A stretch of 64,000 bases of DNA from contig NZ_CP095046.1 of assembly GCF_022919215.1 (NCBI RefSeq), forward strand, positions 4,020,501 through 4,084,500, written 5' to 3'. Source of the DNA: Hymenobacter cellulosilyticus (GTDB lineage Bacteria > Bacteroidota > Bacteroidia > Cytophagales > Hymenobacteraceae). Below are positions 1-64,000 of this stretch, piece after piece (position 1 is the first letter of the stretch; every line of letters starts with the position of its first letter). The translations under genes were made by a program, and so were the position numbers. The notes beneath the pieces are model-generated. The model saw only the letters and a program-made list of their open reading frames with translations. It did no database searches and was not told the DNA's origin.

Positions 1-193
1 GGGGCTGGCGGGCCAGTTCATCCAGACTGCGCAGCATCTGCTGGCCCAGGGTGACCGAGTAGAGGTTGGCCGTGAGTACGTCCCGGGAGTTACGGTCGAG
101 CTGCCGCAGGGAGTAGTAGCCGTAGCCGCCGATGCTGAGCAGCAGCAGCAGCATGGCCAGAAATCCCAGGTTGATTTTGGTTTTTAAATTCAT
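1..193 (-). CDS. Membrane sensor histidine kinase, N-terminus only (partial)
   Basis: Only the first ~64 residues are inside the window; the gene runs off the left edge. The start is the ATG at 191-193 (MNLKTKINLG). Residues ~8-28 form one hydrophobic segment (LAMLLLLLSIGGYGYY), followed by a polar stretch (SLRQLDRNSRDVL) typical of the periplasmic part of a four-helix-bundle or HAMP sensor kinase. It lies downstream of the kdpD-like gene on the same strand. That gene has no kinase domain, so this is probably the kinase that signals for the kdp locus. That role is inference from position, because no catalytic motif is visible here. The gap to kdpD holds a palindromic repeat. Confidence 0.55.
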   Translation of the reverse strand, partial: MNLKTKINLGFLAMLLLLLSIGGYGYYSLRQLDRNSRDVLTANLYSVTLGQQMLRSLDELARQP

Positions 194-248
194 TCGCGAA
201 GCGCCGGAAGGCGGAAGGTGTGCTGACTCGACAAAAGGAATGGGCCCG

Positions 249-417
249 GAACGTCATTCCGAGCCCCGCGAGGAATCTCGCGTGCAATGGTACTCAATGG
301 CTCTGGCAAAGAAGCGACGGAGATGCTTGAGCCGACTTGCGCCTTAGTGAAGCAGAAGGTTCTTTCCTCAACAACGTCAGCACGCGAGATTCCTCGCGGG
401 GCTCGGAATGACGTTCT
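249..417. repeat. Palindromic repeat element, family A copy 1
   Basis: Two 37-base arms, 249-285 and 381-417, are perfect inverted copies separated by 95 bases. They contain the core CGAGCCCCGCGAGGAATC. The same kind of arm recurs, diverged, at 3499-3659. No ORF is carried, so this looks like a MITE- or REP-like element. It fills the gap between the kdpD-like gene and the downstream histidine kinase and could form a long hairpin in the shared transcript. Confidence 0.8.
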
Positions 418-493
418 GGATCTAGCAGAGTCAATTTAGGTACTGCTGACGATGCTTGACACGACGGTGTGTTTTGGCTCTTTAAACCGTAGG

Positions 494-1665
494 CTAATAC
501 GTGACCAGATATACGTCCAAGTCCTGACCAGCGCGGGCTACGGCGCGCAGCAGATCCTGAGTTACGCCGCGGCGGCTGAGTTGCTCCCACAGGCTTTTTT
601 TCCGGGTGATGCCACAGACCAGCAGCGTGGCGTTTTTCTCGGCCGCCACTTGCCGGATGGCGCCCACGATGTCGTCGGACTTGACGCGCAGAATCTGGGC
701 GCCCAGCTCGGTAGCCAGCTGCAGGTTGCCCAGCAGGCGGCGCTGGGTGACCAGGTTGATCCGGTCGGCGGCTTCCGAAGTGGTTTGCACGTAGAGCACG
801 TACCAGGCGGCGGCCGAAAACTGGTCGGCCAGGCGGGAGGTTTTGCGGATGATTTCCTTGGCGGCTTGGTCGTTGGCGTTGATGCAGGCCAGCAGCCGGT
901 CGTCGTTGCGGCGCTGGGGGCCACGGCCAGCGTACCGCCGGCGTCGGTTTCTACTTGCCGACTCAGCAACTGGGCCACTTCGCGCACGGCCAGGCGGCGC
1001 AGCTGAAGCAGGTTTTCGGCCTGAAAGAAGTTGAGCAGCGCCGTGGGCACCTTGGCCGGGTCGTAGATCTTGCCTTCCTGCAGGCGGGTGCGCAGCTCCC
1101 CCACCGTCAAATCCACGTTCACCACCTCGTCGGCCTGCTTGAGGAGCTGGTCCGGAATCCGCTCCGTGACGTCGGTGCCGGTAATTTTGAGGACCTGGTC
1201 GTGCAGGCTTTCCAGGTGCTGGACGTTGACGGCCGTAATGACCGAAATGCCCTGGGCCACCAAAAACTCCACGTCCTGCCAGCGCTTATCATGGCGGGAG
1301 CCGGGCACGTTGGAATGGGCCAGCTCATCCACGACTACCACCTGGGGGCGGCGTTGCACAATGCCGTCCAGGTCCATTTCCTCCAGGGCCCGCCCCTTGT
1401 AAAAGAGCTGCTTACGGGGCAGCAGCGGCAGGCTCGGCAGTTGAGCCACAGTGCCGGCCCGGCCGTGGGTTTCGATGTAGCCCAGGAGCACATCCACGCC
1501 GTGCTGGTGCAAGTCGAGGGCTTCCTGGAGCATGCGGTAGGTTTTGCCCACGCCGGCGGCCAGGCCCAGGTACACCTTGAGCGTACCGCGCCGCTTGCCC
1601 TGCACCAGGCGCAGAAACCGCTCGGCCGACTGGTCGCGCCGGGCTTGCTCGGAGGATGAACGCAT
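494..1665 (-). CDS. kdpD: KdpD-like potassium sensor module without kinase domain
   Basis: Repaired length is ~390 residues, against ~900 for classical KdpD. The N-terminal KdpD signature domain spans ~20-235, with the P-loop GLAAGVGKTYRM and the conserved block VVVDELAHSNVPGSRHDKRW followed by NVQHLESLHD. After it comes a universal-stress-like domain (~250-385; NDDRLLACINAN, then LVCGITRKKSLWEQL). The membrane helices and the histidine-kinase core of KdpD are absent. The protein stops after the stress-like domain and the kinase is apparently the separate gene to the left. The frame breaks at the G run at 916-920; adding one G joins both halves. Start ATG 1665, 21 bases after the barrel-protein stop, so operonic. 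In known KdpD this part senses K+ status and regulates kinase/phosphatase balance. Confidence 0.88.
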
Positions 1666-1686
1666 GGCGGAAGCAGGAAAAACGGG

Positions 1687-2796
1687 TTAAAACGACAGCG
1701 CCACGCTGGTCGTCAGGTTGCCGTAGCCGTCGGCCGTCTGGGCGTCGCGCTGCTGAAAAATGGCGTCTTTGGCCTGCAGGTAGCGGCCTTCCACCCGAAA
1801 CAGCACGTTGGCGGCCGGGGCGTAATCCAGGTTCAAAGAGCCACCGGCCGCCCGGAAATCCGCGTCGGTGCGGGCCGGCTGTAGGCTGCTGATAACGACC
1901 CCGCGCTGGGCGTAGTAATACTCGCCGCGCAACGTACCGGAAAGCTTGTCGGACAGCTTGAGCTTCACAAAAGCGGCGGCTGTGTGCCAGGTGTCGTAGC
2001 CGCTACGGCCGGCGCTTTGCTGCTTGCCCACGTCGAATACCGCCGCCAGGGAAAACCGCTCGGTGGCCGCGTAGGTGACGTAGAAGTCGTGGAAGTAGCG
2101 CCGGCGGAGCGAATCCTGGGGCTGCTCGTTGCCCAGGAAGGTGCTGGAGTTGATGAGGATTTTATCCGTTGGCTTCCACTGAATCTGGGTGCCCAGGGCC
2201 TTGCCCTGGTTGGTTTCGCGGATGTTCTGCCAGCCGTTGAGCACCAGGCCGGTCAGGGTGAGTTGGGGGGCAACTTCGTAAATAAAGCGGGCCCCGGCTT
2301 CGTAGTAGGGCGAGTTTTCGGCCATCAAGGAGCGGGTCAGGGTCCAGTTGTCCTCACTGATAGCCGACTCAAAGCCGATGTGGGAGCCGAAGATGCCCAC
2401 ATCCAGCCAGGCTTTCTGGAACGGCCGGAAACCGGCGTAAGCCTCGTAGATGTGCCGGAACACGGGGTCCTCAGCCGCGTAATTGGCCGCCACGTAGCTG
2501 CCCGCGTGTAAGCCCACGGCCCCGCGCACCCGCCCGTCGTCGTAGCGCAGGCCCACCAGACCCTGGTTCACGGTAAAGTCGTTTTGGCGGTTGTGCGAGT
2601 ACAGAAAGCCCGGGCGGGCATTGGTGGCCGGGTGCTTAAAGTCAAAGCCGTAATAGCCATCTACAAAGCCGTAAAAGGTCAGCGGATTGGCGGTAGCCGT
2701 TGATTTGGCAGCCACCGTATCGGCCGCCGAGGGAGCCTGGGCCAGCGCGGCGCCGGTAGCGGTGAGCAGCAGGCCCAAGGACAGAAAGTGTTTCAT
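1687..2796 (-). CDS. Outer-membrane beta-barrel (porin-like) protein of the kdp operon
   Basis: 369 residues from MKHFLSLG, chosen over an ATG five codons upstream because it begins directly with a signal peptide (cleavage likely after GAALAQ). The mature part alternates hydrophobic and polar residues, with many aromatic strand ends (TFYGFVDGYYGFDF, EAGARFIYEV, GTLRGEYYYAQRGVV), and ends VALSF with the C-terminal Phe of outer-membrane barrels. It resembles the Bacteroidota barrel family often called putative porin or BBP2. Lying between kdpC and kdpD, it may let K+ or an osmolyte through the outer membrane when Kdp is active. That role is inference from position; substrate cannot be read from the sequence. 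Confidence 0.8.
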   Translation of the reverse strand: MKHFLSLGLLLTATGAALAQAPSAADTVAAKSTATANPLTFYGFVDGYYGFDFKHPATNARPGFLYSHNRQNDFTVNQGLVGLRYDDGRVRGAVGLHAGSYVAANYAAEDPVFRHIYEAYAGFRPFQKAWLDVGIFGSHIGFESAISEDNWTLTRSLMAENSPYYEAGARFIYEVAPQLTLTGLVLNGWQNIRETNQGKALGTQIQWKPTDKILINSSTFLGNEQPQDSLRRRYFHDFYVTYAATERFSLAAVFDVGKQQSAGRSGYDTWHTAAAFVKLKLSDKLSGTLRGEYYYAQRGVVISSLQPARTDADFRAAGGSLNLDYAPAANVLFRVEGRYLQAKDAIFQQRDAQTADGYGNLTTSVALSF

Positions 2797-2895
2797 TATA
2801 GAGTCGCCCATGGGGCAAAGGGAGTGGTGCAGGTTGCCAAGAATTCGGCCCCGCCCGGGTGAATGAAAAAGGGGAAAGAAGGAATGAGCTGCCCG

Positions 2896-3474
2896 TTAGC
2901 GTTGCGGCAGCGGGGCCAGCTCGTCCAGGGCCAGGTTCAAGGCTAGCAGATTGACTTTGGCCGGTCCGAAAAAGGCGAAGATGGGCTCCTCCACGTGGGC
3001 CGCTACCAGCGCCCGGACGCGCTCCGTGGGCAAGCGGCGCAGCCGGGCCACCCGCTCGGCCTGGGCGTAAGCGCCCTCGGGCGAGAGGTGGGGGTCGAGG
3101 CCCGAGCCGCTGGCCGTCACCAGCTCGGCGGGCACGTCTCCCCGTTTCACCGTCGGGTTCTGGGTCAAAAACGCTTCCACCCGGGTGTGGACTTCGGCCA
3201 GGTACTCGGGGTTCGACGGGCCCTTGTTGGAACCGGCCGAGCCGCTGGCGTTGTAGTCCACGGCCGAGGGGCGGCTGGTGAAGTACTCGGGCCGGTCAAA
3301 CTTCTGGCCCACGTTGGTAAAGCCCACGACCCGGCCTTGGTGGGTAATTTGCACGCCTTCGCCGCGGCCGGGTGCCACCTGGGCGGCGGCCCACACCAGG
3401 ACCGGATACAAGCCGCAGCACAGCACCAGCATCACCAGCGTGAGGCGCAAAGCGGGAATGAGTTGATTTTTCAT
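2896..3474 (-). CDS. kdpC: Potassium-transporting ATPase subunit C
   Basis: 192 residues, normal for the family. One N-terminal membrane helix (~8-30) is followed by the conserved KdpC body: YFTSRPSAVDYNASGSAGSN, then NP.YL, then the C-terminal block with SGSGLDPHLSPEGAYAQ and R..LP..RV. KdpC is the chaperone-like subunit of the KdpFABC complex in the inner membrane, helping ATP binding by KdpB. The reading frame is intact. It is separated from kdpB by a 278-base stretch filled with a repeat element, and from the porin-like gene by 99 bases. Confidence 0.95.
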   Translation of the reverse strand: MKNQLIPALRLTLVMLVLCCGLYPVLVWAAAQVAPGRGEGVQITHQGRVVGFTNVGQKFDRPEYFTSRPSAVDYNASGSAGSNKGPSNPEYLAEVHTRVEAFLTQNPTVKRGDVPAELVTASGSGLDPHLSPEGAYAQAERVARLRRLPTERVRALVAAHVEEPIFAFFGPAKVNLLALNLALDELAPLPQR

Positions 3475-3498
3475 GGTTGGTTTCTATTAGAAATCGTT

Positions 3499-3705
3499 GG
3501 TCATGCAGAGGCGCAGTCGAAGCATCTCGCGTGCTGACGTTGGCATTCGGTTAGAAGGAAAGGGCCGTTATGCTGAGCAGAATCGAAGCAGCTCTACCGC
3601 ATTGCTAAGTCTGATTAGCATTGCACGCGAGATGTCTCGCGGAGCTCGACATGACGTTCTTTTTGGCTGCAACGAAGCGGTAGAGGTGCTTCAACTCTGC
3701 GCTGC
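3499..3705. repeat. Nested palindromic repeat element, family A copy 2
   Basis: Outer arms at 3499-3534 and 3623-3659 are imperfect inverted copies related to the arms at 249-417 (shared core CATCTCGCGTGC and its complement). A second, interleaved pair lies at ~3566-3600 and ~3676-3700 (GAAGCAGCTCTACCGC against GCGGTAGAGGTGCTTC). No ORF is carried. The element occupies the kdpC-kdpB gap, so it would be transcribed as part of the operon and could fold strongly in the mRNA. Confidence 0.7.
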
Positions 3706-3752
3706 TTCGCGGACGTCCGATCAGGTAGGACGTTCGGATTGGAGCGTTCGGC

Positions 3753-5798
3753 TTACAGGAAAAGGCCGACTAGCAGATCAATGACCTTGATGCCCACGAA
3801 GGGCACCAGCACCCCGCCCAGGCCGTAGATGAGCAGGTTGCGGCGCAGCAGCGCCGAGGCGCCCACGGGCTGGTAGGCCACGCCCTTCAGGGCCAGCGGC
3901 ACTAGGGCCGGGATGATGAGGGCGTTGAAAATGACGGCCGAGAGAATAGCCGACTGCGGCGACTTCAGCCCCATGATGTTCAAAGCGCCCAGAGCCGGAA
4001 TGCCCACCATGAACAGGGCCGGCACGATGGCGAAGTACTTGGCCACGTCATTGGCAATGCTGAAGGTGGTGAGCGTGCCCCGGGTCATGAGCAGCTGCTT
4101 GCCGATTTCGACCACCTCGATGAGCTTGGTCGGGTCGTTGTCGAGGTCCACCATGTTGCCGGCTTCCTTGGCGGCCTGGGTGCCCGAGTTCATGGCTACT
4201 CCTACGTCGGCCTGGGCCAGGGCCGGGGCGTCGTTGGTGCCGTCGCCCATCATGGCTACGAGCTTGCCTTGCTCCTGCTCGCGGCGGATGTAGTGCATCT
4301 TGTCCTCGGGCTTGGCCTCGGCAATGAAGTCGTCGACGCCGGCTTTTTCGGCAATAAACTTGGCCGTCAGCGGATTGTCGCCCGTCACCATCACCGTCTT
4401 GATGCCCATGTTGCGCAGGCGGGCAAACCGCTCCTGAATGCCGGGCTTGATGATGTCCTGCAGCTCAACCACGCCCAGCACCCGGTCGTTGTGACTGAGC
4501 ACCAGCGGGGTGCCGCCATTGCTGGCTACCATTTTCACCCGCTCGGCTACTTCGGCGGGGTACGCATTGCCGGTTTTCTCGGCCAGCTGCCGGATGGCGT
4601 CGGCGGCGCCCTTGCGCAGACGGGTGCCGTCCGAGAGGGTTACGCCGCTGCTGCGGGTTTCGGCCGTGAACTTGATAAGCTCGGCGCCCTGCAAGCGGGC
4701 CTGCAGCTGCTCGGGACTTACTTTATTATCCCGGGCCAGCTCCACGATGCTCTTGCCCTCGGGGGTTTCGTCGGTGAGGGAGCTGAGCGTGGCGGCCTCA
4801 ATAAACTGGGTGATGGGCACGCCGGGCGCGGGCCAGAAGTGGGTGGCTTTGCGGTTGCCGATGGTGATGGTCCCGGTTTTGTCGAGCAGGAGTACGTCGA
4901 TGTCGCCGGCGGTTTCCACGGCCTTGCCGCTCTTGGTAATGATGTTGGCCCGCAGGGCGCGGTCCATGCCGGCTATGCCGATGGCCGAGAGCAGCCCGCC
5001 GATGGTGGTCGGAATCAGGCAGACGAACAGGGCAATAAAGGCGGCAATGGCAATGGGCGTTTTGGCGTAGGCCGCGAAGGGAGCCAGCGTGACGCACACA
5101 ATCACGAAGACCAGGGTAAAGCCGGCCAGCAGGATGGTCAGGGCAATTTCGTTGGGCGTTTTCTGCCGCGAAGCGCCTTCCACCAGGGCTATCATTTTGT
5201 CCAGAAACGACTCGCCGGGGGCCGTGCTCACCTGCACCACGATGCGGTCTGACAAGACCTTGGTGCCACCCGTGACGCTGGATTTGTCGCCGCCAGCTTC
5301 GCGGATAACCGGGGCCGATTCGCCCGTGATGGCCGACTCGTCGATGGTAGCCAGGCCCTCGATGATTTCGCCGTCGGTGGCAATGATTTCGCCGGCCTCG
5401 ACCACGAAGACGTCGCCTTTCTGGAGCTGGGCCGAGCTGACTTCCGCGAAGCTGCCTTCAGCAGTGCGGCGGCGGGCGGGCGTATCCTGGCGAGTTTTGC
5501 GCAGGGAATCGGCCTGGGCCTTGCCGCGGGCTTCGGCAATGGCCTCGGCGAAGTTGGCGAAGAGCAAGGTCAGAAACAGCACCACGAACACGGTGAAGTT
5601 GTAGCCGAAGCTGCCCTGGGCCGCGTCGGGCCGGAACAGCAGCCCCAGCGTGACAAAGAGCATCACCACCGTGCCGATTTCCACGGTAAACATGACCGGG
5701 TTTCGGAACATGATGCGAGGGTCGAGCTTGACGAAGGCCTGCTTCACGGCCTGCCCCACCAGCGCGGGTTGAAACAAAGATTGGGATTGAGAAGGCAT
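3753..5798 (-). CDS. kdpB: Potassium-transporting P-type ATPase subunit B
   Basis: 681 residues, full length and uninterrupted. Diagnostic P-type ATPase motifs are all present: ITGES (dephosphorylation loop, ~158-161), [13 protein letters not shown] with phosphorylated Asp306, nucleotide-binding [10 protein letters not shown] and [19 protein letters not shown] (~520). Seven membrane segments are expected: two pairs before the catalytic domain and the rest after [16 protein letters not shown]. KdpB hydrolyses ATP to drive K+ through KdpA. The ATG at 5796-5798 gives the normal N-terminus ([20 protein letters not shown]). It is flanked on both sides by palindromic repeats. Confidence 0.97.
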
Positions 5799-5811
5799 CT
5801 TCTAGTGAGTA

Positions 5812-5966
5812 TTAAGGAGGTTCCTTCCTTTTTTCAAGGAGGGGTAGCCGAAGGCCGGGGTGGTCTATCGGCCGCGCCGTTGGCGCAGAATTGTAAGGCT
5901 TGGTGTCGTCGTTCAGGCGTGGTCAACCACCCCGCCCTGCGGGCACCCCTCCTTATCTAAGGAGGG
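5812..5966. repeat. Palindromic repeat element, family B
   Basis: Arms at 5836-5864 and 5926-5954 are inverted near-copies (AAGGAGGGGTAGCC... against ...CACCCCTCCTT; about 25 of 29 positions pair). Extra AAGGAGG motifs lie at both outer ends. The centre is 61 bases with no ORF. It is unrelated to family A and fills the kdpB-kdpA gap. MITE-like structure; no other copy seen in the window. Confidence 0.65.
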
Positions 5967-5977
5967 GAGTTGACGTT

Positions 5978-7677
5978 CTAGTAGAGGGCAAAATGCTCGG
6001 CCAGGGGGCCCAGGGCTAGGGCCGGGAAAAAGGCCAGGGCGGCAATAATCCAAATCACGAAGAAGACCATGATGCCAAAGGTGGCCGTATCAACGCGCAG
6101 GGTGCCGGCGCTTTCGGGGATGAACTTCTTGCGGGCCAGCAGCCCGGCAATGGCCACCGGACCGATGATGGGCAGGTAGCGGGCCAGCAGCATGACCAGG
6201 CCCGTGCTGATGTTCCACCACGGCGTATTGTCGCCCAGGCCCTCGAAGCCCGAGCCGTTGTTGGCGGCCGAGGAGGTGAATTCATAGAGCATTTCCGAGA
6301 AGCCGTGGTAGCCAGGGTTGGCCAGCCAGCCGGCGTATTCGGTCGGGTTATTGGCGTAGAGGTGGGCCGACATAGCCGTGCCGGCCAGAATCAGCAGTGG
6401 GTGGAGCAGGGCCACGAGCACGGCGATTTTCATTTCCCGGGCCTCGATTTTCTTGCCCAGCAGCTCCGGGGTGCGGCCCACCATCAGGCCCGAAATGAAG
6501 ACGGCAATGATGACGAAGACGAAGAAGTTGAGAAAACCCACGCCCACGCCCCCGTAAAAGGCATTGGTCATCATGCCCAGCAGCTCGGCCATGCCCGAAA
6601 GCGGCATGTGCGAATCGTGCATGGAATTGACCGAGCCGCAGCTGATTACGGTGTTGGTGATGCCCCAGTAGGCCGAGGCCGCCGCGCCGAAACGCACTTC
6701 CTTGCCTTCCATGGCGCCCAGGCGCTGGTCGGCGCCCAGCTCTGTAATGGCGGGGTTGCCGTGCATTTCATAATACACCGTGGGGGCCAGCAGCAGCAGA
6801 AAGCCCAGGGTCATCACCCCAAACACCATGTAGGAAAGCCGGGGCCGCCGCAGGTAGTGGCCCAGGGCAAAGACCAGGGCTAGCGGAACCAGTACCAGGG
6901 CAATGTTCTCGACGGCATTGCTGAGGAAAGTCGGGTTTTCGAGCGGGTGGGCCGAGTTAGCCCCGAAGAAGCCGCCCCCGTTGGTGCCCAGCTCCTTGAT
7001 GGCAATCATGGCCGCGGCCGGGCCCCGGCTCACCTGCACCGAGTCGCCCTGCACAGTCACGATACTGGCCTTGCCGGCCCAGCTCATGGGCGTGCCCTGA
7101 AACACGAGCAGCAGGGCCACGACCAGCCCGATGGGCAGCAGCACCCGGGTAATGCTCTTGACGAAGTACTGGTAAAAGTTGCCCAGCTTCTCGGTCGTGC
7201 CTTCTTTGAGGGCATTGAAGACCACCACGCAGGCGGCCATGCCGGTAGCGGCCGTCACGAACTGCAGGAAGGTAATGACGAAAAGCTGGGAGAAATACGT
7301 GGCCCCCGACTCGCCCAAGTAGTGCTGCAGGTTGCAGTTGACCAGAAAGGAAATGGCCGTGTTAAAGGCCAGATCGGGCGACATGCTGGGGTTGTGGTCG
7401 GGGTTGAGCGGCAAACTGCCCTGGGTGCAGAGAATCAGCATGGCCCAGAAAAACCAGGCCAGATTGATGGTGAGCAAAGCCACCAAATGCTGCTGCCAGC
7501 GCATACCCTTGCCGGGGTCAATGCCGCCGAGACGGTAAATCAGGCGTTCCAGCGGGGCCAGGAAGTCGCTCCAGCTCTGGTCGCCGCGGTAGATGGTGGC
7601 CAGGTAGCGGCCCAGGGCAGGGCCAGCAGCAGCGTCGCGCAGAAAATGACGAGGATGCTGAGAAGTTCGTGGTTCAT
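5978..7677 (-). CDS. kdpA: Potassium-transporting ATPase subunit A (channel-like)
   Basis: Repaired length 566 residues, as expected for KdpA. The four pore-loop regions are visible: FNTAISFLVNCNLQHYLGE, TNGGGFFGANSAHPLENP, SCGSVNSMHDSHMPLSGM and SAANNGSGFEGLGDNTPWWN. KdpA selects K+ and feeds it to KdpB. A frame break near 7615 (CTGCCC, should be CTGCCCC when read on the minus strand) separates the first ~21 residues (MNHELLSILVIFCATLLLAL) from the rest. With one base added the N-terminus reads LALPLGRYLATIYRGDQSW. An internal ATG at 7504 would give only 508 residues and lose the first membrane helix, so the start at 7677 is preferred. The kdpF stop lies 3 bases upstream. Confidence 0.95.
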
Positions 7678-7680
7678 TGG

Positions 7681-7761
7681 TTAGAATTTTTCCGGGCGCA
7701 GCAGCACGTAGCTCAGGTAGCCAAACGTGGCCAGGGACAGCAGAAACAGGGCATACATCAT
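7681..7761 (-). CDS. kdpF: Potassium-transporting ATPase small subunit F
   Basis: 26 residues, one membrane helix (MYALFLLSLATFGYLSYVLL) followed by RPEKF. This matches KdpF, a single-helix lipid-like stabiliser of the KdpFABC complex, in size, hydrophobic pattern and the basic C-terminal tail. It stops 3 bases before the kdpA start. Confidence 0.88.
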   Translation of the reverse strand: MMYALFLLSLATFGYLSYVLLRPEKF

Positions 7762-7774
7762 CTTCGGGGCTGGC

Positions 7775-7867
7775 TTAGATGTGGTCGAAAAAGTCCACGG
7801 ACTTGTAGAAAAGCCAGAAGCCAGCCAGGCCGGCGCCCGTAAGCAAGGGAATCATCAGAGCAGTCAT
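7775..7867 (-). CDS. 30-residue single-helix membrane peptide heading the kdp operon
   Basis: ATG 7867 opens a 30-residue frame with one hydrophobic helix (MIPLLTGAGLAGFWLFYKS) and an acidic, aromatic tail (VDFFDHI). It ends 13 bases before kdpF and is the first gene after the likely promoter. I do not recognise it as a named family. By size and place it could be an extra small subunit of the Kdp complex or a membrane regulator of it. Real coding is supported by tight spacing and a clean start and stop, not by known homology. Confidence 0.6.
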   Translation of the reverse strand: MTALMIPLLTGAGLAGFWLFYKSVDFFDHI

Positions 7868-7911
7868 AAAAGCGGGTAAAAAGGTGAAGCACTTGCGGTG
7901 CGCTTCTCTCC

Positions 7912-7930
7912 TAGCAAGCCCGGCCCCTAA
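7912..7930 (-). promoter_or_regulatory. Candidate sigma-54 (-24/-12) promoter of the kdp operon
   Basis: Read on the minus strand, AGGGGCCGGGCTTGCTA has GG (7926-7927), ten bases, then GC (7914-7915) within TTGCT. This is the spacing of sigma-54 promoters, although the -24 box is AGGG rather than TGGC. It lies ~45 bases before the first start codon at 7867. The upstream neighbour is a sigma-54 activator, which makes the match meaningful. Confidence 0.5.
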
Positions 7931-8025
7931 GCGCCTCTCTCCTGCTCATCTTTTATGTAAATCACTACTGGTCAGCGCCAATAATTTTTATTCCCGCTCT
8001 TTCAGCCCTCCATGAACTGGAGCCG

Positions 8026-8073
8026 ACCCTAGCGTTTCGCTAGGGTGTTTCGCAAAACACTAGGGCCCGAAAC
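8026..8073. promoter_or_regulatory. Palindromic cluster, possible activator binding sites upstream of kdp
   Basis: Site 1 (8026-8046) has perfect 9-base arms around TTT: ACCCTAGCG and CGCTAGGGT. Site 2 (8045-8060) has arms GTGTTT and AAACAC. A third half-site CGAAAC is at 8068-8073, so GTTTCG occurs three times in 40 bases. The cluster is 110-150 bases upstream of the candidate -12 element, a usual distance for NtrC-type activators. Part of it could instead belong to the terminator that follows. Confidence 0.45.
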
Positions 8074-8074
8074 G

Positions 8075-8107
8075 CCGACGACCCCGCCGGAGGGGCGGGG
8101 TCGTCGG
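8075..8107 (-). terminator. Hairpin terminator of the sigma-54 regulator gene
   Basis: Perfect 14-base GC-rich arms at 8075-8088 and 8094-8107 with a 5-base loop, 25 bases after the regulator stop codon. Only a short T run follows on the minus strand, so it may be a weak or structure-only terminator. Confidence 0.6.
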
Positions 8108-8131
8108 GTACATGTTAGATTGAGGCGTCAG

Positions 8132-9495
8132 CTAGAGGCCGTAGTCCTGGATTTTGCGGTAGAGCGTGGTCAGGGCAATGCCGAGCACCCGGGCAGTTTC
8201 GGTTTTGTTGCCGTGCTCTTCCAGCAGCACGCGCTGAATGTGCTGCTTTTCGGCGCTGCGCAGGTTGCGCTCATCCAGTGGGGGCGCGTCGGGGCCGGCG
8301 CTGTTCAAAGCGGCCAGCTGCAGCTCCACGGGCAGGTCGTCGACGGTCAGGGGCTGGTCGGGCGGGGTCAGGATGGAGGCCCGCTCCAGCACGTTTTTGA
8401 GCTCCCGCACGTTGCCCGGCCACGGGTAGTTTTCCAGGGCCAGCAGGGCTTCGGGGGTGATTTCCAGGGGCCGGCGGCGCAGCTTGGCGGCAAAGTGCTG
8501 CAGGAAAAACCGGGTCAGCAGGGGCACGTCACCGCGGCGGGCACTGAGCGGGGGCACGGCCACTACCACCACCGACAGACGGTAGTATAAGTCGGCCCGG
8601 AAATGGCCCTGCTCGGCTTCCTGGCGCAGGTTGCGGTTGGTAGCGGCCACCACGCGCACGTTGACCCGGGTCGGCCGGGTATCCCCGATTTTGGTGAATT
8701 CCTGGGTTTCGAGCACCCGCAGCAGCTTGGCCTGTAGCATTACGTCGAGCTCCCCGATTTCGTCTAGGAACAGCGTGCCGCCCGAGGCTTCTTCCAGCAG
8801 GCCTTTCTTATCGGTTTGGGCCCCGGTAAAGGCGCCCTTCTTGTAGCCAAACAACTCACTTTCCAGCAAATCCTTGGGAAGGCCGAGCAGTTCAGGGCCA
8901 CGAAGGGCTTGCTTCGGCGCGGGCTACCATAGTGAATGGCCTGGGCAAACAGCTCCTTGCCCGCGCCCGTGGGGCCTTCCAGCAGCACCGTCGCGTCGGT
9001 GAGGGCCACCTGCCGGGCCGTGCGCTTGGCTTGCTCCAGGGCCGGGGCGTTACCAATCATACTCTCGAAGCTGTACTGGGCCCCGACTTTCTTTTCCAGC
9101 TCGGCCACCCGCCGCTGCAGCCGGGCCTTGGTCACAGCCCGGTCTACCACGACAACCAATTGGTCGTCGGAATCACCCTTGGTCAGGTAGTCGAAGGCGC
9201 CCTGCTTCATGGCCTGCACCCCGTCGGCAATGGTACCGAAGGCGGTGAGCAGAATGACTTCGGCCAGCGGGGCCTTGGCCTGGTAGCGGGGCAGCAAATC
9301 GAGGCCGAAGGCGTCGGGCAGCTTCACGTCGGAGAGAACGACCAACACCTCGTCGGCGTGATGCTGCAGAGTTTCCAGGCCGCGCCGGGCGTCCTGGGCC
9401 TGCAACACGGTGTAGCCTTCCAGCTCCAGCATGCGGGCAATGGCCTGGCGCAGGGGGCCTTCGTCGTCGATGAGCAGCAGGGTGCCGTCGGTCAT
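8132..9495 (-). CDS. Sigma-54-dependent response regulator (NtrC family), likely kdp activator
   Basis: Repaired length 454 residues. Receiver domain ~5-120: acidic pair D10-D11, phospho-acceptor D56 ([10 protein letters not shown]) and the lysine of [13 protein letters not shown]+ domain ~145-375: Walker A GPTGAGKE, sigma-54 contact motif GAFTGA, Walker [11 protein letters not shown], then [12 protein letters not shown]-terminal Fis-type helix-turn-helix: [20 protein letters not shown]. One base is missing near 8878 (FPR... should read [13 protein letters not shown]). It lies directly upstream of the kdp genes, where OmpR-type KdpE would be expected, and no KdpE is present in the window. It presumably receives phosphate from the histidine kinase at the end of the operon and activates the sigma-54 promoter at ~7920. 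The function is inferred; the family assignment is secure. Confidence 0.92.
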
Positions 9496-9737
9496 AGAAA
9501 AAGTTGGCTAAAGGGGAAACGAGTCGACGGCAAGGGGCTTTTGTGCCACTACCGACGGCGCGAAGGTAAGCAGCCGGGATTTGCCCGGTGTTGCGCTTGG
9601 TTTGCGGCTTAGCACCCGAAACAGCACGCAACTCCCCTGTTATATCCAGACTGCCCGGAATTTTACAGCGCGCCGTGTGGAATCAGAGCAACCTCCTGCA
9701 TCAAGCCAGTATACCCCGCTTCTTATTCCATCCGCCT

Positions 9738-12700
9738 ATGCCTCGTTTGCTACTTTTCGCGCTTTATCTACTGCTGACTATTTCTGCTCAGGCCCAGCAG
9801 CGTCTGGCCGCGGCTCGGCAGCGCAGCTACCTGACCAAGGTGTTTCGGCTGACCGACGAGCAGACCCGCCACCTCTACCAGCACGGCCTGTCGGCAGCCC
9901 GGCCCGAATTTTTCACCCAGCCCGTCGACTCTTTTCCCACCGACTCGCTGCGCCCGGCCCGCCCGTTGCCCCTGGGCTACTACCTGGTGGCTTACACCGA
10001 AGGGCCGCAGCTGGTGTACTGGCTGCGCAGCGTCAGCGACCGGGAAGTCGTGGTGGTCGACAACCAAGTGGACCTGACCCTGGTGGTGCGCGACTCCCTG
10101 GGCCGCCTCCTCGACGATGCCCGCGTGCTGCTGGCCCGCCGCCCCGTGCCCTTCGACGCGGCCACCCGCTCCTACCGCCTGGCCAAGGCCGGGCGCAGCG
10201 GGCTGGTGGCCGTCACCCAGGCCGGGCGCACCACCTTTCACGTGGTGGAAAAGCAGACAAGCTCAACCCGGGACTATTGGCAGCGGCAGCCCTTGACCCA
10301 CAAAATGCTGTGGACCGCCCGCCGCCTCTCGTTTGGCTTTCCGCTGGGCTACCTTACCAAGCCCGTCTGGAACCTGGGGCGGGACCTGAAGCACGCTTCC
10401 TACGTTTCGACGGGTCTGGTGGGCCTGCTGCGCTCCACGGTTAACCCGGACGTGCGCGACGAGCGGCAAAGTTGGCGGCGGCAGCGGCAGCGCAACCGCT
10501 GGAGCAGCTACGTAGCCCTGAGCAAGCCCAAATACCGGCCCACGGCCGACACCTTGCGCCTAAAGGTGCGCCTGCTGCGCCGCCCCTCGGGCCGGCCCGG
10601 CCGGCAGCCGCTCACTCTCTGGATGGGCGGAGGCTACGGGCAACCCGAAAAGAAGCTAACCGTGCTGCAACCTGTGCGGCCCGGCTCCTACGAGTACGCC
10701 CTGCCCCTGACCGATACGCTGGGGTTGCGGGCCGATACGCGGGTGGGCTTCCGCTTGGCCGATCCCCGGGGCCGCACCCTGGCCAGTGGCCATTTCCAGC
10801 TGGAAGACTACGAGCTTAAAAGCACCCGCTACACCCTGCGCCCGGCCGAAAAAGAACACCGCCGCGGCCAGCCCCAGGCCCTGTTTCTGCGCGGCACCGA
10901 CTCCAACGAGCTCAACCTGCTCGATGCCCGGGTGCAGGTCAGTGTGACGCCTCGCTCCACGCTCGGGCCCTTTCCTCAGCGCCAGCAGTTTCTGCCCGAT
11001 ACGCTCTGGACCCGCAGCCAGGCCCTGGATGCCACCGGCGAAACCCGCCTGAACCTGCCCACGACCACCTTTCCCGCCGCCGAATTTGACTACGCCGTGC
11101 GGGCCACAATTCTGAACTCCGACAACGAGCGGCGCACGGAAAGCCTGGTGGTGCCCTACCGCCTCGACCCGGGCAAGCTGCAAGTGGAGCTGGTCGGCGA
11201 CTCGGTGCGCCTGACGTTTCAGCAGCTGGGCAAATCGGTGAAGCACGCGGGCCGGCTGCGTATTACCAACGGCCGGGAGCTGGGTCACGCCGCCCTGTTT
11301 GCGGGCCCGGTTACGCTGCCTCTCACCCTGCCCGTCGACCCGCGGGCCAAGTCCTACGAGCTGACCGACGCCGACCACCGCTCGGCTCTGCTGGGCCTGA
11401 ACGAAACCAACGGCGGCCTGGCCCTGCGCTCCGACCGGACCCGCGACTCGGTGGTGCTCAGCGTCGACAACCCGCGCCGGCTGAGCTTCTGGTACTACGT
11501 GTACCGCGGCAACACTCTGGTGAAGCGCGGCTACGGGCCAGCTCTGGAGCTGCGCGCGGCAGCTCCCGGCACCGAAACTTGGGCGGTGTCATTGCACTAC
11601 CTCTGGGGCGAGGAGCTGCGCACGGCCGAGTACTCCGTGCCCCTGCCGCAGCGCCAACTCGTGGTGCGCACCGAACAGCCCGAAGTGGCCTATCCGGGGC
11701 AGAAAATCCAGCTCAACTTCACCGTTACCGACGGGGGCGGCCGGCCCGTGCCCAACGCCGACCTGACGGCCTACGCCTACACCAGCAAGTTTGGCCAGTC
11801 GCGGCCCGTGGAGGAGCTGCCCAGCTTCGAGCCCCCGGTGGTGGGGCGGGTTTCCAAACGGCGGTTTGCCCTGGGCACCACGTTTGAAAACTCCCGGGCC
11901 GCCGCCGGCCGGCAACAGTTGGCCTGGCAACAGTGGCGCCACCAGTTGGGCCTCGACTCGCTGCGGTTCTACGAGTTTCTCTACCCCGCCTCGGGCGCGT
12001 TCTACGAATACCAGCCCGCCCCCGGCGGCCTGACCCAGCTGGCGCCCTTCGTGGTCGATTCGGGCCGGGTGCAGCCGCCCATTGCCGTGTACCTCGACGG
12101 CGTGCCGGTGTACGTGCACCAGGTCAACCAGCAGGACCCTTACTCCCTGGTAGCCGAGCCGGGCGGGCACACGCTCAGCATCCGGACCGCCACTCGCCTG
12201 GTGACCCTGCAGAACGTGTACCTGCGCCACCTGCACAAGCTCACGCTCAGCATCGACGTCAACCAGCCCTGCGCGGAAATGACCGTGGAAAAGCGCGGCC
12301 CGCTGCTGAGCGAGGCCGAAAAGTTGGTCCTGACCCGCTCGTTGGTCGTCATCGACAACAGCTACTACAGCTTCGGCAGCCTGCGCCAGGGCAACGTGCT
12401 GCGGCCTCTGCGGACTCCCTCCTATAGCTCCGTCGGCCACTATTCCCTCAGCGGCCCCTTCCGGCCCGACTCCGTGCTGCTGCGCCGCTCCGACGGGCTG
12501 CGGCGCCGGTTTCTGTTTGAGCCGCTCTACCGCTACGACTTCGCGCCGGGCTTGGTGAAGATGACTAGTCTGGACGCCAAGCAGGCTACTCTGTTTCATA
12601 ACCTGAACAGTGCCGGCTTTTCCGCCGCGCTGCCTTTGAGCGACTTCGCCCTGACCGAAGCCGCGTTTCAGGCCCGCTACATGCCGGCGCCCACCTCCTG

Positions 12701-15700
12701 GACCCCGGCCCCGCGCCGCCCAACCTATAACTTTCGGACGCCGCTGCTGACGCCCGTCGGGCAGGGCCGGCTGGAAGTACGCCTGCCCCGCGCCCGGCCG
12801 ATGCCGCGCCCGGCTACCGGTTTCCGGCCGTAACGTACCTGCTGCTGACCCAGCCCGGCAACCCGAAGTTTCGGCGCCTGCAGCCTTCCCTGAGCCTGGT
12901 GCACGCCCTGCCCGCTGGCCGCTACCGCCTGGCCGTGCTGCTCGCCGACAGCACCAGCCTGCGCCCGGCCGACGAGGTGGTTATCCGGCCCGACGGTACG
13001 ACGTACTTCCAGCTGCGCCACCCCGACCGGCAGCCCGGTATGGCCTTACTGCGCCGGATCAACGGCCTGCTGCCCGGCTACGTGGTCATTGATTCCAGCC
13101 TGATAACCTCGGCCGCCGAGCTGCAAAAAGCCCAGCGCAGCATCACCATCACCCAGTACGGACGCCCCCAGCCGGGCTGGCGCACTATCAGCGGGCAGGT
13201 TACGGACCGTGAATCGGGGGAAGGCCTGCCCGGCGTAACGGTGCTGGTGCAGGGCACGGATGTGGGCGTTTCAACCAACTCGGACGGCACCTATACCATT
13301 CAGATTCCAACCCAGGGGAATATCTTGGTCTTTAGCTCCATTGGTTATGTCCAGGAGCAGCGATACACTGACCAAAGCGAAATCAATGTGGGCATGAATG
13401 CAGATACCAAGCAGCTTTCGGAAGTGATTGTAACGGGCTACGGCACCCAAACCCGCCAAAACCTGACCTCCTCCGTGACCACCATTACGTCCAACCAATT
13501 GGCCGGTAAAGTAGCCGGGGTGCAAATTCGCGGGGCCGCTTCGCGGGGTTCTGCCGGGCCAGGCGAGCCGGTAAACGTTGTCATCCGGGCGTGGCGTCCC
13601 TGCCAGCCGGAACCCAGCCCTTGATTATTCTCGACGGCCTGCCCTTTAACGGCCGCCTGGAGGACGTAAGTCCCGAGGACATTGCCACCATCAATGTGCT
13701 GAAAGGCGAAGCCGCCGCGGCCATCTACGGGGCGCGGGCCGCCAATGGCGTGCTGCTTATCACCTCCAAAGCCAGCCGCGCCGGCAACGACCCGGCCGGC
13801 CGCGACCCGCGCCTGGCCATGCGCCGCAACTTCCGGGACTACGCCTGGTGGCAGCCCACGCTGGTAACCGACGCCCAGGGCCGGGCCAGCACCACCGTGA
13901 CCCTGCCCGACGACGTGACCGGCTGGGACACCTTCGTGCTGGGCTCCGACGACCACGGCCGCATCGGCTCGGCTACCAGCCTGCTGCGCTCCTTCAAGGC
14001 CCTGCTGGCCGAGCTGGCCGTACCGCGCTTCCTTATCGAGGGCGACCAAACCCAGGTGCTGGGCAAAACCCTGAACTATATGCCCGACACGGCTCAGGTC
14101 AGCACCCGCTTCAGCGTGGCTGGGGTGGCGGCACCAAGCCAAACCCACGTAGTGAGCAGCTCGATTCTGGATACGCTCAGCCTGACGGCCCCCGCCGGCC
14201 AGGATTCGGTGCTGGTGAGCTACAGCTTGCAGCAGGCCACTGGCTACGCCGACGGGGAGCAGCGCCAGATTCCGGTGCTGCGGGCCGGCACCCGCGAAAA
14301 CGTGGGCACCTTCGCCATCCTCTCGGCCGCCGACACAACCCTGACCCTGCCCTTCGACCCGCAGCTGGGCCCCGTGACGGTGCGCCTGGAAAGTGACGCG
14401 CTGCCGGTGCTGTTGTCCGAAATCCAGCACCTGCAGCAGTACGCCTACCTGTGCAACGAGCAGGCCGCCTCCAAGCTCAAGGCTCTGCTGCTGGAAAAGC
14501 AGATCCGGGCCGTGCGCCAGGAGCCATTTAAAGGTGACCGGAGCATTAATTTTCTGATTCGTAAACTCCTGGCTGGCCGCCGCGCGCCCGAAAATCTGCT
14601 GTGGGGCACCTGGGCCAGCTCCGAGGTTAGTCCCTGGGCCACGACGCACGTGCTGGAAGCCTTGCTGGCCGCCGAAAAAGCGGGCTACAAGGTGCGCCTG
14701 GACCGGGAAAAGCTCCAGCAGTATTTGCTGCAGGAACTGGACCACCACCTGGCCGGCAAGCCCGCGCCCGAGCTGCTGCGGCGCACCTGGTACTACCAGT
14801 CGGACGACGACCTGATCCGGCTGCTGCGCGTGCTGCACCAGCTGGGCACCACCACCGACTACCGCACCTACGTGGCCCGCCTGGAACGCTCCTATAAGGG
14901 CCGCCAGCCCCTGGACCGCTACCTGGCCCTGACCGAGCTGCGCCAGCAGCTGCAGCTGCCCTACCAGCTCGACTCGCTGCGGCGCTACCGCCTGAGCACT
15001 CAGCTGGGCGGGGTGTTCTACGCCGACACCCTGCGCCCGGGCTCCTACTACCGCTATTTGCTGCGCAGCAGCGTGGGCTCGACGCTGCTGGCATACCGGC
15101 TGCTGCGGGCCCAGGGCGGCCACGAGCCGGATCTGACCCGCATCCGGCTCTACCTGCTGGCATTACGCCGCACCGATTACTGGAACAGCACCTACGAAGC
15201 GGCCCAGATTCTGGAAACCATCGGCCCCGACCTGCTGGCCGCCGGCGGGCCCGCCACTCAAGCCAAGGTGCAGCTTAGTGGGGCCAGCACCCAGCAAATC
15301 AGCGCCTTTCCCCAGCAGCTGACTTTGCCTGCTACCGCCGCCCCACTGACCCTGCGCAAAACCGGCCTGCTGCCGGTGTACGCCACGGCCTACCAGACGC
15401 GCTGGAACCCGAAGCCCGCGGCCACGGCCGCCCCGTTCACGGTGAAAACCGAGCTAGCGGGCCAAACCGGGCACCAAGTGCGTTTGCGGGCCGGGCAGCC
15501 CGCCGAGTTGGTCGTCACGGTGAACGTGCAGGCCGAGGCCCGCTACGTGCTGTTGGAAGTGCCCATTCCGGCCGGCTGCTCCTATGGCGACAACACGGCC
15601 GGCAACTCCTTTGAGGTGCACCGCGAGTACCTGCGCCACCAAACCGGCATCTTCATCGACTGGCTGCCTATCGGGGTGCATACGTTCCGCATTGCCCTGC

Positions 15701-15807
15701 AGCCCCGCTACCGGGGCCGCTACACTCTGAACCCGGCCAAAGCCGAGCTGATGTACTTTCCCACCCGCTTTGGCCGCAGCGCCAGCAAGCAGGTGCGGGT
15801 GCAGTAA
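9738..15807 (+). CDS. Giant alpha-2-macroglobulin-family protein with SusC-like plug insert
   Basis: Repaired length ~2,023 residues. Start ATG 9738 gives a signal peptide (MPRLLLFALYLLLTISAQA). The first ~1,100 residues are beta-rich MG-type domains (e.g. YPGQKIQLNFTVTDGGG). A carboxypeptidase-regulatory domain follows at ~1150-1225 (ISGQVTDRESGEGLPGVTVL), then a TonB-receptor plug module ~1226-1350 (SEVIVTGYGTQT; VLKGEAAAAIYGARAANGVL) without the barrel. Next comes the A2M signature PTLVTDAQGRASTTVTLPDD and a thioester-type motif YLCNEQAAS at 14452-14463 (Cys and Gln as in CxEQ). Two single-base breaks occur: in a C run near 12785 and a G run near 13587. Bacterial A2M proteins trap proteases or assist the envelope. 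The plug may dock to an outer-membrane partner (inference). It starts ~240 bases from the divergent regulator. Confidence 0.85.
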
Positions 15808-15830
15808 GCATAGAAAATAATGCATAATAC

Positions 15831-15883
15831 GTACGGCGGCAAACCGGGCCCGGCAGTTTCGCGGGCTGGGTTTGCCGCCGTAC
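15831..15883 (+). terminator. Terminator hairpin after the macroglobulin gene
   Basis: Inverted arms 15831-15845 (GTACGGCGGCAAACC) and 15869-15883, followed on the plus strand by TTTTACTT. It begins 23 bases after the stop codon. Confidence 0.7.
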
Positions 15884-15953
15884 TTTTACTTCTGGGAATA
15901 CGCGCCTTGTTTCTGAATTGGCCGAATTCTGTTCCGTAGCCCACTTTTTCTGC

Positions 15954-16661
15954 ATGCCCCACCTGCTCATCGACGACCTGCGCATTGAAGTCGTCCGCAA
16001 GAATATCCGCAGCCTGCGCCTGACCGTGTACGCCCCTGACGGGCGGGTGAGGGTGGCGGCCCCGCTGCGCACGGCCGATACCACCATTCACGCCTTTGTG
16101 ACCACTCGCCGCGCCTGGATTCGCAAGCACCAGGAGCAGTTTGCCGCCCGCGAGCAGCCCGTGGCCCTGGAATACGTGACGGGAGAAACCCACTTCTACC
16201 AGGGCCGGACTTACCAGCTGCGGGTGCACGAGGCTATGGGCCCTGCCAAAGTGCTTTTGCAGGAAGAAGGCTTTCTGGACCTGTTTGCCCCGGCTAACAG
16301 CCAGCCCAAGCAGCGCGAAAAAGTCCTGCACGCCTGGTACCGGGCCCGCCTGAAGGAGCAGCTGCCCGCCCTGGCCGCGCGCTGGGAGCCGGTAGTAGGT
16401 GCCCGGGCAAACGAGTGGGGCATTAAGCTGATGCGCACCCGCTGGGGCACCTGCAGCATCCGGGCCCGGCGCATCTGGCTGAATCTGGAGCTAATTAAGC
16501 AACCCGTTCACTGCCTCGAATACGTGGTGGTACACGAGTTGGTGCACTTGCACGAGCGCCTGCACAACGCCCGCTTCTGGGGCCTGATGGACCAGTTTAT
16601 GCCCGACTGGCGCGAAGCCAAGCAGGCCCTGCGCTCGGTGCATCTGAAGCCCTGCGGCTAA
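15954..16661 (+). CDS. YgjP-like (DUF45) zinc metallopeptidase
   Basis: 235 residues from ATG 15954 (MPHLLIDDLRIEVVRKNIRS); an in-frame start 12 codons earlier adds a stretch unlike the family. The zinc motif HELVHLHERLH (HExxH with the third ligand nearby) and the preceding block MRTRWGTCSIRARRIWLNLEL are hallmarks of the YgjP/M48-like metallopeptidase family, in which proteins are ~230-250 residues. Cytosolic: no signal peptide or membrane helix. Substrate unknown; E. coli YgjP has been suggested to act in UTP-related or phosphatase functions, so peptidase activity should not be assumed. It stands alone between a terminator and a convergent gene. Confidence 0.85.
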   Translation: MPHLLIDDLRIEVVRKNIRSLRLTVYAPDGRVRVAAPLRTADTTIHAFVTTRRAWIRKHQEQFAAREQPVALEYVTGETHFYQGRTYQLRVHEAMGPAKVLLQEEGFLDLFAPANSQPKQREKVLHAWYRARLKEQLPALAARWEPVVGARANEWGIKLMRTRWGTCSIRARRIWLNLELIKQPVHCLEYVVVHELVHLHERLHNARFWGLMDQFMPDWREAKQALRSVHLKPCG

Positions 16662-16933
16662 CCAGGTTACGGTTCTGGCTCTGCCTTAGCAACACGCCTT
16701 TTCAAAACTGCGCAAAGACTTCCGGGCAAAACGACAGGCCCTTTTGCACTCCGTGCCGGCCCCTGGTCAAGACGACAGGGCCTTCCGTAGTTTCACCAAG
16801 GTGCGTCGCCTTGCTCAGATGCATTTTGCTATTTCCGAATATTGGTCTGGCCAACTCAGGGCAATTCCGCCTTTGTCCAATCTGCTAAAACTGGCCGCCA
16901 ACGCTACTGCTTGGGCCCGCAAACGTCAGATCA

Positions 16934-17695
16934 TTACCGGCCCGCCCGGCGCTTGACCCGGGCCACTTCATCATCGAGCCGGCCCACGATGCTCACGGGC
17001 TGGGGCAGGTCTTGGCGAAACCGAAACCCGTGGTACTGCCCGTAAATGCGCTGGTTTACCTGCCGGGTCAGGGCGGAGTCGAGCTGCAGGCCACGGCTGG
17101 TTTGTTCGTAGAAGACCAGCGGGTTGTAGCTGGTCAGGGGCTGCTGCTGCTCGTCCCAGGTTTCGAAAAAGCTCCAGTAGCCGGCGTATTCCAGGGCCGG
17201 GTCCTGGTCCTGGTTGCCGGCCGGGGCCACGAACACCGGCACGTCTTCCCGGCCCGCCACTTTGCCGTCCCGGATTCGGAACACCCGGCCGTGACTCATG
17301 CCCGGCCGCCGGTTCACTTCCACCAGCAGGTCGTAGCGGCGGGCCGTATTCGGAAGCAGAAGGGGGTAAAACGGCTCGTTGAACTCGTACTCATCGGCCG
17401 TATCGGTCCACAGCAGTCGGCCGTCCTTACGGATTTGCAGCGCCTCGTACACGCAAAACCCATCAACCTGCTTTCCACCCTTTAAGCGCAAGCTAAAGCC
17501 CTCCGTCAACGGCACTTCCCGAACCGCCACCAGGGGCCTGGGCGCGGGTAAGGGCGCTGAATCGGCGGCTGGTACCGCCTCGGGCTGGGCCAGCCGGGCC
17601 TCTCCGGCCGCGGCCGGCGTTCGGGGCTCACAGTTGGCCAGCATAAAAATGGCACCTGACGCGAAAAGGATTTTGGGCGAGTACGGCGCGTACAT
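16934..17695 (-). CDS. Uncharacterised lipoprotein
   Basis: 253 residues from MYAPYSPKILFAS, preferred over an ATG nine codons upstream. A hydrophobic stretch ending IFMLANC gives a lipobox with Cys22. A proline/alanine-rich linker (~23-60) leads to a beta-rich domain with conserved-looking aromatic positions (GYWSFFETWDEQQQPL, YNPLVFYEQTSRG). I do not recognise the family. It probably sits on the periplasmic face of a membrane. Convergent with the YgjP-like gene; 272 bases between the two stops hold no clear feature. Confidence 0.7.
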   Translation of the reverse strand: MYAPYSPKILFASGAIFMLANCEPRTPAAAGEARLAQPEAVPAADSAPLPAPRPLVAVREVPLTEGFSLRLKGGKQVDGFCVYEALQIRKDGRLLWTDTADEYEFNEPFYPLLLPNTARRYDLLVEVNRRPGMSHGRVFRIRDGKVAGREDVPVFVAPAGNQDQDPALEYAGYWSFFETWDEQQQPLTSYNPLVFYEQTSRGLQLDSALTRQVNQRIYGQYHGFRFRQDLPQPVSIVGRLDDEVARVKRRAGR

Positions 17696-18156
17696 GGAAA
17701 GAGCGGATGGGCCACCAAACATAGGAAAAAGCTGCCGCGGGCCCGGAATGAGCCGGGAAGAAAAACGGGTGGCCTACTCTTCGCAGCTAGCGGTGCCACC
17801 CGTTGGCCCGGGTAAAATCCTGACCTGTAAGTGGGCCGGGCGACTCCTGGGCCTGCGGCTTCGTACCCACCGCGTGAGCGGGGCAACATGCTCAGTAGCC
17901 CGGGCGGGCACCCGGCGCAGTACCGTCGGCCGCGGTGCAGGCGACTCCGGCGCGGAGGCCGGCCGCCGCTTTTGCTCAGGCTTGCGTAGCGCCCAGGCTC
18001 AACAATACATTGCAATAATCCGGGACTACCCGCGTAAAAAATCAATAGTAACCGCTACAGAAGAGGATTATAGCCGGAGAGCAGCGGGCAAAGTACGGCA
18101 AGCTTGCTTACTTTTGTGGTTTCCTTTCGTTTCCGCCGATTTCCGTTTTCCTGCCT
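17696..18156. other. Divergent intergenic region
   Basis: 461 bases between the start of the minus-strand lipoprotein and the OmpA-like gene. TACTTTTG at 18109-18116 matches the Bacteroidota -7 box (TAnnTTTG) 40 bases upstream of the OmpA start. No TTG is at the expected -33 distance. Overlapping reading frames here have no coherent protein features. Confidence 0.45.
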
Positions 18157-20133
18157 ATGAAGTTTTTGCTGACGCTGGTACTGACTGTATGCTGGCTGAG
18201 GCTATCTGCGCAGGAGGCCCCCGGGCGCCCCAACAGCTGTATACCGATGCCCGAGCCCACTTCCGGCTCGGCTACCCGGCGGCCTGGCAGCGGCAGCGCA
18301 CCGAAGACCGCACCCAGGTTACCTTTTACGCTGGCCCGGGCCGGCAGCAGCCCCTGGTCACGCTTACCATGCGTCCGGCTGGGCCCACTTCGGGACTGCT
18401 GGGCCGGCAGGATTCGGTGTGGCGCCGCATTCAGCGCCTTTCCCGGGCCCAGGTGCTGCGCCTCGACCAGCACGAGGGCGCCGACTATACCGAGGTGCGT
18501 TACCATTACACCTTCGCCCCAACCTGAGCTCCGCCGACCGTACCCGGGTGCTGGGCCGCCGGCTGTGGCGCAACGGCACCGAGTTTGACTTGCAGTACAA
18601 GGCCCTCGACCAGGACGGCCGCTATCTGGCCGAGGCCGAGCAGCTGGTGGAATCCTTCGCCTTTACGACGGCGCCGAGCCCGGCTGCCGCACCCGCCACG
18701 GCCACGCATTGCGACGAGAAGATGTACGGCATTGCCGCCCTGCGCCGCCGCAACGACTTGTGGGAAGACGACTGCCGCACGATTCACGAGTTTGCCTCCG
18801 ACGACCTGAGCGCGGCACCCAAGATTCACCGCAACGCCCTGCCTTTCCAGTCTTACGCGCTGGCCAAGGGCTTCGACAACTGCCTGTACTCGGTCACCAA
18901 GGCCCCACCGACGCGCCCGAGTACGTGTACCGTTACAACCCTGCTACCCGCCAGGGCGAGTACACGACCTGGCAGCTGCCGGCCCAGGGTCCCGAAACCG
19001 TCTGGATTTCAGGGGCCACCGATGAGCAGGGCAACCTCTACTTCAGCACCGCCGACGCGGCCAAGCTGGTTCGGATAAACCCGGGCAGCGGCTCCGTGAC
19101 CGTGGTATGGGACGAAGACCCCATGCGCAAGGCCGCGTACTATCCCCAGATCGGGTTTGCCGGAGCCGGCTCCCACGGCAACTTCTGCCTCGACGATGCC
19201 CACACACTGTTTCAGGTCTACAGCACCGATGGCAGCCTGCTGAGCGTGAATTTGCAAACCCTGCAGCCCGCTCCCGAGCCTATTCCGCTCCAGGGCCTAC
19301 CCAAGCGCGGCGGCTACAGCGACCTGCTACTGCAAAAAGACGAGGCCGGCAACCGCCGCCTCTACCTGGCCGGACCCAAAGCCCTGTACCAGGTAGACCT
19401 GTCCCGCCGACAGGTAAGAATGGTGCGGCGCGGCACCTACACCGACCTGGCCGGCTGCAACCTCTTTGGAAACGCCACTGCCAAGCCCGCCGCCATAGCC
19501 GCTGCGGCACCAGCCGCGCCGCCGGTAGCTACCTGGCGGGGTCGAGTGCTCAACGGCATCACGTTTCAGCCCCTGCCCCAGGCCCAGCTGCGCCTGGGGC
19601 CTGCGCGAAGCGGTACGGCCTTGGAGGTGCCGCTTACAGCGGCAGGAGCCTTTACCGTTAGCGTCGAGCCGGGCCAGGCGTATGCGGCTCACATTCAATT
19701 GCCGGGCTACCTGGCCCTCGACAGCACTTATACGCCCCAGGCCGGCCCCTACGTGCAGGACGTGCTGCTCTACCCCCTGGCCGTGGGCTCCACGCTGCCC
19801 CTCGACAATGTACAGTTTACCCAGGGCCAAGCCGTGCTGCTACCCACCTCCTTTCCCGCCCTCGACCAGCTTGTCGCGCTGCTCAGCAAAAACCCGACGA
19901 TGACCATTGAGCTGCGGGGCCATACCGACAACCAGGGCGACCCGCAGAAAAACGTGGTGCTCAGCCAGGAGCGCGTGGCAGCGGTTAAATCCTACCTGGT
20001 CGAGCACGGCGTCGGCGCCCCGCGCATCACCGGCATTGGACTAGGCGGCGCTGAGCCCCGGGCCAGCAACGCCCGCGAAGCTACCCGCAAGCTAAACCGC
20101 CGGGTAGAGTTTCGGGTGACGAGCGTGCATTGA
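18157..20133 (+). CDS. OmpA-family outer-membrane protein with N-terminal sensor-like repeats
   Basis: Repaired length 659 residues. Signal peptide MKFLLTLVLTVCWLRLSAQ. Residues ~20-180 are unknown; ~195-420 has repeated beta-propeller-like strands (YSVTKA..., GNLYFSTADAAKLVRINPGSG, TLFQVYSTDGSLLSVN). After an alanine/proline linker (~445-460) comes a carboxypeptidase-regulatory-like domain (WRGRVLNGITFQPLPQAQL). The C-terminal OmpA domain (~550-659) contains the peptidoglycan-binding core IELRGHTDNQGD and NRRVEFRVT. Three single-base breaks, each in a C run: ~18222, ~18527 and ~18905. The OmpA domain should anchor the protein to peptidoglycan. The propeller and regulatory domains resemble Bacteroidota OmpA/PorE-like cell-envelope proteins. 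Exact role unknown. Confidence 0.8.
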
Positions 20134-20443
20134 GCCCCGAGAAAATGCCCGCAGTCTGGCTTGGTAAGCAGGCCGGCAGGCGGAAATGCTAGCAGGTTGG
20201 CGCTTTACGGGTGGTCGTATCAGGGTGGGCGGCCGGGCTTCGGAAAGCCCTGAGCTAGAACCGTTGGCTAAGCTTTTACCTCCTCTACCCGTTACCACAA
20301 ATTCTCCTCAGGCAGAAAAGAACCCCTGCCAACAACTTCTTTTTCGGCTCCCTTGCGTATGAAAGCGGCTTGAACTGTACCTACAAAATGGCCCTACTGC
20401 TGAGCAGATGGCCATTTTGCCTTACATCTTGCTACTTATCCTT
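20134..20443. other. Intergenic region before the HSL-type hydrolase
   Basis: 310 bases with no gene. Near its right end a perfect inverted repeat, CAAAATGGCC (20384-20393) and GGCCATTTTG (20410-20419), is separated by 16 bases and ends 24 bases before the hydrolase start. It could be an operator or a leader hairpin. No clear promoter box was found. Confidence 0.5.
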
Positions 20444-21462
20444 ATGCAAAAGACAACCGCAGCCCTTTTACTGACGCCCGTAGTGGCCGCCGGCGTACTC
20501 ACCTGGGCCTGGCGCAGCAAGCCCTATACCATCCAGGCTGATAATTGCGCCGCCATAACGCCCGCGGGGCGGGTGCGGCTGGCCGTGCTGCGCCAGCTGC
20601 TGCAACGGTTCGGCGGCGCTACGGCCCGGCGCCTGGGCCTGCCTAAGCTGCCCGTGCGCGCCATTGAGCAGCACGTGGTACCAACCGCGCACGGTCCGGC
20701 CCGGGTTACGTTTTACTGGCCCCAGACTACCTCTTCCGCGCCGCTGGCGGTGTACGTGAACCTGCACGGGGCGGCTTCGTGCTGGGCTATCCGCTGCAGG
20801 ACGACCGGCTGTGCCGTTATTTTGCCCAGCACGCCCAATGTCTGGTGGTGAACGTGGACTACACCCTGGCGCCCGAGCACCCGTTTCCCGCCCCGGTCTA
20901 CCAAAGCTACGAGGTGCTGAAGTGGGTGCACGAGCAGGCCACCACCCTGGGCTACGATGCCGACCGTCTGGCCATCGGGGGCCGCAGTGCGGGCGGCAGC
21001 ATCACAGCGGCGGTGGCCTTGCTGGTAAAAGAGCGGCAGGAGTTTGCCCTGGCTTTGCAGGTGCTGGACTACCCCTCGCTCAACCTGGCCGACCGCACCG
21101 AGGAAAAGCACGTCGTGCCCCGCAAAAACCAGGTGCTGTCGGTGGAGCTGGCCTCGTTTTTCAAGCATATGTACGTGCCCTGCCCCGCCGACCGCCTCCA
21201 CCCGCTGGCCTCGCCCTTGCTGGCGCCCGATCTGAGCGGCCTGGCCCCGGCCCTCATTCTCACGGCCGAGTACGACCTGCTGCGCGACGAAGGCCGCGAG
21301 TATGCCCGCAAGCTGCAAGCCCAGGGCGTAGCGGTCACGCACCAGGAATTTGCCGGCACCGACCACGGCTTTACCCTGCTGGGACCCAAAGCTGCCGCCC
21401 AGCAGGCCTGGGAGTTGATGGCCACCTCCCTGCGGCAGGCCCTACACCCCTCGGCGGCCTAA
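20444..21462 (+). CDS. Alpha/beta hydrolase, hormone-sensitive-lipase family
   Basis: Repaired length 339 residues from MQKTTAALLLTPVV; this start removes an improbable upstream extension. An N-terminal hydrophobic stretch (~4-20) suggests export or membrane anchoring. HSL-family marks: oxyanion motif HGGGFVLG, which appears once the base missing from the G run near 20770 is restored; nucleophile Ser in GGRSAGGS; catalytic Asp in ILTAEYDLLRDEG; His in GTDHGFTL. These enzymes hydrolyse short-chain esters. The substrate cannot be deduced. A reductase gene follows 79 bases downstream, so the two may be co-transcribed. Confidence 0.88.
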
Positions 21463-21541
21463 GCCCGCTACCAATGGATGGGCTACTACCTGTAGCCGCC
21501 ACAACGCTGTTTCTTCTCTTTCTATTCTGACTTACTACTTT

Positions 21542-22596
21542 ATGCCTACGAACACAATTCTGGTTGTTGGCGGCAACGGCATCATCGGCCGCAATGCTGT
21601 GCAGTACTTACTCGCCACCGGCAACTGGCAGGTGCTGGTTACCTCCGCTTCCCCACTTGACTACGAAACCGAGGCCCGCTACGTGCAGCTCGATTTGCTG
21701 GACCCGCAGGCCGTGGCGGCCCAGGCCGAGACGCTGCGCGCGGTGACCCACGTCATCTACGCCGCCTATATCGAGGGCAAAACCCTGGCAGCTCAAACAC
21801 AGGTGAACCTGACGCTGCTGCGCAACCTGGTTACGGGCCTGGAAGAGGTAGCGCCGGGCTTCCGCCACCTAACTTTCATTCAGGGCGGCAAGGCGTACGG
21901 GGCCCACCTGGGCCGCTACAAAACGCCCGCCCTGGAAACCGACCCGCGTCACTTCCCGCCCAATTTCTACTACAGCCAGGAAGATTTTCTGCGGGAGCAG
22001 TCGGCAGGGAAAGCCTGGAACTGGACGGCCGTGCGCCCCGACGTGGTAGTGGGCTTTGCCGTGGGCAACCCCATGAACCTGGCCAACCTGATTGCCGTGT
22101 ACGCTACCCTGTGCAAGGAGCTGCGCGTGCCTTTTCGCTTTCCCGGCAGCCTGCAGGCCTACCACGTGCTGGTAAACGTAACCGACGCTACGCTGCTGGC
22201 CCAGGCCATGGAGTGGGTAGCCACCCACGAGGAGTGCCACGGGCAAATCTACAACGTGACCAACGGCGACATTTTCCGCTGGAGCCAGCTCTGGCCCCGG
22301 TTTGCCGAGTACTTCGGGGTGGAATACGCCGAGCCCATCACCTTCCCCTGCACGAGTACATGGCCGACAAGGCCGAGCTCTGGCAGCAGCTGGTGCAGCG
22401 CCACGGCCTGAAGCCCCACACCCTGGAGGAGCTGGCCCAGTGGCCCTTCGGCGACTTTATCTTCAACGTGAAAGCCGACGCCTTCTTCGACGTGAACAAG
22501 CTGCGCCGCACGGGTTTTCAGGCCATGCACCTCGACAGCTTCACTTCCTTCCGCAACCAGTTTGAGCACCTGAAAACGGAGAAGATTATCCCGTAG
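21542..22596 (+). CDS. SDR-family reductase resembling PRISE enone reductases
   Basis: Repaired length 351 residues; start MPTNTILVVGGNGIIGRNA carries the Rossmann glycine motif GGNGIIG. Catalytic motifs fit the PRISE group (progesterone 5-beta-reductase/iridoid synthase-like), with Lys in FIQGGKAYG and Tyr in NFYYSQEDFL, rather than the usual YxxxK. The C-terminal half (~275-351; LHEYMADKAELW, GDFIFNVKADAFFDVNKLR) also matches that group. One C is missing near 22350. PRISE enzymes reduce alpha,beta-unsaturated carbonyls with NADPH in the cytosol. Bacterial substrates are mostly unknown. Together with the hydrolase upstream it may form a small catabolic or detoxification unit. Confidence 0.85.
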
Positions 22597-22708
22597 CCGA
22601 CTGTTCTAAACAGCCAGAAGCAGAACGTCAGCAGCGCCGCCATTTGCTTCCCGCGCCCCAACCCGCCGTGTGCCGGCTTCTGACCCTAGCCTGCGGCCTG
22701 GCCCAACA

Positions 22709-22750
22709 CGAAGCAGCCGCGCCCTTTCTTAGAAGAGCGCGGCTGCTTCG
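22709..22750. terminator. Bidirectional terminator hairpin
   Basis: Perfect 14-base arms (22709-22722 and 22737-22750) around a 14-base loop, between the convergent reductase and secreted-protein genes. Confidence 0.75.
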
Positions 22751-22778
22751 GGTGGCAGGGCTGCCAGGTAAAAGTTAC

Positions 22779-23675
22779 TTACTGCTTTTTCTCCTGAAAC
22801 AGCTTTTCCAACGCTGCCTGGTTTTTGGAGTACTTGTACAACGCCCGCTCCTTCAACGCTGACGAGAGCAACAGGTCATTTCGGTCGGATTCCTTGGCTC
22901 CTTCCTCATACAGGCAGACCAGGTGGGACAGCAGCAGGTCATAGTACTTGTTCAGGTAATACGACTTGTAGCTCTGCAGCCCCTTGTCCTTGACAATAAC
23001 CATCTGGAAGTCCGGGAAATACAGGTCGGTGTACTGAAAGTACCGGCTGCCGTTAATCTTGGGAAACCGCTTGATATAGGAATACGCTTCCCGGGTATTG
23101 GCCGGCTTCACGATATTCATATAGCCCCAGATATGGGTCCCGCACTGGTCCATGCACTTCAAAAACAGGATGCCCTTTTCGGTATCATCCTTTAGGCCGT
23201 ACTCATTGAGCTGGATATCGATTTTGGACAGGTTGAACGGCCTGTTTTTATTGCCCACGGCGTTGAACAGCATATTGTAGTAGTTGTCAATCAGCTCATA
23301 GCGTGAGGTGGGGGCCGTGCGCAGGCTGTCCAGTAGCTTGCGATGCTCCGGGGCGTTTTCCTTGCGCAGGTTATAATTGATTTGGCAGACGGCGTAAATA
23401 TTCTTTAGCGTCTGCTCATCGGGAATAGTCAGATACTCTTTCTCCAGCAGCTCGTTATCCTTGCTGATTGTCTGCCCAATAAAGTTCGAAGTGGCCTGTA
23501 GCGGACCAGCCGGCGCCGCCGTCAGTTTCTGGACAAAGCCCTTGGGCGGCTCGCCCTGAAACATGTAGTTTTTGTAGGCTTTCCCTAATTCGACAAGTTT
23601 GTCTGACGCCGCCTCCTGGCCGAAAGCAGCGCCCGTAAGAAATAGCAGCAGTACGGTTGTATAAAGTGTTTTCAT
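22779..23675 (-). CDS. Uncharacterised secreted protein
   Basis: 298 residues from MKTLYTTVLLLFLTG with a cleavable signal peptide (…AAFGQ). ATGs further upstream overlap the neighbouring terminator and are rejected. The mature protein is charged, lysine- and tyrosine-rich and mostly helical in appearance, without known motifs; Cys residues are in FLKCMDQCGTHIW. Codon use is less GC-rich than in neighbouring genes. I do not recognise the family. Its 3' end shares a bidirectional terminator with the reductase. Confidence 0.75.
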   Translation of the reverse strand: MKTLYTTVLLLFLTGAAFGQEAASDKLVELGKAYKNYMFQGEPPKGFVQKLTAAPAGPLQATSNFIGQTISKDNELLEKEYLTIPDEQTLKNIYAVCQINYNLRKENAPEHRKLLDSLRTAPTSRYELIDNYYNMLFNAVGNKNRPFNLSKIDIQLNEYGLKDDTEKGILFLKCMDQCGTHIWGYMNIVKPANTREAYSYIKRFPKINGSRYFQYTDLYFPDFQMVIVKDKGLQSYKSYYLNKYYDLLLSHLVCLYEEGAKESDRNDLLLSSALKERALYKYSKNQAALEKLFQEKKQ

Positions 23676-23706
23676 CCCTGCAAGGTAGAGAAGCTCAGGC
23701 ATAAAA

Positions 23707-23740
23707 CAGCCGCGTCCAACACGACGGAAGAACGCGGCTG
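23707..23740 (-). terminator. Rho-independent terminator
   Basis: Arms CAGCCGCGT (23707-23715) and ACGCGGCTG (23732-23740), followed on the minus strand by TTTTAT. It lies 22 bases after the stop of the small coiled-coil gene. Confidence 0.8.
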
Positions 23741-23761
23741 CCACCTGTGCGCAAGGCTGCT

Positions 23762-24139
23762 TTACACCGGTGCATTCGCCGGTCTTACGCCGACTTTGCG
23801 GCCGGGCTTTTGCCGGTCGCTGGTGCGCACTCCCCCTACTTGCTCATATTCGGTGCTGTCCTTGGTGTAGCGCAGGCCCACGGCCGTTAGCATAGCCGAG
23901 GAAAGGGCATCCAGCTTTTTCTCAGCTTCATCCACCGAGTTTTTGAGGCCGGCCAGCATTTTCAGGGCCTCATTGTACTTCGTAAGCGTGGCCTGGGCCG
24001 TTGCCACTTCGGCTTCGTAGGCCGCAATAGTGTGGCCGTTGCCCAAATCCAGCTTGCCGCTGGGGTCAATGGCCCGTAGCCCGTTCAGGCGGCTCTGGGC
24101 TTTGATAATAGAATCGGATTCGCGCGCTTTGTACGCCAT
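23762..24139 (-). CDS. Small coiled-coil cytoplasmic protein, unknown
   Basis: 125 residues from MAYKARESDSIIKAQ. A start 44 codons upstream would add a low-complexity stretch that reads like intergenic DNA. No signal peptide. The middle (~48-95) is alanine/leucine/lysine-rich with heptad spacing (YEAEVATAQATLTKYNEA, SVDEAEKKLDALSSAML) and likely a coiled coil. The C-terminus is basic (DRQKPGRKVGVRP). Function unknown. Monocistronic by its own terminator. Confidence 0.65.
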   Translation of the reverse strand: MAYKARESDSIIKAQSRLNGLRAIDPSGKLDLGNGHTIAAYEAEVATAQATLTKYNEALKMLAGLKNSVDEAEKKLDALSSAMLTAVGLRYTKDSTEYEQVGGVRTSDRQKPGRKVGVRPANAPV

Positions 24140-24596
24140 AATAATGAAGAAAAGAGAGGGAAAGATAAGATAGCGGCCGACTATCGGCCAACCCCAACAA
24201 TATAGCAAGTCCCCACTATTTTTTTCACTACTACTGCCCTTAAATTCTTTATGGTAACCACCTGACAGCAAACAACCTAAAACCAGAATTCTATAGCTAA
24301 TTCCTGCTATCCGAAAGCCTATCCTCGCTATCTGATTGCAGGCATTCCTAACTCGATATCACCTTCCCGAAATCCGATATCCAGTACCTGATATCAAATA
24401 GCATAGAACAGCAATGGCTTTCTGGATCGGGTTTATCCAAGTTGCCCAGGCTGCAATGAAGTAAACAGAGGCGGATACTCTGTTTCGGCTTGGCGGTTAG
24501 CGGGTCGGACATCTTTTCTCCGAATTTCTGCTGTCTTTTTCTGGCTTGCTTCTATCCCTAACCCGATAGGCAACGGGGGTGCGCTGCATAGAACTG
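24140..24596. other. AT-rich intergenic region with GATATC cluster
   Basis: 457 bases without a gene. GATATC occurs at 24355, 24376 and 24390, together with several CTATC motifs within 100 bases. This could be operator-like or chance. No terminator was seen for the minus-strand TonB-like gene whose coding region starts to the right of here. Confidence 0.35.
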
Positions 24597-25322
24597 CTAC
24601 CGGGCGTACCGAAGGCGCATGGCCCGGGTGAAAAGAATGGGGAGCGTCCAGCCGAAGCTTTTGGGCTTTCCTTGCCGATAGGTCGGGTTCCAGTCCGGCA
24701 TCAGGCCTACAACCCGCAAGGCTTCCTGGTCGTGGGCCGGGTCGAGGCCTTTGGTAATGACAGGATTTCTAATCCGGCCCAGGGTGTCTACAGTAAAGCT
24801 TACATACACCCGGGAAGCCTTGCCGGTCCGCTCCGGGGCTTTTTTCCAGTCGATATGGCCATAAAGAAACGCCTGCTGAGCTTCAAACCCCTGCCGAAAC
24901 GAGGCATCCCGGTTCCACTTCCCCGTCTGATCCAGGCTGTCGGCTTTGCTTCGGGCAGCCTTCAGAAAGTCCGGACCGTATTTCGATTCCAGAAGCGCTA
25001 AGAGGTGGTCGTCGTAGCAGCCAAAGTAGCTGCCGGGCTCATCGGTTTCCACAAAGCGCCACTGCACCTGGTAGTCAGCGGCCAGCACGTCCAGGTAGGC
25101 GTTTTCTAGGGGCAAAAACTCCCGGGAATGCAGTTCGTAGGTTCCCTTCCGGAAATCCGTCGCTGCTGCGGTTCGGGCCTGATGGCACGTATCCGACGCT
25201 TGTGTGCTTACGGCTGGCTGGGTGTTGTTGCCGGGCCCTGGGCCGGTATCGGGGGCCTGGCGCAGGCAACTACCCGTCAGCAGAATCACCAGGGTCGCAG
25301 GCACAGAGAGCAGGTGGGTCAT
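24597..25322 (-). CDS. Lipoprotein with TonB C-terminal domain
   Basis: 241 residues from MTHLLSVPATLVILLTG; lipobox LTGSC puts the lipid on Cys19. The ~75 C-terminal residues (VYVSFTVDTLGRIRNPVITK, then ALRVVGLMPDWNPTYRQGKP) match the TonB-C domain of Bacteroidota energy-transducer-like proteins. It lacks the proline-rich spacer and the N-terminal uncleaved membrane anchor of a working TonB, so it is probably not an energy transducer for ExbBD. Such TonB-C lipoproteins are frequent in this phylum with unknown function. The middle region has paired cysteines (DTCHQ, YFGCYDD). Confidence 0.75.
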   Translation of the reverse strand: MTHLLSVPATLVILLTGSCLRQAPDTGPGPGNNTQPAVSTQASDTCHQARTAAATDFRKGTYELHSREFLPLENAYLDVLAADYQVQWRFVETDEPGSYFGCYDDHLLALLESKYGPDFLKAARSKADSLDQTGKWNRDASFRQGFEAQQAFLYGHIDWKKAPERTGKASRVYVSFTVDTLGRIRNPVITKGLDPAHDQEALRVVGLMPDWNPTYRQGKPKSFGWTLPILFTRAMRLRYAR

Positions 25323-25459
25323 AGCACGTAAATGGCCGGTAGCTACTGGCTGGCAATATGTCCGCTCTTGGTGGGCAGTAGGCAGCACGGCCAATAAACG
25401 TATTGCTGCCTGATATTATTTTCTCGTTCTTAGATAGTTACTCACGGCTCCTGCTTCCC

Positions 25460-26919
25460 TTACTTTACCTGCATGGCCTGCTCCAGCTCGGCGAAGGGAA
25501 TGATGGTTTTAACCTCGTAGTCGGCCACGGGCCAGGACTGCACCACAGTCTGCACGTCGAGCTTTCGGGCCTTTACGGCCTGGTATAAACCTGCCTGCCG
25601 GGCGCTGGGCTTGCGGCTGCCACCCTCCCGCTTGATCCACACCAGGTCGTCCTCGAAGAGCAGCTTCTCGGTGGGAAAGTAGTAGATCAGGTAATCGTTG
25701 GTGTGGGCCGATTCGCCGCCGATACAGTGAATCTGCATGCTGAACTGTCCGTCGGTAATGGTTTTGCTGGTCGTTACTTCTTCCAGCTGCAAGGGGCGCG
25801 GGTGACGCTGCAGGCTGTCGGGCCGTAGGGTGTGCGGGGCCTCGGCCAGGTAGCGGGCGTAGGCCCCGGTGCCCGGTCCGCCCAGGATGGTAGCGCCCTG
25901 CGCCACGAAGGCCCGCAGTCCGCCCAGGTAATGCGGATGATAGTGCCCAAAGACGAAGTAGCGAATGGGCTTGGTAGGGGCCAGCAAACGGGCTTGCTGG
26001 ATGATATACTCGCCGTTCTGGCTGCTCAGGGGCGCTTCGGCCACCACCAGAAAGTCCCGAAACTCCACCAGAAGCACCCGGTCGTCGGTGTGCTGCAGGT
26101 TGAGCAAGTGGATATTGGGCCGGAAATGCTCCACCGTGCTCACCGGAACCACCGGCTTCGCAGCCGCTACCTGATACCCGGCCGGCTGGGTCAGCAGCGT
26201 CGGGGCGGCCTCCACTATACGCACCGCCTGCACCTTTACCGCGTCGTGCACCTTGCCGTTAATCTTGGTTACGGCCACCGTGCCGGCGTAGCGCAGCTTG
26301 CCCTGGCTGGTGTAGTCCTGGTAGGAAAAAGTGGTTTGCACGTCGCCAAACAGCTCGTCGTGGCTGAGCACCTGCACGCGTTCCACCAGCTTATCGGCCC
26401 GGCGAATAAAGACCGTCACCTGAGCATTAGGCAGTTGGGTGCGGTAGGCGGTCAAACCAGCGGGGGCAGTGGCGTCGGCTGGGGTTGGGTGCTCACGCAG
26501 GTAGCCCAGCAGCAGCACCGGGGAGTAGCGGGCCGAGCTTACCAGCTGCGCGGCCAGCAGTTCGGGCGTGGCCGCAGCCAGGGTTTTCTCCCCGTAATCG
26601 ACGAACAGCACCTCCCCGGCCCGACCTGCGTCTGGGAGTAGTACGTTTTCGAGCCCTGGGTCAGGGTATCCTGGCGCACATAGCGCTGCCCGCTCAGCCA
26701 GGCGGTTCCCTTCTTGGTATAGGGCGTAGTTTGCCAGGGGTATTGACTGTGCCCCAGCTCCTGGGTTTGCTCCTGGTAGGAAAAGGCCGCGTACCGGCCT
26801 TGCAGGGGCTGCCCCTGCTGCTGCCAGCACTTTTCCAGGTAGTCGACGGGCTTGGCCGCCAGCCCAGGCAAGGGCAGCAGAAGCAGCAGGCTTGTTCGTA
26901 GATGCACTAACAATCTCAT
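25460..26919 (-). CDS. Secreted metallo-beta-lactamase-fold protein with altered metal site
   Basis: Repaired length 486 residues with a signal peptide (MRLLVHLRTSLLLLLPLPGLA). One G is missing in the run near 26622, splitting the N-terminal ~100 residues from the rest. The C-terminal half has the MBL-fold core: FVFGHYHPHYLGGLRAFVAQ in the position of HxHxDH, then CIGGESAHTNDYLIYYF and LLFEDDLVW. Asp and the last His of the canonical HxHxDH are replaced by His and Tyr, so the second zinc site is probably damaged or recast. The N-terminal part (~30-250) is a beta-rich domain as in other periplasmic MBL hydrolases. Enzymatic activity is uncertain. Confidence 0.75.
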
Positions 26920-27125
26920 TACGTAATAGCAGCAGTGAATAGAAAGGCGCCGTGCAGGCACTGACCGCAAAGTGTCGAAAAGCGCTGCCGTTACCAAGCC
27001 TGACTCATACCACTTGCCTCCGAGGGCCTACAACAACTCAGGCCGCCGGCGAAGCTAGTCGCGGGCGGCCCGAGGGTAGTACACTCACAAAGAAGCCGGC
27101 GCCAAATCTGCCGTCGGCGCGGCTT

Positions 27126-28232
27126 TTAGATGCCGCTGCTGGCGCAGGTGTTGCCACCTACGGTAGCCCCGGCTCCAGTCGAAGCGGTTACCGTTGCTTT
27201 CACGCTCGAAGCGCTAAGTACCGACACGGTGTAGGGCGGCGTGAAGGCCGTTTTTCCGTTGCCGGCGGTGTTGCCGGTCGTGTTAGTGAAGATGTTGCCG
27301 GTGGCCTGCACGGCCGTGGCGTTGTTGGCCATTAGGTCGATGGGGCGGTTCATGTTCTCAAACACGTTGTTTTGAATCAGCAGGTTGGCTTCCAGGCCGG
27401 CCATTACGCCCGAGGTGCTCACCGAGCTGCCAAACAGGTTGTTGACGACGTGCACCTTGCCGAACCGCACGCGGGGCATACGGGCCACGCAGCCCTGGGC
27501 CCACCAGCAGCGGGCAAAGGTGATGCTGAGCTTGCCCCGGTCGCCGGTAGAGGTATCGGAAGAGCCTACCAGGTTGGAGAAGCGGTGATCGTCGGAGCCG
27601 CCGGGGCCGTCGGGACGTGGGGCTTTCAGGTAGGCAAACTTGGTCCAGGACACGGTAATAAGGTCGGCCGTGTTCTTAAAGTCGAGGTTGCCGTCGACCC
27701 CGTCGCGGAACTCGCAGTGGTCAATCCAGACGCGGGTGCAGGCGTCGATGGTGGCATTGTCCCAGCCGTCGACGTCGTAGGCTCCGGGCCCTTCAAAGAC
27801 CAGGTTGCGAATCACGATGTTGGAGCAGCGCTTGACGTAGATAATGCCCGAGCCGGCCTGGGTCTGGTCAGCCGAGACGAGCTTGGCCCCGGCCGAGCCG
27901 AAGAGGGTTTTGTTGGTCTGGTCCTGAAAGGAAATCCTTCCGCCCGAGGGAATGATAATCGTGCCATTGACCTGCACCACCTTCACGGCCGAGTTGGTAA
28001 TGGCGGCTTTGAGTTGGTCGTAGGTCGTAACGATGGTGGGCGTAGCAGTACCGCCGCCGTTGGTGCCGCCGTTTTGCGAGGCCCAGCCTTGCGCCGTGCA
28101 GGTAGCTTCTACATCGGCTGAGGAGGAGACTGGGGCAGCGGGAGCGGCCGGAGTAGGGCTGCTCGTGTCGCAGCCAGCTAGCAGCCCGGAAAAGGATAGT
28201 AGCGCGGACGCCAGGAGAGTGTTGGTTTTCAT
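27126..28232 (-). CDS. Pectate lyase, polysaccharide lyase family 1, lipoprotein
   Basis: 368 residues from MKTNTLLASALLSF; lipobox LLAGC makes it a lipoprotein. The right-handed beta-helix of PL1 is clear: VWIDHCEFRDGVDGNLDF includes the family signature (vWiDH) and acidic Ca2+ ligands, and CVARMPRVRFGKVHVVNNLF has the RxPxxR motif with the catalytic Arg and the NN ladder. Calcium-dependent cleavage of alpha-1,4-polygalacturonate by beta-elimination is expected. Length is normal. It stands alone, with no SusC/SusD pair or oligogalacturonide enzymes nearby, so it is not part of a visible polysaccharide-utilisation locus. Confidence 0.9.
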   Translation of the reverse strand: MKTNTLLASALLSFSGLLAGCDTSSPTPAAPAAPVSSSADVEATCTAQGWASQNGGTNGGGTATPTIVTTYDQLKAAITNSAVKVVQVNGTIIIPSGGRISFQDQTNKTLFGSAGAKLVSADQTQAGSGIIYVKRCSNIVIRNLVFEGPGAYDVDGWDNATIDACTRVWIDHCEFRDGVDGNLDFKNTADLITVSWTKFAYLKAPRPDGPGGSDDHRFSNLVGSSDTSTGDRGKLSITFARCWWAQGCVARMPRVRFGKVHVVNNLFGSSVSTSGVMAGLEANLLIQNNVFENMNRPIDLMANNATAVQATGNIFTNTTGNTAGNGKTAFTPPYTVSVLSASSVKATVTASTGAGATVGGNTCASSGI

Positions 28233-28692
28233 GGGGAATTTTGGTGGTTGGTGGAAGCCCGCCACGGTCATGGCGGGTACTCAGGGCGGGGCAATAGGCA
28301 TTTCACACGGATTGACCTTGGATAGAAATTCCCTTGGGCTGTCCGGCCGGAACGCAGCGCCGTGGTATCCTACTCAAATCCAACTACATGTAAAATATTC
28401 CATCAACGTACGCCTTTACAACCACACTAAATCCGCGAATACCCTATAAATCAATGCAAACGTTGCCGGGAACGTTGTCAGGAGAATACTTAGCAAGTAG
28501 TATTAAGCAGATTACTCAGGGGCAGCAGCGCAGGAAAGTCAAATTCAAGAGGCAGGCTAGCTTGCCAAGTAGAGGCTGCCCTATACGCAAACCGCCGCGC
28601 CCTTCCCGGAGGAAAAGCGCGGCGGTACCGACTACAAAGATTAGAGAAAGGCGCGTACCTGCGTTGTAAGGACTAGCCGACAACTTCTCTTC
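28233..28692. other. Intergenic region with GC hairpin
   Basis: 460 bases without a gene. A hairpin with arms ACCGCCGCGC (28591-28600) and GCGCGGCGGT (28617-28626) lies ~70 bases after the stop of the minus-strand 160-residue gene and may end its transcript, though no T run follows. The part near 28300-28400 should hold the pectate-lyase promoter; no exact consensus was found. Confidence 0.5.
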
Positions 28693-29175
28693 CTATTCGA
28701 AATACTCAGCCGTATAATAAATCTGGTAAGGCGTCGGCACCAGCCTATTGAAACGCTGCACGAAGGTGTCAAAGAATTTGACCCACTGCTTGTAGATATC
28801 CGTCACTCGCAAGAACTTTCCTTTGTATAGCACAACATGATAACTGAGCTCATGCAAACTGCTGATACTGGCAGGTTCGTACTTATCCTGAATGGACGAT
28901 AAGTATAGCTGGTCAAAAGAAGCAAGGAGCCAGTCCCGTTCTTTTGCCGTTAGCTTTCTTGCGTACGTTCTTGTCGATGTGGTATCGTCCTGATACCACG
29001 ACCGGTCTACTACGTGCAGGGAATCGGCCGTGACGGTGTAGTGCATCTCGGTTCCTAAATAGGCCCGCGCGTCGATGCGCAGAAGCGTCACTTTCTGTGG
29101 CAGACGAGCCGGCCTACGCTGCGCTATGGCCAGGCAAGCCCAACTCAGAAACAGCGCAATTAGTACATGTTTCAC
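28693..29175 (-). CDS. Uncharacterised secreted protein, coupled to M28 peptidase
   Basis: 160 residues. The start is GTG 29175 (MKHVLIALFLSWACLAIAQ), a clear signal peptide; the ATG four bases in is out of frame. The GTG shares one base with the TAG stop of the upstream peptidase gene (TAGTG), so translation is probably coupled. The mature protein is aromatic-rich (YHVVLYKGKFLRVTDIYKQW) with no known motif. Its GC content is lower than that of the peptidase. Confidence 0.75.
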   Translation of the reverse strand: MKHVLIALFLSWACLAIAQRRPARLPQKVTLLRIDARAYLGTEMHYTVTADSLHVVDRSWYQDDTTSTRTYARKLTAKERDWLLASFDQLYLSSIQDKYEPASISSLHELSYHVVLYKGKFLRVTDIYKQWVKFFDTFVQRFNRLVPTPYQIYYTAEYFE

Positions 29176-30911
29176 TACTTGCCGCCCATGCTCTTATCCC
29201 GGGCGCCCTTGAACTCCGAACCAGCCCGCCACTTGGGAAACGTAGCTTCCCCGGCCAGGCGCTGGCCCACGCGGAAGTAGAGCTGGGCATCCTGGGCGAT
29301 GCCCGAAAGGTCCCAGCTGGGGTCAAACTGGTCGGCGGGCTTGTGGTACATGTTGGTGGTGTAGTTCTGGCGCTGCTTGGCAATGGCCTCCTTGCCGCCG
29401 CTACGACTTTCGAAACCACCGCTGGCGTAGAGCGAGGGCACGCCCACGTGGGCAAAGTTGAAGTGGTCAGAGCGGTAGAACATGCCGGTTTCGGGCGTCT
29501 GATCGGGCAATACGTAGCGACCCTGCTCCTGGGCCGCGGCCCGGGCGTAGTCTTCCAGCTCCGACTGCCCATAGCCGATGACGGTAAGGTCCTTCATTTC
29601 ACCGTAGGGCCAAAGCATATCCATGTTCAGATCGGCCACAGTTTTATTCAGCGGATACGGCGGATGCTGGGCGTAGTAGGCCGAGCCCAGCAGGCCCTGC
29701 TCTTCACCCGTCACGGCCAGAAACACGATGCTGCGCTGGGGCTTCTCGGGAGCCTGCTGGAAGGCCTGAGCAATGCTGAGCAAGGCTGCCAACCCGGTGC
29801 CGTCGTCCACGGCCCCGTTGTAGATAGAGTCGCCGGCAATGGCCTTGCCCACCCCAAAATGGTCCCAGTGAGCCGAATACACAATGTATTCCTGGGCCCG
29901 ACTGGTGCCGGGCAGCACGGCCAGCACGTTCTTGCTGGTCTGGCGGCGCAGCTTGTTCTGGATGCTTACCGATAAGCTCAGATTGCCCAGAGCCCGGAGC
30001 TTGAAGCCTTTCTTGTTGGCGGCGGCGTAGAGCTGGTCGTAGTTCTGGCCAGCGGCCGTGAAAAGTTTCTTGGCCGCGTCCAGGGTGAGCCAGCCTTCCA
30101 GGGCGCATTTGTCGGCTCCTTTGTTGGCGGTTTGGGCGCGCAGCTTGGGGCTGGTGGCCCCGCTCAGCACCACGCTCCAGGGGTAGGCGGCCGGCTTCGT
30201 GTCGTGCACGATGAGAATACCGGCGGCCCCGTGGCGGGCGGCTTCCTCGTATTTGTAGGTCCAGCGGCCGTAGTAAGTCATGGCCTGGCCCTTGAACAGG
30301 GTCGTGTCGTTGCCCGCGTTACCGGGGTCATTGACTAGCACCACCACGGTTTTACCTTTCACATCGAGGCCGGCGTAGTCGTCCCAGCCGTACTCGGGCG
30401 CTACCACGCCGTGACCGGCAAAGACCAGCGGAGAGTTAGTAACGGCCACTTTTTCCTTCTCCTGTTGGGTGAAAGCCACAAAGTCGGTTTTGTAGCGGAA
30501 GCTCAGGTTGGTGCCCTTGCCCTTCACAGTCATCGTTTCGGACGGTGTGCCGGTGATTTCCACCATGGGCACCGGCTGGAAATAGCTCCCTTCGGGGCCG
30601 GGCTGCAAACCCAGCTTCTTGAACTCCTGGGCCAGGTAGGCCGTAATGCGCTCCTCCCCGACCGTAAACGGCTTGCGGCCCTGCATCTCATTCGAGGACA
30701 CAGCCTGCAAATATTGCCCGATGGTGGCGGCCGAAATGGCCGATGGCGCGGCCGCGGCAGTAGCTCCCGTTTCGGCCGGGGGCTGGGAGCCGGCCGTGGA
30801 GGAAGGCAGCATGGAGGTGGCCGCCGGGCGGGTCTGGCAATTGGTCAGCGCCAGGGCCAGCAGGGCCGCGGGCAGAGCGTGGCGAAGCGGAAAGAAAGAG
30901 GGAAAGGACAT
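29175..30911 (-). CDS. M28 family zinc aminopeptidase, lipoprotein
   Basis: 578 residues from MSFPSFFPLRHALPAALLA, with lipobox ALTNC. An inserted protease-associated (PA) domain at ~150-270 (LDVKGKTVVVLVNDPGN, RHGAAGILIVHD) precedes the M28 catalytic core. Zinc ligands and catalytic acids appear in order: His in YSAHWDHFGVG, Asp in YNGAVDDGTGLAALL, Glu pair in AVTGEEQGLLGS, Asp in ADLNMDMLWPYG and His in YRSDHFNFAHVGVPS. It should remove N-terminal residues from peptides outside the cytoplasm. The frame is intact. Confidence 0.93.
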   Translation of the reverse strand: MSFPSFFPLRHALPAALLALALTNCQTRPAATSMLPSSTAGSQPPAETGATAAAAPSAISAATIGQYLQAVSSNEMQGRKPFTVGEERITAYLAQEFKKLGLQPGPEGSYFQPVPMVEITGTPSETMTVKGKGTNLSFRYKTDFVAFTQQEKEKVAVTNSPLVFAGHGVVAPEYGWDDYAGLDVKGKTVVVLVNDPGNAGNDTTLFKGQAMTYYGRWTYKYEEAARHGAAGILIVHDTKPAAYPWSVVLSGATSPKLRAQTANKGADKCALEGWLTLDAAKKLFTAAGQNYDQLYAAANKKGFKLRALGNLSLSVSIQNKLRRQTSKNVLAVLPGTSRAQEYIVYSAHWDHFGVGKAIAGDSIYNGAVDDGTGLAALLSIAQAFQQAPEKPQRSIVFLAVTGEEQGLLGSAYYAQHPPYPLNKTVADLNMDMLWPYGEMKDLTVIGYGQSELEDYARAAAQEQGRYVLPDQTPETGMFYRSDHFNFAHVGVPSLYASGGFESRSGGKEAIAKQRQNYTTNMYHKPADQFDPSWDLSGIAQDAQLYFRVGQRLAGEATFPKWRAGSEFKGARDKSMGGK

Positions 30912-31011
30912 AGTGAAGCAGCTAGAAACAGGCACAAAGCCGCCGCGCAGCCGCGGCTGACGGGCAACTTACGACATCAGGTCCACATTGGAAACCACCC
31001 AGGGCAGCCAG

Positions 31012-31620
31012 CTACGAAGCCGTCCCGGCCGTAATCTGCAGCCGACGAATGGAGTCGAACGGCTCGTGAGCCTCCATATACTGCAGGTTATCAAAGCCGA
31101 CGGCCCACTTTCCTCGCCGCATTTCCTGGTCTATAGCCTCCTCTAGCAGGGTAATCTGTGGGGCTGCTCCCACTTCGTAGTAATCGAAGAAGATGCCGGA
31201 ATGAGTGGCAAACAGACCTTTGATAGTCAGGATCTTTTGCCAGACCAGCGCCAGGTTTTTCATGAGCTGGGTGGCCGGCAGGTTTACTTCACCTAAAATA
31301 GAACGAGCCTGGGCTGGACTGAGCCCTAAAGTTTTAATCAGGTATTGTTCGGTTGTCAGAGGTCGAAGCAATTCCCAGAGTCCGGCCCGGCGAAAGTTGG
31401 CCGCGTAAGGCACCTGCCTGGCGGGCTTGGAAATGGGCAGCCGGCCGGGGTTATTAAGCGCGGCCGCCAGAGTCAAGGCCCAGTCACGCCCCAGATACAA
31501 GGTGGGGTCGGGGCCAAAATTGGGTATGTACACCCGCAGCAGCTGCCCGCTGCCCACCTCGAACGGGGGCACCCAGCAGCCTTGCAGCCAAAAGCCCGCA
31601 CTCTGCAGTTCGGGGCTCAT
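31012..31620 (-). CDS. Uncharacterised protein
   Basis: 202 residues, clean ATG at 31620 (MSPELQSAGFWLQGCWVPPF). No signal peptide, membrane helix or recognised motif. It has a mixed helix/strand pattern and an acidic, aromatic C-terminal region (HSGIFFDYYEVG, KWAVGFDNLQYMEAHEPFDS). I do not recognise it. It lies 100 bases before the M28 start on the same strand and could share its transcript. Confidence 0.6.
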   Translation of the reverse strand: MSPELQSAGFWLQGCWVPPFEVGSGQLLRVYIPNFGPDPTLYLGRDWALTLAAALNNPGRLPISKPARQVPYAANFRRAGLWELLRPLTTEQYLIKTLGLSPAQARSILGEVNLPATQLMKNLALVWQKILTIKGLFATHSGIFFDYYEVGAAPQITLLEEAIDQEMRRGKWAVGFDNLQYMEAHEPFDSIRRLQITAGTAS

Positions 31621-31776
31621 AAGCTGAGAGGCAGAAATTTACTCTGGTAGCCTTGCCCTGTCGGGCAGCCCGACCCGAAGCAGCCCGACTTGTAAGGCAA
31701 AGTGGCAGGTCGTTTTTGGCGCAAAGAATGGAAGAGCTAAGGCAGCATTAAAACAAGGTGTGAAGGCAGAAACCGG

Positions 31777-31810
31777 GCCCGGGGAAGCCGGTGGGGCCAC
31801 CCCGGGCCGG
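31777..31810 (-). terminator. GC-rich terminator-like hairpin
   Basis: Arms around 31777-31788 (CCGGGCCCGGGG) and 31800-31810 (CCCCGGGCCGG) with one bulge, 3 bases after the stop of the small basic protein gene. Confidence 0.5.
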
Positions 31811-31813
31811 TGA

Positions 31814-32038
31814 CTAGAAGCGGCTCCGGGCACCACCGGCCTTGCGCGTGAGCTTCGGCAAGTGGAACGTGCGCTTGGCGCGGTGGCGCTTGGCCCCACG
31901 GTAGAGCTTGTAGTTGGGCCGGTGCACGTACACGCGGCCCCGGGCCTTGGCCCGGGCATAGGCGCTGGGCCGGGCGGCCTCGGCCTGCCCGGTCAACAAA
32001 AACAACACAACGCCAATCAGCAGCAGCACTTTATTCAT
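31814..32038 (-). CDS. Small basic secreted protein
   Basis: 74 residues from MNKVLLLIGVVLFLLTGQAEA, a signal peptide. The ~50-residue mature part is rich in Arg, Lys, His and Tyr (ARGRVYVHRPNYKLYRGAKR). No cysteine, no known fold. A protein this basic could bind nucleic acid, polysaccharide or lipid A outside the cell, but that is only a guess. Followed immediately by a hairpin. Confidence 0.65.
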   Translation of the reverse strand: MNKVLLLIGVVLFLLTGQAEAARPSAYARAKARGRVYVHRPNYKLYRGAKRHRAKRTFHLPKLTRKAGGARSRF

Positions 32039-32156
32039 CACAGAAAAGGTTGGTGTAAAGCTTAAACTGCTTTAGCGCTAAAATATTGTCTTTGAGCAAC
32101 CTCAATAACTTTTATTCTTGCCAGAAGCTGCCGCTGCCCCGGCCTAAACACTGAAG

Positions 32157-32188
32157 TTGGCCCCAGTATTTTTGACCTTGTATCTTTA
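32157..32188 (+). promoter_or_regulatory. Candidate Bacteroidota promoter of the hybrid kinase gene
   Basis: TTG at 32157-32159, 21 bases, then TATCTTTA at 32181-32188 (consensus TAnnTTTG, last base off). It lies 38 bases upstream of the start codon at 32227. Confidence 0.5.
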
Positions 32189-32226
32189 CCTTTTATTGCG
32201 CCTTTCTTTCCCGCATCCGCCGTCCT

Positions 32227-35200
32227 ATGTCCGCCTTTTCTGCCCCTCCCGACCCGCTTACCGCCGAACTGGAACAGGAACGAAGCCGCCGCCGGGTGGC
32301 CGAAGCCCGCGTGGCCGAGCTGGAGCGGCAGCTGGCCGAAAGCCAGGCTACGGCTCACCGCGCCCGGACTCAGCTGGCCGCCGTAGTGCAAAACATGCGC
32401 CTGGGCTTTATGCTGGTCGACGACCATGGCCGGGTAGAGCTGGTCAACCAGCGCTACTGTGAGCTCTTTGGTCTGAGTGAAGTGCCCGGCGACTTGTACC
32501 ATACCACGGGCATGGCCGTAGCGTCCCTGATTCAGCACAACTTTCAAAACCCGAGGGCTACCTGAGCCGGGCCGGAGCCATCCGGCAGCGGGGCGAGTCG
32601 GTGCTGAATGAAGAGTTGGAACTGGCCGACGGCCGGGTTCTGGAGCGCGACTATCTGGTGCTCGACAACGTGATGGCCGGGCGCCTGGTGTGCTACCGCG
32701 ACGTGACTGAGCGCTACCAGCGCGAGGCCCAGCTGCGCACCGTCTCGCTGATTGCCGAGCAAAACCCCAACCCCGTGGTGCGCCTCACGGCTGCCGGGGA
32801 GCTTATCTACGCCAACCCCACCGCGGCCGGGCTAGTAGAGGCCCTGGAGAATGACCCGCCCTGCGCCCTCATTTGCTGAGCCTGGTTACGGCGGCGCTCA
32901 GCACGGCGGGCCCGCAGCAGGGTGAAATAACGGTGGGCACCTGCCACTACCTGCTGCAGGTAGCGCCCGTGCCCCAGGAGCAGTATGCCACGCTTTACCT
33001 GGTCGATATCACGGCCCGGCGTGCGGCCGAGCAGCAGCTGGCCGAGCAGCGTGAATTTTACGAGGCCATCCTCAAGGAGCTGCCCGTGGGCGTTTCCGTT
33101 TTCGACGCCCAGCACCGCTACCTGTTTGTCAACCCCAACGTGGCGAGCAGCGAATCCCTGCGGCAGTGGATGATTGGCCGGGACAACTTCGAGGTGACGG
33201 CCTACCGGCAGCGGCCCCGGGCCCTGGCCGAGCAGCGCCAGCACCAGTTTGAGCAAGCCGTGACTACCCGGCACGACGTGCACTGGGAGGAAACGGTGGA
33301 AGAGCAAAACAGCACCAACTATGTGCTGCGCCGGTTTCACCCGGTTTTCAACCCCGATGGCAGCCTGCGCATGGTGGTGGCCTACGGCGTGGACGTGACC
33401 GAGCGGCGCTTGGCTGAGCAGCAGCTGGCCGAGCAGCGCGAGTTCTACGAAACGATTCTCAACGAGCTGCCCGCCGACATCGGCGTATTCGACCCCCAGC
33501 ACCGCTACCTGTTCGTCAACCCCGTGGGTATCAAGAATCCGGAGGTGCGGGCCTGGATTATTGGCAAGGACCACTTCGAATACTGCGCCTACCGGCAGCG
33601 GCCCATTGAGCTGGCTCTGCAGCGCAAGCAGATGTTCGACCAGGTTATTGGCGAGCGGCGCCACGTAACCCAGGAGGAAACCATTCAGACGCCCCAGGGT
33701 CCGCGCCATATGCTGCGGCTGATGCAGCCCGTGTTCGGCCCCGACGGCGCCGTCCGCCTGATTGTGGCCTACGGCCTGGATATTACGGAACGCTACCTGG
33801 CCGAGCAGCGCCTGCAGGAGCAGCAGGAGTTTATTCGCCAGGTGGTGGATACCTCACCCAACCTGCTCTACGTCAGCAATGAGTACGGGCACCCGCTGTT
33901 CAGCAACGTCAGCTTTGCCGACATCCTGACCCGCAGCAACCACTTGCAGACCCGCGAAACCGACGACACTCCCGAAGCCGAAGAACTGCGGCAGCTAGCG
34001 GAGTGGAACCGGGTGGTACTGGCCACGGGCGACGAAATTTCGGGAGAAATGCCCTTTACCCTGGCCAGCGGCGAGGTCCTGCAGCTACAGGTAGTGAAGC
34101 GCCCCCTGCAGCGGCCCCACGGCGTGGTCGAGGTTCTGACCGTGTGCACCGACATCACGGAGCTGAAGCGGGCCAAGCGCGAGGCCGAGGCGGCAGCCCG
34201 GGCCCGGGAAAACTTCCTGGCCAACATGAGCCACGAGATTCGCACGCCCATGAACGGGGTATTGGGTATGGCCGGCCTACTCACCCGCACGCCCTTGAGC
34301 GAGCAGCAGCAGGAATACGTGGCCATTATCCGCAACTCGGGCACTCACCTGCTGGGTTTGCTCAACGACATCCTGGACGTGGCCAAAATCACCTCGGGCA
34401 AGCTCGAGATGGAGCGTATTCCCTTCGACCTGAACCAGACCCTGCAGGCGGTGGGCCAAACCATCGGCTTCCAGGCTACGGGCAAAGGGCTGCATTTCAC
34501 CATTGAGGCCGTGGACGCGCCCCAGCCGGTGGTACTCAGCGACCCGCAGCGTCTAAGCCAGGTGCTGCTCAACCTACTCAGCAACAGCCTGAAGTTTACC
34601 GAGCAGGGCGGCATCACGCTCACGGGCAAGGTGCTGGCCGATACGCCCGCTACCCTAACGGTAAACTTCCTGGTAACCGATACCGGGCTGGGCGTGGCGC
34701 TCGACAAGCAAGAAAGCATTTTCTCGACCTTCACCCAGGCCTATGCCGACACCAGTCGCCGCTTTGGCGGCTCGGGCCTGGGTTTGAGCATCAGCAGCAG
34801 CCTAGTAGAGCAGCTTGGCGGCCACCTGCTCATGTGCAGTGAGCCGGGCCAGGGCACGTCTTTCGGCTTTACGCTGACGTTTGCCAAGGCCTCGGGCGAG
34901 GAAATCCAGACCTTGCAGCAAACCCGAATCGAGGAAGACCTGGCCGCGGCCGTGGAAGGCGTACGCGGGCTGCGGGTGCTGCTGGTGGAAGACCACGACG
35001 TGAACCGGCAGCTGGCCCAGCTGGTGCTGGAAAGCTACGAGGCGGTGGTGGAAACGGCCGCCGACGGGGCTTCGGGCTTGGCCTTGTTTGAGCGCAACGT
35101 GTACGATGTGATTCTGATGGATATTCAGATGCCGGGCATGAACGGCCTGGAAGCTACGGCCCGCATCCGCCAGCACCCCGACGTGGTGCGGGCCCGCACG

Positions 35201-35734
35201 CCCATTATTGCCCTGACGGCCAATGCTTTTCTGTCCGACAATGAAAAGTACCTGGCGGCGGGCATGAACGACTGCCTGGCCAAGCCCTTCGACGCGGCCG
35301 AGCTGGTGCGCAAGATTCTGGCCCTGCACCGCGCGGATGCCCGGCCCACCCGCCCCTTGTTTGCCCTAACGGACCTTGAGCGTACGGCCCGGGGCAATCC
35401 GGCCTTTGTGCTGCGCATCCTGGAGTCGTTCCTGACGCACACCCCACAGGTAGTCAGCCAGCTGCAGGACGCGGCCGCCGCCGCCGACTGGTCTCGGGCC
35501 GCCGGCCTGGCCCACCGCATCAAGCCTTCCCTGAAGCTGCTCATGGCCCAGGAACTGCACCCGTTTATTGCCACGCTCGAAGACGCCACTGCTACGCCCG
35601 CGGCCCGGGAAGCCGCGGCCAAGCAGCTCTTGGAGCTGCTGCCCTTGTTGTTGTGGCAGCTGCAGCACTACGTGTCCAACACGCCCCGAATCCCGCGTAA
35701 TGGTTTCCCGACAAAACAGCGGCCCGCAACCTGA
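32227..35734 (+). CDS. Multi-PAS hybrid sensor histidine kinase with receiver and HPt domains
   Basis: Repaired length ~1,169 residues; soluble. An N-terminal coiled coil (~10-50) is followed by five PAS-like segments (~52-110, ~175-280, ~275-395, ~395-525 and ~530-645). Two of these share the near-identical lead LAEQQLAEQREFYE. HisKA has His670 in FLANMSHEIRTPMNG; the ATPase domain has N-box NLLSNSLKFT, DTGLGV and GSGLGLSI. The receiver has Asp ~966 in VILMDIQMPGMNG and Lys in CLAKPFD. The C-terminal HPt has His ~1097 in GLAHRIKPSLKLLM. Two single-base breaks in C runs, ~32550 and ~32862. It is a full phosphorelay in one chain (His-Asp-His) that would pass phosphate to a separate receiver, possibly the neighbouring receiver-only protein. 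Confidence 0.92.
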
Positions 35735-35755
35735 GAAGGTTGCGGGCCGCTGTTT
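35714..35755. terminator. Bidirectional terminator overlapping the kinase stop codon
   Basis: Perfect 19-base arms 35714-35732 and 35737-35755 with loop GAGA. The left arm encodes the last residues of the kinase (KQRPAT) and the TGA stop lies at 35732-35734, inside the hairpin. It serves the convergent kinase and receiver genes. Confidence 0.85.
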
Positions 35756-35785
35756 CTGGGCTGCATCGGGTCGAGTTGAAGGCTA

Positions 35786-36223
35786 CTATACCAAAGGCTG
35801 GCTGGAGGTGACGGTAACAACCTCCTTGCGTTCGGCCAGGACAAGCCCGCGGACGCGCTCCACGGCCTGCAGAAAACGCTCGTAGTCGAAGGGCTTGACC
35901 AGGTAATCGGCCACGCGCAGCTCGAAGGCTTCCCAGGCAAAGGTTTCGTGGGCCGTGGTGAGCACCACCTGTGGGGGCTCGGGCAGCAGGCGCAGCATAT
36001 CCAGGCCATTGAGGTCGGGCATTTCCACGTCCAGAAACAGCACGTCGACGCGGCGGCCGTCACTGAAGAAATTCAAGCCTTCCACGCTGCCCGACAGGGA
36101 AGCTTCCAGGTGCAGCAGGCCGCTCATGGCTACGTAGTGCTCCAGGGTCAGACGGTTGATTTCTTCGTCATCCAGAATAGCGCAGGTCAGCAGACGGGGC
36201 TCGGCGGGGCATGAAGCAGACAT
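35786..36223 (-). CDS. Receiver-only response regulator (LytT/AlgR-like receiver)
   Basis: 145 residues. The receiver fold is complete: acidic pair in CAILDDEEINR, phospho-acceptor Asp in VDVLFLDVEMPDLNG, Thr in VVLTTAHETFAWEAFE and Lys in DYLVKPFDYERF. The sequence style is that of LytTR-type regulators, but the protein ends ~20 residues after the receiver without a LytTR or other output domain. Because it is convergent with a hybrid kinase ending in HPt, it may be the terminal phosphate acceptor, acting by protein contact. TAACTTTG at 36328-36335 is a possible -7 box. Confidence 0.85.
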   Translation of the reverse strand: MSASCPAEPRLLTCAILDDEEINRLTLEHYVAMSGLLHLEASLSGSVEGLNFFSDGRRVDVLFLDVEMPDLNGLDMLRLLPEPPQVVLTTAHETFAWEAFELRVADYLVKPFDYERFLQAVERVRGLVLAERKEVVTVTSSQPLV

Positions 36224-36535
36224 AATCAGGTAGCAGCAGGGCTATTCACGGGCAGCTGTACAAGCCTTCGGGAACAGCAGTTAGGTGTTTTTTCTTTGGT
36301 CTAACCTATCTAAAAATAAGCAGGATACAAAGTTATGGGAATAATGAAAGCATTGTTTAGTTGAGCTTGACTTCTTTTTGCATCTTTTCCGGAACACTCT
36401 TCGATAGTCAACATTCTACGCCTGAATAGTTTAACTATTCTGTTACCACCAGGACCGAGCCGCCGTAAATTCTATTTTTCCGCTACTCTTCTCTACCTGG
36501 GCCGTATATACAGGCAGAACCAACCGCGCAAGCCG
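36224..36535. other. Divergent AT-rich promoter region
   Basis: 312 bases between the receiver gene (minus) and a 91-residue gene (plus). On the minus strand TAACTTTG (36328-36335) fits TAnnTTTG, ~105 bases from the receiver start; no matching -33 TTG was found. The region is clearly more AT-rich than its flanks. Confidence 0.4.
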
Positions 36536-36810
36536 ATGGAAACTACCTATTTTAAACCTTTTCCCGCCGACTTACCCGAAGCGGAAGCTGCTGCCCGCCT
36601 CAAGCGCCAGCGGCATGCCGAGTGGGGTATTGCGGTGGCCTCCATGGGCGGTACTGGCCCCGGCCGGAGCTGCTCTATGAGCTGCAGCGCTACATCGATG
36701 GGGAGCTGACCATCCAGCAGATTGCCCAGTTGCCCTACTCCCCGGAAGTGCAGAAGTCCCCGGCCATCCAGGCCATTCTCACCCGCGAGCGGCTTAGCAA
36801 CGCGGCATAG
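36536..36810 (+). CDS. Small uncharacterised protein
   Basis: Repaired length 91 residues. ATG 36536 begins METTYFKPFPADLPEAEAAA; the second part (ELLYELQRYIDGELTIQQIA, EVQKSPAIQAILTRERL) is in the next frame from ~36655. One G added to the run at ~36650 (ATGGGC) joins them through MGRYWPRP. The C-terminal half looks like a small helical, helix-turn-helix-like segment (IQQIAQLPYSPEVQKS). Function unknown. It is followed by its own terminator. Confidence 0.6.
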
Positions 36811-36820
36811 ACAACGCATG

Positions 36821-36851
36821 AAAAAGCCCGACCAACTGGTCGGGCTTTTTT
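36821..36851. terminator. Bidirectional rho-independent terminator
   Basis: AAAAAGCCCGACCA and its complement with T runs on both strands, between the convergent 91-residue gene and ankyrin gene. Confidence 0.9.
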
Positions 36852-36883
36852 GCTTAGTGGATCAGAAAGTCGGGCCAAGCAGG

Positions 36884-37375
36884 TTAGGCCTGCTGAGCTT
36901 GCAGCAATTGGAAGGCTTCCTCATTACCCTGCTGCACGGCTAGGTCCAGGGCCGTCAGACCGCGCACGTCGCGGATGCTGGTATCGGCTCCGGCTTCGAG
37001 CACGAGCTTTACGAGCTGGTTGCGGCCAAACAAGGTGGCAAACATCAGGGCTGTGCCGCCGTTGCCGTTCTGCAGATCGAGCTGGGCCCCGTGCTGCAGG
37101 AGCAGGCGGGCAATTTCGGGGTAGCCCTTGAAGCAAACGCCCATCAGGGCCGTGTTGCCGCTCACGTCCTGCACGTTGGGGTCGGCGCCGGCTTCGAGCA
37201 GCACGCGGGTAGCTTCCAGGTGCTCGTCGTAGGCGGCCACAATCAGCGGGGTGAAGCCTTTGCCATTCTGCGTGTTGACATCAACCTGGGTGAGCAGCTG
37301 CTGCAGCTGGGTCACGTCGCCGCGGCGGGCGGCATCAAACAGCAAATCTTCGGGGCGGGAAGAGGAAAATTCCAT
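36884..37375 (-). CDS. Ankyrin-repeat protein
   Basis: 163 residues, cytosolic. About four ankyrin repeats: LLFDAARRGDVTQLQQLL, GFTPLIVAAYDEHLEATRVL followed by LEAGADPNVQD, GNTALMGVCFKGYPEIARLL, GTALMFATLFGRNQLVKLVL, and a final GLTALDLAVQQGNEEAFQLL. Ankyrin repeats bind other proteins; the partner is unknown. It is downstream of the VWA gene on the same strand with a gap of ~80 bases, so it may be co-transcribed with it. Confidence 0.88.
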   Translation of the reverse strand: MEFSSSRPEDLLFDAARRGDVTQLQQLLTQVDVNTQNGKGFTPLIVAAYDEHLEATRVLLEAGADPNVQDVSGNTALMGVCFKGYPEIARLLLQHGAQLDLQNGNGGTALMFATLFGRNQLVKLVLEAGADTSIRDVRGLTALDLAVQQGNEEAFQLLQAQQA

Positions 37376-37454
37376 CAGAGTACGGATACGGGGTTATAGT
37401 TGAGTTCTTCAGCATACGGCAGAAACCCGAACGGGATTAGCCGTAAGCCGAGGC

Positions 37455-38569
37455 CTACGGGGCAAACGTGCCCAGGTCCCGGCCCTGAATGGCGGCGGCC
37501 ATCAGGGCCGGAAACCGGTCGGGCGTGCAGGCAAAGGAAGGAACCCCGAGAGCAGCCAGTTGTTCGGCCATGCGCCGGTCGAAGCCCGGGGAGCCTTCGT
37601 CGCTGAGCGCCAATAAAGCCACCAGCGTGACTCCCGCAGCCTTGAGGGCGGCGGCCCGCTTGAGCATCTCGGCCTCGTTGCCGCCCTCGTACAAGTCGCT
37701 GATGAGCACCAGAATGGTATCGGCGGGACGGGTAATCAGCTGCTGGCAGTAGGTCAGGGCGCGGTTGATATCGGTGCCGCCGCCGAGCTGTACGCCAAAG
37801 AGCAAGTCCACTGGGTCATGCAAATCCTGGGTAAGGTCGGCCACGCTGGTATCGAAGACGACCATGTGAGTTTTCACCGCCTTGAGCGAGGCCAGCACCG
37901 CCCCAAACACGCCCGCGTACACCACCGAAGCGGCCATGGAGCCGCTCTGGTCCACGCAGAGCACGATTTCCTTCAGGGCCTGCCCCCGCCGGCCGTAGCC
38001 CACCAGCTTTTCGGGAATCACGGTTTTGTAGGCCGGCTGGTAGTGCTTGAGGTTGGCCCGGATGGTGGCCGCCCAGTTGATTTCCGCGTAGCGGGGGCGC
38101 GGGTTGCGCACGGCCCGGCTCAGGGCGCCCTGCACGGCCTGCCGCAGGGGGTTGGCCAGGCGCTGCTCCAAATCCTGCACTACGCGCTGCACTACTTCCC
38201 GAGCCGTGTGCTTTACCTTAGCCGGCATCACCCGCCCCAGCGACATGAGCAAGCCCACCAGGTGCACGTCGGGCTGCACGGTGCGCAATACCTCGGGCTC
38301 CAGCAGCATCTGTTGCAAACCCAGGCGTTCCATGGCGTCTTTCTGCATCACGGCTACTACCGACGAGGGAAAGTAGCTGCGGATGTCGCCCAGCCAGCGG
38401 CTGACTTTGGGGCCGAGCCGCCCAGGCCCGCCTTGCGCTCGGCTTGCTCATCGTCGTAGAGGGCGGTGAGGACCTGGTCCATGCGGCCGTAGTCGGGGGA
38501 AAGCGGGATGTCGTTGTCGGCGTCGGCGGAGGAGCCCAGCACGAGCTTCCAGCGGGCAGCGTTGCTCAT
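37455..38569 (-). CDS. VWA (MIDAS) protein of the SWIM-MoxR system
   Basis: Repaired length 371 residues; one C is missing near 38415, between SAP and KVSRWLGDIRSYF. The first ~195 residues are helical (KDAMERLGLQQMLLEPEVLR, HTAREVVQRVVQDLEQRLA). The von Willebrand A domain begins at ~203: MIDAS motif DQSGSMAAS, Thr in LGGGTDINRAL and Asp in VLISDLYEGGN. This class of VWA protein works with MoxR-type AAA+ ATPases, and its homologues sit beside SWIM, MoxR and DUF5682 genes (E. coli YehP is a relative as far as I can judge). Here those partners are on the same strand but 5-20 kb away. Divergent from the M1 peptidase by ~105 bases. Confidence 0.85.
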
Positions 38570-38673
38570 AGAGGAACCGGGAAAATGCCGCCGGGCCGAG
38601 CAAACCGGATGCGGCGGCTTTGGCGGGTTTGCGGTACTTTCGGCTTTTGCCCCGACTGTACCCTGAATTGAGC

Positions 38674-41287
38674 ATGAAATATAGCAACAATGCGCCCCGG
38701 GTCGGCTTTTTGCTGTTGGCCGCGCTGCTGAGCTGCGCCAAAACCCCTACGGCCTCCATTCCTGCGGCCCGCCAACGCCGGTAGCCGTGGTGCCGGGCGT
38801 GAGTCTGGAGCTGGCGCAGGATCGGGCCCGACGCATTTCGCGCCTGGTCTACGACATCTTTCTGGATATACCGTGGGAAAAAGCCGAGCCCATCAGGGCC
38901 GCCGAAACCATCCGCTTCCACCTCGCCGATGCCAGCCAGCCCGTGCAACTCGACTTCAAGGAGCAGGCCGACCACCTTAAAAGCCTGACGGTGAATGACA
39001 AAGCGGCGGCAATTGACTTTCGGGCGGAACACCTGGTACTGCCGGCAGCCAGCCTGAAAGCGGGTCTGAATGAAGTTCGAATTGACTTCATTGCCGGCAA
39101 CCAGAGCCTGAACCGCAACGACGAGTTTCTCTACACCCTGCTCGTGCCCGACCGGGCCCGCACGGTGTTTCCGGTGTTCGACCAGCCCGATCTGAAGGTT
39201 ACGTTCAAGCTCACCCTGAATGTGCCAACTGGTTGGCAAGCTTTAGCCAACGCCCCACTGGATTCCACCCGACGCACCCTCGACGGGCGGGTACCGGGCT
39301 GGAATACGCACTTCTTCGCCCCTTCCGACACGATTAGCACCTACTTGTTCTCAATTGCGGCGGGCAAGTTCACTCCGGTGACAAAAACCCTAAACGGCCG
39401 GCCGATGGAGCTTCTGCACCGCGAAACCGACCAAGCCAAGCTGCGCCTGAGCCTGAACCCGATTTTCCGGATTCACGCCGACGCGCTGACGTTTCTGGAG
39501 GCTTACACCGGCTTGCCCTACCCCTTCCGCAAGTTCGACTTTGTGGCCCTGCCCGACTTCCAGTACGGGGGCATGGAGCACGTGGGCGCCATTGATTACA
39601 AAGCCAGCACCCTGTTTCTGAACGAAGGTGCCACCCAGGACCAGCTGCTGGCCCGCTCCAACCTCATTGCCCACGAAACGGCCCACATGTGGTTCGGGGA
39701 TTTGGTGACCATGCAGTGGTTTAACGACGTGTGGATGAAGGAGGTGTTTGCTAACTTCATGGCCGACAAAATCACCCAGGTGGCCGTGCCGGGCTCCAAT
39801 TACGACCTCAAATTCGTGGTGGACCACTACCCGGCTGCCTACGGCGTGGACCGCACTGCCGGGGCCAACCCCATCCGGCAGGACCTGACCAACCTGAAAG
39901 ATGCCGGCTCGCTCTACGGCAACATTATCTACCACAAGGCACCCATTATGATGCGGCAGCTGGAGCGCCTCATGGGCGAAACCGCCTTCCGGGACGGGCT
40001 GCGCGAGTACCTGAAAACCTACGCCTTCGGCAACGCCACCTGGCCTGATTTGATCCGCATCCTGGACGCCCGCACCCCGGCCGATTTGCAGGCCTGGAAC
40101 CAGGTGTGGGTCAATCAGCCCGGCCGGCCCGTGTTCGACTACCAGCTCATAACCAAAGACGGCCTAGACGCCGACGTGGTAATCACCCAGCAGGCCGAGG
40201 ACGGCTCGGACCGGCTGTGGCCCCAACTCTTCGAGGTGCTGTTCGTGTATCCCGATGGCCGTACCAAGGAGGTGACGGTTAACATGAACCAGCGCCAGGT
40301 GGTGGTGCCCCAGCCGGCAGGCAAAGTGGCCCCGGCCTTTATCCTGTTCAACTCGACGGGCCTGGGCTACGGGGTTTTCCCCATCGGCAAGCAGCTGACA
40401 ACCGGCCTAAGCCAGCTACCGAGCCCCGTAGCCCGGGCGGCGGCCTACGTGAACCTCTACGAAAACATGCTCAACGGCCGCAGCATCGCGCCCCGGCAGC
40501 TACTGGAGGTGTACCGCCAAACGTTGCCCAAAGAAAAGGAAGAGCTCAACCTCAAGTTGCTCACCGGTCAGCTGACGGATATTTACTGGAAGCTGCTCAA
40601 GCCCGCCGACCGCCGGGTCCTGGCGCCGGTTCTGGAAAAAGAACTGTGGCAGGCCCTGCAGCACAACCCGGCGGCTAACGCCAAGAAGCTGCTTTTCAAA
40701 ACGTATCAGTCGGTAGCCCTTACCCAGGAGGCCCAAAGCCGCCTCTACCAGATCTGGCAGGCGCAGCAAGCCCCAGCCGGCGTGAAGCTCACCGAGGACG
40801 ACTACACTAGCCTGGCCCTGGCCCTGGCCGTGCGCGACTATCCGGCCCCAGTCCCATTTTACCCCAGCAATTGGCCCGCATCAGCAACCCGGACCGGCGG
40901 CAGCGCCTGGAGTTTATGCGGCCGGCCCTGGCTTCGGACAAAGCCACGCGGGACGCCTTTTTTGCCGGCCTGCGCAAGGAGAAAAACCGCGAAAAGGAAG
41001 CCTGGGTGGTTTCGGCCTTGGCCTATCTGCACCACCCGCTGCGGGTGGCGGAGTCAGAGCAATACCTGCCCGAGAGCCTGGCCTTGCTGGAAGAAATTCA
41101 GCAGACCGGCGACATTTTCTTTCCCTACTCCTGGCTGCAGGCCACGCTCAGCAGCTACCAGGCGCCCACGGCGGCCCGCACCGTGCGCGCGTTTCTGGCC
41201 GCCCACCCCGGCTACAATCCCAAGCTGCAAGCCAAGATTCAGCAGGCGGCCGACGACTTGTTCCGGGCCGAGAAGCTGACTCTGTAA
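38674..41287 (+). CDS. M1 family zinc aminopeptidase, lipoprotein
   Basis: Repaired length 871 residues. ATG 38674 gives a lipoprotein signal (MKYSNNAPRVGFLLLAALLS then Cys). M1 marks: exopeptidase motif YGGMEHVGAIDYK (GxMEN variant with His for Asn), then zinc site LIAHETAHMWFGDLVTMQWF with the third ligand Glu in DVWMKEVFANF. The C-terminal ERAP1-like helical domain is complete after repair (FMRPALASDKATRDAFFAGL). Two breaks: a C run near 38773 and a T run near 40858. Aminopeptidase activity on peptides in the periplasm or on the cell surface is expected. Confidence 0.92.
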
Positions 41288-41321
41288 TGCGCGGTGCACA
41301 GGCGACGGGCTCATGGACTAG

Positions 41322-41858
41322 CTACCGACCGTAAGGACTATCCGTCTTAAATTGCCGCTCAAACTCCTGCCGGGAGCAAATGCTTTTAACGTCGGTGAGG
41401 CGGTCCAGGGCCAGGATGCCGTCGAGGTGGTCGATTTCGTGTTGCAGCAGCTCGGCCAAATCGTCTTCCGCCCCGGCGTGGGTTTCGTGCCAGCTGCCCT
41501 GCAAATCCTGGTAGCGCACCCGAATCCAGGGGTAGCGGGTGACGCGCATAAAGATGGACAGAAACGAGAGGCAGGCGTCCCAGACTTCCATTGTCTCGGA
41601 GCTGTGGTCGATGATACTGGGGTTGATGAGCGGCCACACTGGCCGGCCCGGCAGGCGCAGCAGAATCACGCGCTGCAGCACCCCGATCTGCGGGGCGGCA
41701 ATGGCGCGGCCGTAGCCGGTAGTTTCGCGCCAGTGGGCCACCGTGTCGCTCAGGTCAGTGACGAGGGCGGCTACGGCGGGGTCAGTAGGGTCGGCTACGG
41801 GCTGGGCTGCTTGGCGCAGCACCGGGTGGCCGAGCTGCAGAATCTCACGAACGGGCAT
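41322..41858 (-). CDS. def: Peptide-deformylase-family protein, divergent
   Basis: 178 residues, close to the usual length. Motif 1 GYGRAIAAPQIG fits GxGxAAPQ with a two-residue change. Motif 3 LLQHEIDHLDGI (QHExDH) is intact. Motif 2, normally EGCLS, reads WDACLSF: Cys and Leu-Ser are kept but Glu-Gly becomes Asp-Ala. It keeps all metal ligands (Cys, His, His) and the catalytic Glu, so it may still be active, but it looks like a secondary, specialised deformylase rather than the housekeeping enzyme. The amidohydrolase gene ends 11 bases upstream, so the two are probably co-transcribed. No methionyl-tRNA formyltransferase gene is nearby. Confidence 0.82.
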   Translation of the reverse strand: MPVREILQLGHPVLRQAAQPVADPTDPAVAALVTDLSDTVAHWRETTGYGRAIAAPQIGVLQRVILLRLPGRPVWPLINPSIIDHSSETMEVWDACLSFLSIFMRVTRYPWIRVRYQDLQGSWHETHAGAEDDLAELLQHEIDHLDGILALDRLTDVKSICSRQEFERQFKTDSPYGR

Positions 41859-41869
41859 GGCAGGTGGTT

Positions 41870-43306
41870 TTAACGGTTCTTAACGGCTTGCACCAGGCGG
41901 CGCAGTTCCGGGGCTGGGTACAGCTTGCCGCGGGAAACGACGGCGTGAATCTGGTGCAGATGCCGAATATTTTCCAGCGGATTTCGGTCGAGCAGTACCA
42001 CATCCGCCTCCTTACCCACGGCAATGGTGCCGGAGCGTTGGTCGGCTTTCAGAAACCGGGCCCCGTTGATGGTCGCCGCTTGCAGGGCCTGGGTTGGCGT
42101 CAGGCCGGCTGCTACGAGCAGCTCCAGCTCCCCCAGCAGCGACACGCCCGGATAGACGTAAGAGTTGGAAGCCCCGCTGTCGGAGCCGGCCAGCAAGGTT
42201 ACGCCGGCAGTCTGCAGCTGCGGAATAAAGCTGGTAAACCGAACACCGAGCTGCTGGTTGAAGGCCCGGGTAGCGGGGCTTTGGGCCCGGGCGCTGGCCA
42301 GGCGGCGGCTATAGGTGCGCTCGATGCCGGGGGCAATGTAGGCCAGCATCGTGTCCCGGGCATGGTCGGTGGTGGGCAGCTCGGTGAGCAGCTTCTGGAT
42401 GTAGAGCGTGGGCACCACGGCCGTGCGGTGCTGTTTGAGCATCCGAAAAGTTTGGGCGGCCACGGCCGGGTCGTAGGTGCGGTACACGGCGGGCAGCACG
42501 GCAAATAGGCCCAGGGGCTTACTGGTGCGCAGGCTGGCCTGCACGGCGGCCGTGAGGCTGTCTTCCCGGTTGGAGCAGGCTTTCAGCAAATAGTACAGGT
42601 GCTCGGTGGCGTCGAGGCCCTGCTCGGCGGCTTCGCGCAGGGTTACGGTGTAGGGCATGTGGCCCGTGGTGGTCATTCCGCGCTTTTCGGCGGCGGCAAT
42701 AGCGCCCAGGAAAGCCTCCCGCGAAATGGTGCTTTCGTAGAGCTTGACGTAGTCGACGCGCAGCTTTTGCAAGGAGTCCAGGGCGCGGTTTATCTGCTGG
42801 GGCGTTTCAATTTCCAGGGAGCCGGCCCAGAACGCCTTGGGCCCGTCGAGCTTGGGGCCGGAAGTGAAGATGCGGGGGCCGGCCAGCTGCCCGGCGGCCA
42901 TTTGCTCGCGCCAGCGGAAAATGTGCGGGGCCAGGTCGCCGCCCGCGTCGCGCACGGTGGTGATGCCGTGGGCCAGGTAGAGTGGGAGCAGGTTGCGGTT
43001 GGCCGTGGCCAGGGAGTCGCCGCCGCGAAAGTGCACGTGCATGTCCCACAGGCCCGGAATCAGGTAGCGGCCCCGGGCGTCCACGGTTTGGGCCGCCGCC
43101 AGGGCCGAGCCGGACTTTCTCAGGTAGGCAATACGCCCCTCCCGGATGCCCACCGTCTGGTCGGCTCGCACCCGGCCCGTTTCCACGTCCACCACGTTGG
43201 CGTGGGCAATGACCAGGTCGTAGCGCTGGGCAGCCGGGCCGGCGCAGCCGCCGATTACAACGGCTGCCAGCAAGGCGTTGGTCAGCCGGGAAAGTCTACT
43301 TTTCAT
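41870..43306 (-). CDS. Amidohydrolase-family lipoprotein (imidazolonepropionase/prolidase-like)
   Basis: 478 residues, uninterrupted. Lipobox VIGGC after a short hydrophobic signal. The metal-dependent hydrolase fold is seen from the first beta-sandwich (YDLVIAHANVVDVETGRV) through YLIPGLWDMHVHFRG (HxH metal pair), Lys in VDYVKLYEST, His in TTTGHMPYTV and LDATEHLYY, and Asp in LLAGSDSGASNSYV. The C-terminal strand GKEADVVLLDRNPLENI is typical. These enzymes hydrolyse amide bonds in small molecules or dipeptides. Export by lipoprotein signal suggests periplasmic peptide or amide turnover. Operonic with the deformylase-like gene. Confidence 0.9.
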   Translation of the reverse strand: MKSRLSRLTNALLAAVVIGGCAGPAAQRYDLVIAHANVVDVETGRVRADQTVGIREGRIAYLRKSGSALAAAQTVDARGRYLIPGLWDMHVHFRGGDSLATANRNLLPLYLAHGITTVRDAGGDLAPHIFRWREQMAAGQLAGPRIFTSGPKLDGPKAFWAGSLEIETPQQINRALDSLQKLRVDYVKLYESTISREAFLGAIAAAEKRGMTTTGHMPYTVTLREAAEQGLDATEHLYYLLKACSNREDSLTAAVQASLRTSKPLGLFAVLPAVYRTYDPAVAAQTFRMLKQHRTAVVPTLYIQKLLTELPTTDHARDTMLAYIAPGIERTYSRRLASARAQSPATRAFNQQLGVRFTSFIPQLQTAGVTLLAGSDSGASNSYVYPGVSLLGELELLVAAGLTPTQALQAATINGARFLKADQRSGTIAVGKEADVVLLDRNPLENIRHLHQIHAVVSRGKLYPAPELRRLVQAVKNR

Positions 43307-43402
43307 GTAGCAAGGAAGAAAGAGCGGAGCCCGGAAGGTAGCATATAAAACGCCCAGCCAGTAGCGGGCCGCCTCTTTTTCGAGCCTAGTGCTTGCCTTG
43401 CC

Positions 43403-45681
43403 TCAGCCGACCATACCCAGCAGCTCCCGCAACCCGGCCAGGCTGTGCAGTCCCCGCTCCAGGTCAATGTCGGCTACTGTTTCCGTTGGGCGAGCTGCCG
43501 TGCCCCCGGCCAACGCCAGCACCTGCTGCCGCTCGGGCTGGGTGAAATCGGCAAAGGAGCGGCGCAGCAGCGGCACTACTTCCTGAAACACGGTTTCGTC
43601 GAGGCCCGAGAGCCAGTCGTCGAGCAGGTCGAACAGGGGGCGGTGGTGAATCAGCAGCAAGCCACTACCCGCAAAAAACCCTCAATCCAGGCCGTGGCGT
43701 ACTCCGTGGCCTGGGTCGGCGCTAAGGCCAGGCCCAGCAGCGTGGCGGCGTCTTCTGGCCCGAGCTGCTGCCCGTCGAAGAGCAGGCGGGTGGCAGCCCC
43801 GGCCAGCAGGCCGTTGCTGGCGGGTTGCCGCCCAATGGTGTGCAGCGTGGCGTACCAGTCGGCCTGGGCGGCGGGGTCGGGTAGCAGCCGAACGGCCTGG
43901 TGGGCCGCCTCCACTTGCTCCAGTAGGCCGGCGGCAGCATCCGCGTCGAGGCCGGTGGTGGCCCGGGGCAGGGAAATGCAGAGGCGGGGCACTAGGTGCT
44001 GCACAACCTGGGCCACTTGGGCGGTTTCGGTGCGCCGCACGTTGCCGTAGCGCAGCACGCCCACCAGCGGCGGCAGGGCCACAAGTAGATGCACCACGTC
44101 GCGGGTGTCGGCGCTGAGCGTTTCGAGGCGGGCCACTAAGGTCGGCAGGGCCGGACCAATATCGGCGCGCAGGGCCGCTTCCAGCAGCTCGCTGATCTGG
44201 CCCAGGTGGCTGGCCTGGGCCGCTCGGTGCCGGGCCGCGCCGCTGGCCGCTTCCAGCACGGTGTTGCCCCAGCGGCCGGCTTCAAGCAGCTGCAGCACCA
44301 TTTCGGGCTTCCATTGCACTTCCCACACTTCGTGAAACGTGCCGCTTTTGCCGCTCACCTGCTGGGGCCGGCCCCAGCGGATGCCCAGCAGCTCGAGGCG
44401 GTGCAGCAGATGGCTCCGGCCCAAATCCAGGTCTTTGCGCAGGTCCAGGGCCAGGGGTTTGCGGGCCGCTTCGGGCTTGAGGCGCCAGGTTTTCTGCTGC
44501 TGGGCTAAATCCTGTTGCAAAGGCGAAGCGGGCAGTTCCTCGGGCACCTCTCCCAGCTTTTCGCCGATTACCAGCTGCTCGTGCACCAGATTCAGGGCCT
44601 CGGCGTAGCCGCCCCCGAAGATGCTTACGGCCGCCTCTTCCAGCTCCTCAATGCCGGGCAGCGCCAGGCCGCGCACGGCGGCCAGGGCTTCGGCCAACCG
44701 CACGCCCTCAATGGCGTGGGCCGAGGAAGCATCGATTTGCTGGCTGCGCAGCACGTGGGCCGCCCGCACCATCCAGTGCGTTACCACCTGCTCGTGGGGC
44801 TGGGCAAAGAGCAGCTCGTACCAGGCCGGTGAGAGTACTCCCGCCCCGTAGCCCGACTGCCGGGCCAGCCGCTCGTAGGTCCAGGGTACCCAGGTGGCCT
44901 GGGTAGCCACTTTTTTCAGGCCTTTGAGACGGGCTTTATCGGCTTTGGCGTAAGCGGGCAGGTTGTCGGCGCGGAGTACCGGGGCGTGCCAGGCCCCGCA
45001 CACCACGGCCACGCGCTGGTAGCCCTGCTTGAGCGTGGCGCGCAGGGTTTCGCGCATGTAGGCCTCGCGCAGCAGGGTTTCTTCCGACTCGGGCTGGGCC
45101 AGCTCCTCGCGCAGGGCCGTCATCATTTCCAGCACCACCTCGAAGGCGTCGGCGTGGCCGGCGCTGTGCTCAATGCGGGCCTCCCACCACCGTTCGCCGT
45201 CGAGGTAGCCGTCGAGGCGGGCCAGATGGGCAATGGGGTCCAGGCGCAAGGGAGTGTCTTCCAGGGGCAGGCCAGTGCCAGGAGTTTCCTGCGAACCGGC
45301 CGCCTCCGCTCCGGCCGACTCACTTTCGGCAGTAAGCTCCTGCTCCATGGCCTCGGGCAGGGCAAAGCGCAGGCTCATAGGCAAATCGAAGCAGCGCAGG
45401 TGAGCCGCGTGCTCCCGGCACCAGCGGGCGGCCTGCCACTCGGGCGAAAACGCGGCGAAGGGCAGGAACGAGGCCTGCTGGTGCTGCTTGGGGTTGTAGA
45501 CGAGCAAAGCTACCGGGGGCAGCAACGCGGGCGTCGCGGCCAGGGCCAGCACCTTTTCGGCGTCGGCAGGGCACTCCAGCAGCACAATGTCGGGCCGGTA
45601 CTCGTCCAGGGCTTTGAGCAGGCTGGCGGCACTGCCCGGACCGTGGTGGCGAATACCGAAAAGGTGGAGGTCAGTAGGCAT
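43403..45681 (-). CDS. DUF5682 (YehM-like) protein of the SWIM-MoxR system
   Basis: Repaired length 759 residues from ATG 45681 (MPTDLHLFGIRHHGPGSAAS). A TTG five codons upstream is rejected because the ATG leaves a normal 7-base gap after the preceding stop. The N-terminal block GIRHHGPGS...LLECPADAEK is diagnostic of DUF5682. Later parts contain VAVVCGAWHAPVL (~220) and long helical stretches. One G/C missing near 43669 moves the last ~80 residues into another frame (HHRPLFDLLDDWLSGLDE). No signal peptide. DUF5682 proteins occur beside SWIM, MoxR and VWA genes in many bacteria; their activity is not known. Directly preceded by a propeller-like gene in the same operon. Confidence 0.85.
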
Positions 45682-45688
45682 ACTTTTG

Positions 45689-46783
45689 TTACTCAATCAT
45701 TCGTAGCGAACTGCCGTCAAACACGCCAATTCCGTTGTTCTGAGAAAGAAAAACCAGGTTATTATCCTCGGTAAAAGCCATTTTCAACACGTTCATCGGA
45801 GAGCCCACCGCATCGCGCTGGCCATTTTTCCAGTCGAGCTTAGGCCGTACCATATTCTCCCACTTAGCCAGCGTCGACAAATCGGCCCTGGTGTCGCCGC
45901 GAAAGATGCCATTCTGCGAGTAAAAGTACACCGACTGTGAGGAGGCATTGAACGCCCCGGGCCCGATATACTCGCCGGGTTTGACAAAGAATTTTCCGTC
46001 AGCAGAGTCCCGCGCTGATTCACTGTTCAAAAGAGGACGCGCCTTTAGGTCGGAAAAGGCTATGACGCAGCCATGAGTCAGAAAATGGTGCAGGCCGCAG
46101 GTTAGGTAAACCGTTGATTGACCCTCGAAAAATGACTTAACCGGGTTCAGTTCGATTCGGAATTCGCCCAGGTCAGGGGTAAGAAAAACCTTCTGTTGCG
46201 TATCGAAGATAAAAAGGTTGCCACCCCATTCGCCATACCCAAAGCCGACCCAGATCCGGTCGGCGCTATCGATGAAGTGGGCGGAGGGCGTACCCCACGA
46301 GGCCTTCAGCTGAACCTGTTTATTAGGCGACTTCTCCGGGAAATAGAGCTTGCCGGTGGCGGCTGCGGCAATACCCCTGGGTGTAATGGTAAACAGATTG
46401 CCGTGGCTGTCACTGAGAATGGCGAGGGCCGCGTGGGCGGCAGCCGGCTTGATTTCCTGTTCGCGGCTTCCGGCTTCTTCCCCGTTGGGCAGCACCGTCA
46501 CCTTGGTGCCCCGCAGGATAATGACGTTGTTGCGGGAATCCTTGCAAAAGGCATCGGCCATCAAGGTCCGCTTGCTTTCCGCCTGCTTGGCCTGCCCAGG
46601 GATAAGGATGCGAATGGCCCCAGAATTGGTTAGGGCCCAGACCTGCTTGCCTACCGTGATGAAATCCCGGTAGCCCGTAGCGGCAGGGCCAGTGTAAGCA
46701 GCAGGCAAACCCGCGGACGCCTGGTAGACCAGCGCCAAGCTCAGGCACACGGTAAGAAATCGAACCAAATAGTTGAGGTTCAT
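45689..46783 (-). CDS. Secreted beta-propeller-like protein, paralogue 2
   Basis: 364 residues from MNLNYLVRFLTVCLSLALVY (signal peptide ends near ASA). Repeated short strand blocks with W and GN/DG turns (DFITVGKQVWALTNSGAIRI, LAILSDSHGNLFTITPRGIA, DRIWVGFGYGEWGGNLFIFD, MAFTEDNNLVFLSQNNGIGV) suggest a propeller of six or seven blades, as in two-component-regulator propellers. It is a clear paralogue of the protein at 55122-56164: both have W[IV]GFxxGEWGGNLxxFDT, YYS/YSQ-GIFR and a C-terminal IGxxDGxxLR. Stop TAA is 7 bases before the DUF5682 start, so the two are translated from one message. An exported protein next to cytosolic DUF5682 is unexpected; role unknown. Confidence 0.75.
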   Translation of the reverse strand: MNLNYLVRFLTVCLSLALVYQASAGLPAAYTGPAATGYRDFITVGKQVWALTNSGAIRILIPGQAKQAESKRTLMADAFCKDSRNNVIILRGTKVTVLPNGEEAGSREQEIKPAAAHAALAILSDSHGNLFTITPRGIAAAATGKLYFPEKSPNKQVQLKASWGTPSAHFIDSADRIWVGFGYGEWGGNLFIFDTQQKVFLTPDLGEFRIELNPVKSFFEGQSTVYLTCGLHHFLTHGCVIAFSDLKARPLLNSESARDSADGKFFVKPGEYIGPGAFNASSQSVYFYSQNGIFRGDTRADLSTLAKWENMVRPKLDWKNGQRDAVGSPMNVLKMAFTEDNNLVFLSQNNGIGVFDGSSLRMIE

Positions 46784-47399
46784 AACAGGAGTGGAAATAG
46801 TGAAGGAATAGGGTACAGCTACTAGATGCACACTGGCAGCTTATTGCACACCTCACCCCACTGCCCCGTTACCCGACCTGCCCAGTACAGCTTTTCTCTC
46901 CCGGGGCAATGTTTCCCGCGGCCGGGGCAAAGCAGACGAGAGAATCCGGGATTTCCAGGATGAAACGGGTGCGTTAGTGCCGCGGCATAGCAGCAAGCAC
47001 AGCATAAAAGGGGCGAAACCAGGTTCGTTGCCGAACGACCAGCTTCCGGCTCCGAAGGCGGAAGGTAAGCAGTAGCGCTTAGAATTATTCTTCCGCGCGG
47101 CCAGGGCCGTGGGTGCTCCGAGGGGCTGGTTGCGGGCCAGAATAACTCCGAAGAAGTTGGTCAAAAAGCTGAGCACCTGCTTGCTGGCCTACCCGGGTCT
47201 GGCGGCGTTTCCCAGCGTGATTACAGCGGGCGTAGTGCGCCTTTATGGCAACTATTGTATATTCAGCTTCGCCTATGGCTTCCCGCCACCCTTGCCATAG
47301 CGGAGTTAGTGCCCTACGGCAGCAGGGCCGGAACCGAGTTTATGCCCAACAGAATGGCGGAGCCAGCTACCTGGCAGGCAGCCTTTTACCTGATTCCGT
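46784..47399. other. Divergent intergenic region
   Basis: 616 bases between the propeller gene (minus) and the TPR kinase (plus). Short reading frames here show no protein-like features. A small hairpin CTATGGC...GCCATAG lies at 47273-47300. No exact promoter consensus was found. Confidence 0.45.
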
Positions 47400-49708
47400 A
47401 TGCAACGAGGCTTACTGGCAGCTTTTGTACTTCTCCTAAGCATAGGCAGTGGTGTGCGGGCCGAGCCCATCTTCCCGGTTTTGCGCCCGGCGGCTTTTGT
47501 TCGGCTCCGGGCCCTGGTGCGCACCAGTCCACCGGATACCAGTCAGGTACGGCAGCTCCTGCGCCTGAGTGAGTACCATCTGCACCACTATAACGGGCTG
47601 GCCGGCCCCGCGCACAAGGACAGCGCCTTCGCCTACAGCCAACGGGCGCAGGCTTTGAGCACGGCCCTGGGTTTCAAGCCCGGACAAATCCGCAGCCGCT
47701 ATATCATGAGCTACCTGCTATTTGATTCCGGTCAGCCCGCGGAAGCGCAACGCCTGGTGTCGTCGGCCATCAACCTGAGCAGGCGTAGCGGTTACGGGCA
47801 ACTGGAGGCCGAGGGCTGGTACTACGCCGCCGAGGCCTACACCGGCCCCAACCACGATTTGGCGGGCCGAATCAGGTGCTACGAGCAAGCTCTGCGCCTC
47901 TACCACAAGCTGGGCAACCGGGAAAAGGAAGCCTACCTGCTCAAGATCATAGCCGACGTGCATTATAACCAGGGTCACTACGCACTGGCCCTGCGGGAGC
48001 TGCTGCAGGTGCTGGCCCTGTACCGCGCCATCGGGCACCCCGGCTGCAGTACACCTACGACTTGCTGGCTTCGGTCAACTGCAGCATGGGCAATCATAAG
48101 GAAGCTATCCGCTACGGCCTGGCTACCGTGGAAGCGGCCCGGCGCAGCCACGACACAACGGCTCTGTCCCTGTTTTACATCCGGCTCGGCACTGCCCATC
48201 AGGAAATAAACCAGCTACCCGAGGCGGCCGCCTACTTCGAACTAGCGCTGCGCAATGCCCAACAGGAGCACAAGCCGGATCTGGTGCTCAATGCCGCCCG
48301 CCACGTTGCCTTCACGCGCCTGGCCCAAGGCCAGCCCCAGCAGGCTCTGTCGTTTTATTCCGGCATACTGCGCCAGTACCCGCCTGTGACGGCCCGGTCC
48401 GAGCTGGAAGCGGCCATGGCCCTGGCCGAGTGCTACATGGCCCTCAGGCGCTACGATTTGGCCGAGCGGTATTACCTGCGGATTCTGGCCCTGGATGAAG
48501 GAATGTGGGAAAACTACCGGTACCGGTTTCTGGCCTACCAGAAAATCGGGAGTTACTACGTGAAAGTCCGGCAGTACCACAAAGCCCGGCGCTACCTCAA
48601 CCAGGCCCTGACGCTGAATAAGCAGGGCGGCTCGTTGCGCCGCGACGGGAACCTGCACCTGCTGCTTTTCAAGGTCGATTCGGCCCAGCACCGCTACCAG
48701 CAGGCACTGGCCCATTACCAGCGCTATAAGGCCTTGCACGACTCGATTTTCAACGAGAAGAAAAGCCTGCAGATTGCCAGCTTGCAGATTCAGTACGCCA
48801 CCAAGGAAAAAGAGCAGAACATTGCCCTGCTCACCAAGCAAAACCGAGTGCAACAGGTCAGCATTCAGCAGAAGGAGTTTCAGCGCAACGCGGGGCTGGG
48901 CGGCACCTTGCTGCTGCTGCTGCTCAGCGGGGCCGTGTACAACCGCTACCGGCTCAAGCAGCGCAGTAACCGGCTGCTGGAAGCTAAGCAGGCTGAAATT
49001 AACGGTAAAAACGCGTTTCTGGAGCAGGTGCTGCGCGATAAGGAAGGCCTGCTGCGTGACAAGGACACCCTGCTGGAAGAAAAGGAGTGGATGCTGAAGG
49101 AAATTCACCACCGCGTCAAAAACAACCTGCAGATTATCAGCAGCCTGCTTTCTTCCCAGGCCGTGTATTTGCAGGACCCGGCCGCGCTGACGGCCGTGCG
49201 CGAAAGCCAGAACCGGGTGCACACCATGGGCCTGATTCACCAGAACCTCTACCAGTCGGCGGGCCCGTCGTTGGTGGCCATGCACGTGTACATTCCCGAG
49301 CTGGCCCGCCACCTGGTGCATTCCTTCAACCGCCAGGATTCGGTGCGGCTGGAACTGGCCGTGGCGCCCGTGCGCCTAGATGCATCCCTGGCCGTACCCG
49401 TGGGGCTGATTCTGAACGAGGCCCTGACCAACGCCCTGAAATACGCTTACCCAGCCCGGCAGCCCGGCACGGTGGCTATCAGCCTGCAGCTGCAGGACGG
49501 GGAATGCGTGCTGACCATACAGGACACCGGCATCGGCATGCCCGCCGGCTTCGACCCGCACAAGACCTCGACCCTGGGCCTGCACATGATTCGGGGCCTG
49601 AGCCGGCAAATCGGTGGGCGGCTGCAGCTGCAACACACAGGCGGCGTGCTCATCAGCCTGCAGTTCACGCCCGTCAAACAACCCAAATCGTCTTTGGCCC
49701 TCACCTGA
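47400..49708 (+). CDS. TPR sensor histidine kinase (HisKA_2 type)
   Basis: Repaired length 769 residues; one C missing near 48043. Signal peptide or first helix MQRGLLAAFVLLLSIGSGVR, then ~10 TPR-like helical repeats in the periplasm (~45-440; e.g. ALSFYSGILRQYPPVTARSE, RYDLAERYYLRILALDEGMW). A coiled coil precedes a membrane helix at ~500-515 (LGGTLLLLLLSGAVYNRY). The cytosolic part has a second coiled coil, the HisKA_2 phospho-site EIHHRVKNNLQIISSLL (His ~570) and an ATPase domain (LILNEALTNALKYAY, IQDTGIGMP, LGLHMIRGL). The TPRs probably bind a peptide or protein signal. The next gene is its likely response regulator, 14 bases downstream. Confidence 0.9.
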
Positions 49709-49722
49709 AACCGCTACTTGCC

Positions 49723-50187
49723 ATGCTTACTTCCGTAATACCGACTGCCAGCGTGCTGGTGGTAGAAGACGAGTTTCTGGTGGCCCACGAGCTGCAGATG
49801 ATTCTGGAACAGGCCCGCTACCGGGTGTGCGGCCAGGCCTTTTCCGTGGCCGAAGCCCTGAGCCTGATGCAGCACGAACGGCCGGATATTGTGCTGCTCG
49901 ACATCTACCTGCAGGGCGAGCAAACCGGCCTTGACCTGGCCCGGCATCTGGACGGGCTCAACATTCCCTTTGTCTTCATCTCCGCCTTTGCCAATGCCTC
50001 CCTTATCGAAGAGGCCAAGGCCACCCGGCCCCAGGGCTACCTGGTCAAGCCGTTTCGGCCCCAGGACGTGCTTGTGACGCTGGAAATAGCCTACCACCGG
50101 TTTCAAACCACCCCGCCGCCGGTGGCTCCCGCCCCCGAGCCGCCCGCTGCCCCGAAACCGGCGCCCCGCCCCGCGGCGAGGCATTGA
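49723..50187 (+). CDS. Receiver-only response regulator with proline-rich tail
   Basis: 154 residues. Receiver domain ~10-125: acidic pair in VLVVEDEFLVAHEL, phospho-acceptor Asp in PDIVLLDIYLQGEQTG, Ser/Thr region FVFISAFANASL and Lys in GYLVKPFRPQDV. The remaining ~25 residues are a proline/alanine linker (TTPPPVAPAPEPPAAPKPAP) with no output domain. The frame ends in TGA that overlaps the TTG start of the AraC-like gene. A linker running into a separately translated DNA-binding protein suggests a split receiver-AraC regulator. Confidence 0.85.
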   Translation: MLTSVIPTASVLVVEDEFLVAHELQMILEQARYRVCGQAFSVAEALSLMQHERPDIVLLDIYLQGEQTGLDLARHLDGLNIPFVFISAFANASLIEEAKATRPQGYLVKPFRPQDVLVTLEIAYHRFQTTPPPVAPAPEPPAAPKPAPRPAARH

Positions 50188-50540
50188 ACAGCGACAACAG
50201 CGCGGCGGCCCGACTGGCAGCTCTATTTCTGGAGCTGCTGGCCAGCCAGTTTCCCGTCGATTCGTCCCTGTATTCGCTGAAGCTGAAAACCCCCAGTGAC
50301 TACGCCCAGGAGCTGGCGGTGCACGTGAACCACCTGAACCGGGCGGTGCGCACGGCTACGGGCAAAACCACAAGCCAGCACATTACCGAAAAGCTGATTA
50401 GCGAAGCCATTCTGCTCTTGAGCAATACCCGCCACAACGTGGCCGAAATTGCCTACTGCCTCGGCTTTCAGTACCCGACCTATTTCAACACGTTTTTCAA
50501 AAAGCAGACCGGTGTCAATCCCCTGGCTTACCGGAGCTGA
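50184..50540 (+). CDS. AraC-type helix-turn-helix protein without sensor domain
   Basis: 118 residues from TTG 50184, sharing TTGA with the receiver gene's stop. No ATG is available in frame. The double helix-turn-helix of AraC/XylS fills the protein: ELAVHVNHLNRAVRTATG (first HTH) and NVAEIAYCLGFQYPTYFNTF followed by FKKQTGVNPLAYR (second HTH and signature). There is no effector domain. A single-base indel could also make receiver and HTH one protein, but the receiver already ends in a natural-looking linker and 4-base overlaps are common for coupled genes. Likely DNA-binding output of the kinase upstream. Confidence 0.8.
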   Translation: MNSDNSAAARLAALFLELLASQFPVDSSLYSLKLKTPSDYAQELAVHVNHLNRAVRTATGKTTSQHITEKLISEAILLLSNTRHNVAEIAYCLGFQYPTYFNTFFKKQTGVNPLAYRS

Positions 50541-51150
50541 TGTGTACCGCCTGTTTAGTGCCTGCTCGTTTGGTCCCTGTCTCCCGGACTGAAGTCGGAT
50601 TTTATACTAATCCTTGTTAGTTAAAATATTGACGGTTTGATTATTATAATCATCTGTTTGTTTGTTGTTATGTAGCCGGCGGTTTTCTGCGCCAATTTTG
50701 GGCTATTGCAAATGCTCCGCTAGTTTGTCTACTGCCAGCAGCTACCTGCTTCTGGCCACAACAGCAGCGGAACCGCCTGATTAGCCGGGCTGACCCCGGC
50801 GCCAAGTTACCTGGCAACTCTGCCCGCTCTGCGTTCTTGTCCTGGCCCTACCCCGCCCGCCAGGCTGCTCACTATTCTTCTTAGCCCCAGCCCCTGCTGT
50901 TACTAGCGGGCCGACTGGCCGCATCCCAGCCGAAGTTTTCTGCCTTAATCTGGGGCAGTTCTCAAGCCTGCCAATAGCTTCTGCTCAGGCAGCTCCCGTG
51001 CAAGCCAGCAGGAGACTTCTTGGCTATACACATAGATTGATATATATACTTTAATACTATACCGCGCTCATTCCCTGCCACCCCTGGCCCTGTGCCATTA
51101 TTCCATTCGCTTACCTGTTTCACCTTCTCCATTCACCCTTTTCCGTCTGT
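50541..51150. other. AT-rich leader region before the T9SS cargo gene
   Basis: 610 bases with no gene. AT-rich patches lie at ~50600-50680 (TTGTTTGTTTGTTG) and ~51035-51060 (GATATATATACTTTAATAC); the second probably contains the promoter of the gene at 51151, but no exact TTG-N19-TAnnTTTG was found. No terminator hairpin is evident after the AraC-like gene. Confidence 0.45.
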
Positions 51151-54100
51151 ATGAGCACAAAAATCTACGCCTCCGTCTCGTGGTTACCTGACAAGGTTCG
51201 GGCCCGGCTGGCTGCCCTGGCTACGGCCCTGCTGCTGGCCCCGGCGGCCTGGGCCCAGGCGCCGGCCAACGACAACTGCGCGGGAGCCATTGCCCTACCC
51301 ATCACGGCCACCTGCACGCCCACCACGACGACCAACCTGGGAGCCACGGCCAGCACGGGCGTTCCGGCTTCCTCGTGCGGCGGCACCGTTACCAACGACG
51401 TGTGGTACAGCATTGTGGTGCCGGCCAGCGGCGGGGTCATCGTGACAACCAGCCAAGTAAACGGCAGCCCCTTTGTCGATTCCATTCTCGAACTGTACTC
51501 GGGTAGCTGCGGCAGCCTCACCGCCCTGGCCTGCAGCGATGACGCCGGCCCCGACGGCTTCTCCAGTTCAACGGTTGCTAACCTGGCCGTGGGCAGCACC
51601 ATTTATGCGCGGGTATACAGCTTTGCCGGTAGCCCGACGGGCAGTTTTGGCATCTGCGCCGTGGCGCGGGCAGCGGTTCCGGTCAACGACAATTGCAGCG
51701 GCGCTCTGGCCCTTACTCCCAGTGCCACCTGCACACCTACTACGGTCAGCAACGTGGGCGCTACGGCCAGCACCGGAGCGCCCCTGAACTGCGCCAATAC
51801 GGCCCTCAGCGACGTGTGGTACAGCATCGTAGTACCCGCCGGCGGCGGCCTGACCGTGACGACCAGTCAGGTTGGCGGCAGCCCATTCACCGACTCCATC
51901 ATTGAGCTCTACACCGGAACCTGCGGCGGCCTCACGCCCGTGGCCTGCAATGACGACGCGGTAGGCGGCCCCGACCGGTTTTCCAGCGTTACGGCCCGGG
52001 GCCTGACGGTGGGCAGCACCGTGTATGCGCGGGTGTTTGGCTACACCAGCACACCCACGGGGCAGTTCGGCATCTGCGTGACGCTACCCACGCCGCCGCC
52101 GGCCAACGACGACCCCACCGGCGCCATTGCGCTGCCCCTGACGGCCACCTGCACCCCCACGACCGGCACCAACGCCAACACCGCCACTACCCGGCCCAAC
52201 GGCTATACCAACGGCGCGAATCCGAATACGGCCTGCGGCATTGCCACGGCGCCGCGGGACGTGTGGTACACGTTTACGACGGCCGCCAGCGGCACGGGCA
52301 GCACGGCCGCTACCATCCGGGTTACGGGCAACGCCGCCGGCTACATCCGCGTGTTTTCCAGCGCCGCCGGGGCCGCCGGCCCGTTTACGGAAGTAAGCTG
52401 CGCCTCGGGCGGGGCCAGCAATACGGCTTCGGTTCCATTAAACCTGACTGGCCTGACGCCCGGCACCACATATTACGTGTCGGTAGCTGGCTACGACTCC
52501 AGCGACGAGGTCGGCCCCTTCACGATTTGCGTAACCAGCACCCCGGTCATCGTGTGCATTCCCCCAACGGCCGTATCAGTGGGCAATATCACGGCTACCT
52601 CGGCCAGCTTGCGCTTTGCCCCCGGGGCCGGCAACACGAGCTACCAGGTTACTTACTACCCGGCCATGAACAGCAGCTCGACCACAACCGTAACGGCCAC
52701 TACCGCCCCGGTGCCGCTGATCAACCTGCTGCCCAACACCGAGTACCTGGTGACCTTACAGCCCCTGTGCTCGGCCGGTGGTACCACTCCGGTTATCAGC
52801 CAAACCTTTATCACCCCGCCCACCAACGACGAATGCGCAACTGCCGTAACCCTGACGCCCGGCGCGCCCGGCGCAGCGTGCTTGCCCACCGATGGCAAGA
52901 TTCTGGGGCTACCCAAAGCCTGGCGCCGGCCACCTGCAACGGCACGCTCACGGTTACCGCGCCCGACGTATGGTACAGCTTCACCGCTACGGGCACCTCG
53001 CACGTAATCACAGTCACTGGTGATTTCGACGGCGTGCTCGAAGTACTGAGCGGCGCTTGCGGCTCGCTTACCAGCGTAGCCTGTTCGGATGCGTCGGCCG
53101 ACAACACCGAAAGCCTGACGCTGTACTCCCTCACCCCGGCACAACCTACAAAGTGCGCTACTACCCCTACTATGCCCTGGATGTAGTGGATGGCAACCTC
53201 AGCATCTGCGTAACCACCCTGCCCCCACCGATGCCGCGGTGCAGGCGCTCTACTCACTAGGCACTATTGCTTCTTCCTATGGTTCGCCCGTGCCAGTGCA
53301 GGCCGTCGTGCGTAATACCGGCTCAGCAGCCCTTACCAACGTGCCAGTGACGCTGGCCGTGAGCGGGGCTACTACTTTCACCGACACCAAGTCCATTGCG
53401 AACCTGGCCGTGGGTTCTTCCGCCACCGTGACCTTCACGGCCTACCCGGTGACGGCTACGTCGGGCACCAACCAGCTCACCGTGACGGTGCCTGCCGATG
53501 GACTGGCAAGCAACAACTCCCGGACCGTGACGCAAGTCGTTTCGGCCTCTACGCTGAGCTACAACGTGGGCAACAGCTTTGTTGACGGAGCCGGCGTACG
53601 AGCTGCCAACACGACCATTGCCGTGCGCCACGAAACCAGTAAGCCAGCTACCATACGCAGTGTCACCACCAATTTCTACGGCGCCAGCAGCAGCGGTGCC
53701 AGCTACCAATTGCTGCTTTTCGCGGCCGACGCACCGGGCGGTATGCCCGGCACGGTCATCTACGCCACGCCAGCCCTGCCCCGCCCGGCTAACGGGGGCG
53801 CCGATGTCGTTCCTATTCCGGAAATACCCGTGGAAGGCACTTTCTTCGTGGGCCTGAGCAATACAACCGCCAACAGCCTCGCAATTAGCTACCAGCTGGA
53901 AACGCCCCTGCGCAGCGGCACTTTTCTGTACCGCCTGGCCGGCGCCGGCAGCTGGACTGATATCAACACCACGGGCTCCAGCACGCGCCTGTCGGTTGAC
54001 GTCACGCTGGGAGCAGTTTTGGGCCGCAAGGATGCCATTGGGGCCGGTACGCTGAGCGTGTACCCCAACCCCGCGCACCGCAGCTTTACCCTGGCCCTGC

Positions 54101-54297
54101 CCGCCATTGCCGGGCAGCGCACGGCCGAGCTTACGCTGCTCAACACCCTGGGCCAGCAGGTGCTTGCCCGCACGGTGCCCCTTGTGGCCTCGGGCACCGA
54201 AACTCAGGTGGACGTAAGCAGCTTAGCCCCCGGCCTGTACACGCTGCAAATCAAAACCAACCGGGAGGTGGCAACCAAGAAAGTACTGGTGGAGTAG
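51151..54297 (+). CDS. Large T9SS-exported surface protein with repeated domains
   Basis: Repaired length ~1,049 residues. N-terminal signal peptide (ALATALLLAPAAWAQ). Four homologous beta-rich units start with NDNC/NDDP/NDEC and contain DVWYS/DVWYT: ~37-175, ~176-315, ~318-465 and ~550-690. A fibronectin-III-like domain (PPTAVSVGNITATSASLRF) lies between units 3 and 4. A CARDB-like domain (PVPVQAVVRNTGSAALTNVP) follows, then a T9SS type A C-terminal domain (LSVYPNPAHRSFTLALP, SSLAPGLYTLQIKTN). Three single-base breaks: ~52907 (G run), ~53140 (C run) and ~53228 (C run). It would be secreted through the outer membrane and attached or released by the T9SS. Repeats suggest an adhesive or binding role. 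Confidence 0.88.
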
Positions 54298-54318
54298 CCC
54301 CTGCTCCGCCCCAACAGC

Positions 54319-54354
54319 AAAAAGCCCGGCTTCCTTGGAGGCCGGGCTTTTTTT
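54319..54354. terminator. Rho-independent terminator
   Basis: AAAAAGCCCGGC (54319-54330) and GCCGGGCTTTTTTT (54341-54354), 20 bases after the T9SS cargo stop. The A run on the other arm also serves the minus-strand SMI1-like gene. Confidence 0.92.
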
Positions 54355-54510
54355 ATAGTATTCAGGTTTCAACTCACCAAACAGCTGACCGAACCCCGCC
54401 AGGGTTTGGCAGGTCCGCTTGCCACATGGAACCGGCAGCAGCGGGCATCATCCGCCCTGGCAGGATACCACCCAACCAGCGCTGGCCGTCCGCTAAAGCA
54501 GGCGAAGTGG

Positions 54511-55088
54511 CTAGCTGCCGGCCGCAAATTCCTGTGGAAAGCCGGCCGGATATTTCAATTCCGTAGCCACCAGGTCCTCATCCGTCAGCTCCGTCCCGTT
54601 TTCGCCCGCTTCCTCGTAGGTCTGCACCACGGCCTGCAGCCAACTCGTCAGGTTGGGAAACAACACATTGCGGGGCTCCCAGTCGTGCCAATGCTCGAGC
54701 AACTGCCCCGCGCGGCCGGTAAAGGAGCCCTGCAGATCCACGCAGACATGGTCGCCCCCGCCGTTTTCCAGAATCGGCACCCAGCCGGGCTGCCACCAGT
54801 TGGCCAGCTCAAATTCCCCGGCTTCCAGCAATTGCCGGTTGATGCGCATGGTTTCGGCCGCGCTGCCCAACGACTGCAGGCAGTTGTTTTCCACGAAGCT
54901 TTCGAAACCTTGCTGCCCGTTGTGCCAGCCAAGCCAGAGCCGCAGCTCCTCGGGCAGCGTCAGCTTAAATTCAGCCTCAAAAGCTGCTAGTTCCGCCGCC
55001 GTAGCGGGTGGGTTCAGGGTGGCGTAATACGCGGGCGGCGCTGCTGGAGCAGGGTATCGAGGCGGGCAAGTAGCGCGGGAAAGGGCAT
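54511..55088 (-). CDS. SMI1/KNR4 (SUKH-like) protein
   Basis: Repaired length 192 residues from MPFPALLARLDTLLQQRR. One C is missing near 55035, which shifts everything after RRP. Family marks: TAAELAAFEAEFKLTLPEEL followed by RLWLGWHNGQQG (the SMI1/KNR4 N-terminal block), then LANWWQPGWVPILENGGGDH and VDLQGSFTGRAGQLLEHWHD. SUKH proteins often give immunity to polymorphic toxins or act as adaptors. No toxin gene is visible. It lies 33 bases after the propeller-like gene on the same strand, at the end of the SWIM-MoxR operon. Confidence 0.8.
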
Positions 55089-55121
55089 ACAGAAATTCTG
55101 TGGCCCTGTGGGCCGTTATGA

Positions 55122-56164
55122 TTAGGGTATAAGGCGAAGAACTTGTCCGTCCCAGATGCCAATGGCGCTGCTTTGGACAAGAAGCACCAATTTATTGTCG
55201 GCAGTAAACCCCATTTCACTCCCGGTGCTGGGAAAAGCATGGTTCGAAAATACATCCGGAGCGCACACCAGCTGCCACGTCTCGGCCTTGGCAAGCTCAG
55301 TAGCAGATTTGGCTCGGAATATTCCCTGGTCGGAATAATAGTACAAGCACTGCTCGGCAAGGCTGTAGGCTATTGCCCGGATGTCTTCGCCCCGGGGAGT
55401 ACCACCGTAGCTTATAATCCGGTAGTTTTCTTTGTAATTGCTGTGAAATACGTGCTTGGCCTGCAGGTTTTCGAAACGAGTGATGCAGCTACTACCTGCT
55501 ACTCCCCCGGCCACGTATAGCTGAGCCCCTACCAAGCAAAAGGAGTTGGCTAAGGGTAAGCAGGCTAGCGTGTCGCGAAAAGCAACGGCAACAAACGTCT
55601 GTTGCTTAGTATCGAACACGTGAAGATTACCACCCCACTCGCCCCTGTCGAAGCCTATCCACAGCTTATCTGCCGCATCGAGCAGCGCGACAGAAGGCTG
55701 ATGGTCCCATTTGTAATAAGGATTCAGACTAGCTACCGGGTCAAAGCGCTGCTTAGTAGTCACGTTGAGTAATCCGGTTTCAGTAGCGGCCCAGAGTCGG
55801 TGCTGGCCATCAAGGGCCAGAAAAGCTGTTTTAGCCGGCAATTTTCCTAGCAAGGCAGCCCGGTTACTGCGGCTGCTGAGCCAATACACCACCTGCCCGC
55901 AAACGGCTACAAAACCTTGCTGACCAGCCCGGTGAATACTGGTCACGGGCTCCTTTAGGCCGATGCTCACCGGTCGCTTCTCACCCTGGGAAGTAAACGA
56001 ACTGAGGACGCCATTTACGCCCAGGGCCCATATAGTGCTGTCCAGTACCACCAAGTCTTTGTAGCCACCATCAGTCGGCGGGGGCGCCGCGCCGGGTTTT
56101 TGCGCGACTGCCCCAGCACGCTTACGTTTAGCAGCAGCAACCCAAATAGTAAGTAATATCTCAT
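55122..56164 (-). CDS. Secreted beta-propeller-like protein, paralogue 1
   Basis: Repaired length 347 residues from MRYYLLFGLLLLNVSVLGQS (signal peptide). One A is missing from the run near 56099, restoring KKPGAAPPPTDGGYKDLVVL. Repeated strand blocks (DSTIWALGVNGVLSS, DGQHRLWAATETGLLNVTTK, DKLWIGFDRGEWGGNLHVFD, MGFTADNKLVLLVQSSAIGI) indicate a propeller. Paralogous over its whole length to 45689-46783. The start is 10 bases after the MoxR stop, so it belongs to the SWIM-DUF5691-MoxR operon. Function unknown; its export signal is odd for a partner of a cytosolic AAA+ ATPase. Confidence 0.75.
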
Positions 56165-56174
56165 TGACTACTGT

Positions 56175-57272
56175 CTACTCCACCACTTCCCGGCAGGCGC
56201 GGTACAAATCCTTCCACCCGTCGCGCTCCTTGACCACGGTCTCCAGGTATTCGAGCCACACCACGCGGTCCTGCACGGGGTCCTTAACCACGGCGCCGGT
56301 GAGGCCGGCGGCCAGGTCGGCGGCTTGTAGGCTGCCGTCGCCGAAGTAGGCGGCCAGGGCCAGGCCACTGTTGAGCACTGAAATGGCCTCGCCGGTGCTG
56401 AGCGTGCCGCTGGGGCTTTTAAGCTTGGTTTTGCCATTCTGGGTTACACCCGAGCGCAGCTCCCGGAAGATGGTCACCAGGCGGCTGATCTGCTCCAGGC
56501 CGGCCGTGGTGGGCGGCAGCTGCAGGGCCCGGCCGGTTTTCTCCACCCGGCTCTGCACTATTTGCACTTCCTCCTCCACCGAGGTCGGCAGCGGCAACAC
56601 GACGGTGTTAAAGCGGCGGCGCAGGGCACTGCTGAGCTCATTGACGCCCTTGTCCCGGTCGTTGGCGGTGGCAATGACGTTGAAGCCCCGCGTGGCCTGC
56701 ACCTCCGTGGCCAGCTCGGGCACCGGCAGCACTTTCTCCGACAGCACCGTGATGAGCGTATCCTGCACGTCGGCCGGAATGCGGGTCAGCTCCTCAATGC
56801 GCACCAGACTTCCCTCCTGCATGCCCTTGAGCAAGGGCGAAGGTACCAGGGCTGCCACCGAAGGACCTTCGGCAATAAGGCGGGCGTAGTTCCAGGAGTA
56901 GCGAATGGCGTCTTCCGACGTGCCGGCCGTGCCCTGAATCAGCAGGTTGGAATGGCCGCTGATGGCCGCCGTCAGGTGCTCACTCACCCAGCTTTTGGCC
57001 GTGCCAGGCACGCCCAGCAAGAGCAGGGCGCGGTCGGTGGCCAGGGTCGCTACGGCAATTTCCATTAGCCGCCGCTGCCCGATGTACTTGGGCTCAATCT
57101 CGAAGCCGTTGTCTAGGGTGCCGCCCAGCAGGTAGGTCACCACGGCCCAGGGCGAGAGTTTCCAGTTGGGTGGCTTGGGCCGGTCGTCGGCGGCCACCAG
57201 GGCAGCCAGTTCTTCGGCGTATTGCACCTCGGCATGGGGGCGCAGAATATCAGGAGCGGGGGTAGCAGACAT
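56175..57272 (-). CDS. MoxR-family AAA+ ATPase
   Basis: 365 residues, intact. Walker A GVPGTAKS (87-94), Walker B SLVRIEELTR (Glu160-Glu161), sensor 1 VIATANDRD (Asn204) and arginine finger ALRRRF (218-220). The lid is in the C-terminal ~120 residues. MoxR ATPases remodel or insert cofactors into partner proteins together with VWA proteins. This one falls in the subgroup next to SWIM and DUF5691 genes (E. coli YehL is probably related). It is cytosolic, 40 bases after DUF5691 and 10 bases before the propeller gene, so part of one operon. Confidence 0.92.
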   Translation of the reverse strand: MSATPAPDILRPHAEVQYAEELAALVAADDRPKPPNWKLSPWAVVTYLLGGTLDNGFEIEPKYIGQRRLMEIAVATLATDRALLLLGVPGTAKSWVSEHLTAAISGHSNLLIQGTAGTSEDAIRYSWNYARLIAEGPSVAALVPSPLLKGMQEGSLVRIEELTRIPADVQDTLITVLSEKVLPVPELATEVQATRGFNVIATANDRDKGVNELSSALRRRFNTVVLPLPTSVEEEVQIVQSRVEKTGRALQLPPTTAGLEQISRLVTIFRELRSGVTQNGKTKLKSPSGTLSTGEAISVLNSGLALAAYFGDGSLQAADLAAGLTGAVVKDPVQDRVVWLEYLETVVKERDGWKDLYRACREVVE

Positions 57273-57312
57273 AGACGGGGAAGTTGAAGGCAGAAGCTAG
57301 AAAAGGCTGAGG

Positions 57313-58857
57313 TTACGGCTCGTCGGAGCCGGGCGGCTCGTCCAGCGACAAAGTCAGCTGCCGGCGAAAGTCCAGCGCTGCCAGGGTATCCTGAATACCA
57401 GCGTTGAGCGGGCCGTACACTTCCGTAAGCGGGGTGAGCCGCGCGGCGCAGCAGTCGAAGTCGGCCTCGTCGGCGTAGGCCTGCAGGTTGTACAGCATCT
57501 GCTGCAGCTGGGGCCAAGGTGGTTGCCCCGGCAGGCCGGGAGTAGTATGCGCAGCCCCTACCAGCTCCAACACGGCCTCGGTGAGCTCCCGCGGCCAATA
57601 CTTCCAGGCGGCCAGCTGCAGGGTTTGCAGGGCGGCCGGCGTAATGGCGCGGCGCGGCGGCAGCAGTTCGCGCAAAAAGTCGTTTTTCTGGGCTAGTGGC
57701 AGCACGCTCAGCAGTTCTTTGGCCTGCTTGGGCGTCAGAAATGCCTGCCCGGCGTGCTCCGTCAGCAGAGCCTGAGCCCAGGCCACGTCCCGATGCAGGT
57801 GTGCCGCCTGCGTCCAGGCCGTGCGCAGCAGCTTAGCCCATTCGCTGTCGGCAGCCCGGCGCAGCAGCTCGGCCGGGGTTTGCTGCCAGTGCGCCGACCA
57901 GCGGCCGGGCGGCAGCAAAGCCAGCATCTGCCCCAGCCACCCCGACCGTTCACCGCCCTCGAAGCGCTTGTCCTTAGCCTCGATACCAGCCAGTTGCCAG
58001 TCTTTGTGCCAGGCCTCGGGCTCGGGCAGGTGCACCTGCAGCCCACCGGTGGCGGTGGGAGCCAGCGTGAGCAGCGGGGCGGCCAGGTCCCAGAGGCGGG
58101 AAAGCAAGGGTGAGTCGGGCATCCGAGCCAGCAGGGCCGCGACGGTCTGCCGCACTTCTTTACTGCCCGAGCGAAGGTAGGGCTCCAGCAGCGGCACATC
58201 GGCCGCCGACACCGTCCAGCGCAGCTCGTGCAGCAGGGCTGCCTGCTCGGCAGCCGCTTCGGTAGGTAGGGCCGCGGCCAGAAGCTGGCGCAGCTGCTCG
58301 GGCTGGGTGCGGTGCAGCCAGCGCACCAGGTGCTGCCGTCGGTGCCGGTTGGCCGTTTCCCAATCGGCCGGGTCCGGATCAGCAAATTCGGGAGCCAGAA
58401 TACCCTGCCAGGCCGGGTTGAGGGCGGCCAGCCACTGTCCCCGGGCTCCGGCCGCCGCCCCAGCCCCCTTCAGGTCGATGCGCAGCATGTCGTGCTCAAA
58501 CACGGCTGGCAGCAAGTAATGCGGAATGCGCCGCTGCCGGGCCACCACCTGCGGCAAGTAGCGGCCGGCAAAAAAGCTGAAGCGCCGGTTGTCCAGCATC
58601 TGCTGCAGACAGTGCGCCCCGGCCGGTCCCAGCGGCGGCCACGCTTCGGGGCCGGCCGGGGCCGGCGGCGTGGCCGCCAGCGGCACCACACCCGCCTTGC
58701 GTACGAGGGACAACGCGCCGGCGGTCAACAACACCTGGGCCTCGCGCGAGGCCGCTGCCGGAAGCTCACCGGGTGGTGTGGGCACTGCTTCCCCGCTTTG
58801 CCGGGTGCCCAGCAGGGCCACGCGCAGCAGTTGTTGCCAGTCGGAGGAAATATTCAT
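57313..58857 (-). CDS. DUF5691 protein of the SWIM-MoxR system
   Basis: 514 residues from MNISSDWQQLLRVALLGTRQ; the ATGA at 58854-58857 overlaps the SWIM stop by 4 bases, which fixes the start and shows coupling. It is almost entirely helical, with repeat-like helices (LLEPYLRSGSKEVRQTVAAL, LSVLPLAQKNDFLRELLPPR) resembling HEAT-type scaffolds. The N-terminal WQQLLRVALLGT is the usual beginning of DUF5691. Tryptophan- and leucine-rich, no catalytic motif. Probably a scaffold or client adaptor for the MoxR ATPase (inference). Confidence 0.85.
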   Translation of the reverse strand: MNISSDWQQLLRVALLGTRQSGEAVPTPPGELPAAASREAQVLLTAGALSLVRKAGVVPLAATPPAPAGPEAWPPLGPAGAHCLQQMLDNRRFSFFAGRYLPQVVARQRRIPHYLLPAVFEHDMLRIDLKGAGAAAGARGQWLAALNPAWQGILAPEFADPDPADWETANRHRRQHLVRWLHRTQPEQLRQLLAAALPTEAAAEQAALLHELRWTVSAADVPLLEPYLRSGSKEVRQTVAALLARMPDSPLLSRLWDLAAPLLTLAPTATGGLQVHLPEPEAWHKDWQLAGIEAKDKRFEGGERSGWLGQMLALLPPGRWSAHWQQTPAELLRRAADSEWAKLLRTAWTQAAHLHRDVAWAQALLTEHAGQAFLTPKQAKELLSVLPLAQKNDFLRELLPPRRAITPAALQTLQLAAWKYWPRELTEAVLELVGAAHTTPGLPGQPPWPQLQQMLYNLQAYADEADFDCCAARLTPLTEVYGPLNAGIQDTLAALDFRRQLTLSLDEPPGSDEP

Positions 58858-60191
58858 AGGTTGGCTGATACGGGCGCCGCAGCGCTGGTAAAACTGATGG
58901 GCAGCAAGGCCTGGCCGGTCCATTCGCCAAATACGGTAATGGGATACCCGCCGCTGGCGGCCAACAGGCCCCAACCCAGCTCACTGTCGGGGTGCAAAGG
59001 CAGGGCTTGCCCGCTGGCCGGGTGCAGCAGTTGCAGGCCACCGTCGGGCAGTAGCACGGGCACCACGCCAGCCACCGTAGCGGGCCATTCGCGCAGCCAG
59101 GGCTGCTGTCCCAGTGCGTGGGCGTAGGCGTCGAGCAGCTCGGCGGGCGCCAGGCCAGCCGGCAACACGTCGGTGCGCAGGCCCTGGTATTCCCAGTCGG
59201 CCGCGGGAGCCGCGCGCAGCGGCAGCGTGCCGGGATAAAAGGCCAGCCCGCCGCGGTACGTACCAAAAGCCAGCAGCGGAGTAGCAAAGGCCTGCCCGCC
59301 GAAGGAAAACTCCAGCACGAGGGCATAGCGGCCGGTGCTGATGCCCCACAGCCAAGCGCGGCGCACCAGCAAACGCTCTTCCTCGGTCGTCACCAGGCCC
59401 ACCACGAGCCAGGTATCGGTCACGGCGGGCTGGCGGCCGAGTACGTCTTCCTTTTTTACATTTACCCCAACGAGCTGCAGCACGTCGGCGCGGCGCCCAG
59501 CTGGCAGTTGGTCAAGTCGGCCAAAGGACTGGGTCAGCAGGTACAGCTCCCCAAGGCGCCCGAGCATACGCTCGGGCCACTGCAGCCCTCCCGAGTAGCG
59601 CAGGCTAGCAAGTTCCCGTACGATGGCTGCCAGGCCGGGCAGCTGCGCATCAACGAGGCGGGCGGCCTGCTGCTCCCAGAAGGTGGCTGGGGCGCGGTCG
59701 AGCTGGGCCAGGCCCTGGCTGACTATATCCGTCAGCCACCGGTCCAGCTCCTGCACCCCATGCTGCATCCGCTCCATCCGCTGACTTTCCCGTTTCTGCC
59801 GGGCGGCGTTGTCGGTTTCGGCGGCCGGTGGGGCCACGCTTTGGGCTGTGGCCGGGGTTTGCCGAGTTTGCCGCTTGCTCAGCCATTCGGTTAGCCACTC
59901 GGGCTCGGATAGGTCCCCAAACCGCTGGGGCTCCCGGGCCGCGAGCAGCAGCAAACCCGCGCCGTGCTTGCAGGGAAACACCCGACTCGGGCACGAGCAT
60001 TTGAAAGCTGGTTCCGTTAAATTAACGGCCGTCTGATAAGGCCGGGCGCCGCTGCCGGCGCACTCCCCCCATACGGCCGTGGGCGTTTGTCCCAAATTAT
60101 GCCACGGGGCTGGGCGGGCCAGCTCCAGCCCCCGTTTCAGAGTACCCGCATCCGGTACCAAGGCCCGCACCTGCTCTTCCGTCCAAACCAC
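58854..60191 (-). CDS. SWIM zinc-finger protein heading the MoxR operon
   Basis: 445 residues from GTG 60191 (MVWTEEQVRALVPDAGTLKR); no ATG exists upstream in frame. The SWIM motif FKCSCPSRVFPCKHGAGL (~62-79) has CxC...CxH in full. SWIM domains bind DNA or protein. The rest is mixed alpha/beta, with several Trp-rich strands (DTWLVVGLVTTEEERLLV, RRAWLWGISTGRYALVLEF). Members of this family (E. coli YehQ-like) are always near MoxR/VWA genes. The candidate -7 box TAGCTTTG at 60218-60225 would give a leader of ~20 bases. Confidence 0.88.
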   Translation of the reverse strand: MVWTEEQVRALVPDAGTLKRGLELARPAPWHNLGQTPTAVWGECAGSGARPYQTAVNLTEPAFKCSCPSRVFPCKHGAGLLLLAAREPQRFGDLSEPEWLTEWLSKRQTRQTPATAQSVAPPAAETDNAARQKRESQRMERMQHGVQELDRWLTDIVSQGLAQLDRAPATFWEQQAARLVDAQLPGLAAIVRELASLRYSGGLQWPERMLGRLGELYLLTQSFGRLDQLPAGRRADVLQLVGVNVKKEDVLGRQPAVTDTWLVVGLVTTEEERLLVRRAWLWGISTGRYALVLEFSFGGQAFATPLLAFGTYRGGLAFYPGTLPLRAAPAADWEYQGLRTDVLPAGLAPAELLDAYAHALGQQPWLREWPATVAGVVPVLLPDGGLQLLHPASGQALPLHPDSELGWGLLAASGGYPITVFGEWTGQALLPISFTSAAAPVSANL

Positions 60192-60631
60192 GTTGTTCTT
60201 GCGTATTCGTCTGCTTGCAAAGCTATACTATGGCGGAAAAGTAGCAGTTCATTCGCAAACTACCGCCCTGCCCAGGCGTAGTCAGGCGCAAGCCGGTGGG
60301 CAGGTATTCCGCCATAGTTGACGAAGACTGAACCGCATCTATCTGCGCCGCACGAGTTGCCAGAAATACTTACGCTAATTAGCAGGGCCTATGCTTGATA
60401 CAGTATCAGGTACACCCCGCTAGAATTAAAAACAATTTACACGCGTACTACCAGAGCAGGTTTCCCGCTTTTATCACTCTATGAAGCAGAACAATGCTCC
60501 ATCCTACAATTAGGTATCAGCTTGCGCTTTAAACAAGCGCCTGTTCTCGGTCCGCTGATCACAAAAAAGGAGCCTACTCGCAGGCTCCTTTTTTGTGCAG
60601 ATACTGGATGTTTTATTTTCCAGGCCGCAGG
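60192..60631. promoter_or_regulatory. Promoter region of the SWIM operon with long-range inverted repeat
   Basis: 440 bases without a gene. The -7 box TAGCTTTG (minus strand, 60218-60225) lies beside the left arm of a perfect 12-base inverted repeat, ACTATGGCGGAA (60227-60238) and TTCCGCCATAGT (60307-60318), arms 68 bases apart. The placement suggests an operator pair bridged by a repressor, or the ends of a small mobile element. No -33 TTG at the right distance. Confidence 0.5.
60562..60595 (-). terminator. Rho-independent terminator of the AT-hook-like gene
   Basis: Perfect arms CAAAAAAGGAGCCT (60562-60575) and AGGCTCCTTTTTTG (60582-60595) with a 6-base loop, 37 bases after the stop codon. 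Confidence 0.93.
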
Positions 60632-60883
60632 TTACTCGGCGGCGGCAGCCTTAGGCTTACGACCCCGCTTGGCCCCATTCGGGTTAGTGGTACGAGGCTT
60701 GCGTACTTTGGGAGCAGGCTGATAATCATCGGCCAGCACAGTTTCCATATCGGTAACGGCCTGATTTAGCGCATTAATCGCAGCGGAAACACCCCGGAGT
60801 GCTTTACGCAAATCTTTTTTTACGACCTCGCTGCTTTTCGCAACTTTGAGCACCTCTTCGAATTGGCTGAAATCTAGGGCCAT
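60632..60883 (-). CDS. Small protein with basic AT-hook-like tail
   Basis: 83 residues (MALDFSQFEEVLKVAKSSEV). Residues 1-52 are helical and acidic/hydrophobic (LRKALRGVSAAINALNQAV), likely a dimerising coiled coil. The tail is Pro/Lys/Arg-rich and ends KRGRKPKAAAAE, with the GRKPK/RGRKP core of AT-hooks. This suggests a small nucleoid-associated or DNA-binding protein. It has a consensus promoter and its own terminator, so it is a monocistronic, probably well expressed gene. Family not recognised. Confidence 0.78.
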   Translation of the reverse strand: MALDFSQFEEVLKVAKSSEVVKKDLRKALRGVSAAINALNQAVTDMETVLADDYQPAPKVRKPRTTNPNGAKRGRKPKAAAAE

Positions 60884-60941
60884 GGTGAAGTTTATTTAGA
60901 GTGGATGAAAAGGAAGAGCCAAGTGGTGATTGACTCTGCCG

Positions 60942-60971
60942 CAAACGTAACATATTCATTTTCGTTTTCAA
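60942..60971 (-). promoter_or_regulatory. Consensus Bacteroidota promoter
   Basis: On the minus strand TTG (60969-60971), exactly 19 bases, then TACGTTTG (60942-60949), an exact TTG-N19-TAnnTTTG. It is ~60 bases upstream of the AT-hook-like gene start. Confidence 0.85.
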
Positions 60972-61032
60972 TTATTTAAATAAATCTTTTTAGTTGCCTA
61001 CTTCTATATACATAAGCTGTGTACTCTTTTCT

Positions 61033-61338
61033 TTATGGCGTTTCCTCAATCAGAGCACCCGAAGCTAATTTGGCCGAATAAATTGTAGCATCTAACGCTT
61101 GCTCCGAACGCCGCCTTAAGGCTCGGCACACTGCTGGGATAGTCTTATTTGGTTGCCCCGAAAGAGCTTTTAAAGTATAACGCTCAAGAAGTCCCGCACG
61201 GGTCAGGCTTCCTGAGGGCTCATTATAAATTCATTTTCAGTACCAATAGGCAGTTTAACCCATAGTAGGTGGGCCTTTTCTCTTTAACCCGGCAGGAGTC
61301 TTAGCTGCAGCACTACCGGGACGGCCTTGCTCATTGAC
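61033..61338 (-). pseudogene. Small broken gene (about 100 codons)
   Basis: Minus-strand pieces in different frames together read like one protein. A basic glycine-rich lead is NEQGRPGSAAAKTPAGLKR (61338 to ~61280). The next piece is EKAHLLWVKLPIGTENEF (to ~61231). The last runs EPSGSLTRAGLLERYTLKAL, then GQPNKTIPAVCRALRRRSEQ, and ends ASGALIEETP with a TAA at 61033. The second join needs one T added to a run; the first join needs a 2-base change, so it may be real decay. No start codon is in frame with the first piece. Family not recognised. Confidence 0.45.
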
Positions 61339-62166
61339 CTACAATCTGCACGAACCAGCTTTTTAAGTCGGAGAGTCGGTTCGTTTATTTTACTAATGCA
61401 CTGACCGGAAGTACAAATAAATCACCTATGCGAAAACTGTTAAATTCTCTGGTCCCAATTTTATTGACTCACTTTAGCCAGTTTATGTTTCCCCAGCCTG
61501 AATGCTATGTTCTTAGCTGATGTCCAGCTACTCCTTTCAACAGGGCAATTATTACAACAGTCCTCCCCCTATCCTCCAACCGAAACTACCGTGCTCAACG
61601 TTGAGCTCCGGTAAGGGATTTTACCCAGAGCTGCACCTGCTTCCGCCTTCTTCGTAGAACACCTAATCGAAGTGAAAGAAAAGAACCGGTAGAGTTAACA
61701 ACTAGCGGGCAATCTATCTATAAGGCGTTTGGTCCGTTATCCAATAGCGCGCATATTTTAAAACACTAACTCCTTGCCGGGCTTAATACTAGTCAGAAAT
61801 ACAGATGCTCAAGCCATGACTGCTAGCATGGAAATCACCTCTTGAAAAGTAGTTATAATATCTCCACAACAACGGCACATGGTTGGGAAGGGCAATACTA
61901 ATTGCATAAGTATATAGCTTAGTTCCCCGCTTTTGCTGGCATAATAAAGTCATGCTGAAAAAAGCTTTTAGCTATTCAGGCAAACTCCGTCCTTTTTTAA
62001 CGAAAAGAATCTTTGTTAGCATTGCCTAAGCGACTGTGCCCAAACTGCTTTTCCCGAATCTTAGTATAGATGTCTCTAACGTTTCTGATAGAGCCTACAG
62101 GCAGTGGAGGCCACGCGCGGGATGTTTAGTAAGCCCACGCCGGTTTACAGGCGCTATAGCGTAATC
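61339..62166. other. Gene-poor AT-rich region
   Basis: 828 bases in which I see no convincing gene. One 30-codon frame with a signal-like sequence (MRKLLNSLVPILLTHFSQF) lies at 61429-61521 on the plus strand but has no support beyond composition. Base composition is far more AT-rich than the coding parts of the window, which may mark inserted or decayed DNA. Confidence 0.5.
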
Positions 62167-62598
62167 CTAGCCAGATTTAAAAGTACGCTGCAGCCACCGC
62201 TCGGCATCATGCTCTTTTTCAAAATGGCGAAACGTATAAGGACGGTGCGCCGAGAGCAAATAGCTCATGTACAACTCCTGTTCCCCATTCTGCACGAAAG
62301 CCTGTGGTCTTGGCGAGGTCAGAAGGACCAACTGCAAATGCCGGGGCTGCATACGCTTGGCCGCTAAAGGGTAAAAAACCATGCTGGTCCAGGCCAGAAT
62401 TTCCTGGTCGGCACTTTCCCGGCAGCGCAGATCTAACAACCAACGAGCACAGTTATGGTCTTTGGCCGTTTGGAGCAGAACCTCGTACGCGGCCTGTACC
62501 TGAAGCAGGTTAGCTTCTATATGCCAGCGCAGAAGCAGGATATCCTGTTCGGCCCGGTATTGTATCAAGTAGGTAGGCAACTTGAGCAGCGTAATCAT
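62167..62598 (-). CDS. Uncharacterised protein
   Basis: 143 residues from MITLLKLPTYLIQYRAEQDI; an ATG 24 codons upstream adds an unlikely proline/histidine stretch. The pattern of a strand pair (DILLLRWHIEANLLQ), a helix (AAYEVLLQTAKDHNC), then a buried strand ending WLLDLRC resembles the STAS/SpoIIAA-like fold of small Bacteroidota proteins. That is a shape-based guess. No signal peptide. Its GC content is lower than that of the window average. Confidence 0.6.
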   Translation of the reverse strand: MITLLKLPTYLIQYRAEQDILLLRWHIEANLLQVQAAYEVLLQTAKDHNCARWLLDLRCRESADQEILAWTSMVFYPLAAKRMQPRHLQLVLLTSPRPQAFVQNGEQELYMSYLLSAHRPYTFRHFEKEHDAERWLQRTFKSG

Positions 62599-62738
62599 GT
62601 GGTCGTGCGGAGGCACATTCCTCGGGGCACACATCAAGCTCAACGGGAAGGGCACGGGGGAGGTTGCCATCCGCTACATACTGGCCGAAAATTATGCAAA
62701 TTGATCTAGTCAGGTCAGACAAAGAAAACAGTAAAAGC

Positions 62739-62791
62739 TAGCCCATAAAAAAAGCCCCGACCTAACAGATCGAAGCTTTTTCTATGGGCTA
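62739..62791 (-). terminator. Terminator hairpin of the second T9SS cargo gene
   Basis: TAGCCCATA...AAAAAGC and its near complement GCTTTTTCTATGGGCTA form a long imperfect stem ending 13 bases after the stop codon. Confidence 0.7.
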
Positions 62792-62803
62792 AGTTCAGAT
62801 AAA

Positions 62804-64000
62804 CTACCGCTCTACCCGGAAGCGGGTAGTTCCGACGCCCTTCTCTGACTTGCTATGCAGGTAGTAAATACCTGGCTGCAGCATCCGAACATCTACTTCG
62901 GTTTGTCCGGGCTGGAGTGTAAGATGCTTGACCTCCGAGCCGAAGCTGTTGTAGATTTTTACCTCGTAAGCACTGCCCGCCTCGGGCAGGACAAGGTGCA
63001 TCTGCTGCAGCACCGGATTAGGATAGATTTCTACCTTTTCCTGGGCTACTGCAGGCGTTGAGGCTACTTTTGCCTGTTTGCCAGAAGCCGGGTCCAGAGG
63101 TGCTTCCTGATAAGCTACTTCAGGTTCGGCCTGGTCCGGATCCTCCTGCGGCGCGGCCGAAGAGCACACGCCGGCATCCTGATACGCGCTGAGCGTTGCC
63201 CCTGCTTCTGCGCTGAAGCCGTCACTAAAAACAACGTCGCCCCGGGCTGTTAAGGCAGCTGTGGAACCGGCCCGTACAATGACGTCGCCATAAGCCATAG
63301 TCGAGGTGACGGCCCGGCCGACGTACAAAGTAGCCCCGAGGACTTCGTTCCCGAGAACGAGTTCACATTTTGTAAATAAGCGTCGCTTATGCAGGGAATT
63401 GGGTCGGCGACCCGAACCAAGAACACTGTGTTCGTGCTGGCCCCGAGCAAATAATTATTCGGTGACACTGCATGTACAACCAACCCCGTGGTGGCAGGGG
63501 GTACATCTGCCGTGCTGATATAGAAGGAATGCGTGAAAGAATACTCACGCAGTGTGCCGGCCGTGTTCCAAGTCCAGTTGTAGCTATTCGTGGATGGACT
63601 GGCGATTATAGGCCCAGAATTGTTACCACGTATACGGACCTCAAACTCGTCCGTGTAGCCGGGATCTTTCGAGAGGGTTATACGACAGGTTACCAGTTTG
63701 GAAGAACTGTTGATATTGATGCTCGTCCGATTATCTATCGTAAAGTTGGTCAGCGTAATAGCGGGCGGATTGCTTGGATTGTAGACCATAGAAAAAGTCA
63801 CTTTGCCACTTTCTGCCCGCGCAATCGAACCGGAAGCCGGCAATACGGCTTTCAATGCTTTATGGCCATCACCATACAGGAAGGTAAAGGTGGAAACGGT
63901 TACTTCTCCTGTGACAATACAGGACCTTGAGCTTCCACTATACGTCCAGTCTGATACTTTACTAATGCTAGTACCCGTGATTTCTTCATCTGAATGATTA
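62804..64000 (-). CDS. T9SS-exported protein, C-terminal part (partial)
   Basis: About 399 residues of the 3' end are in the window; the gene enters from the right edge in frame (SDWTYSGSSRSCIV at ~63913-63954). One A is missing from a run near 63369, between ISDAYLQ and LVLGNEVLGATLYVGR. An Ig-like beta-rich part (~first 200 residues) is followed by a short repeat-like segment seen before T9SS domains (GDVVFSDGFSAEAGATLSAY). The type A sorting domain comes last (VEIYPNPVLQQMHLVLPEAG, then MLQPGIYYLHSKSEKGV). It should be exported through the T9SS. Function of the upstream part unknown. Confidence 0.85.

Follow-up and report, generated by a model that had tools for sequence, protein, structure and literature searches.

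Gene content of the locus

The window, i.e. the whole stretch of 64,000 nucleotides from Hymenobacter cellulosilyticus that was analysed, carries the five genes of a MoxR-type system on the minus strand, and the order put forward by the sequence-only reading (SWIM, DUF5691, MoxR, DUF5682, VWA) was recovered in full. The first three encode a SWIM zinc-finger protein (58854..60191, minus) with a CSC...CKH motif and a match to PF04434 of 17.7 bits, under the cut-off, a DUF5691 protein (57313..58857, minus; PF18944, 306 bits) and a MoxR AAA+ ATPase of the YehL type (56175..57272, minus; AAA_5, 122 bits). The DUF5682 protein (43403..45681, minus) bears GIRHHGPGS, ExP and GAWH motifs and a HEAT-like C-terminal part; upon recount, GIRHHG was present in 104 of 105 cases and GIRHLG in one. 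An assignment of DUF5682 to the TraB-like hydrolases (TraB/Tiki/EreA) was not adopted, as it lay out of the profile's reach and the whole-model fold search was dominated by the helical half. The VWA (CoxE-like) protein (37455..38569, minus) possesses the MIDAS sequence DQSGS, and its VWA domain occupies residues 66-282 of 298 aa, i.e. the C-terminal part. Full-length VWA proteins of the family comprise 367-385 aa (n=33).

An accessory-gene slot of 10,493 bp (45682..56174) lies between the stop codon of MoxR and the start codon of DUF5682. Two genes for β-propellers with signal peptides and one SMI1/KNR4 (SUKH) gene reside here at the positions previously proposed. Propeller 1 (55122..56164, minus) is of the type found in genomes G004 and G120 (53-54% identity), propeller 2 (45689..46783, minus) of that found in G025 (66% identity), and the SUKH gene (54511..55088, minus) has a relative in locus L045 that matches PF09346 with 72 bits. 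The slot also contains an opposite-strand insert (48062..54297, plus), which encodes a TPR histidine kinase, a response regulator, a small ORF and two secreted-type proteins, one with a T9SS sorting tail, and is missing from the slots of the sister genomes G078 and G126. An amidohydrolase (minus), a peptide deformylase (minus) and an M1 peptidase (plus) are encoded between DUF5682 and VWA (38787..43306), as they are in sister G078; no sign that these three belong to the system was found.

Single frame changes affect propeller 1 and VWA near the 5' end, the SUKH gene, and DUF5682 near the 3' end. As both DUF5682 and VWA are split over two frames, the system could be read as decaying into pseudogenes in the window strain. 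We consider this very improbable, for DUF5682 is a single open frame in 43 other core genomes, unrelated neighbours (the M1 peptidase and a small ORF) are also split, and the assembly of the window is the least complete of those listed. The frame changes in several genes of the window rather look like assembly indels.

Identity and distribution of the core operon

Judged by sequence comparison, the core is a YehL-type MoxR system that is already known and forms a compact operon in many phyla. The MoxR protein of the window is 42% identical to E. coli YehL over 361 alignment columns (E 6e-82), YehL being the one MoxR subfamily compared, and the intact DUF5682 and VWA proteins of sister G078 are 27% and 34% identical to YehM and YehP, respectively. 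In E. coli K-12, yehL, yehM, yehP and yehQ are likewise contiguous and co-directional and include a gene for a SWIM protein; a CxC...CxH motif can be seen both in YehQ and in the SWIM protein of the window, but BLASTP between the two gives no significant alignment. The E. coli operon differs in that the SWIM gene is last, DUF5691 is lacking and no gene intervenes between yehL and yehM. The sequence-only interpretation is thus supported in part: its proposal of an undescribed system does not apply to the core, which corresponds to the little-studied yehLMPQ. A dedicated study of yehL, yehM, yehP or yehQ was not found in the literature searched (the best 20 of 71 hits for one search), nor did the words DUF5682 and DUF5691 occur there.

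Distribution was assessed in two samples, a family draw of 150 Hymenobacteraceae genomes and a phylum draw of 395 genomes. The core is present in 44 of the 150 family-draw genomes with the same gene order in all 44, VWA lying within the fetched stretch in 36 of these loci. SWIM-DUF5691 and DUF5691-MoxR gaps stay below 0.7 kb in the family loci, and 14 of the 44 genomes encode SWIM and DUF5691 as a single fused ORF (994-1058 aa). Outside Hymenobacter, at least 21 complete five-gene operons were found in the 80 loci fetched among the matches listed, and MoxR and DUF5682 are spaced by less than 150 nt in 17 of 21. Since operons outside Hymenobacter are mostly compact at this joint, the slot is probably derived. 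The system had been described as dispersed; its blocks do lie apart in the window, but this is probably a derived state of an operon that is compact in other phyla and was opened by insertions in Hymenobacteraceae.

An exchangeable slot between MoxR and DUF5682

While the core is not new, its operon in Hymenobacteraceae contains an exchangeable accessory slot. In 40 of the 44 core genomes the joint between MoxR stop and DUF5682 start is opened by 0.6-17 kb containing mostly same-strand genes. Gene calls came from a custom script; slots and gene starts were then curated manually, and low-bias genes that the script had missed, such as those for propellers, were added by eye. Same-strand cargo occupies 37 of the 39 opened family slots other than that of the window, the exceptions being G053 and G098; in all 37 the first cargo gene lies no more than 260 nt from MoxR, and in 32 no more than 148 nt separate the end of the last one from DUF5682. 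Seven of the 40 slots yielded calls on the opposite strand.

The borders of exchange are sharp. In 15 of 15 sister pairs DNA homology stops between -1 and +14 nt from the MoxR stop, and in 12 of the 15 it resumes, after the last break, at the DUF5682 start (-23 to +1). The MoxR-adjacent gene often differs between sister genomes. The slot is nevertheless not uniquely hypervariable, as the flanks turn over equally fast: the slot (27 nearest-neighbour pairs) and the 2 kb that follow VWA (20 pairs) both retain a median of 0% of the shorter sequence, and the DUF5682-VWA gap (19 pairs) no more than 12%. In this gap, genes c5 and c18 were rejected as system members, since both also occur at the site in core-less genomes and c5 is present in 63 of the 150 family genomes.

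Such turnover of flanks and gap would fit a neutral loosening, in which unrelated genes gathered at a tolerant joint in the fluid gene order of Hymenobacter, and the kinase/T9SS block of the window as well as housekeeping-like genes in the slot of G149 do resemble plain insertions. This explanation appears improbable to us, because small families recur that are nearly confined to the slot in the family draw, cargo is co-directional with short gaps and sharp stop-to-start borders, and the joints between SWIM, DUF5691 and MoxR have remained tight.

Cargo families

The cargo set comprised 99 proteins from 37 slots, G053 and G098 giving none and the window's own cargo being left out. The expected recurrent linkage of propeller and SMI1 genes with MoxR/DUF5682 was indeed found. 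Propellers occur in 10 of the 150 family genomes (11 matches), all of them core-bearing and all matches in the slot (10/44 core-bearing versus 0/106 other genomes; Fisher p 2e-6, an optimistic value as genomes are not independent). Close SUKH relatives (E<1e-70) were detected in 12 of the 150, eleven of them in the slot and the remaining one in a decayed copy (11/44 versus 1/106; Fisher p 5e-6, optimistic for the same reason), the linked copies all sitting in this one joint. The notion that both are constant neighbours has to be given up, however: they are two among many exchangeable slot genes, and cargo can outlast the core. In fact, genome G139 has lost the core and kept seven cargo genes, which contradicts a strict dependence of cargo on core. 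Nor are propellers confined to the system everywhere, since relatives without DUF5682 exist in other Bacteroidota; besides the window's genome, 2 of the 395 phylum-draw genomes contain the propeller family without DUF5682, and a wider search found 161 family proteins, the best 120 of which were listed.

PF09346 (SUKH-1) matches 23 of the 99 cargo proteins, and the slots of G068, G124 and G149 contain three SUKH-family genes each. Housekeeping-like genes are also present in the slot of G149. Other cargo families are SduA, Mrr_cat+M78, AHJR-like REase, RusA, DUF6414 and 2OG oxygenase. Nine slots contain genes that resemble nucleases or defence genes (Shedu, Mrr, HEPN-like, HSDR-like, RusA/REase, DUF6414), the HEPN and HSDR_N calls being Pfam matches below the cut-off; examples are a Shedu-like gene in G112, a HEPN-like gene in G040 and Mrr-M78 in G074. 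PADLOC matched 20 models in the 99 cargo proteins, with the candidate family PDC-M40A accounting for 18, the 2OG family for six and the others for one protein each. For a flank control, 99 of 176 genes were drawn at random from well-scored genes of 100-499 aa, with no cluster giving more than four; this set, which differs from the slot set in lengths and selection, matched nine models, none in more than three proteins. PADLOC was not accepted as proof of defence enrichment, because its matches fall mostly into two families and the flank control is matched too.

Possible function of the slot

We put forward, with a probability of roughly one half, that the operon harbours a co-directional slot for conflict genes. 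By analogy with RavA-ViaA and NorQ-NorD, the SWIM, DUF5691, MoxR, DUF5682 and VWA proteins would constitute a YehL-type MoxR/VWA protein-remodelling machine, the operon of which opened at the MoxR-DUF5682 joint in Hymenobacteraceae; this opening may serve as a plug-in site for defence-type genes. Most likely the slot holds conflict-type genes, i.e. SUKH and other immunity-like proteins, nucleases and periplasmic sensor-like propellers. Its contents, among them the two propellers and the SUKH gene of the window, differ between close relatives and were probably swapped through allele replacement that uses the conserved genes on either side. The cargo is most likely co-expressed with the machine from the operon promoter and would, in part at least, function independently of it.

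The conflict-slot reading is helped by a comparison with the polyimmunity loci of polymorphic toxin systems. According to the accessible part of Zhang et al. (2012, PMC3482391), SUKH arrays are polyimmunity loci varying between strains, and some of the slots resemble them in same-strand SUKH and other small families with strain-variable contents. Unlike the loci covered there, the slot is lodged inside a MoxR operon and mixed with nucleases and propellers, and no toxin partner of the SUKH genes was noticed.

A second relationship is with the MoxR-vWA-beta-propeller ternary conflict systems, which, in the accessible part of Kaur et al. (2020, PMC7159879), also combine MoxR and VWA with propellers at the locus and a variable component. 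The variable effectors of MoxR-vWA conflict systems are proposed to be activated or matured by the machine, and that paper reports a GXXXTAKS P-loop for the propeller and FtsH MoxR-vWA conflict systems. The same form, as GVPGTAKS (in the window) or GLPGTAKS, is present in all 42 MoxR proteins examined from the 44 core genomes. On the other hand, the VWA protein here lacks a C-terminal propeller, and the propellers, present in a minority of the genomes, are encoded by genes of their own. The bpMoxR profile scores the window MoxR at 24.6 bits versus a cut-off of 27, and the main text of PMC7159879 contains neither the word SWIM nor DUF5682.

By extension of that proposal, slot genes could be true clients or effectors, with MoxR, guided by VWA, DUF5682 and SWIM-DUF5691, activating or maturing whatever cargo is plugged in. 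The shared P-loop form, the position of cargo between two conserved subunits inside the operon, the lack of propellers in core-less family-draw genomes and the MoxR-adjacent gene, which is often sister-variable and in eight slots nuclease-, HEPN- or DUF6414-like, all speak for it. We nevertheless consider it possible but rather unlikely, as cargo outlives the core in G139, this joint is free of cargo in the compact operons found elsewhere and the propeller family occurs without DUF5682 in other Bacteroidota. Furthermore, propellers carry signal-peptide- or lipobox-like stretches at their N-termini, whereas inspection by eye revealed no signal peptide or lipobox in the core proteins. Still bolder, and in our view unlikely, is the idea of an undescribed modular conflict system with the YehL-type MoxR/VWA/DUF5682/SWIM machine as its constant chassis. 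The plugged-in gene, be it for a propeller, a HEPN-like protein, a Shedu-type nuclease, an Mrr protease-nuclease or a SUKH protein, would encode an AAA+-activated client, and a swap of the stop-to-start cassette would give a strain a new specificity.

The slot propellers share their fold with the periplasmic sensor propellers of hybrid two-component systems (e.g. BT4663) but stand alone, measure about 350 aa and lack kinase parts.

Returning to the slot for conflict genes, the YehL/DUF5682/SWIM system reaches many phyla including E. coli K-12, yet it is little studied, and the repeated uptake of immunity-like and nuclease genes hints, by context, at a role of the ATPase in conflict or stress defence. 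Sister pairs with 95-97% core identity but different cargo provide concrete experimental material.

The core operon and its E. coli counterpart

The SWIM, DUF5691, MoxR, DUF5682 and VWA genes lie in this order on the minus strand of the window, as the sequence-only reading had stated; its placement of one propeller gene 10 nt after MoxR, of another 7 nt before DUF5682 and of an SMI1/KNR4 gene behind the first propeller was likewise accurate. The five core genes themselves are not the new element. A counterpart is known from E. coli K-12, where yehL (MoxR), yehM, yehP (VWA) and yehQ (SWIM) form a single gene run. Window MoxR is 42% identical to YehL, and the intact DUF5682 and VWA copies of the sister genome G078 share 27% and 34% identity with YehM and YehP. 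The SWIM proteins of Hymenobacter and E. coli have the motif alone in common, and a control search for DUF5691 gave no match in E. coli. MoxR subfamilies, YehL among them, are described in passages of PMC3893208. A literature search found no paper naming 'DUF5682' or 'DUF5691', and the matches listed for the yeh genes were lists of genomes, omics studies and accidental string hits, with no dedicated study among them. The core is already known, though little studied; the novelty lies in an exchangeable slot, reaching from the MoxR stop to the DUF5682 start, in a YehL-type operon.

In the window (GC 62%; genome of 6.09 Mb in three contigs), DUF5682, VWA, SMI1 and propeller 1 carry one frame change each (43.4-56.2 kb and 36.5-41.3 kb, by comparison with G078, and inside propeller 1). 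Since an unrelated M1 peptidase and an unrelated small ORF are also split relative to G078, and genome completeness is 95.5% versus 99-100% in the relatives listed, these are probably assembly indels. The closest named matches to a sister's DUF5682 are from Hymenobacter. An ankyrin-repeat gene adjoins VWA (36884-37375, minus strand); it is kept there in the sisters G078 and G126 and lies a few genes off in G048.

A slot between MoxR and DUF5682

DUF5682 occurs in 44 of 150 Hymenobacteraceae genomes and in 8 of 395 genomes drawn from the phylum; DUF5691 is present in the same 44, and beyond these G143 has a partial copy and G096 a weak match. Order and strand of the SWIM, DUF5691, MoxR and DUF5682 matches are kept in 44/44 family loci, and VWA lies within the fetched stretch in 36. 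G003, G125, G048 and G042, all from other genera, have a closed MoxR-DUF5682 joint, which gene calls put below about 290 bp. In the remaining 40 it is open, spanning 10,493 bp in the window (45682..56174) and between 594 and 17,099 bp (median 1,828) among 39 relatives. Genes on the opposite strand were called in seven of the 40, including the window's block (48062-54297, plus strand), where a response regulator and a histidine kinase with TPRs accompany two proteins of secreted type (fn3; a T9SS sorting tail in one of them); this block is absent from the slots of G078 and G126.

Same-strand cargo amounts to 99 proteins from 37 slots, there being none in G053 and G098. Its first gene starts at most 260 nt from the MoxR stop in 37/37 slots, and no more than 148 nt separate its last gene from DUF5682 in 32/37. 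Pfam assigned SUKH-1 to 23 of the 99, 2OG-Fe(II) oxygenase and DUF6985 to six each, FAD oxidoreductase to four, AHJR-like REase and RusA to three each and DUF6414 to two; SduA, M78+Mrr_cat, HSDR_N_2 (below cut-off, 23.9 vs 25 bits), DUF1963, R2K ATP-grasp and DinB occurred singly, and a HEPN-like match also stayed below cut-off (18.8 vs 24.4 bits). Counting both of these matches, nuclease-, HEPN- or DUF6414-type genes occupy 9/39 slots (G040, G065, G074, G080, G082, G084, G112, G114, G126), directly following MoxR in eight of them; in G112 a small ORF comes in between, which puts the gene in second place. SUKH arrays that differ between strains are treated as polyimmunity loci in passages of PMC3482391.

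The linkage claimed from the sequence proved real and recurrent. Propellers occur in 10/150 family genomes, each with the core (10/10), and all 11 matches lie inside the slot; close SMI1 relatives (E<1e-70) occur in 12 family genomes, in 11 of them in the slot, with weaker SUKH matches also elsewhere. The membrane-type protein c33 has matches in 14/150 genomes, eight in the slot. Outside the family the propeller is independent of the core, as two phylum-draw genomes (n=395) besides the window's carry it without DUF5682, and 161 relatives (120 listed) were found in a large protein set.

Probable exchange of cargo between sisters

Sisters on the MoxR+DUF5682 tree carry different cargo (for example G059/G138 at 97.1% core identity and G020/G040 at 95.4%), and between G124 and G104 position 1 is replaced while the remainder is the same. 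In 15 pairs from the top of the tree-based sister list, DNA homology stops -1 to +14 nt from the MoxR stop (15/15) and, after the last break, is picked up again at the DUF5682 start in 12. Among these, the pair G078/G000 additionally shares the SMI1 gene in between; in the other three pairs homology resumes within the slot, at common distal cargo. Such borders would fit allele replacement via recombination in the conserved flanking genes. Conservation of the slot averages 26% of the shorter sequence (median 0; 27 nearest-neighbour pairs), compared with 25% for 2 kb downstream of VWA (median 0; 20 pairs), 37% for the DUF5682-VWA gap (median 12; 19 pairs) and 36% for 2 kb upstream (median 24; 20 pairs), and 97-99.5% for MoxR, DUF5682 and VWA. 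This turnover of the flanks limits the exchange claim. Neutral drift as the explanation of the slot contents appears improbable to us, and we favour, with a probability of roughly one half, a slot for conflict-type genes that would be expressed together with the MoxR/VWA machine.

Another reading makes the slot genes obligate clients of the machine. Many relatives carry the system beside c4 and the backbone gene c5 (c4 in 28 and c5 in 22 fetched core loci); the window's copy sits elsewhere, with c5 about 105 kb outside the window. In 20/20 core-less genomes no core gene was found around c5, and c4 and c5 occur together in 17 of these stretches, which are the empty version of the site. At this usual site G139 has lost the core save a 5' scrap of VWA and retains seven cargo genes (MDN-c41-u239-SMI1-c7-u263-c38; locus L104, 7.7-12.7 kb), and G094 retains one cargo-type gene; cargo can therefore outlive the core. 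We consider obligate clients unlikely, if less so than drift, and prefer the conflict-gene slot to both.

Predicted functions

Among the family proteins examined, the P-loop GxPGTAKS is present in 42/42 MoxR proteins and DQSGS in 33/33 VWA proteins. Because midasin and NorQ are its solved relatives by sequence, MoxR is most naturally read as a putative hexameric remodelling ATPase with VWA as its adaptor, for which RavA-ViaA and NorQ-NorD offer models. DUF5682 combines an alpha/beta N-terminal part with a HEAT-like helical half. GIRHHG stands near its N-terminus in 104 and a following GPG in 100 of 105 distinct sequences, a set whose filter itself demanded ExP and GxxH parts; YehM retains GIRHH plus a GGWHAP variant. 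A possible likeness of DUF5682 to TraB/Tiki proteins was not confirmed by the profile and fold searches run. The propellers, modelled as beta-propellers, probably act outside the cytoplasm, given a signal-type N-terminal helix and a lipobox-like cysteine in two relatives.

Distribution beyond the family

Among 80 named loci out of 579 confirmed, 61 are non-Hymenobacter, and 21 of these hold all five genes as a complete operon (Cyanobacteria, Acidobacteria, Planctomycetes, Chloroflexi, Abditibacteriaceae, Chitinophaga, Mucilaginibacter and others). In 17/21 fewer than 150 nt separate MoxR from DUF5682. Single ORFs occupy the joint in Abditibacteriaceae and Anaerolineae (L146 4508-5374, 280 aa; L178 8813-9988, 382 aa, membrane-like), neither matching Hymenobacter cargo. 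The other 40 loci are incomplete at the thresholds used, 29 with DUF5682 alone and many on short contigs. At these thresholds L133, L137, L142, L158, L164 and L169, from Saprospiraceae, other Bacteroidota and one cyanobacterium, have DUF5682 with no recognised MoxR, SWIM or DUF5691 within 10 kb; here DUF5682 may be solitary, or the genes of the system may be scattered.

Within the family, SWIM and DUF5691 form a single fused ORF (994-1058 aa) in 14/44 core-bearing genomes (L066, L067, L069, L071, L073, L074, L076, L077, L078, L081, L083 and the joined loci of G149, G036 and G116).
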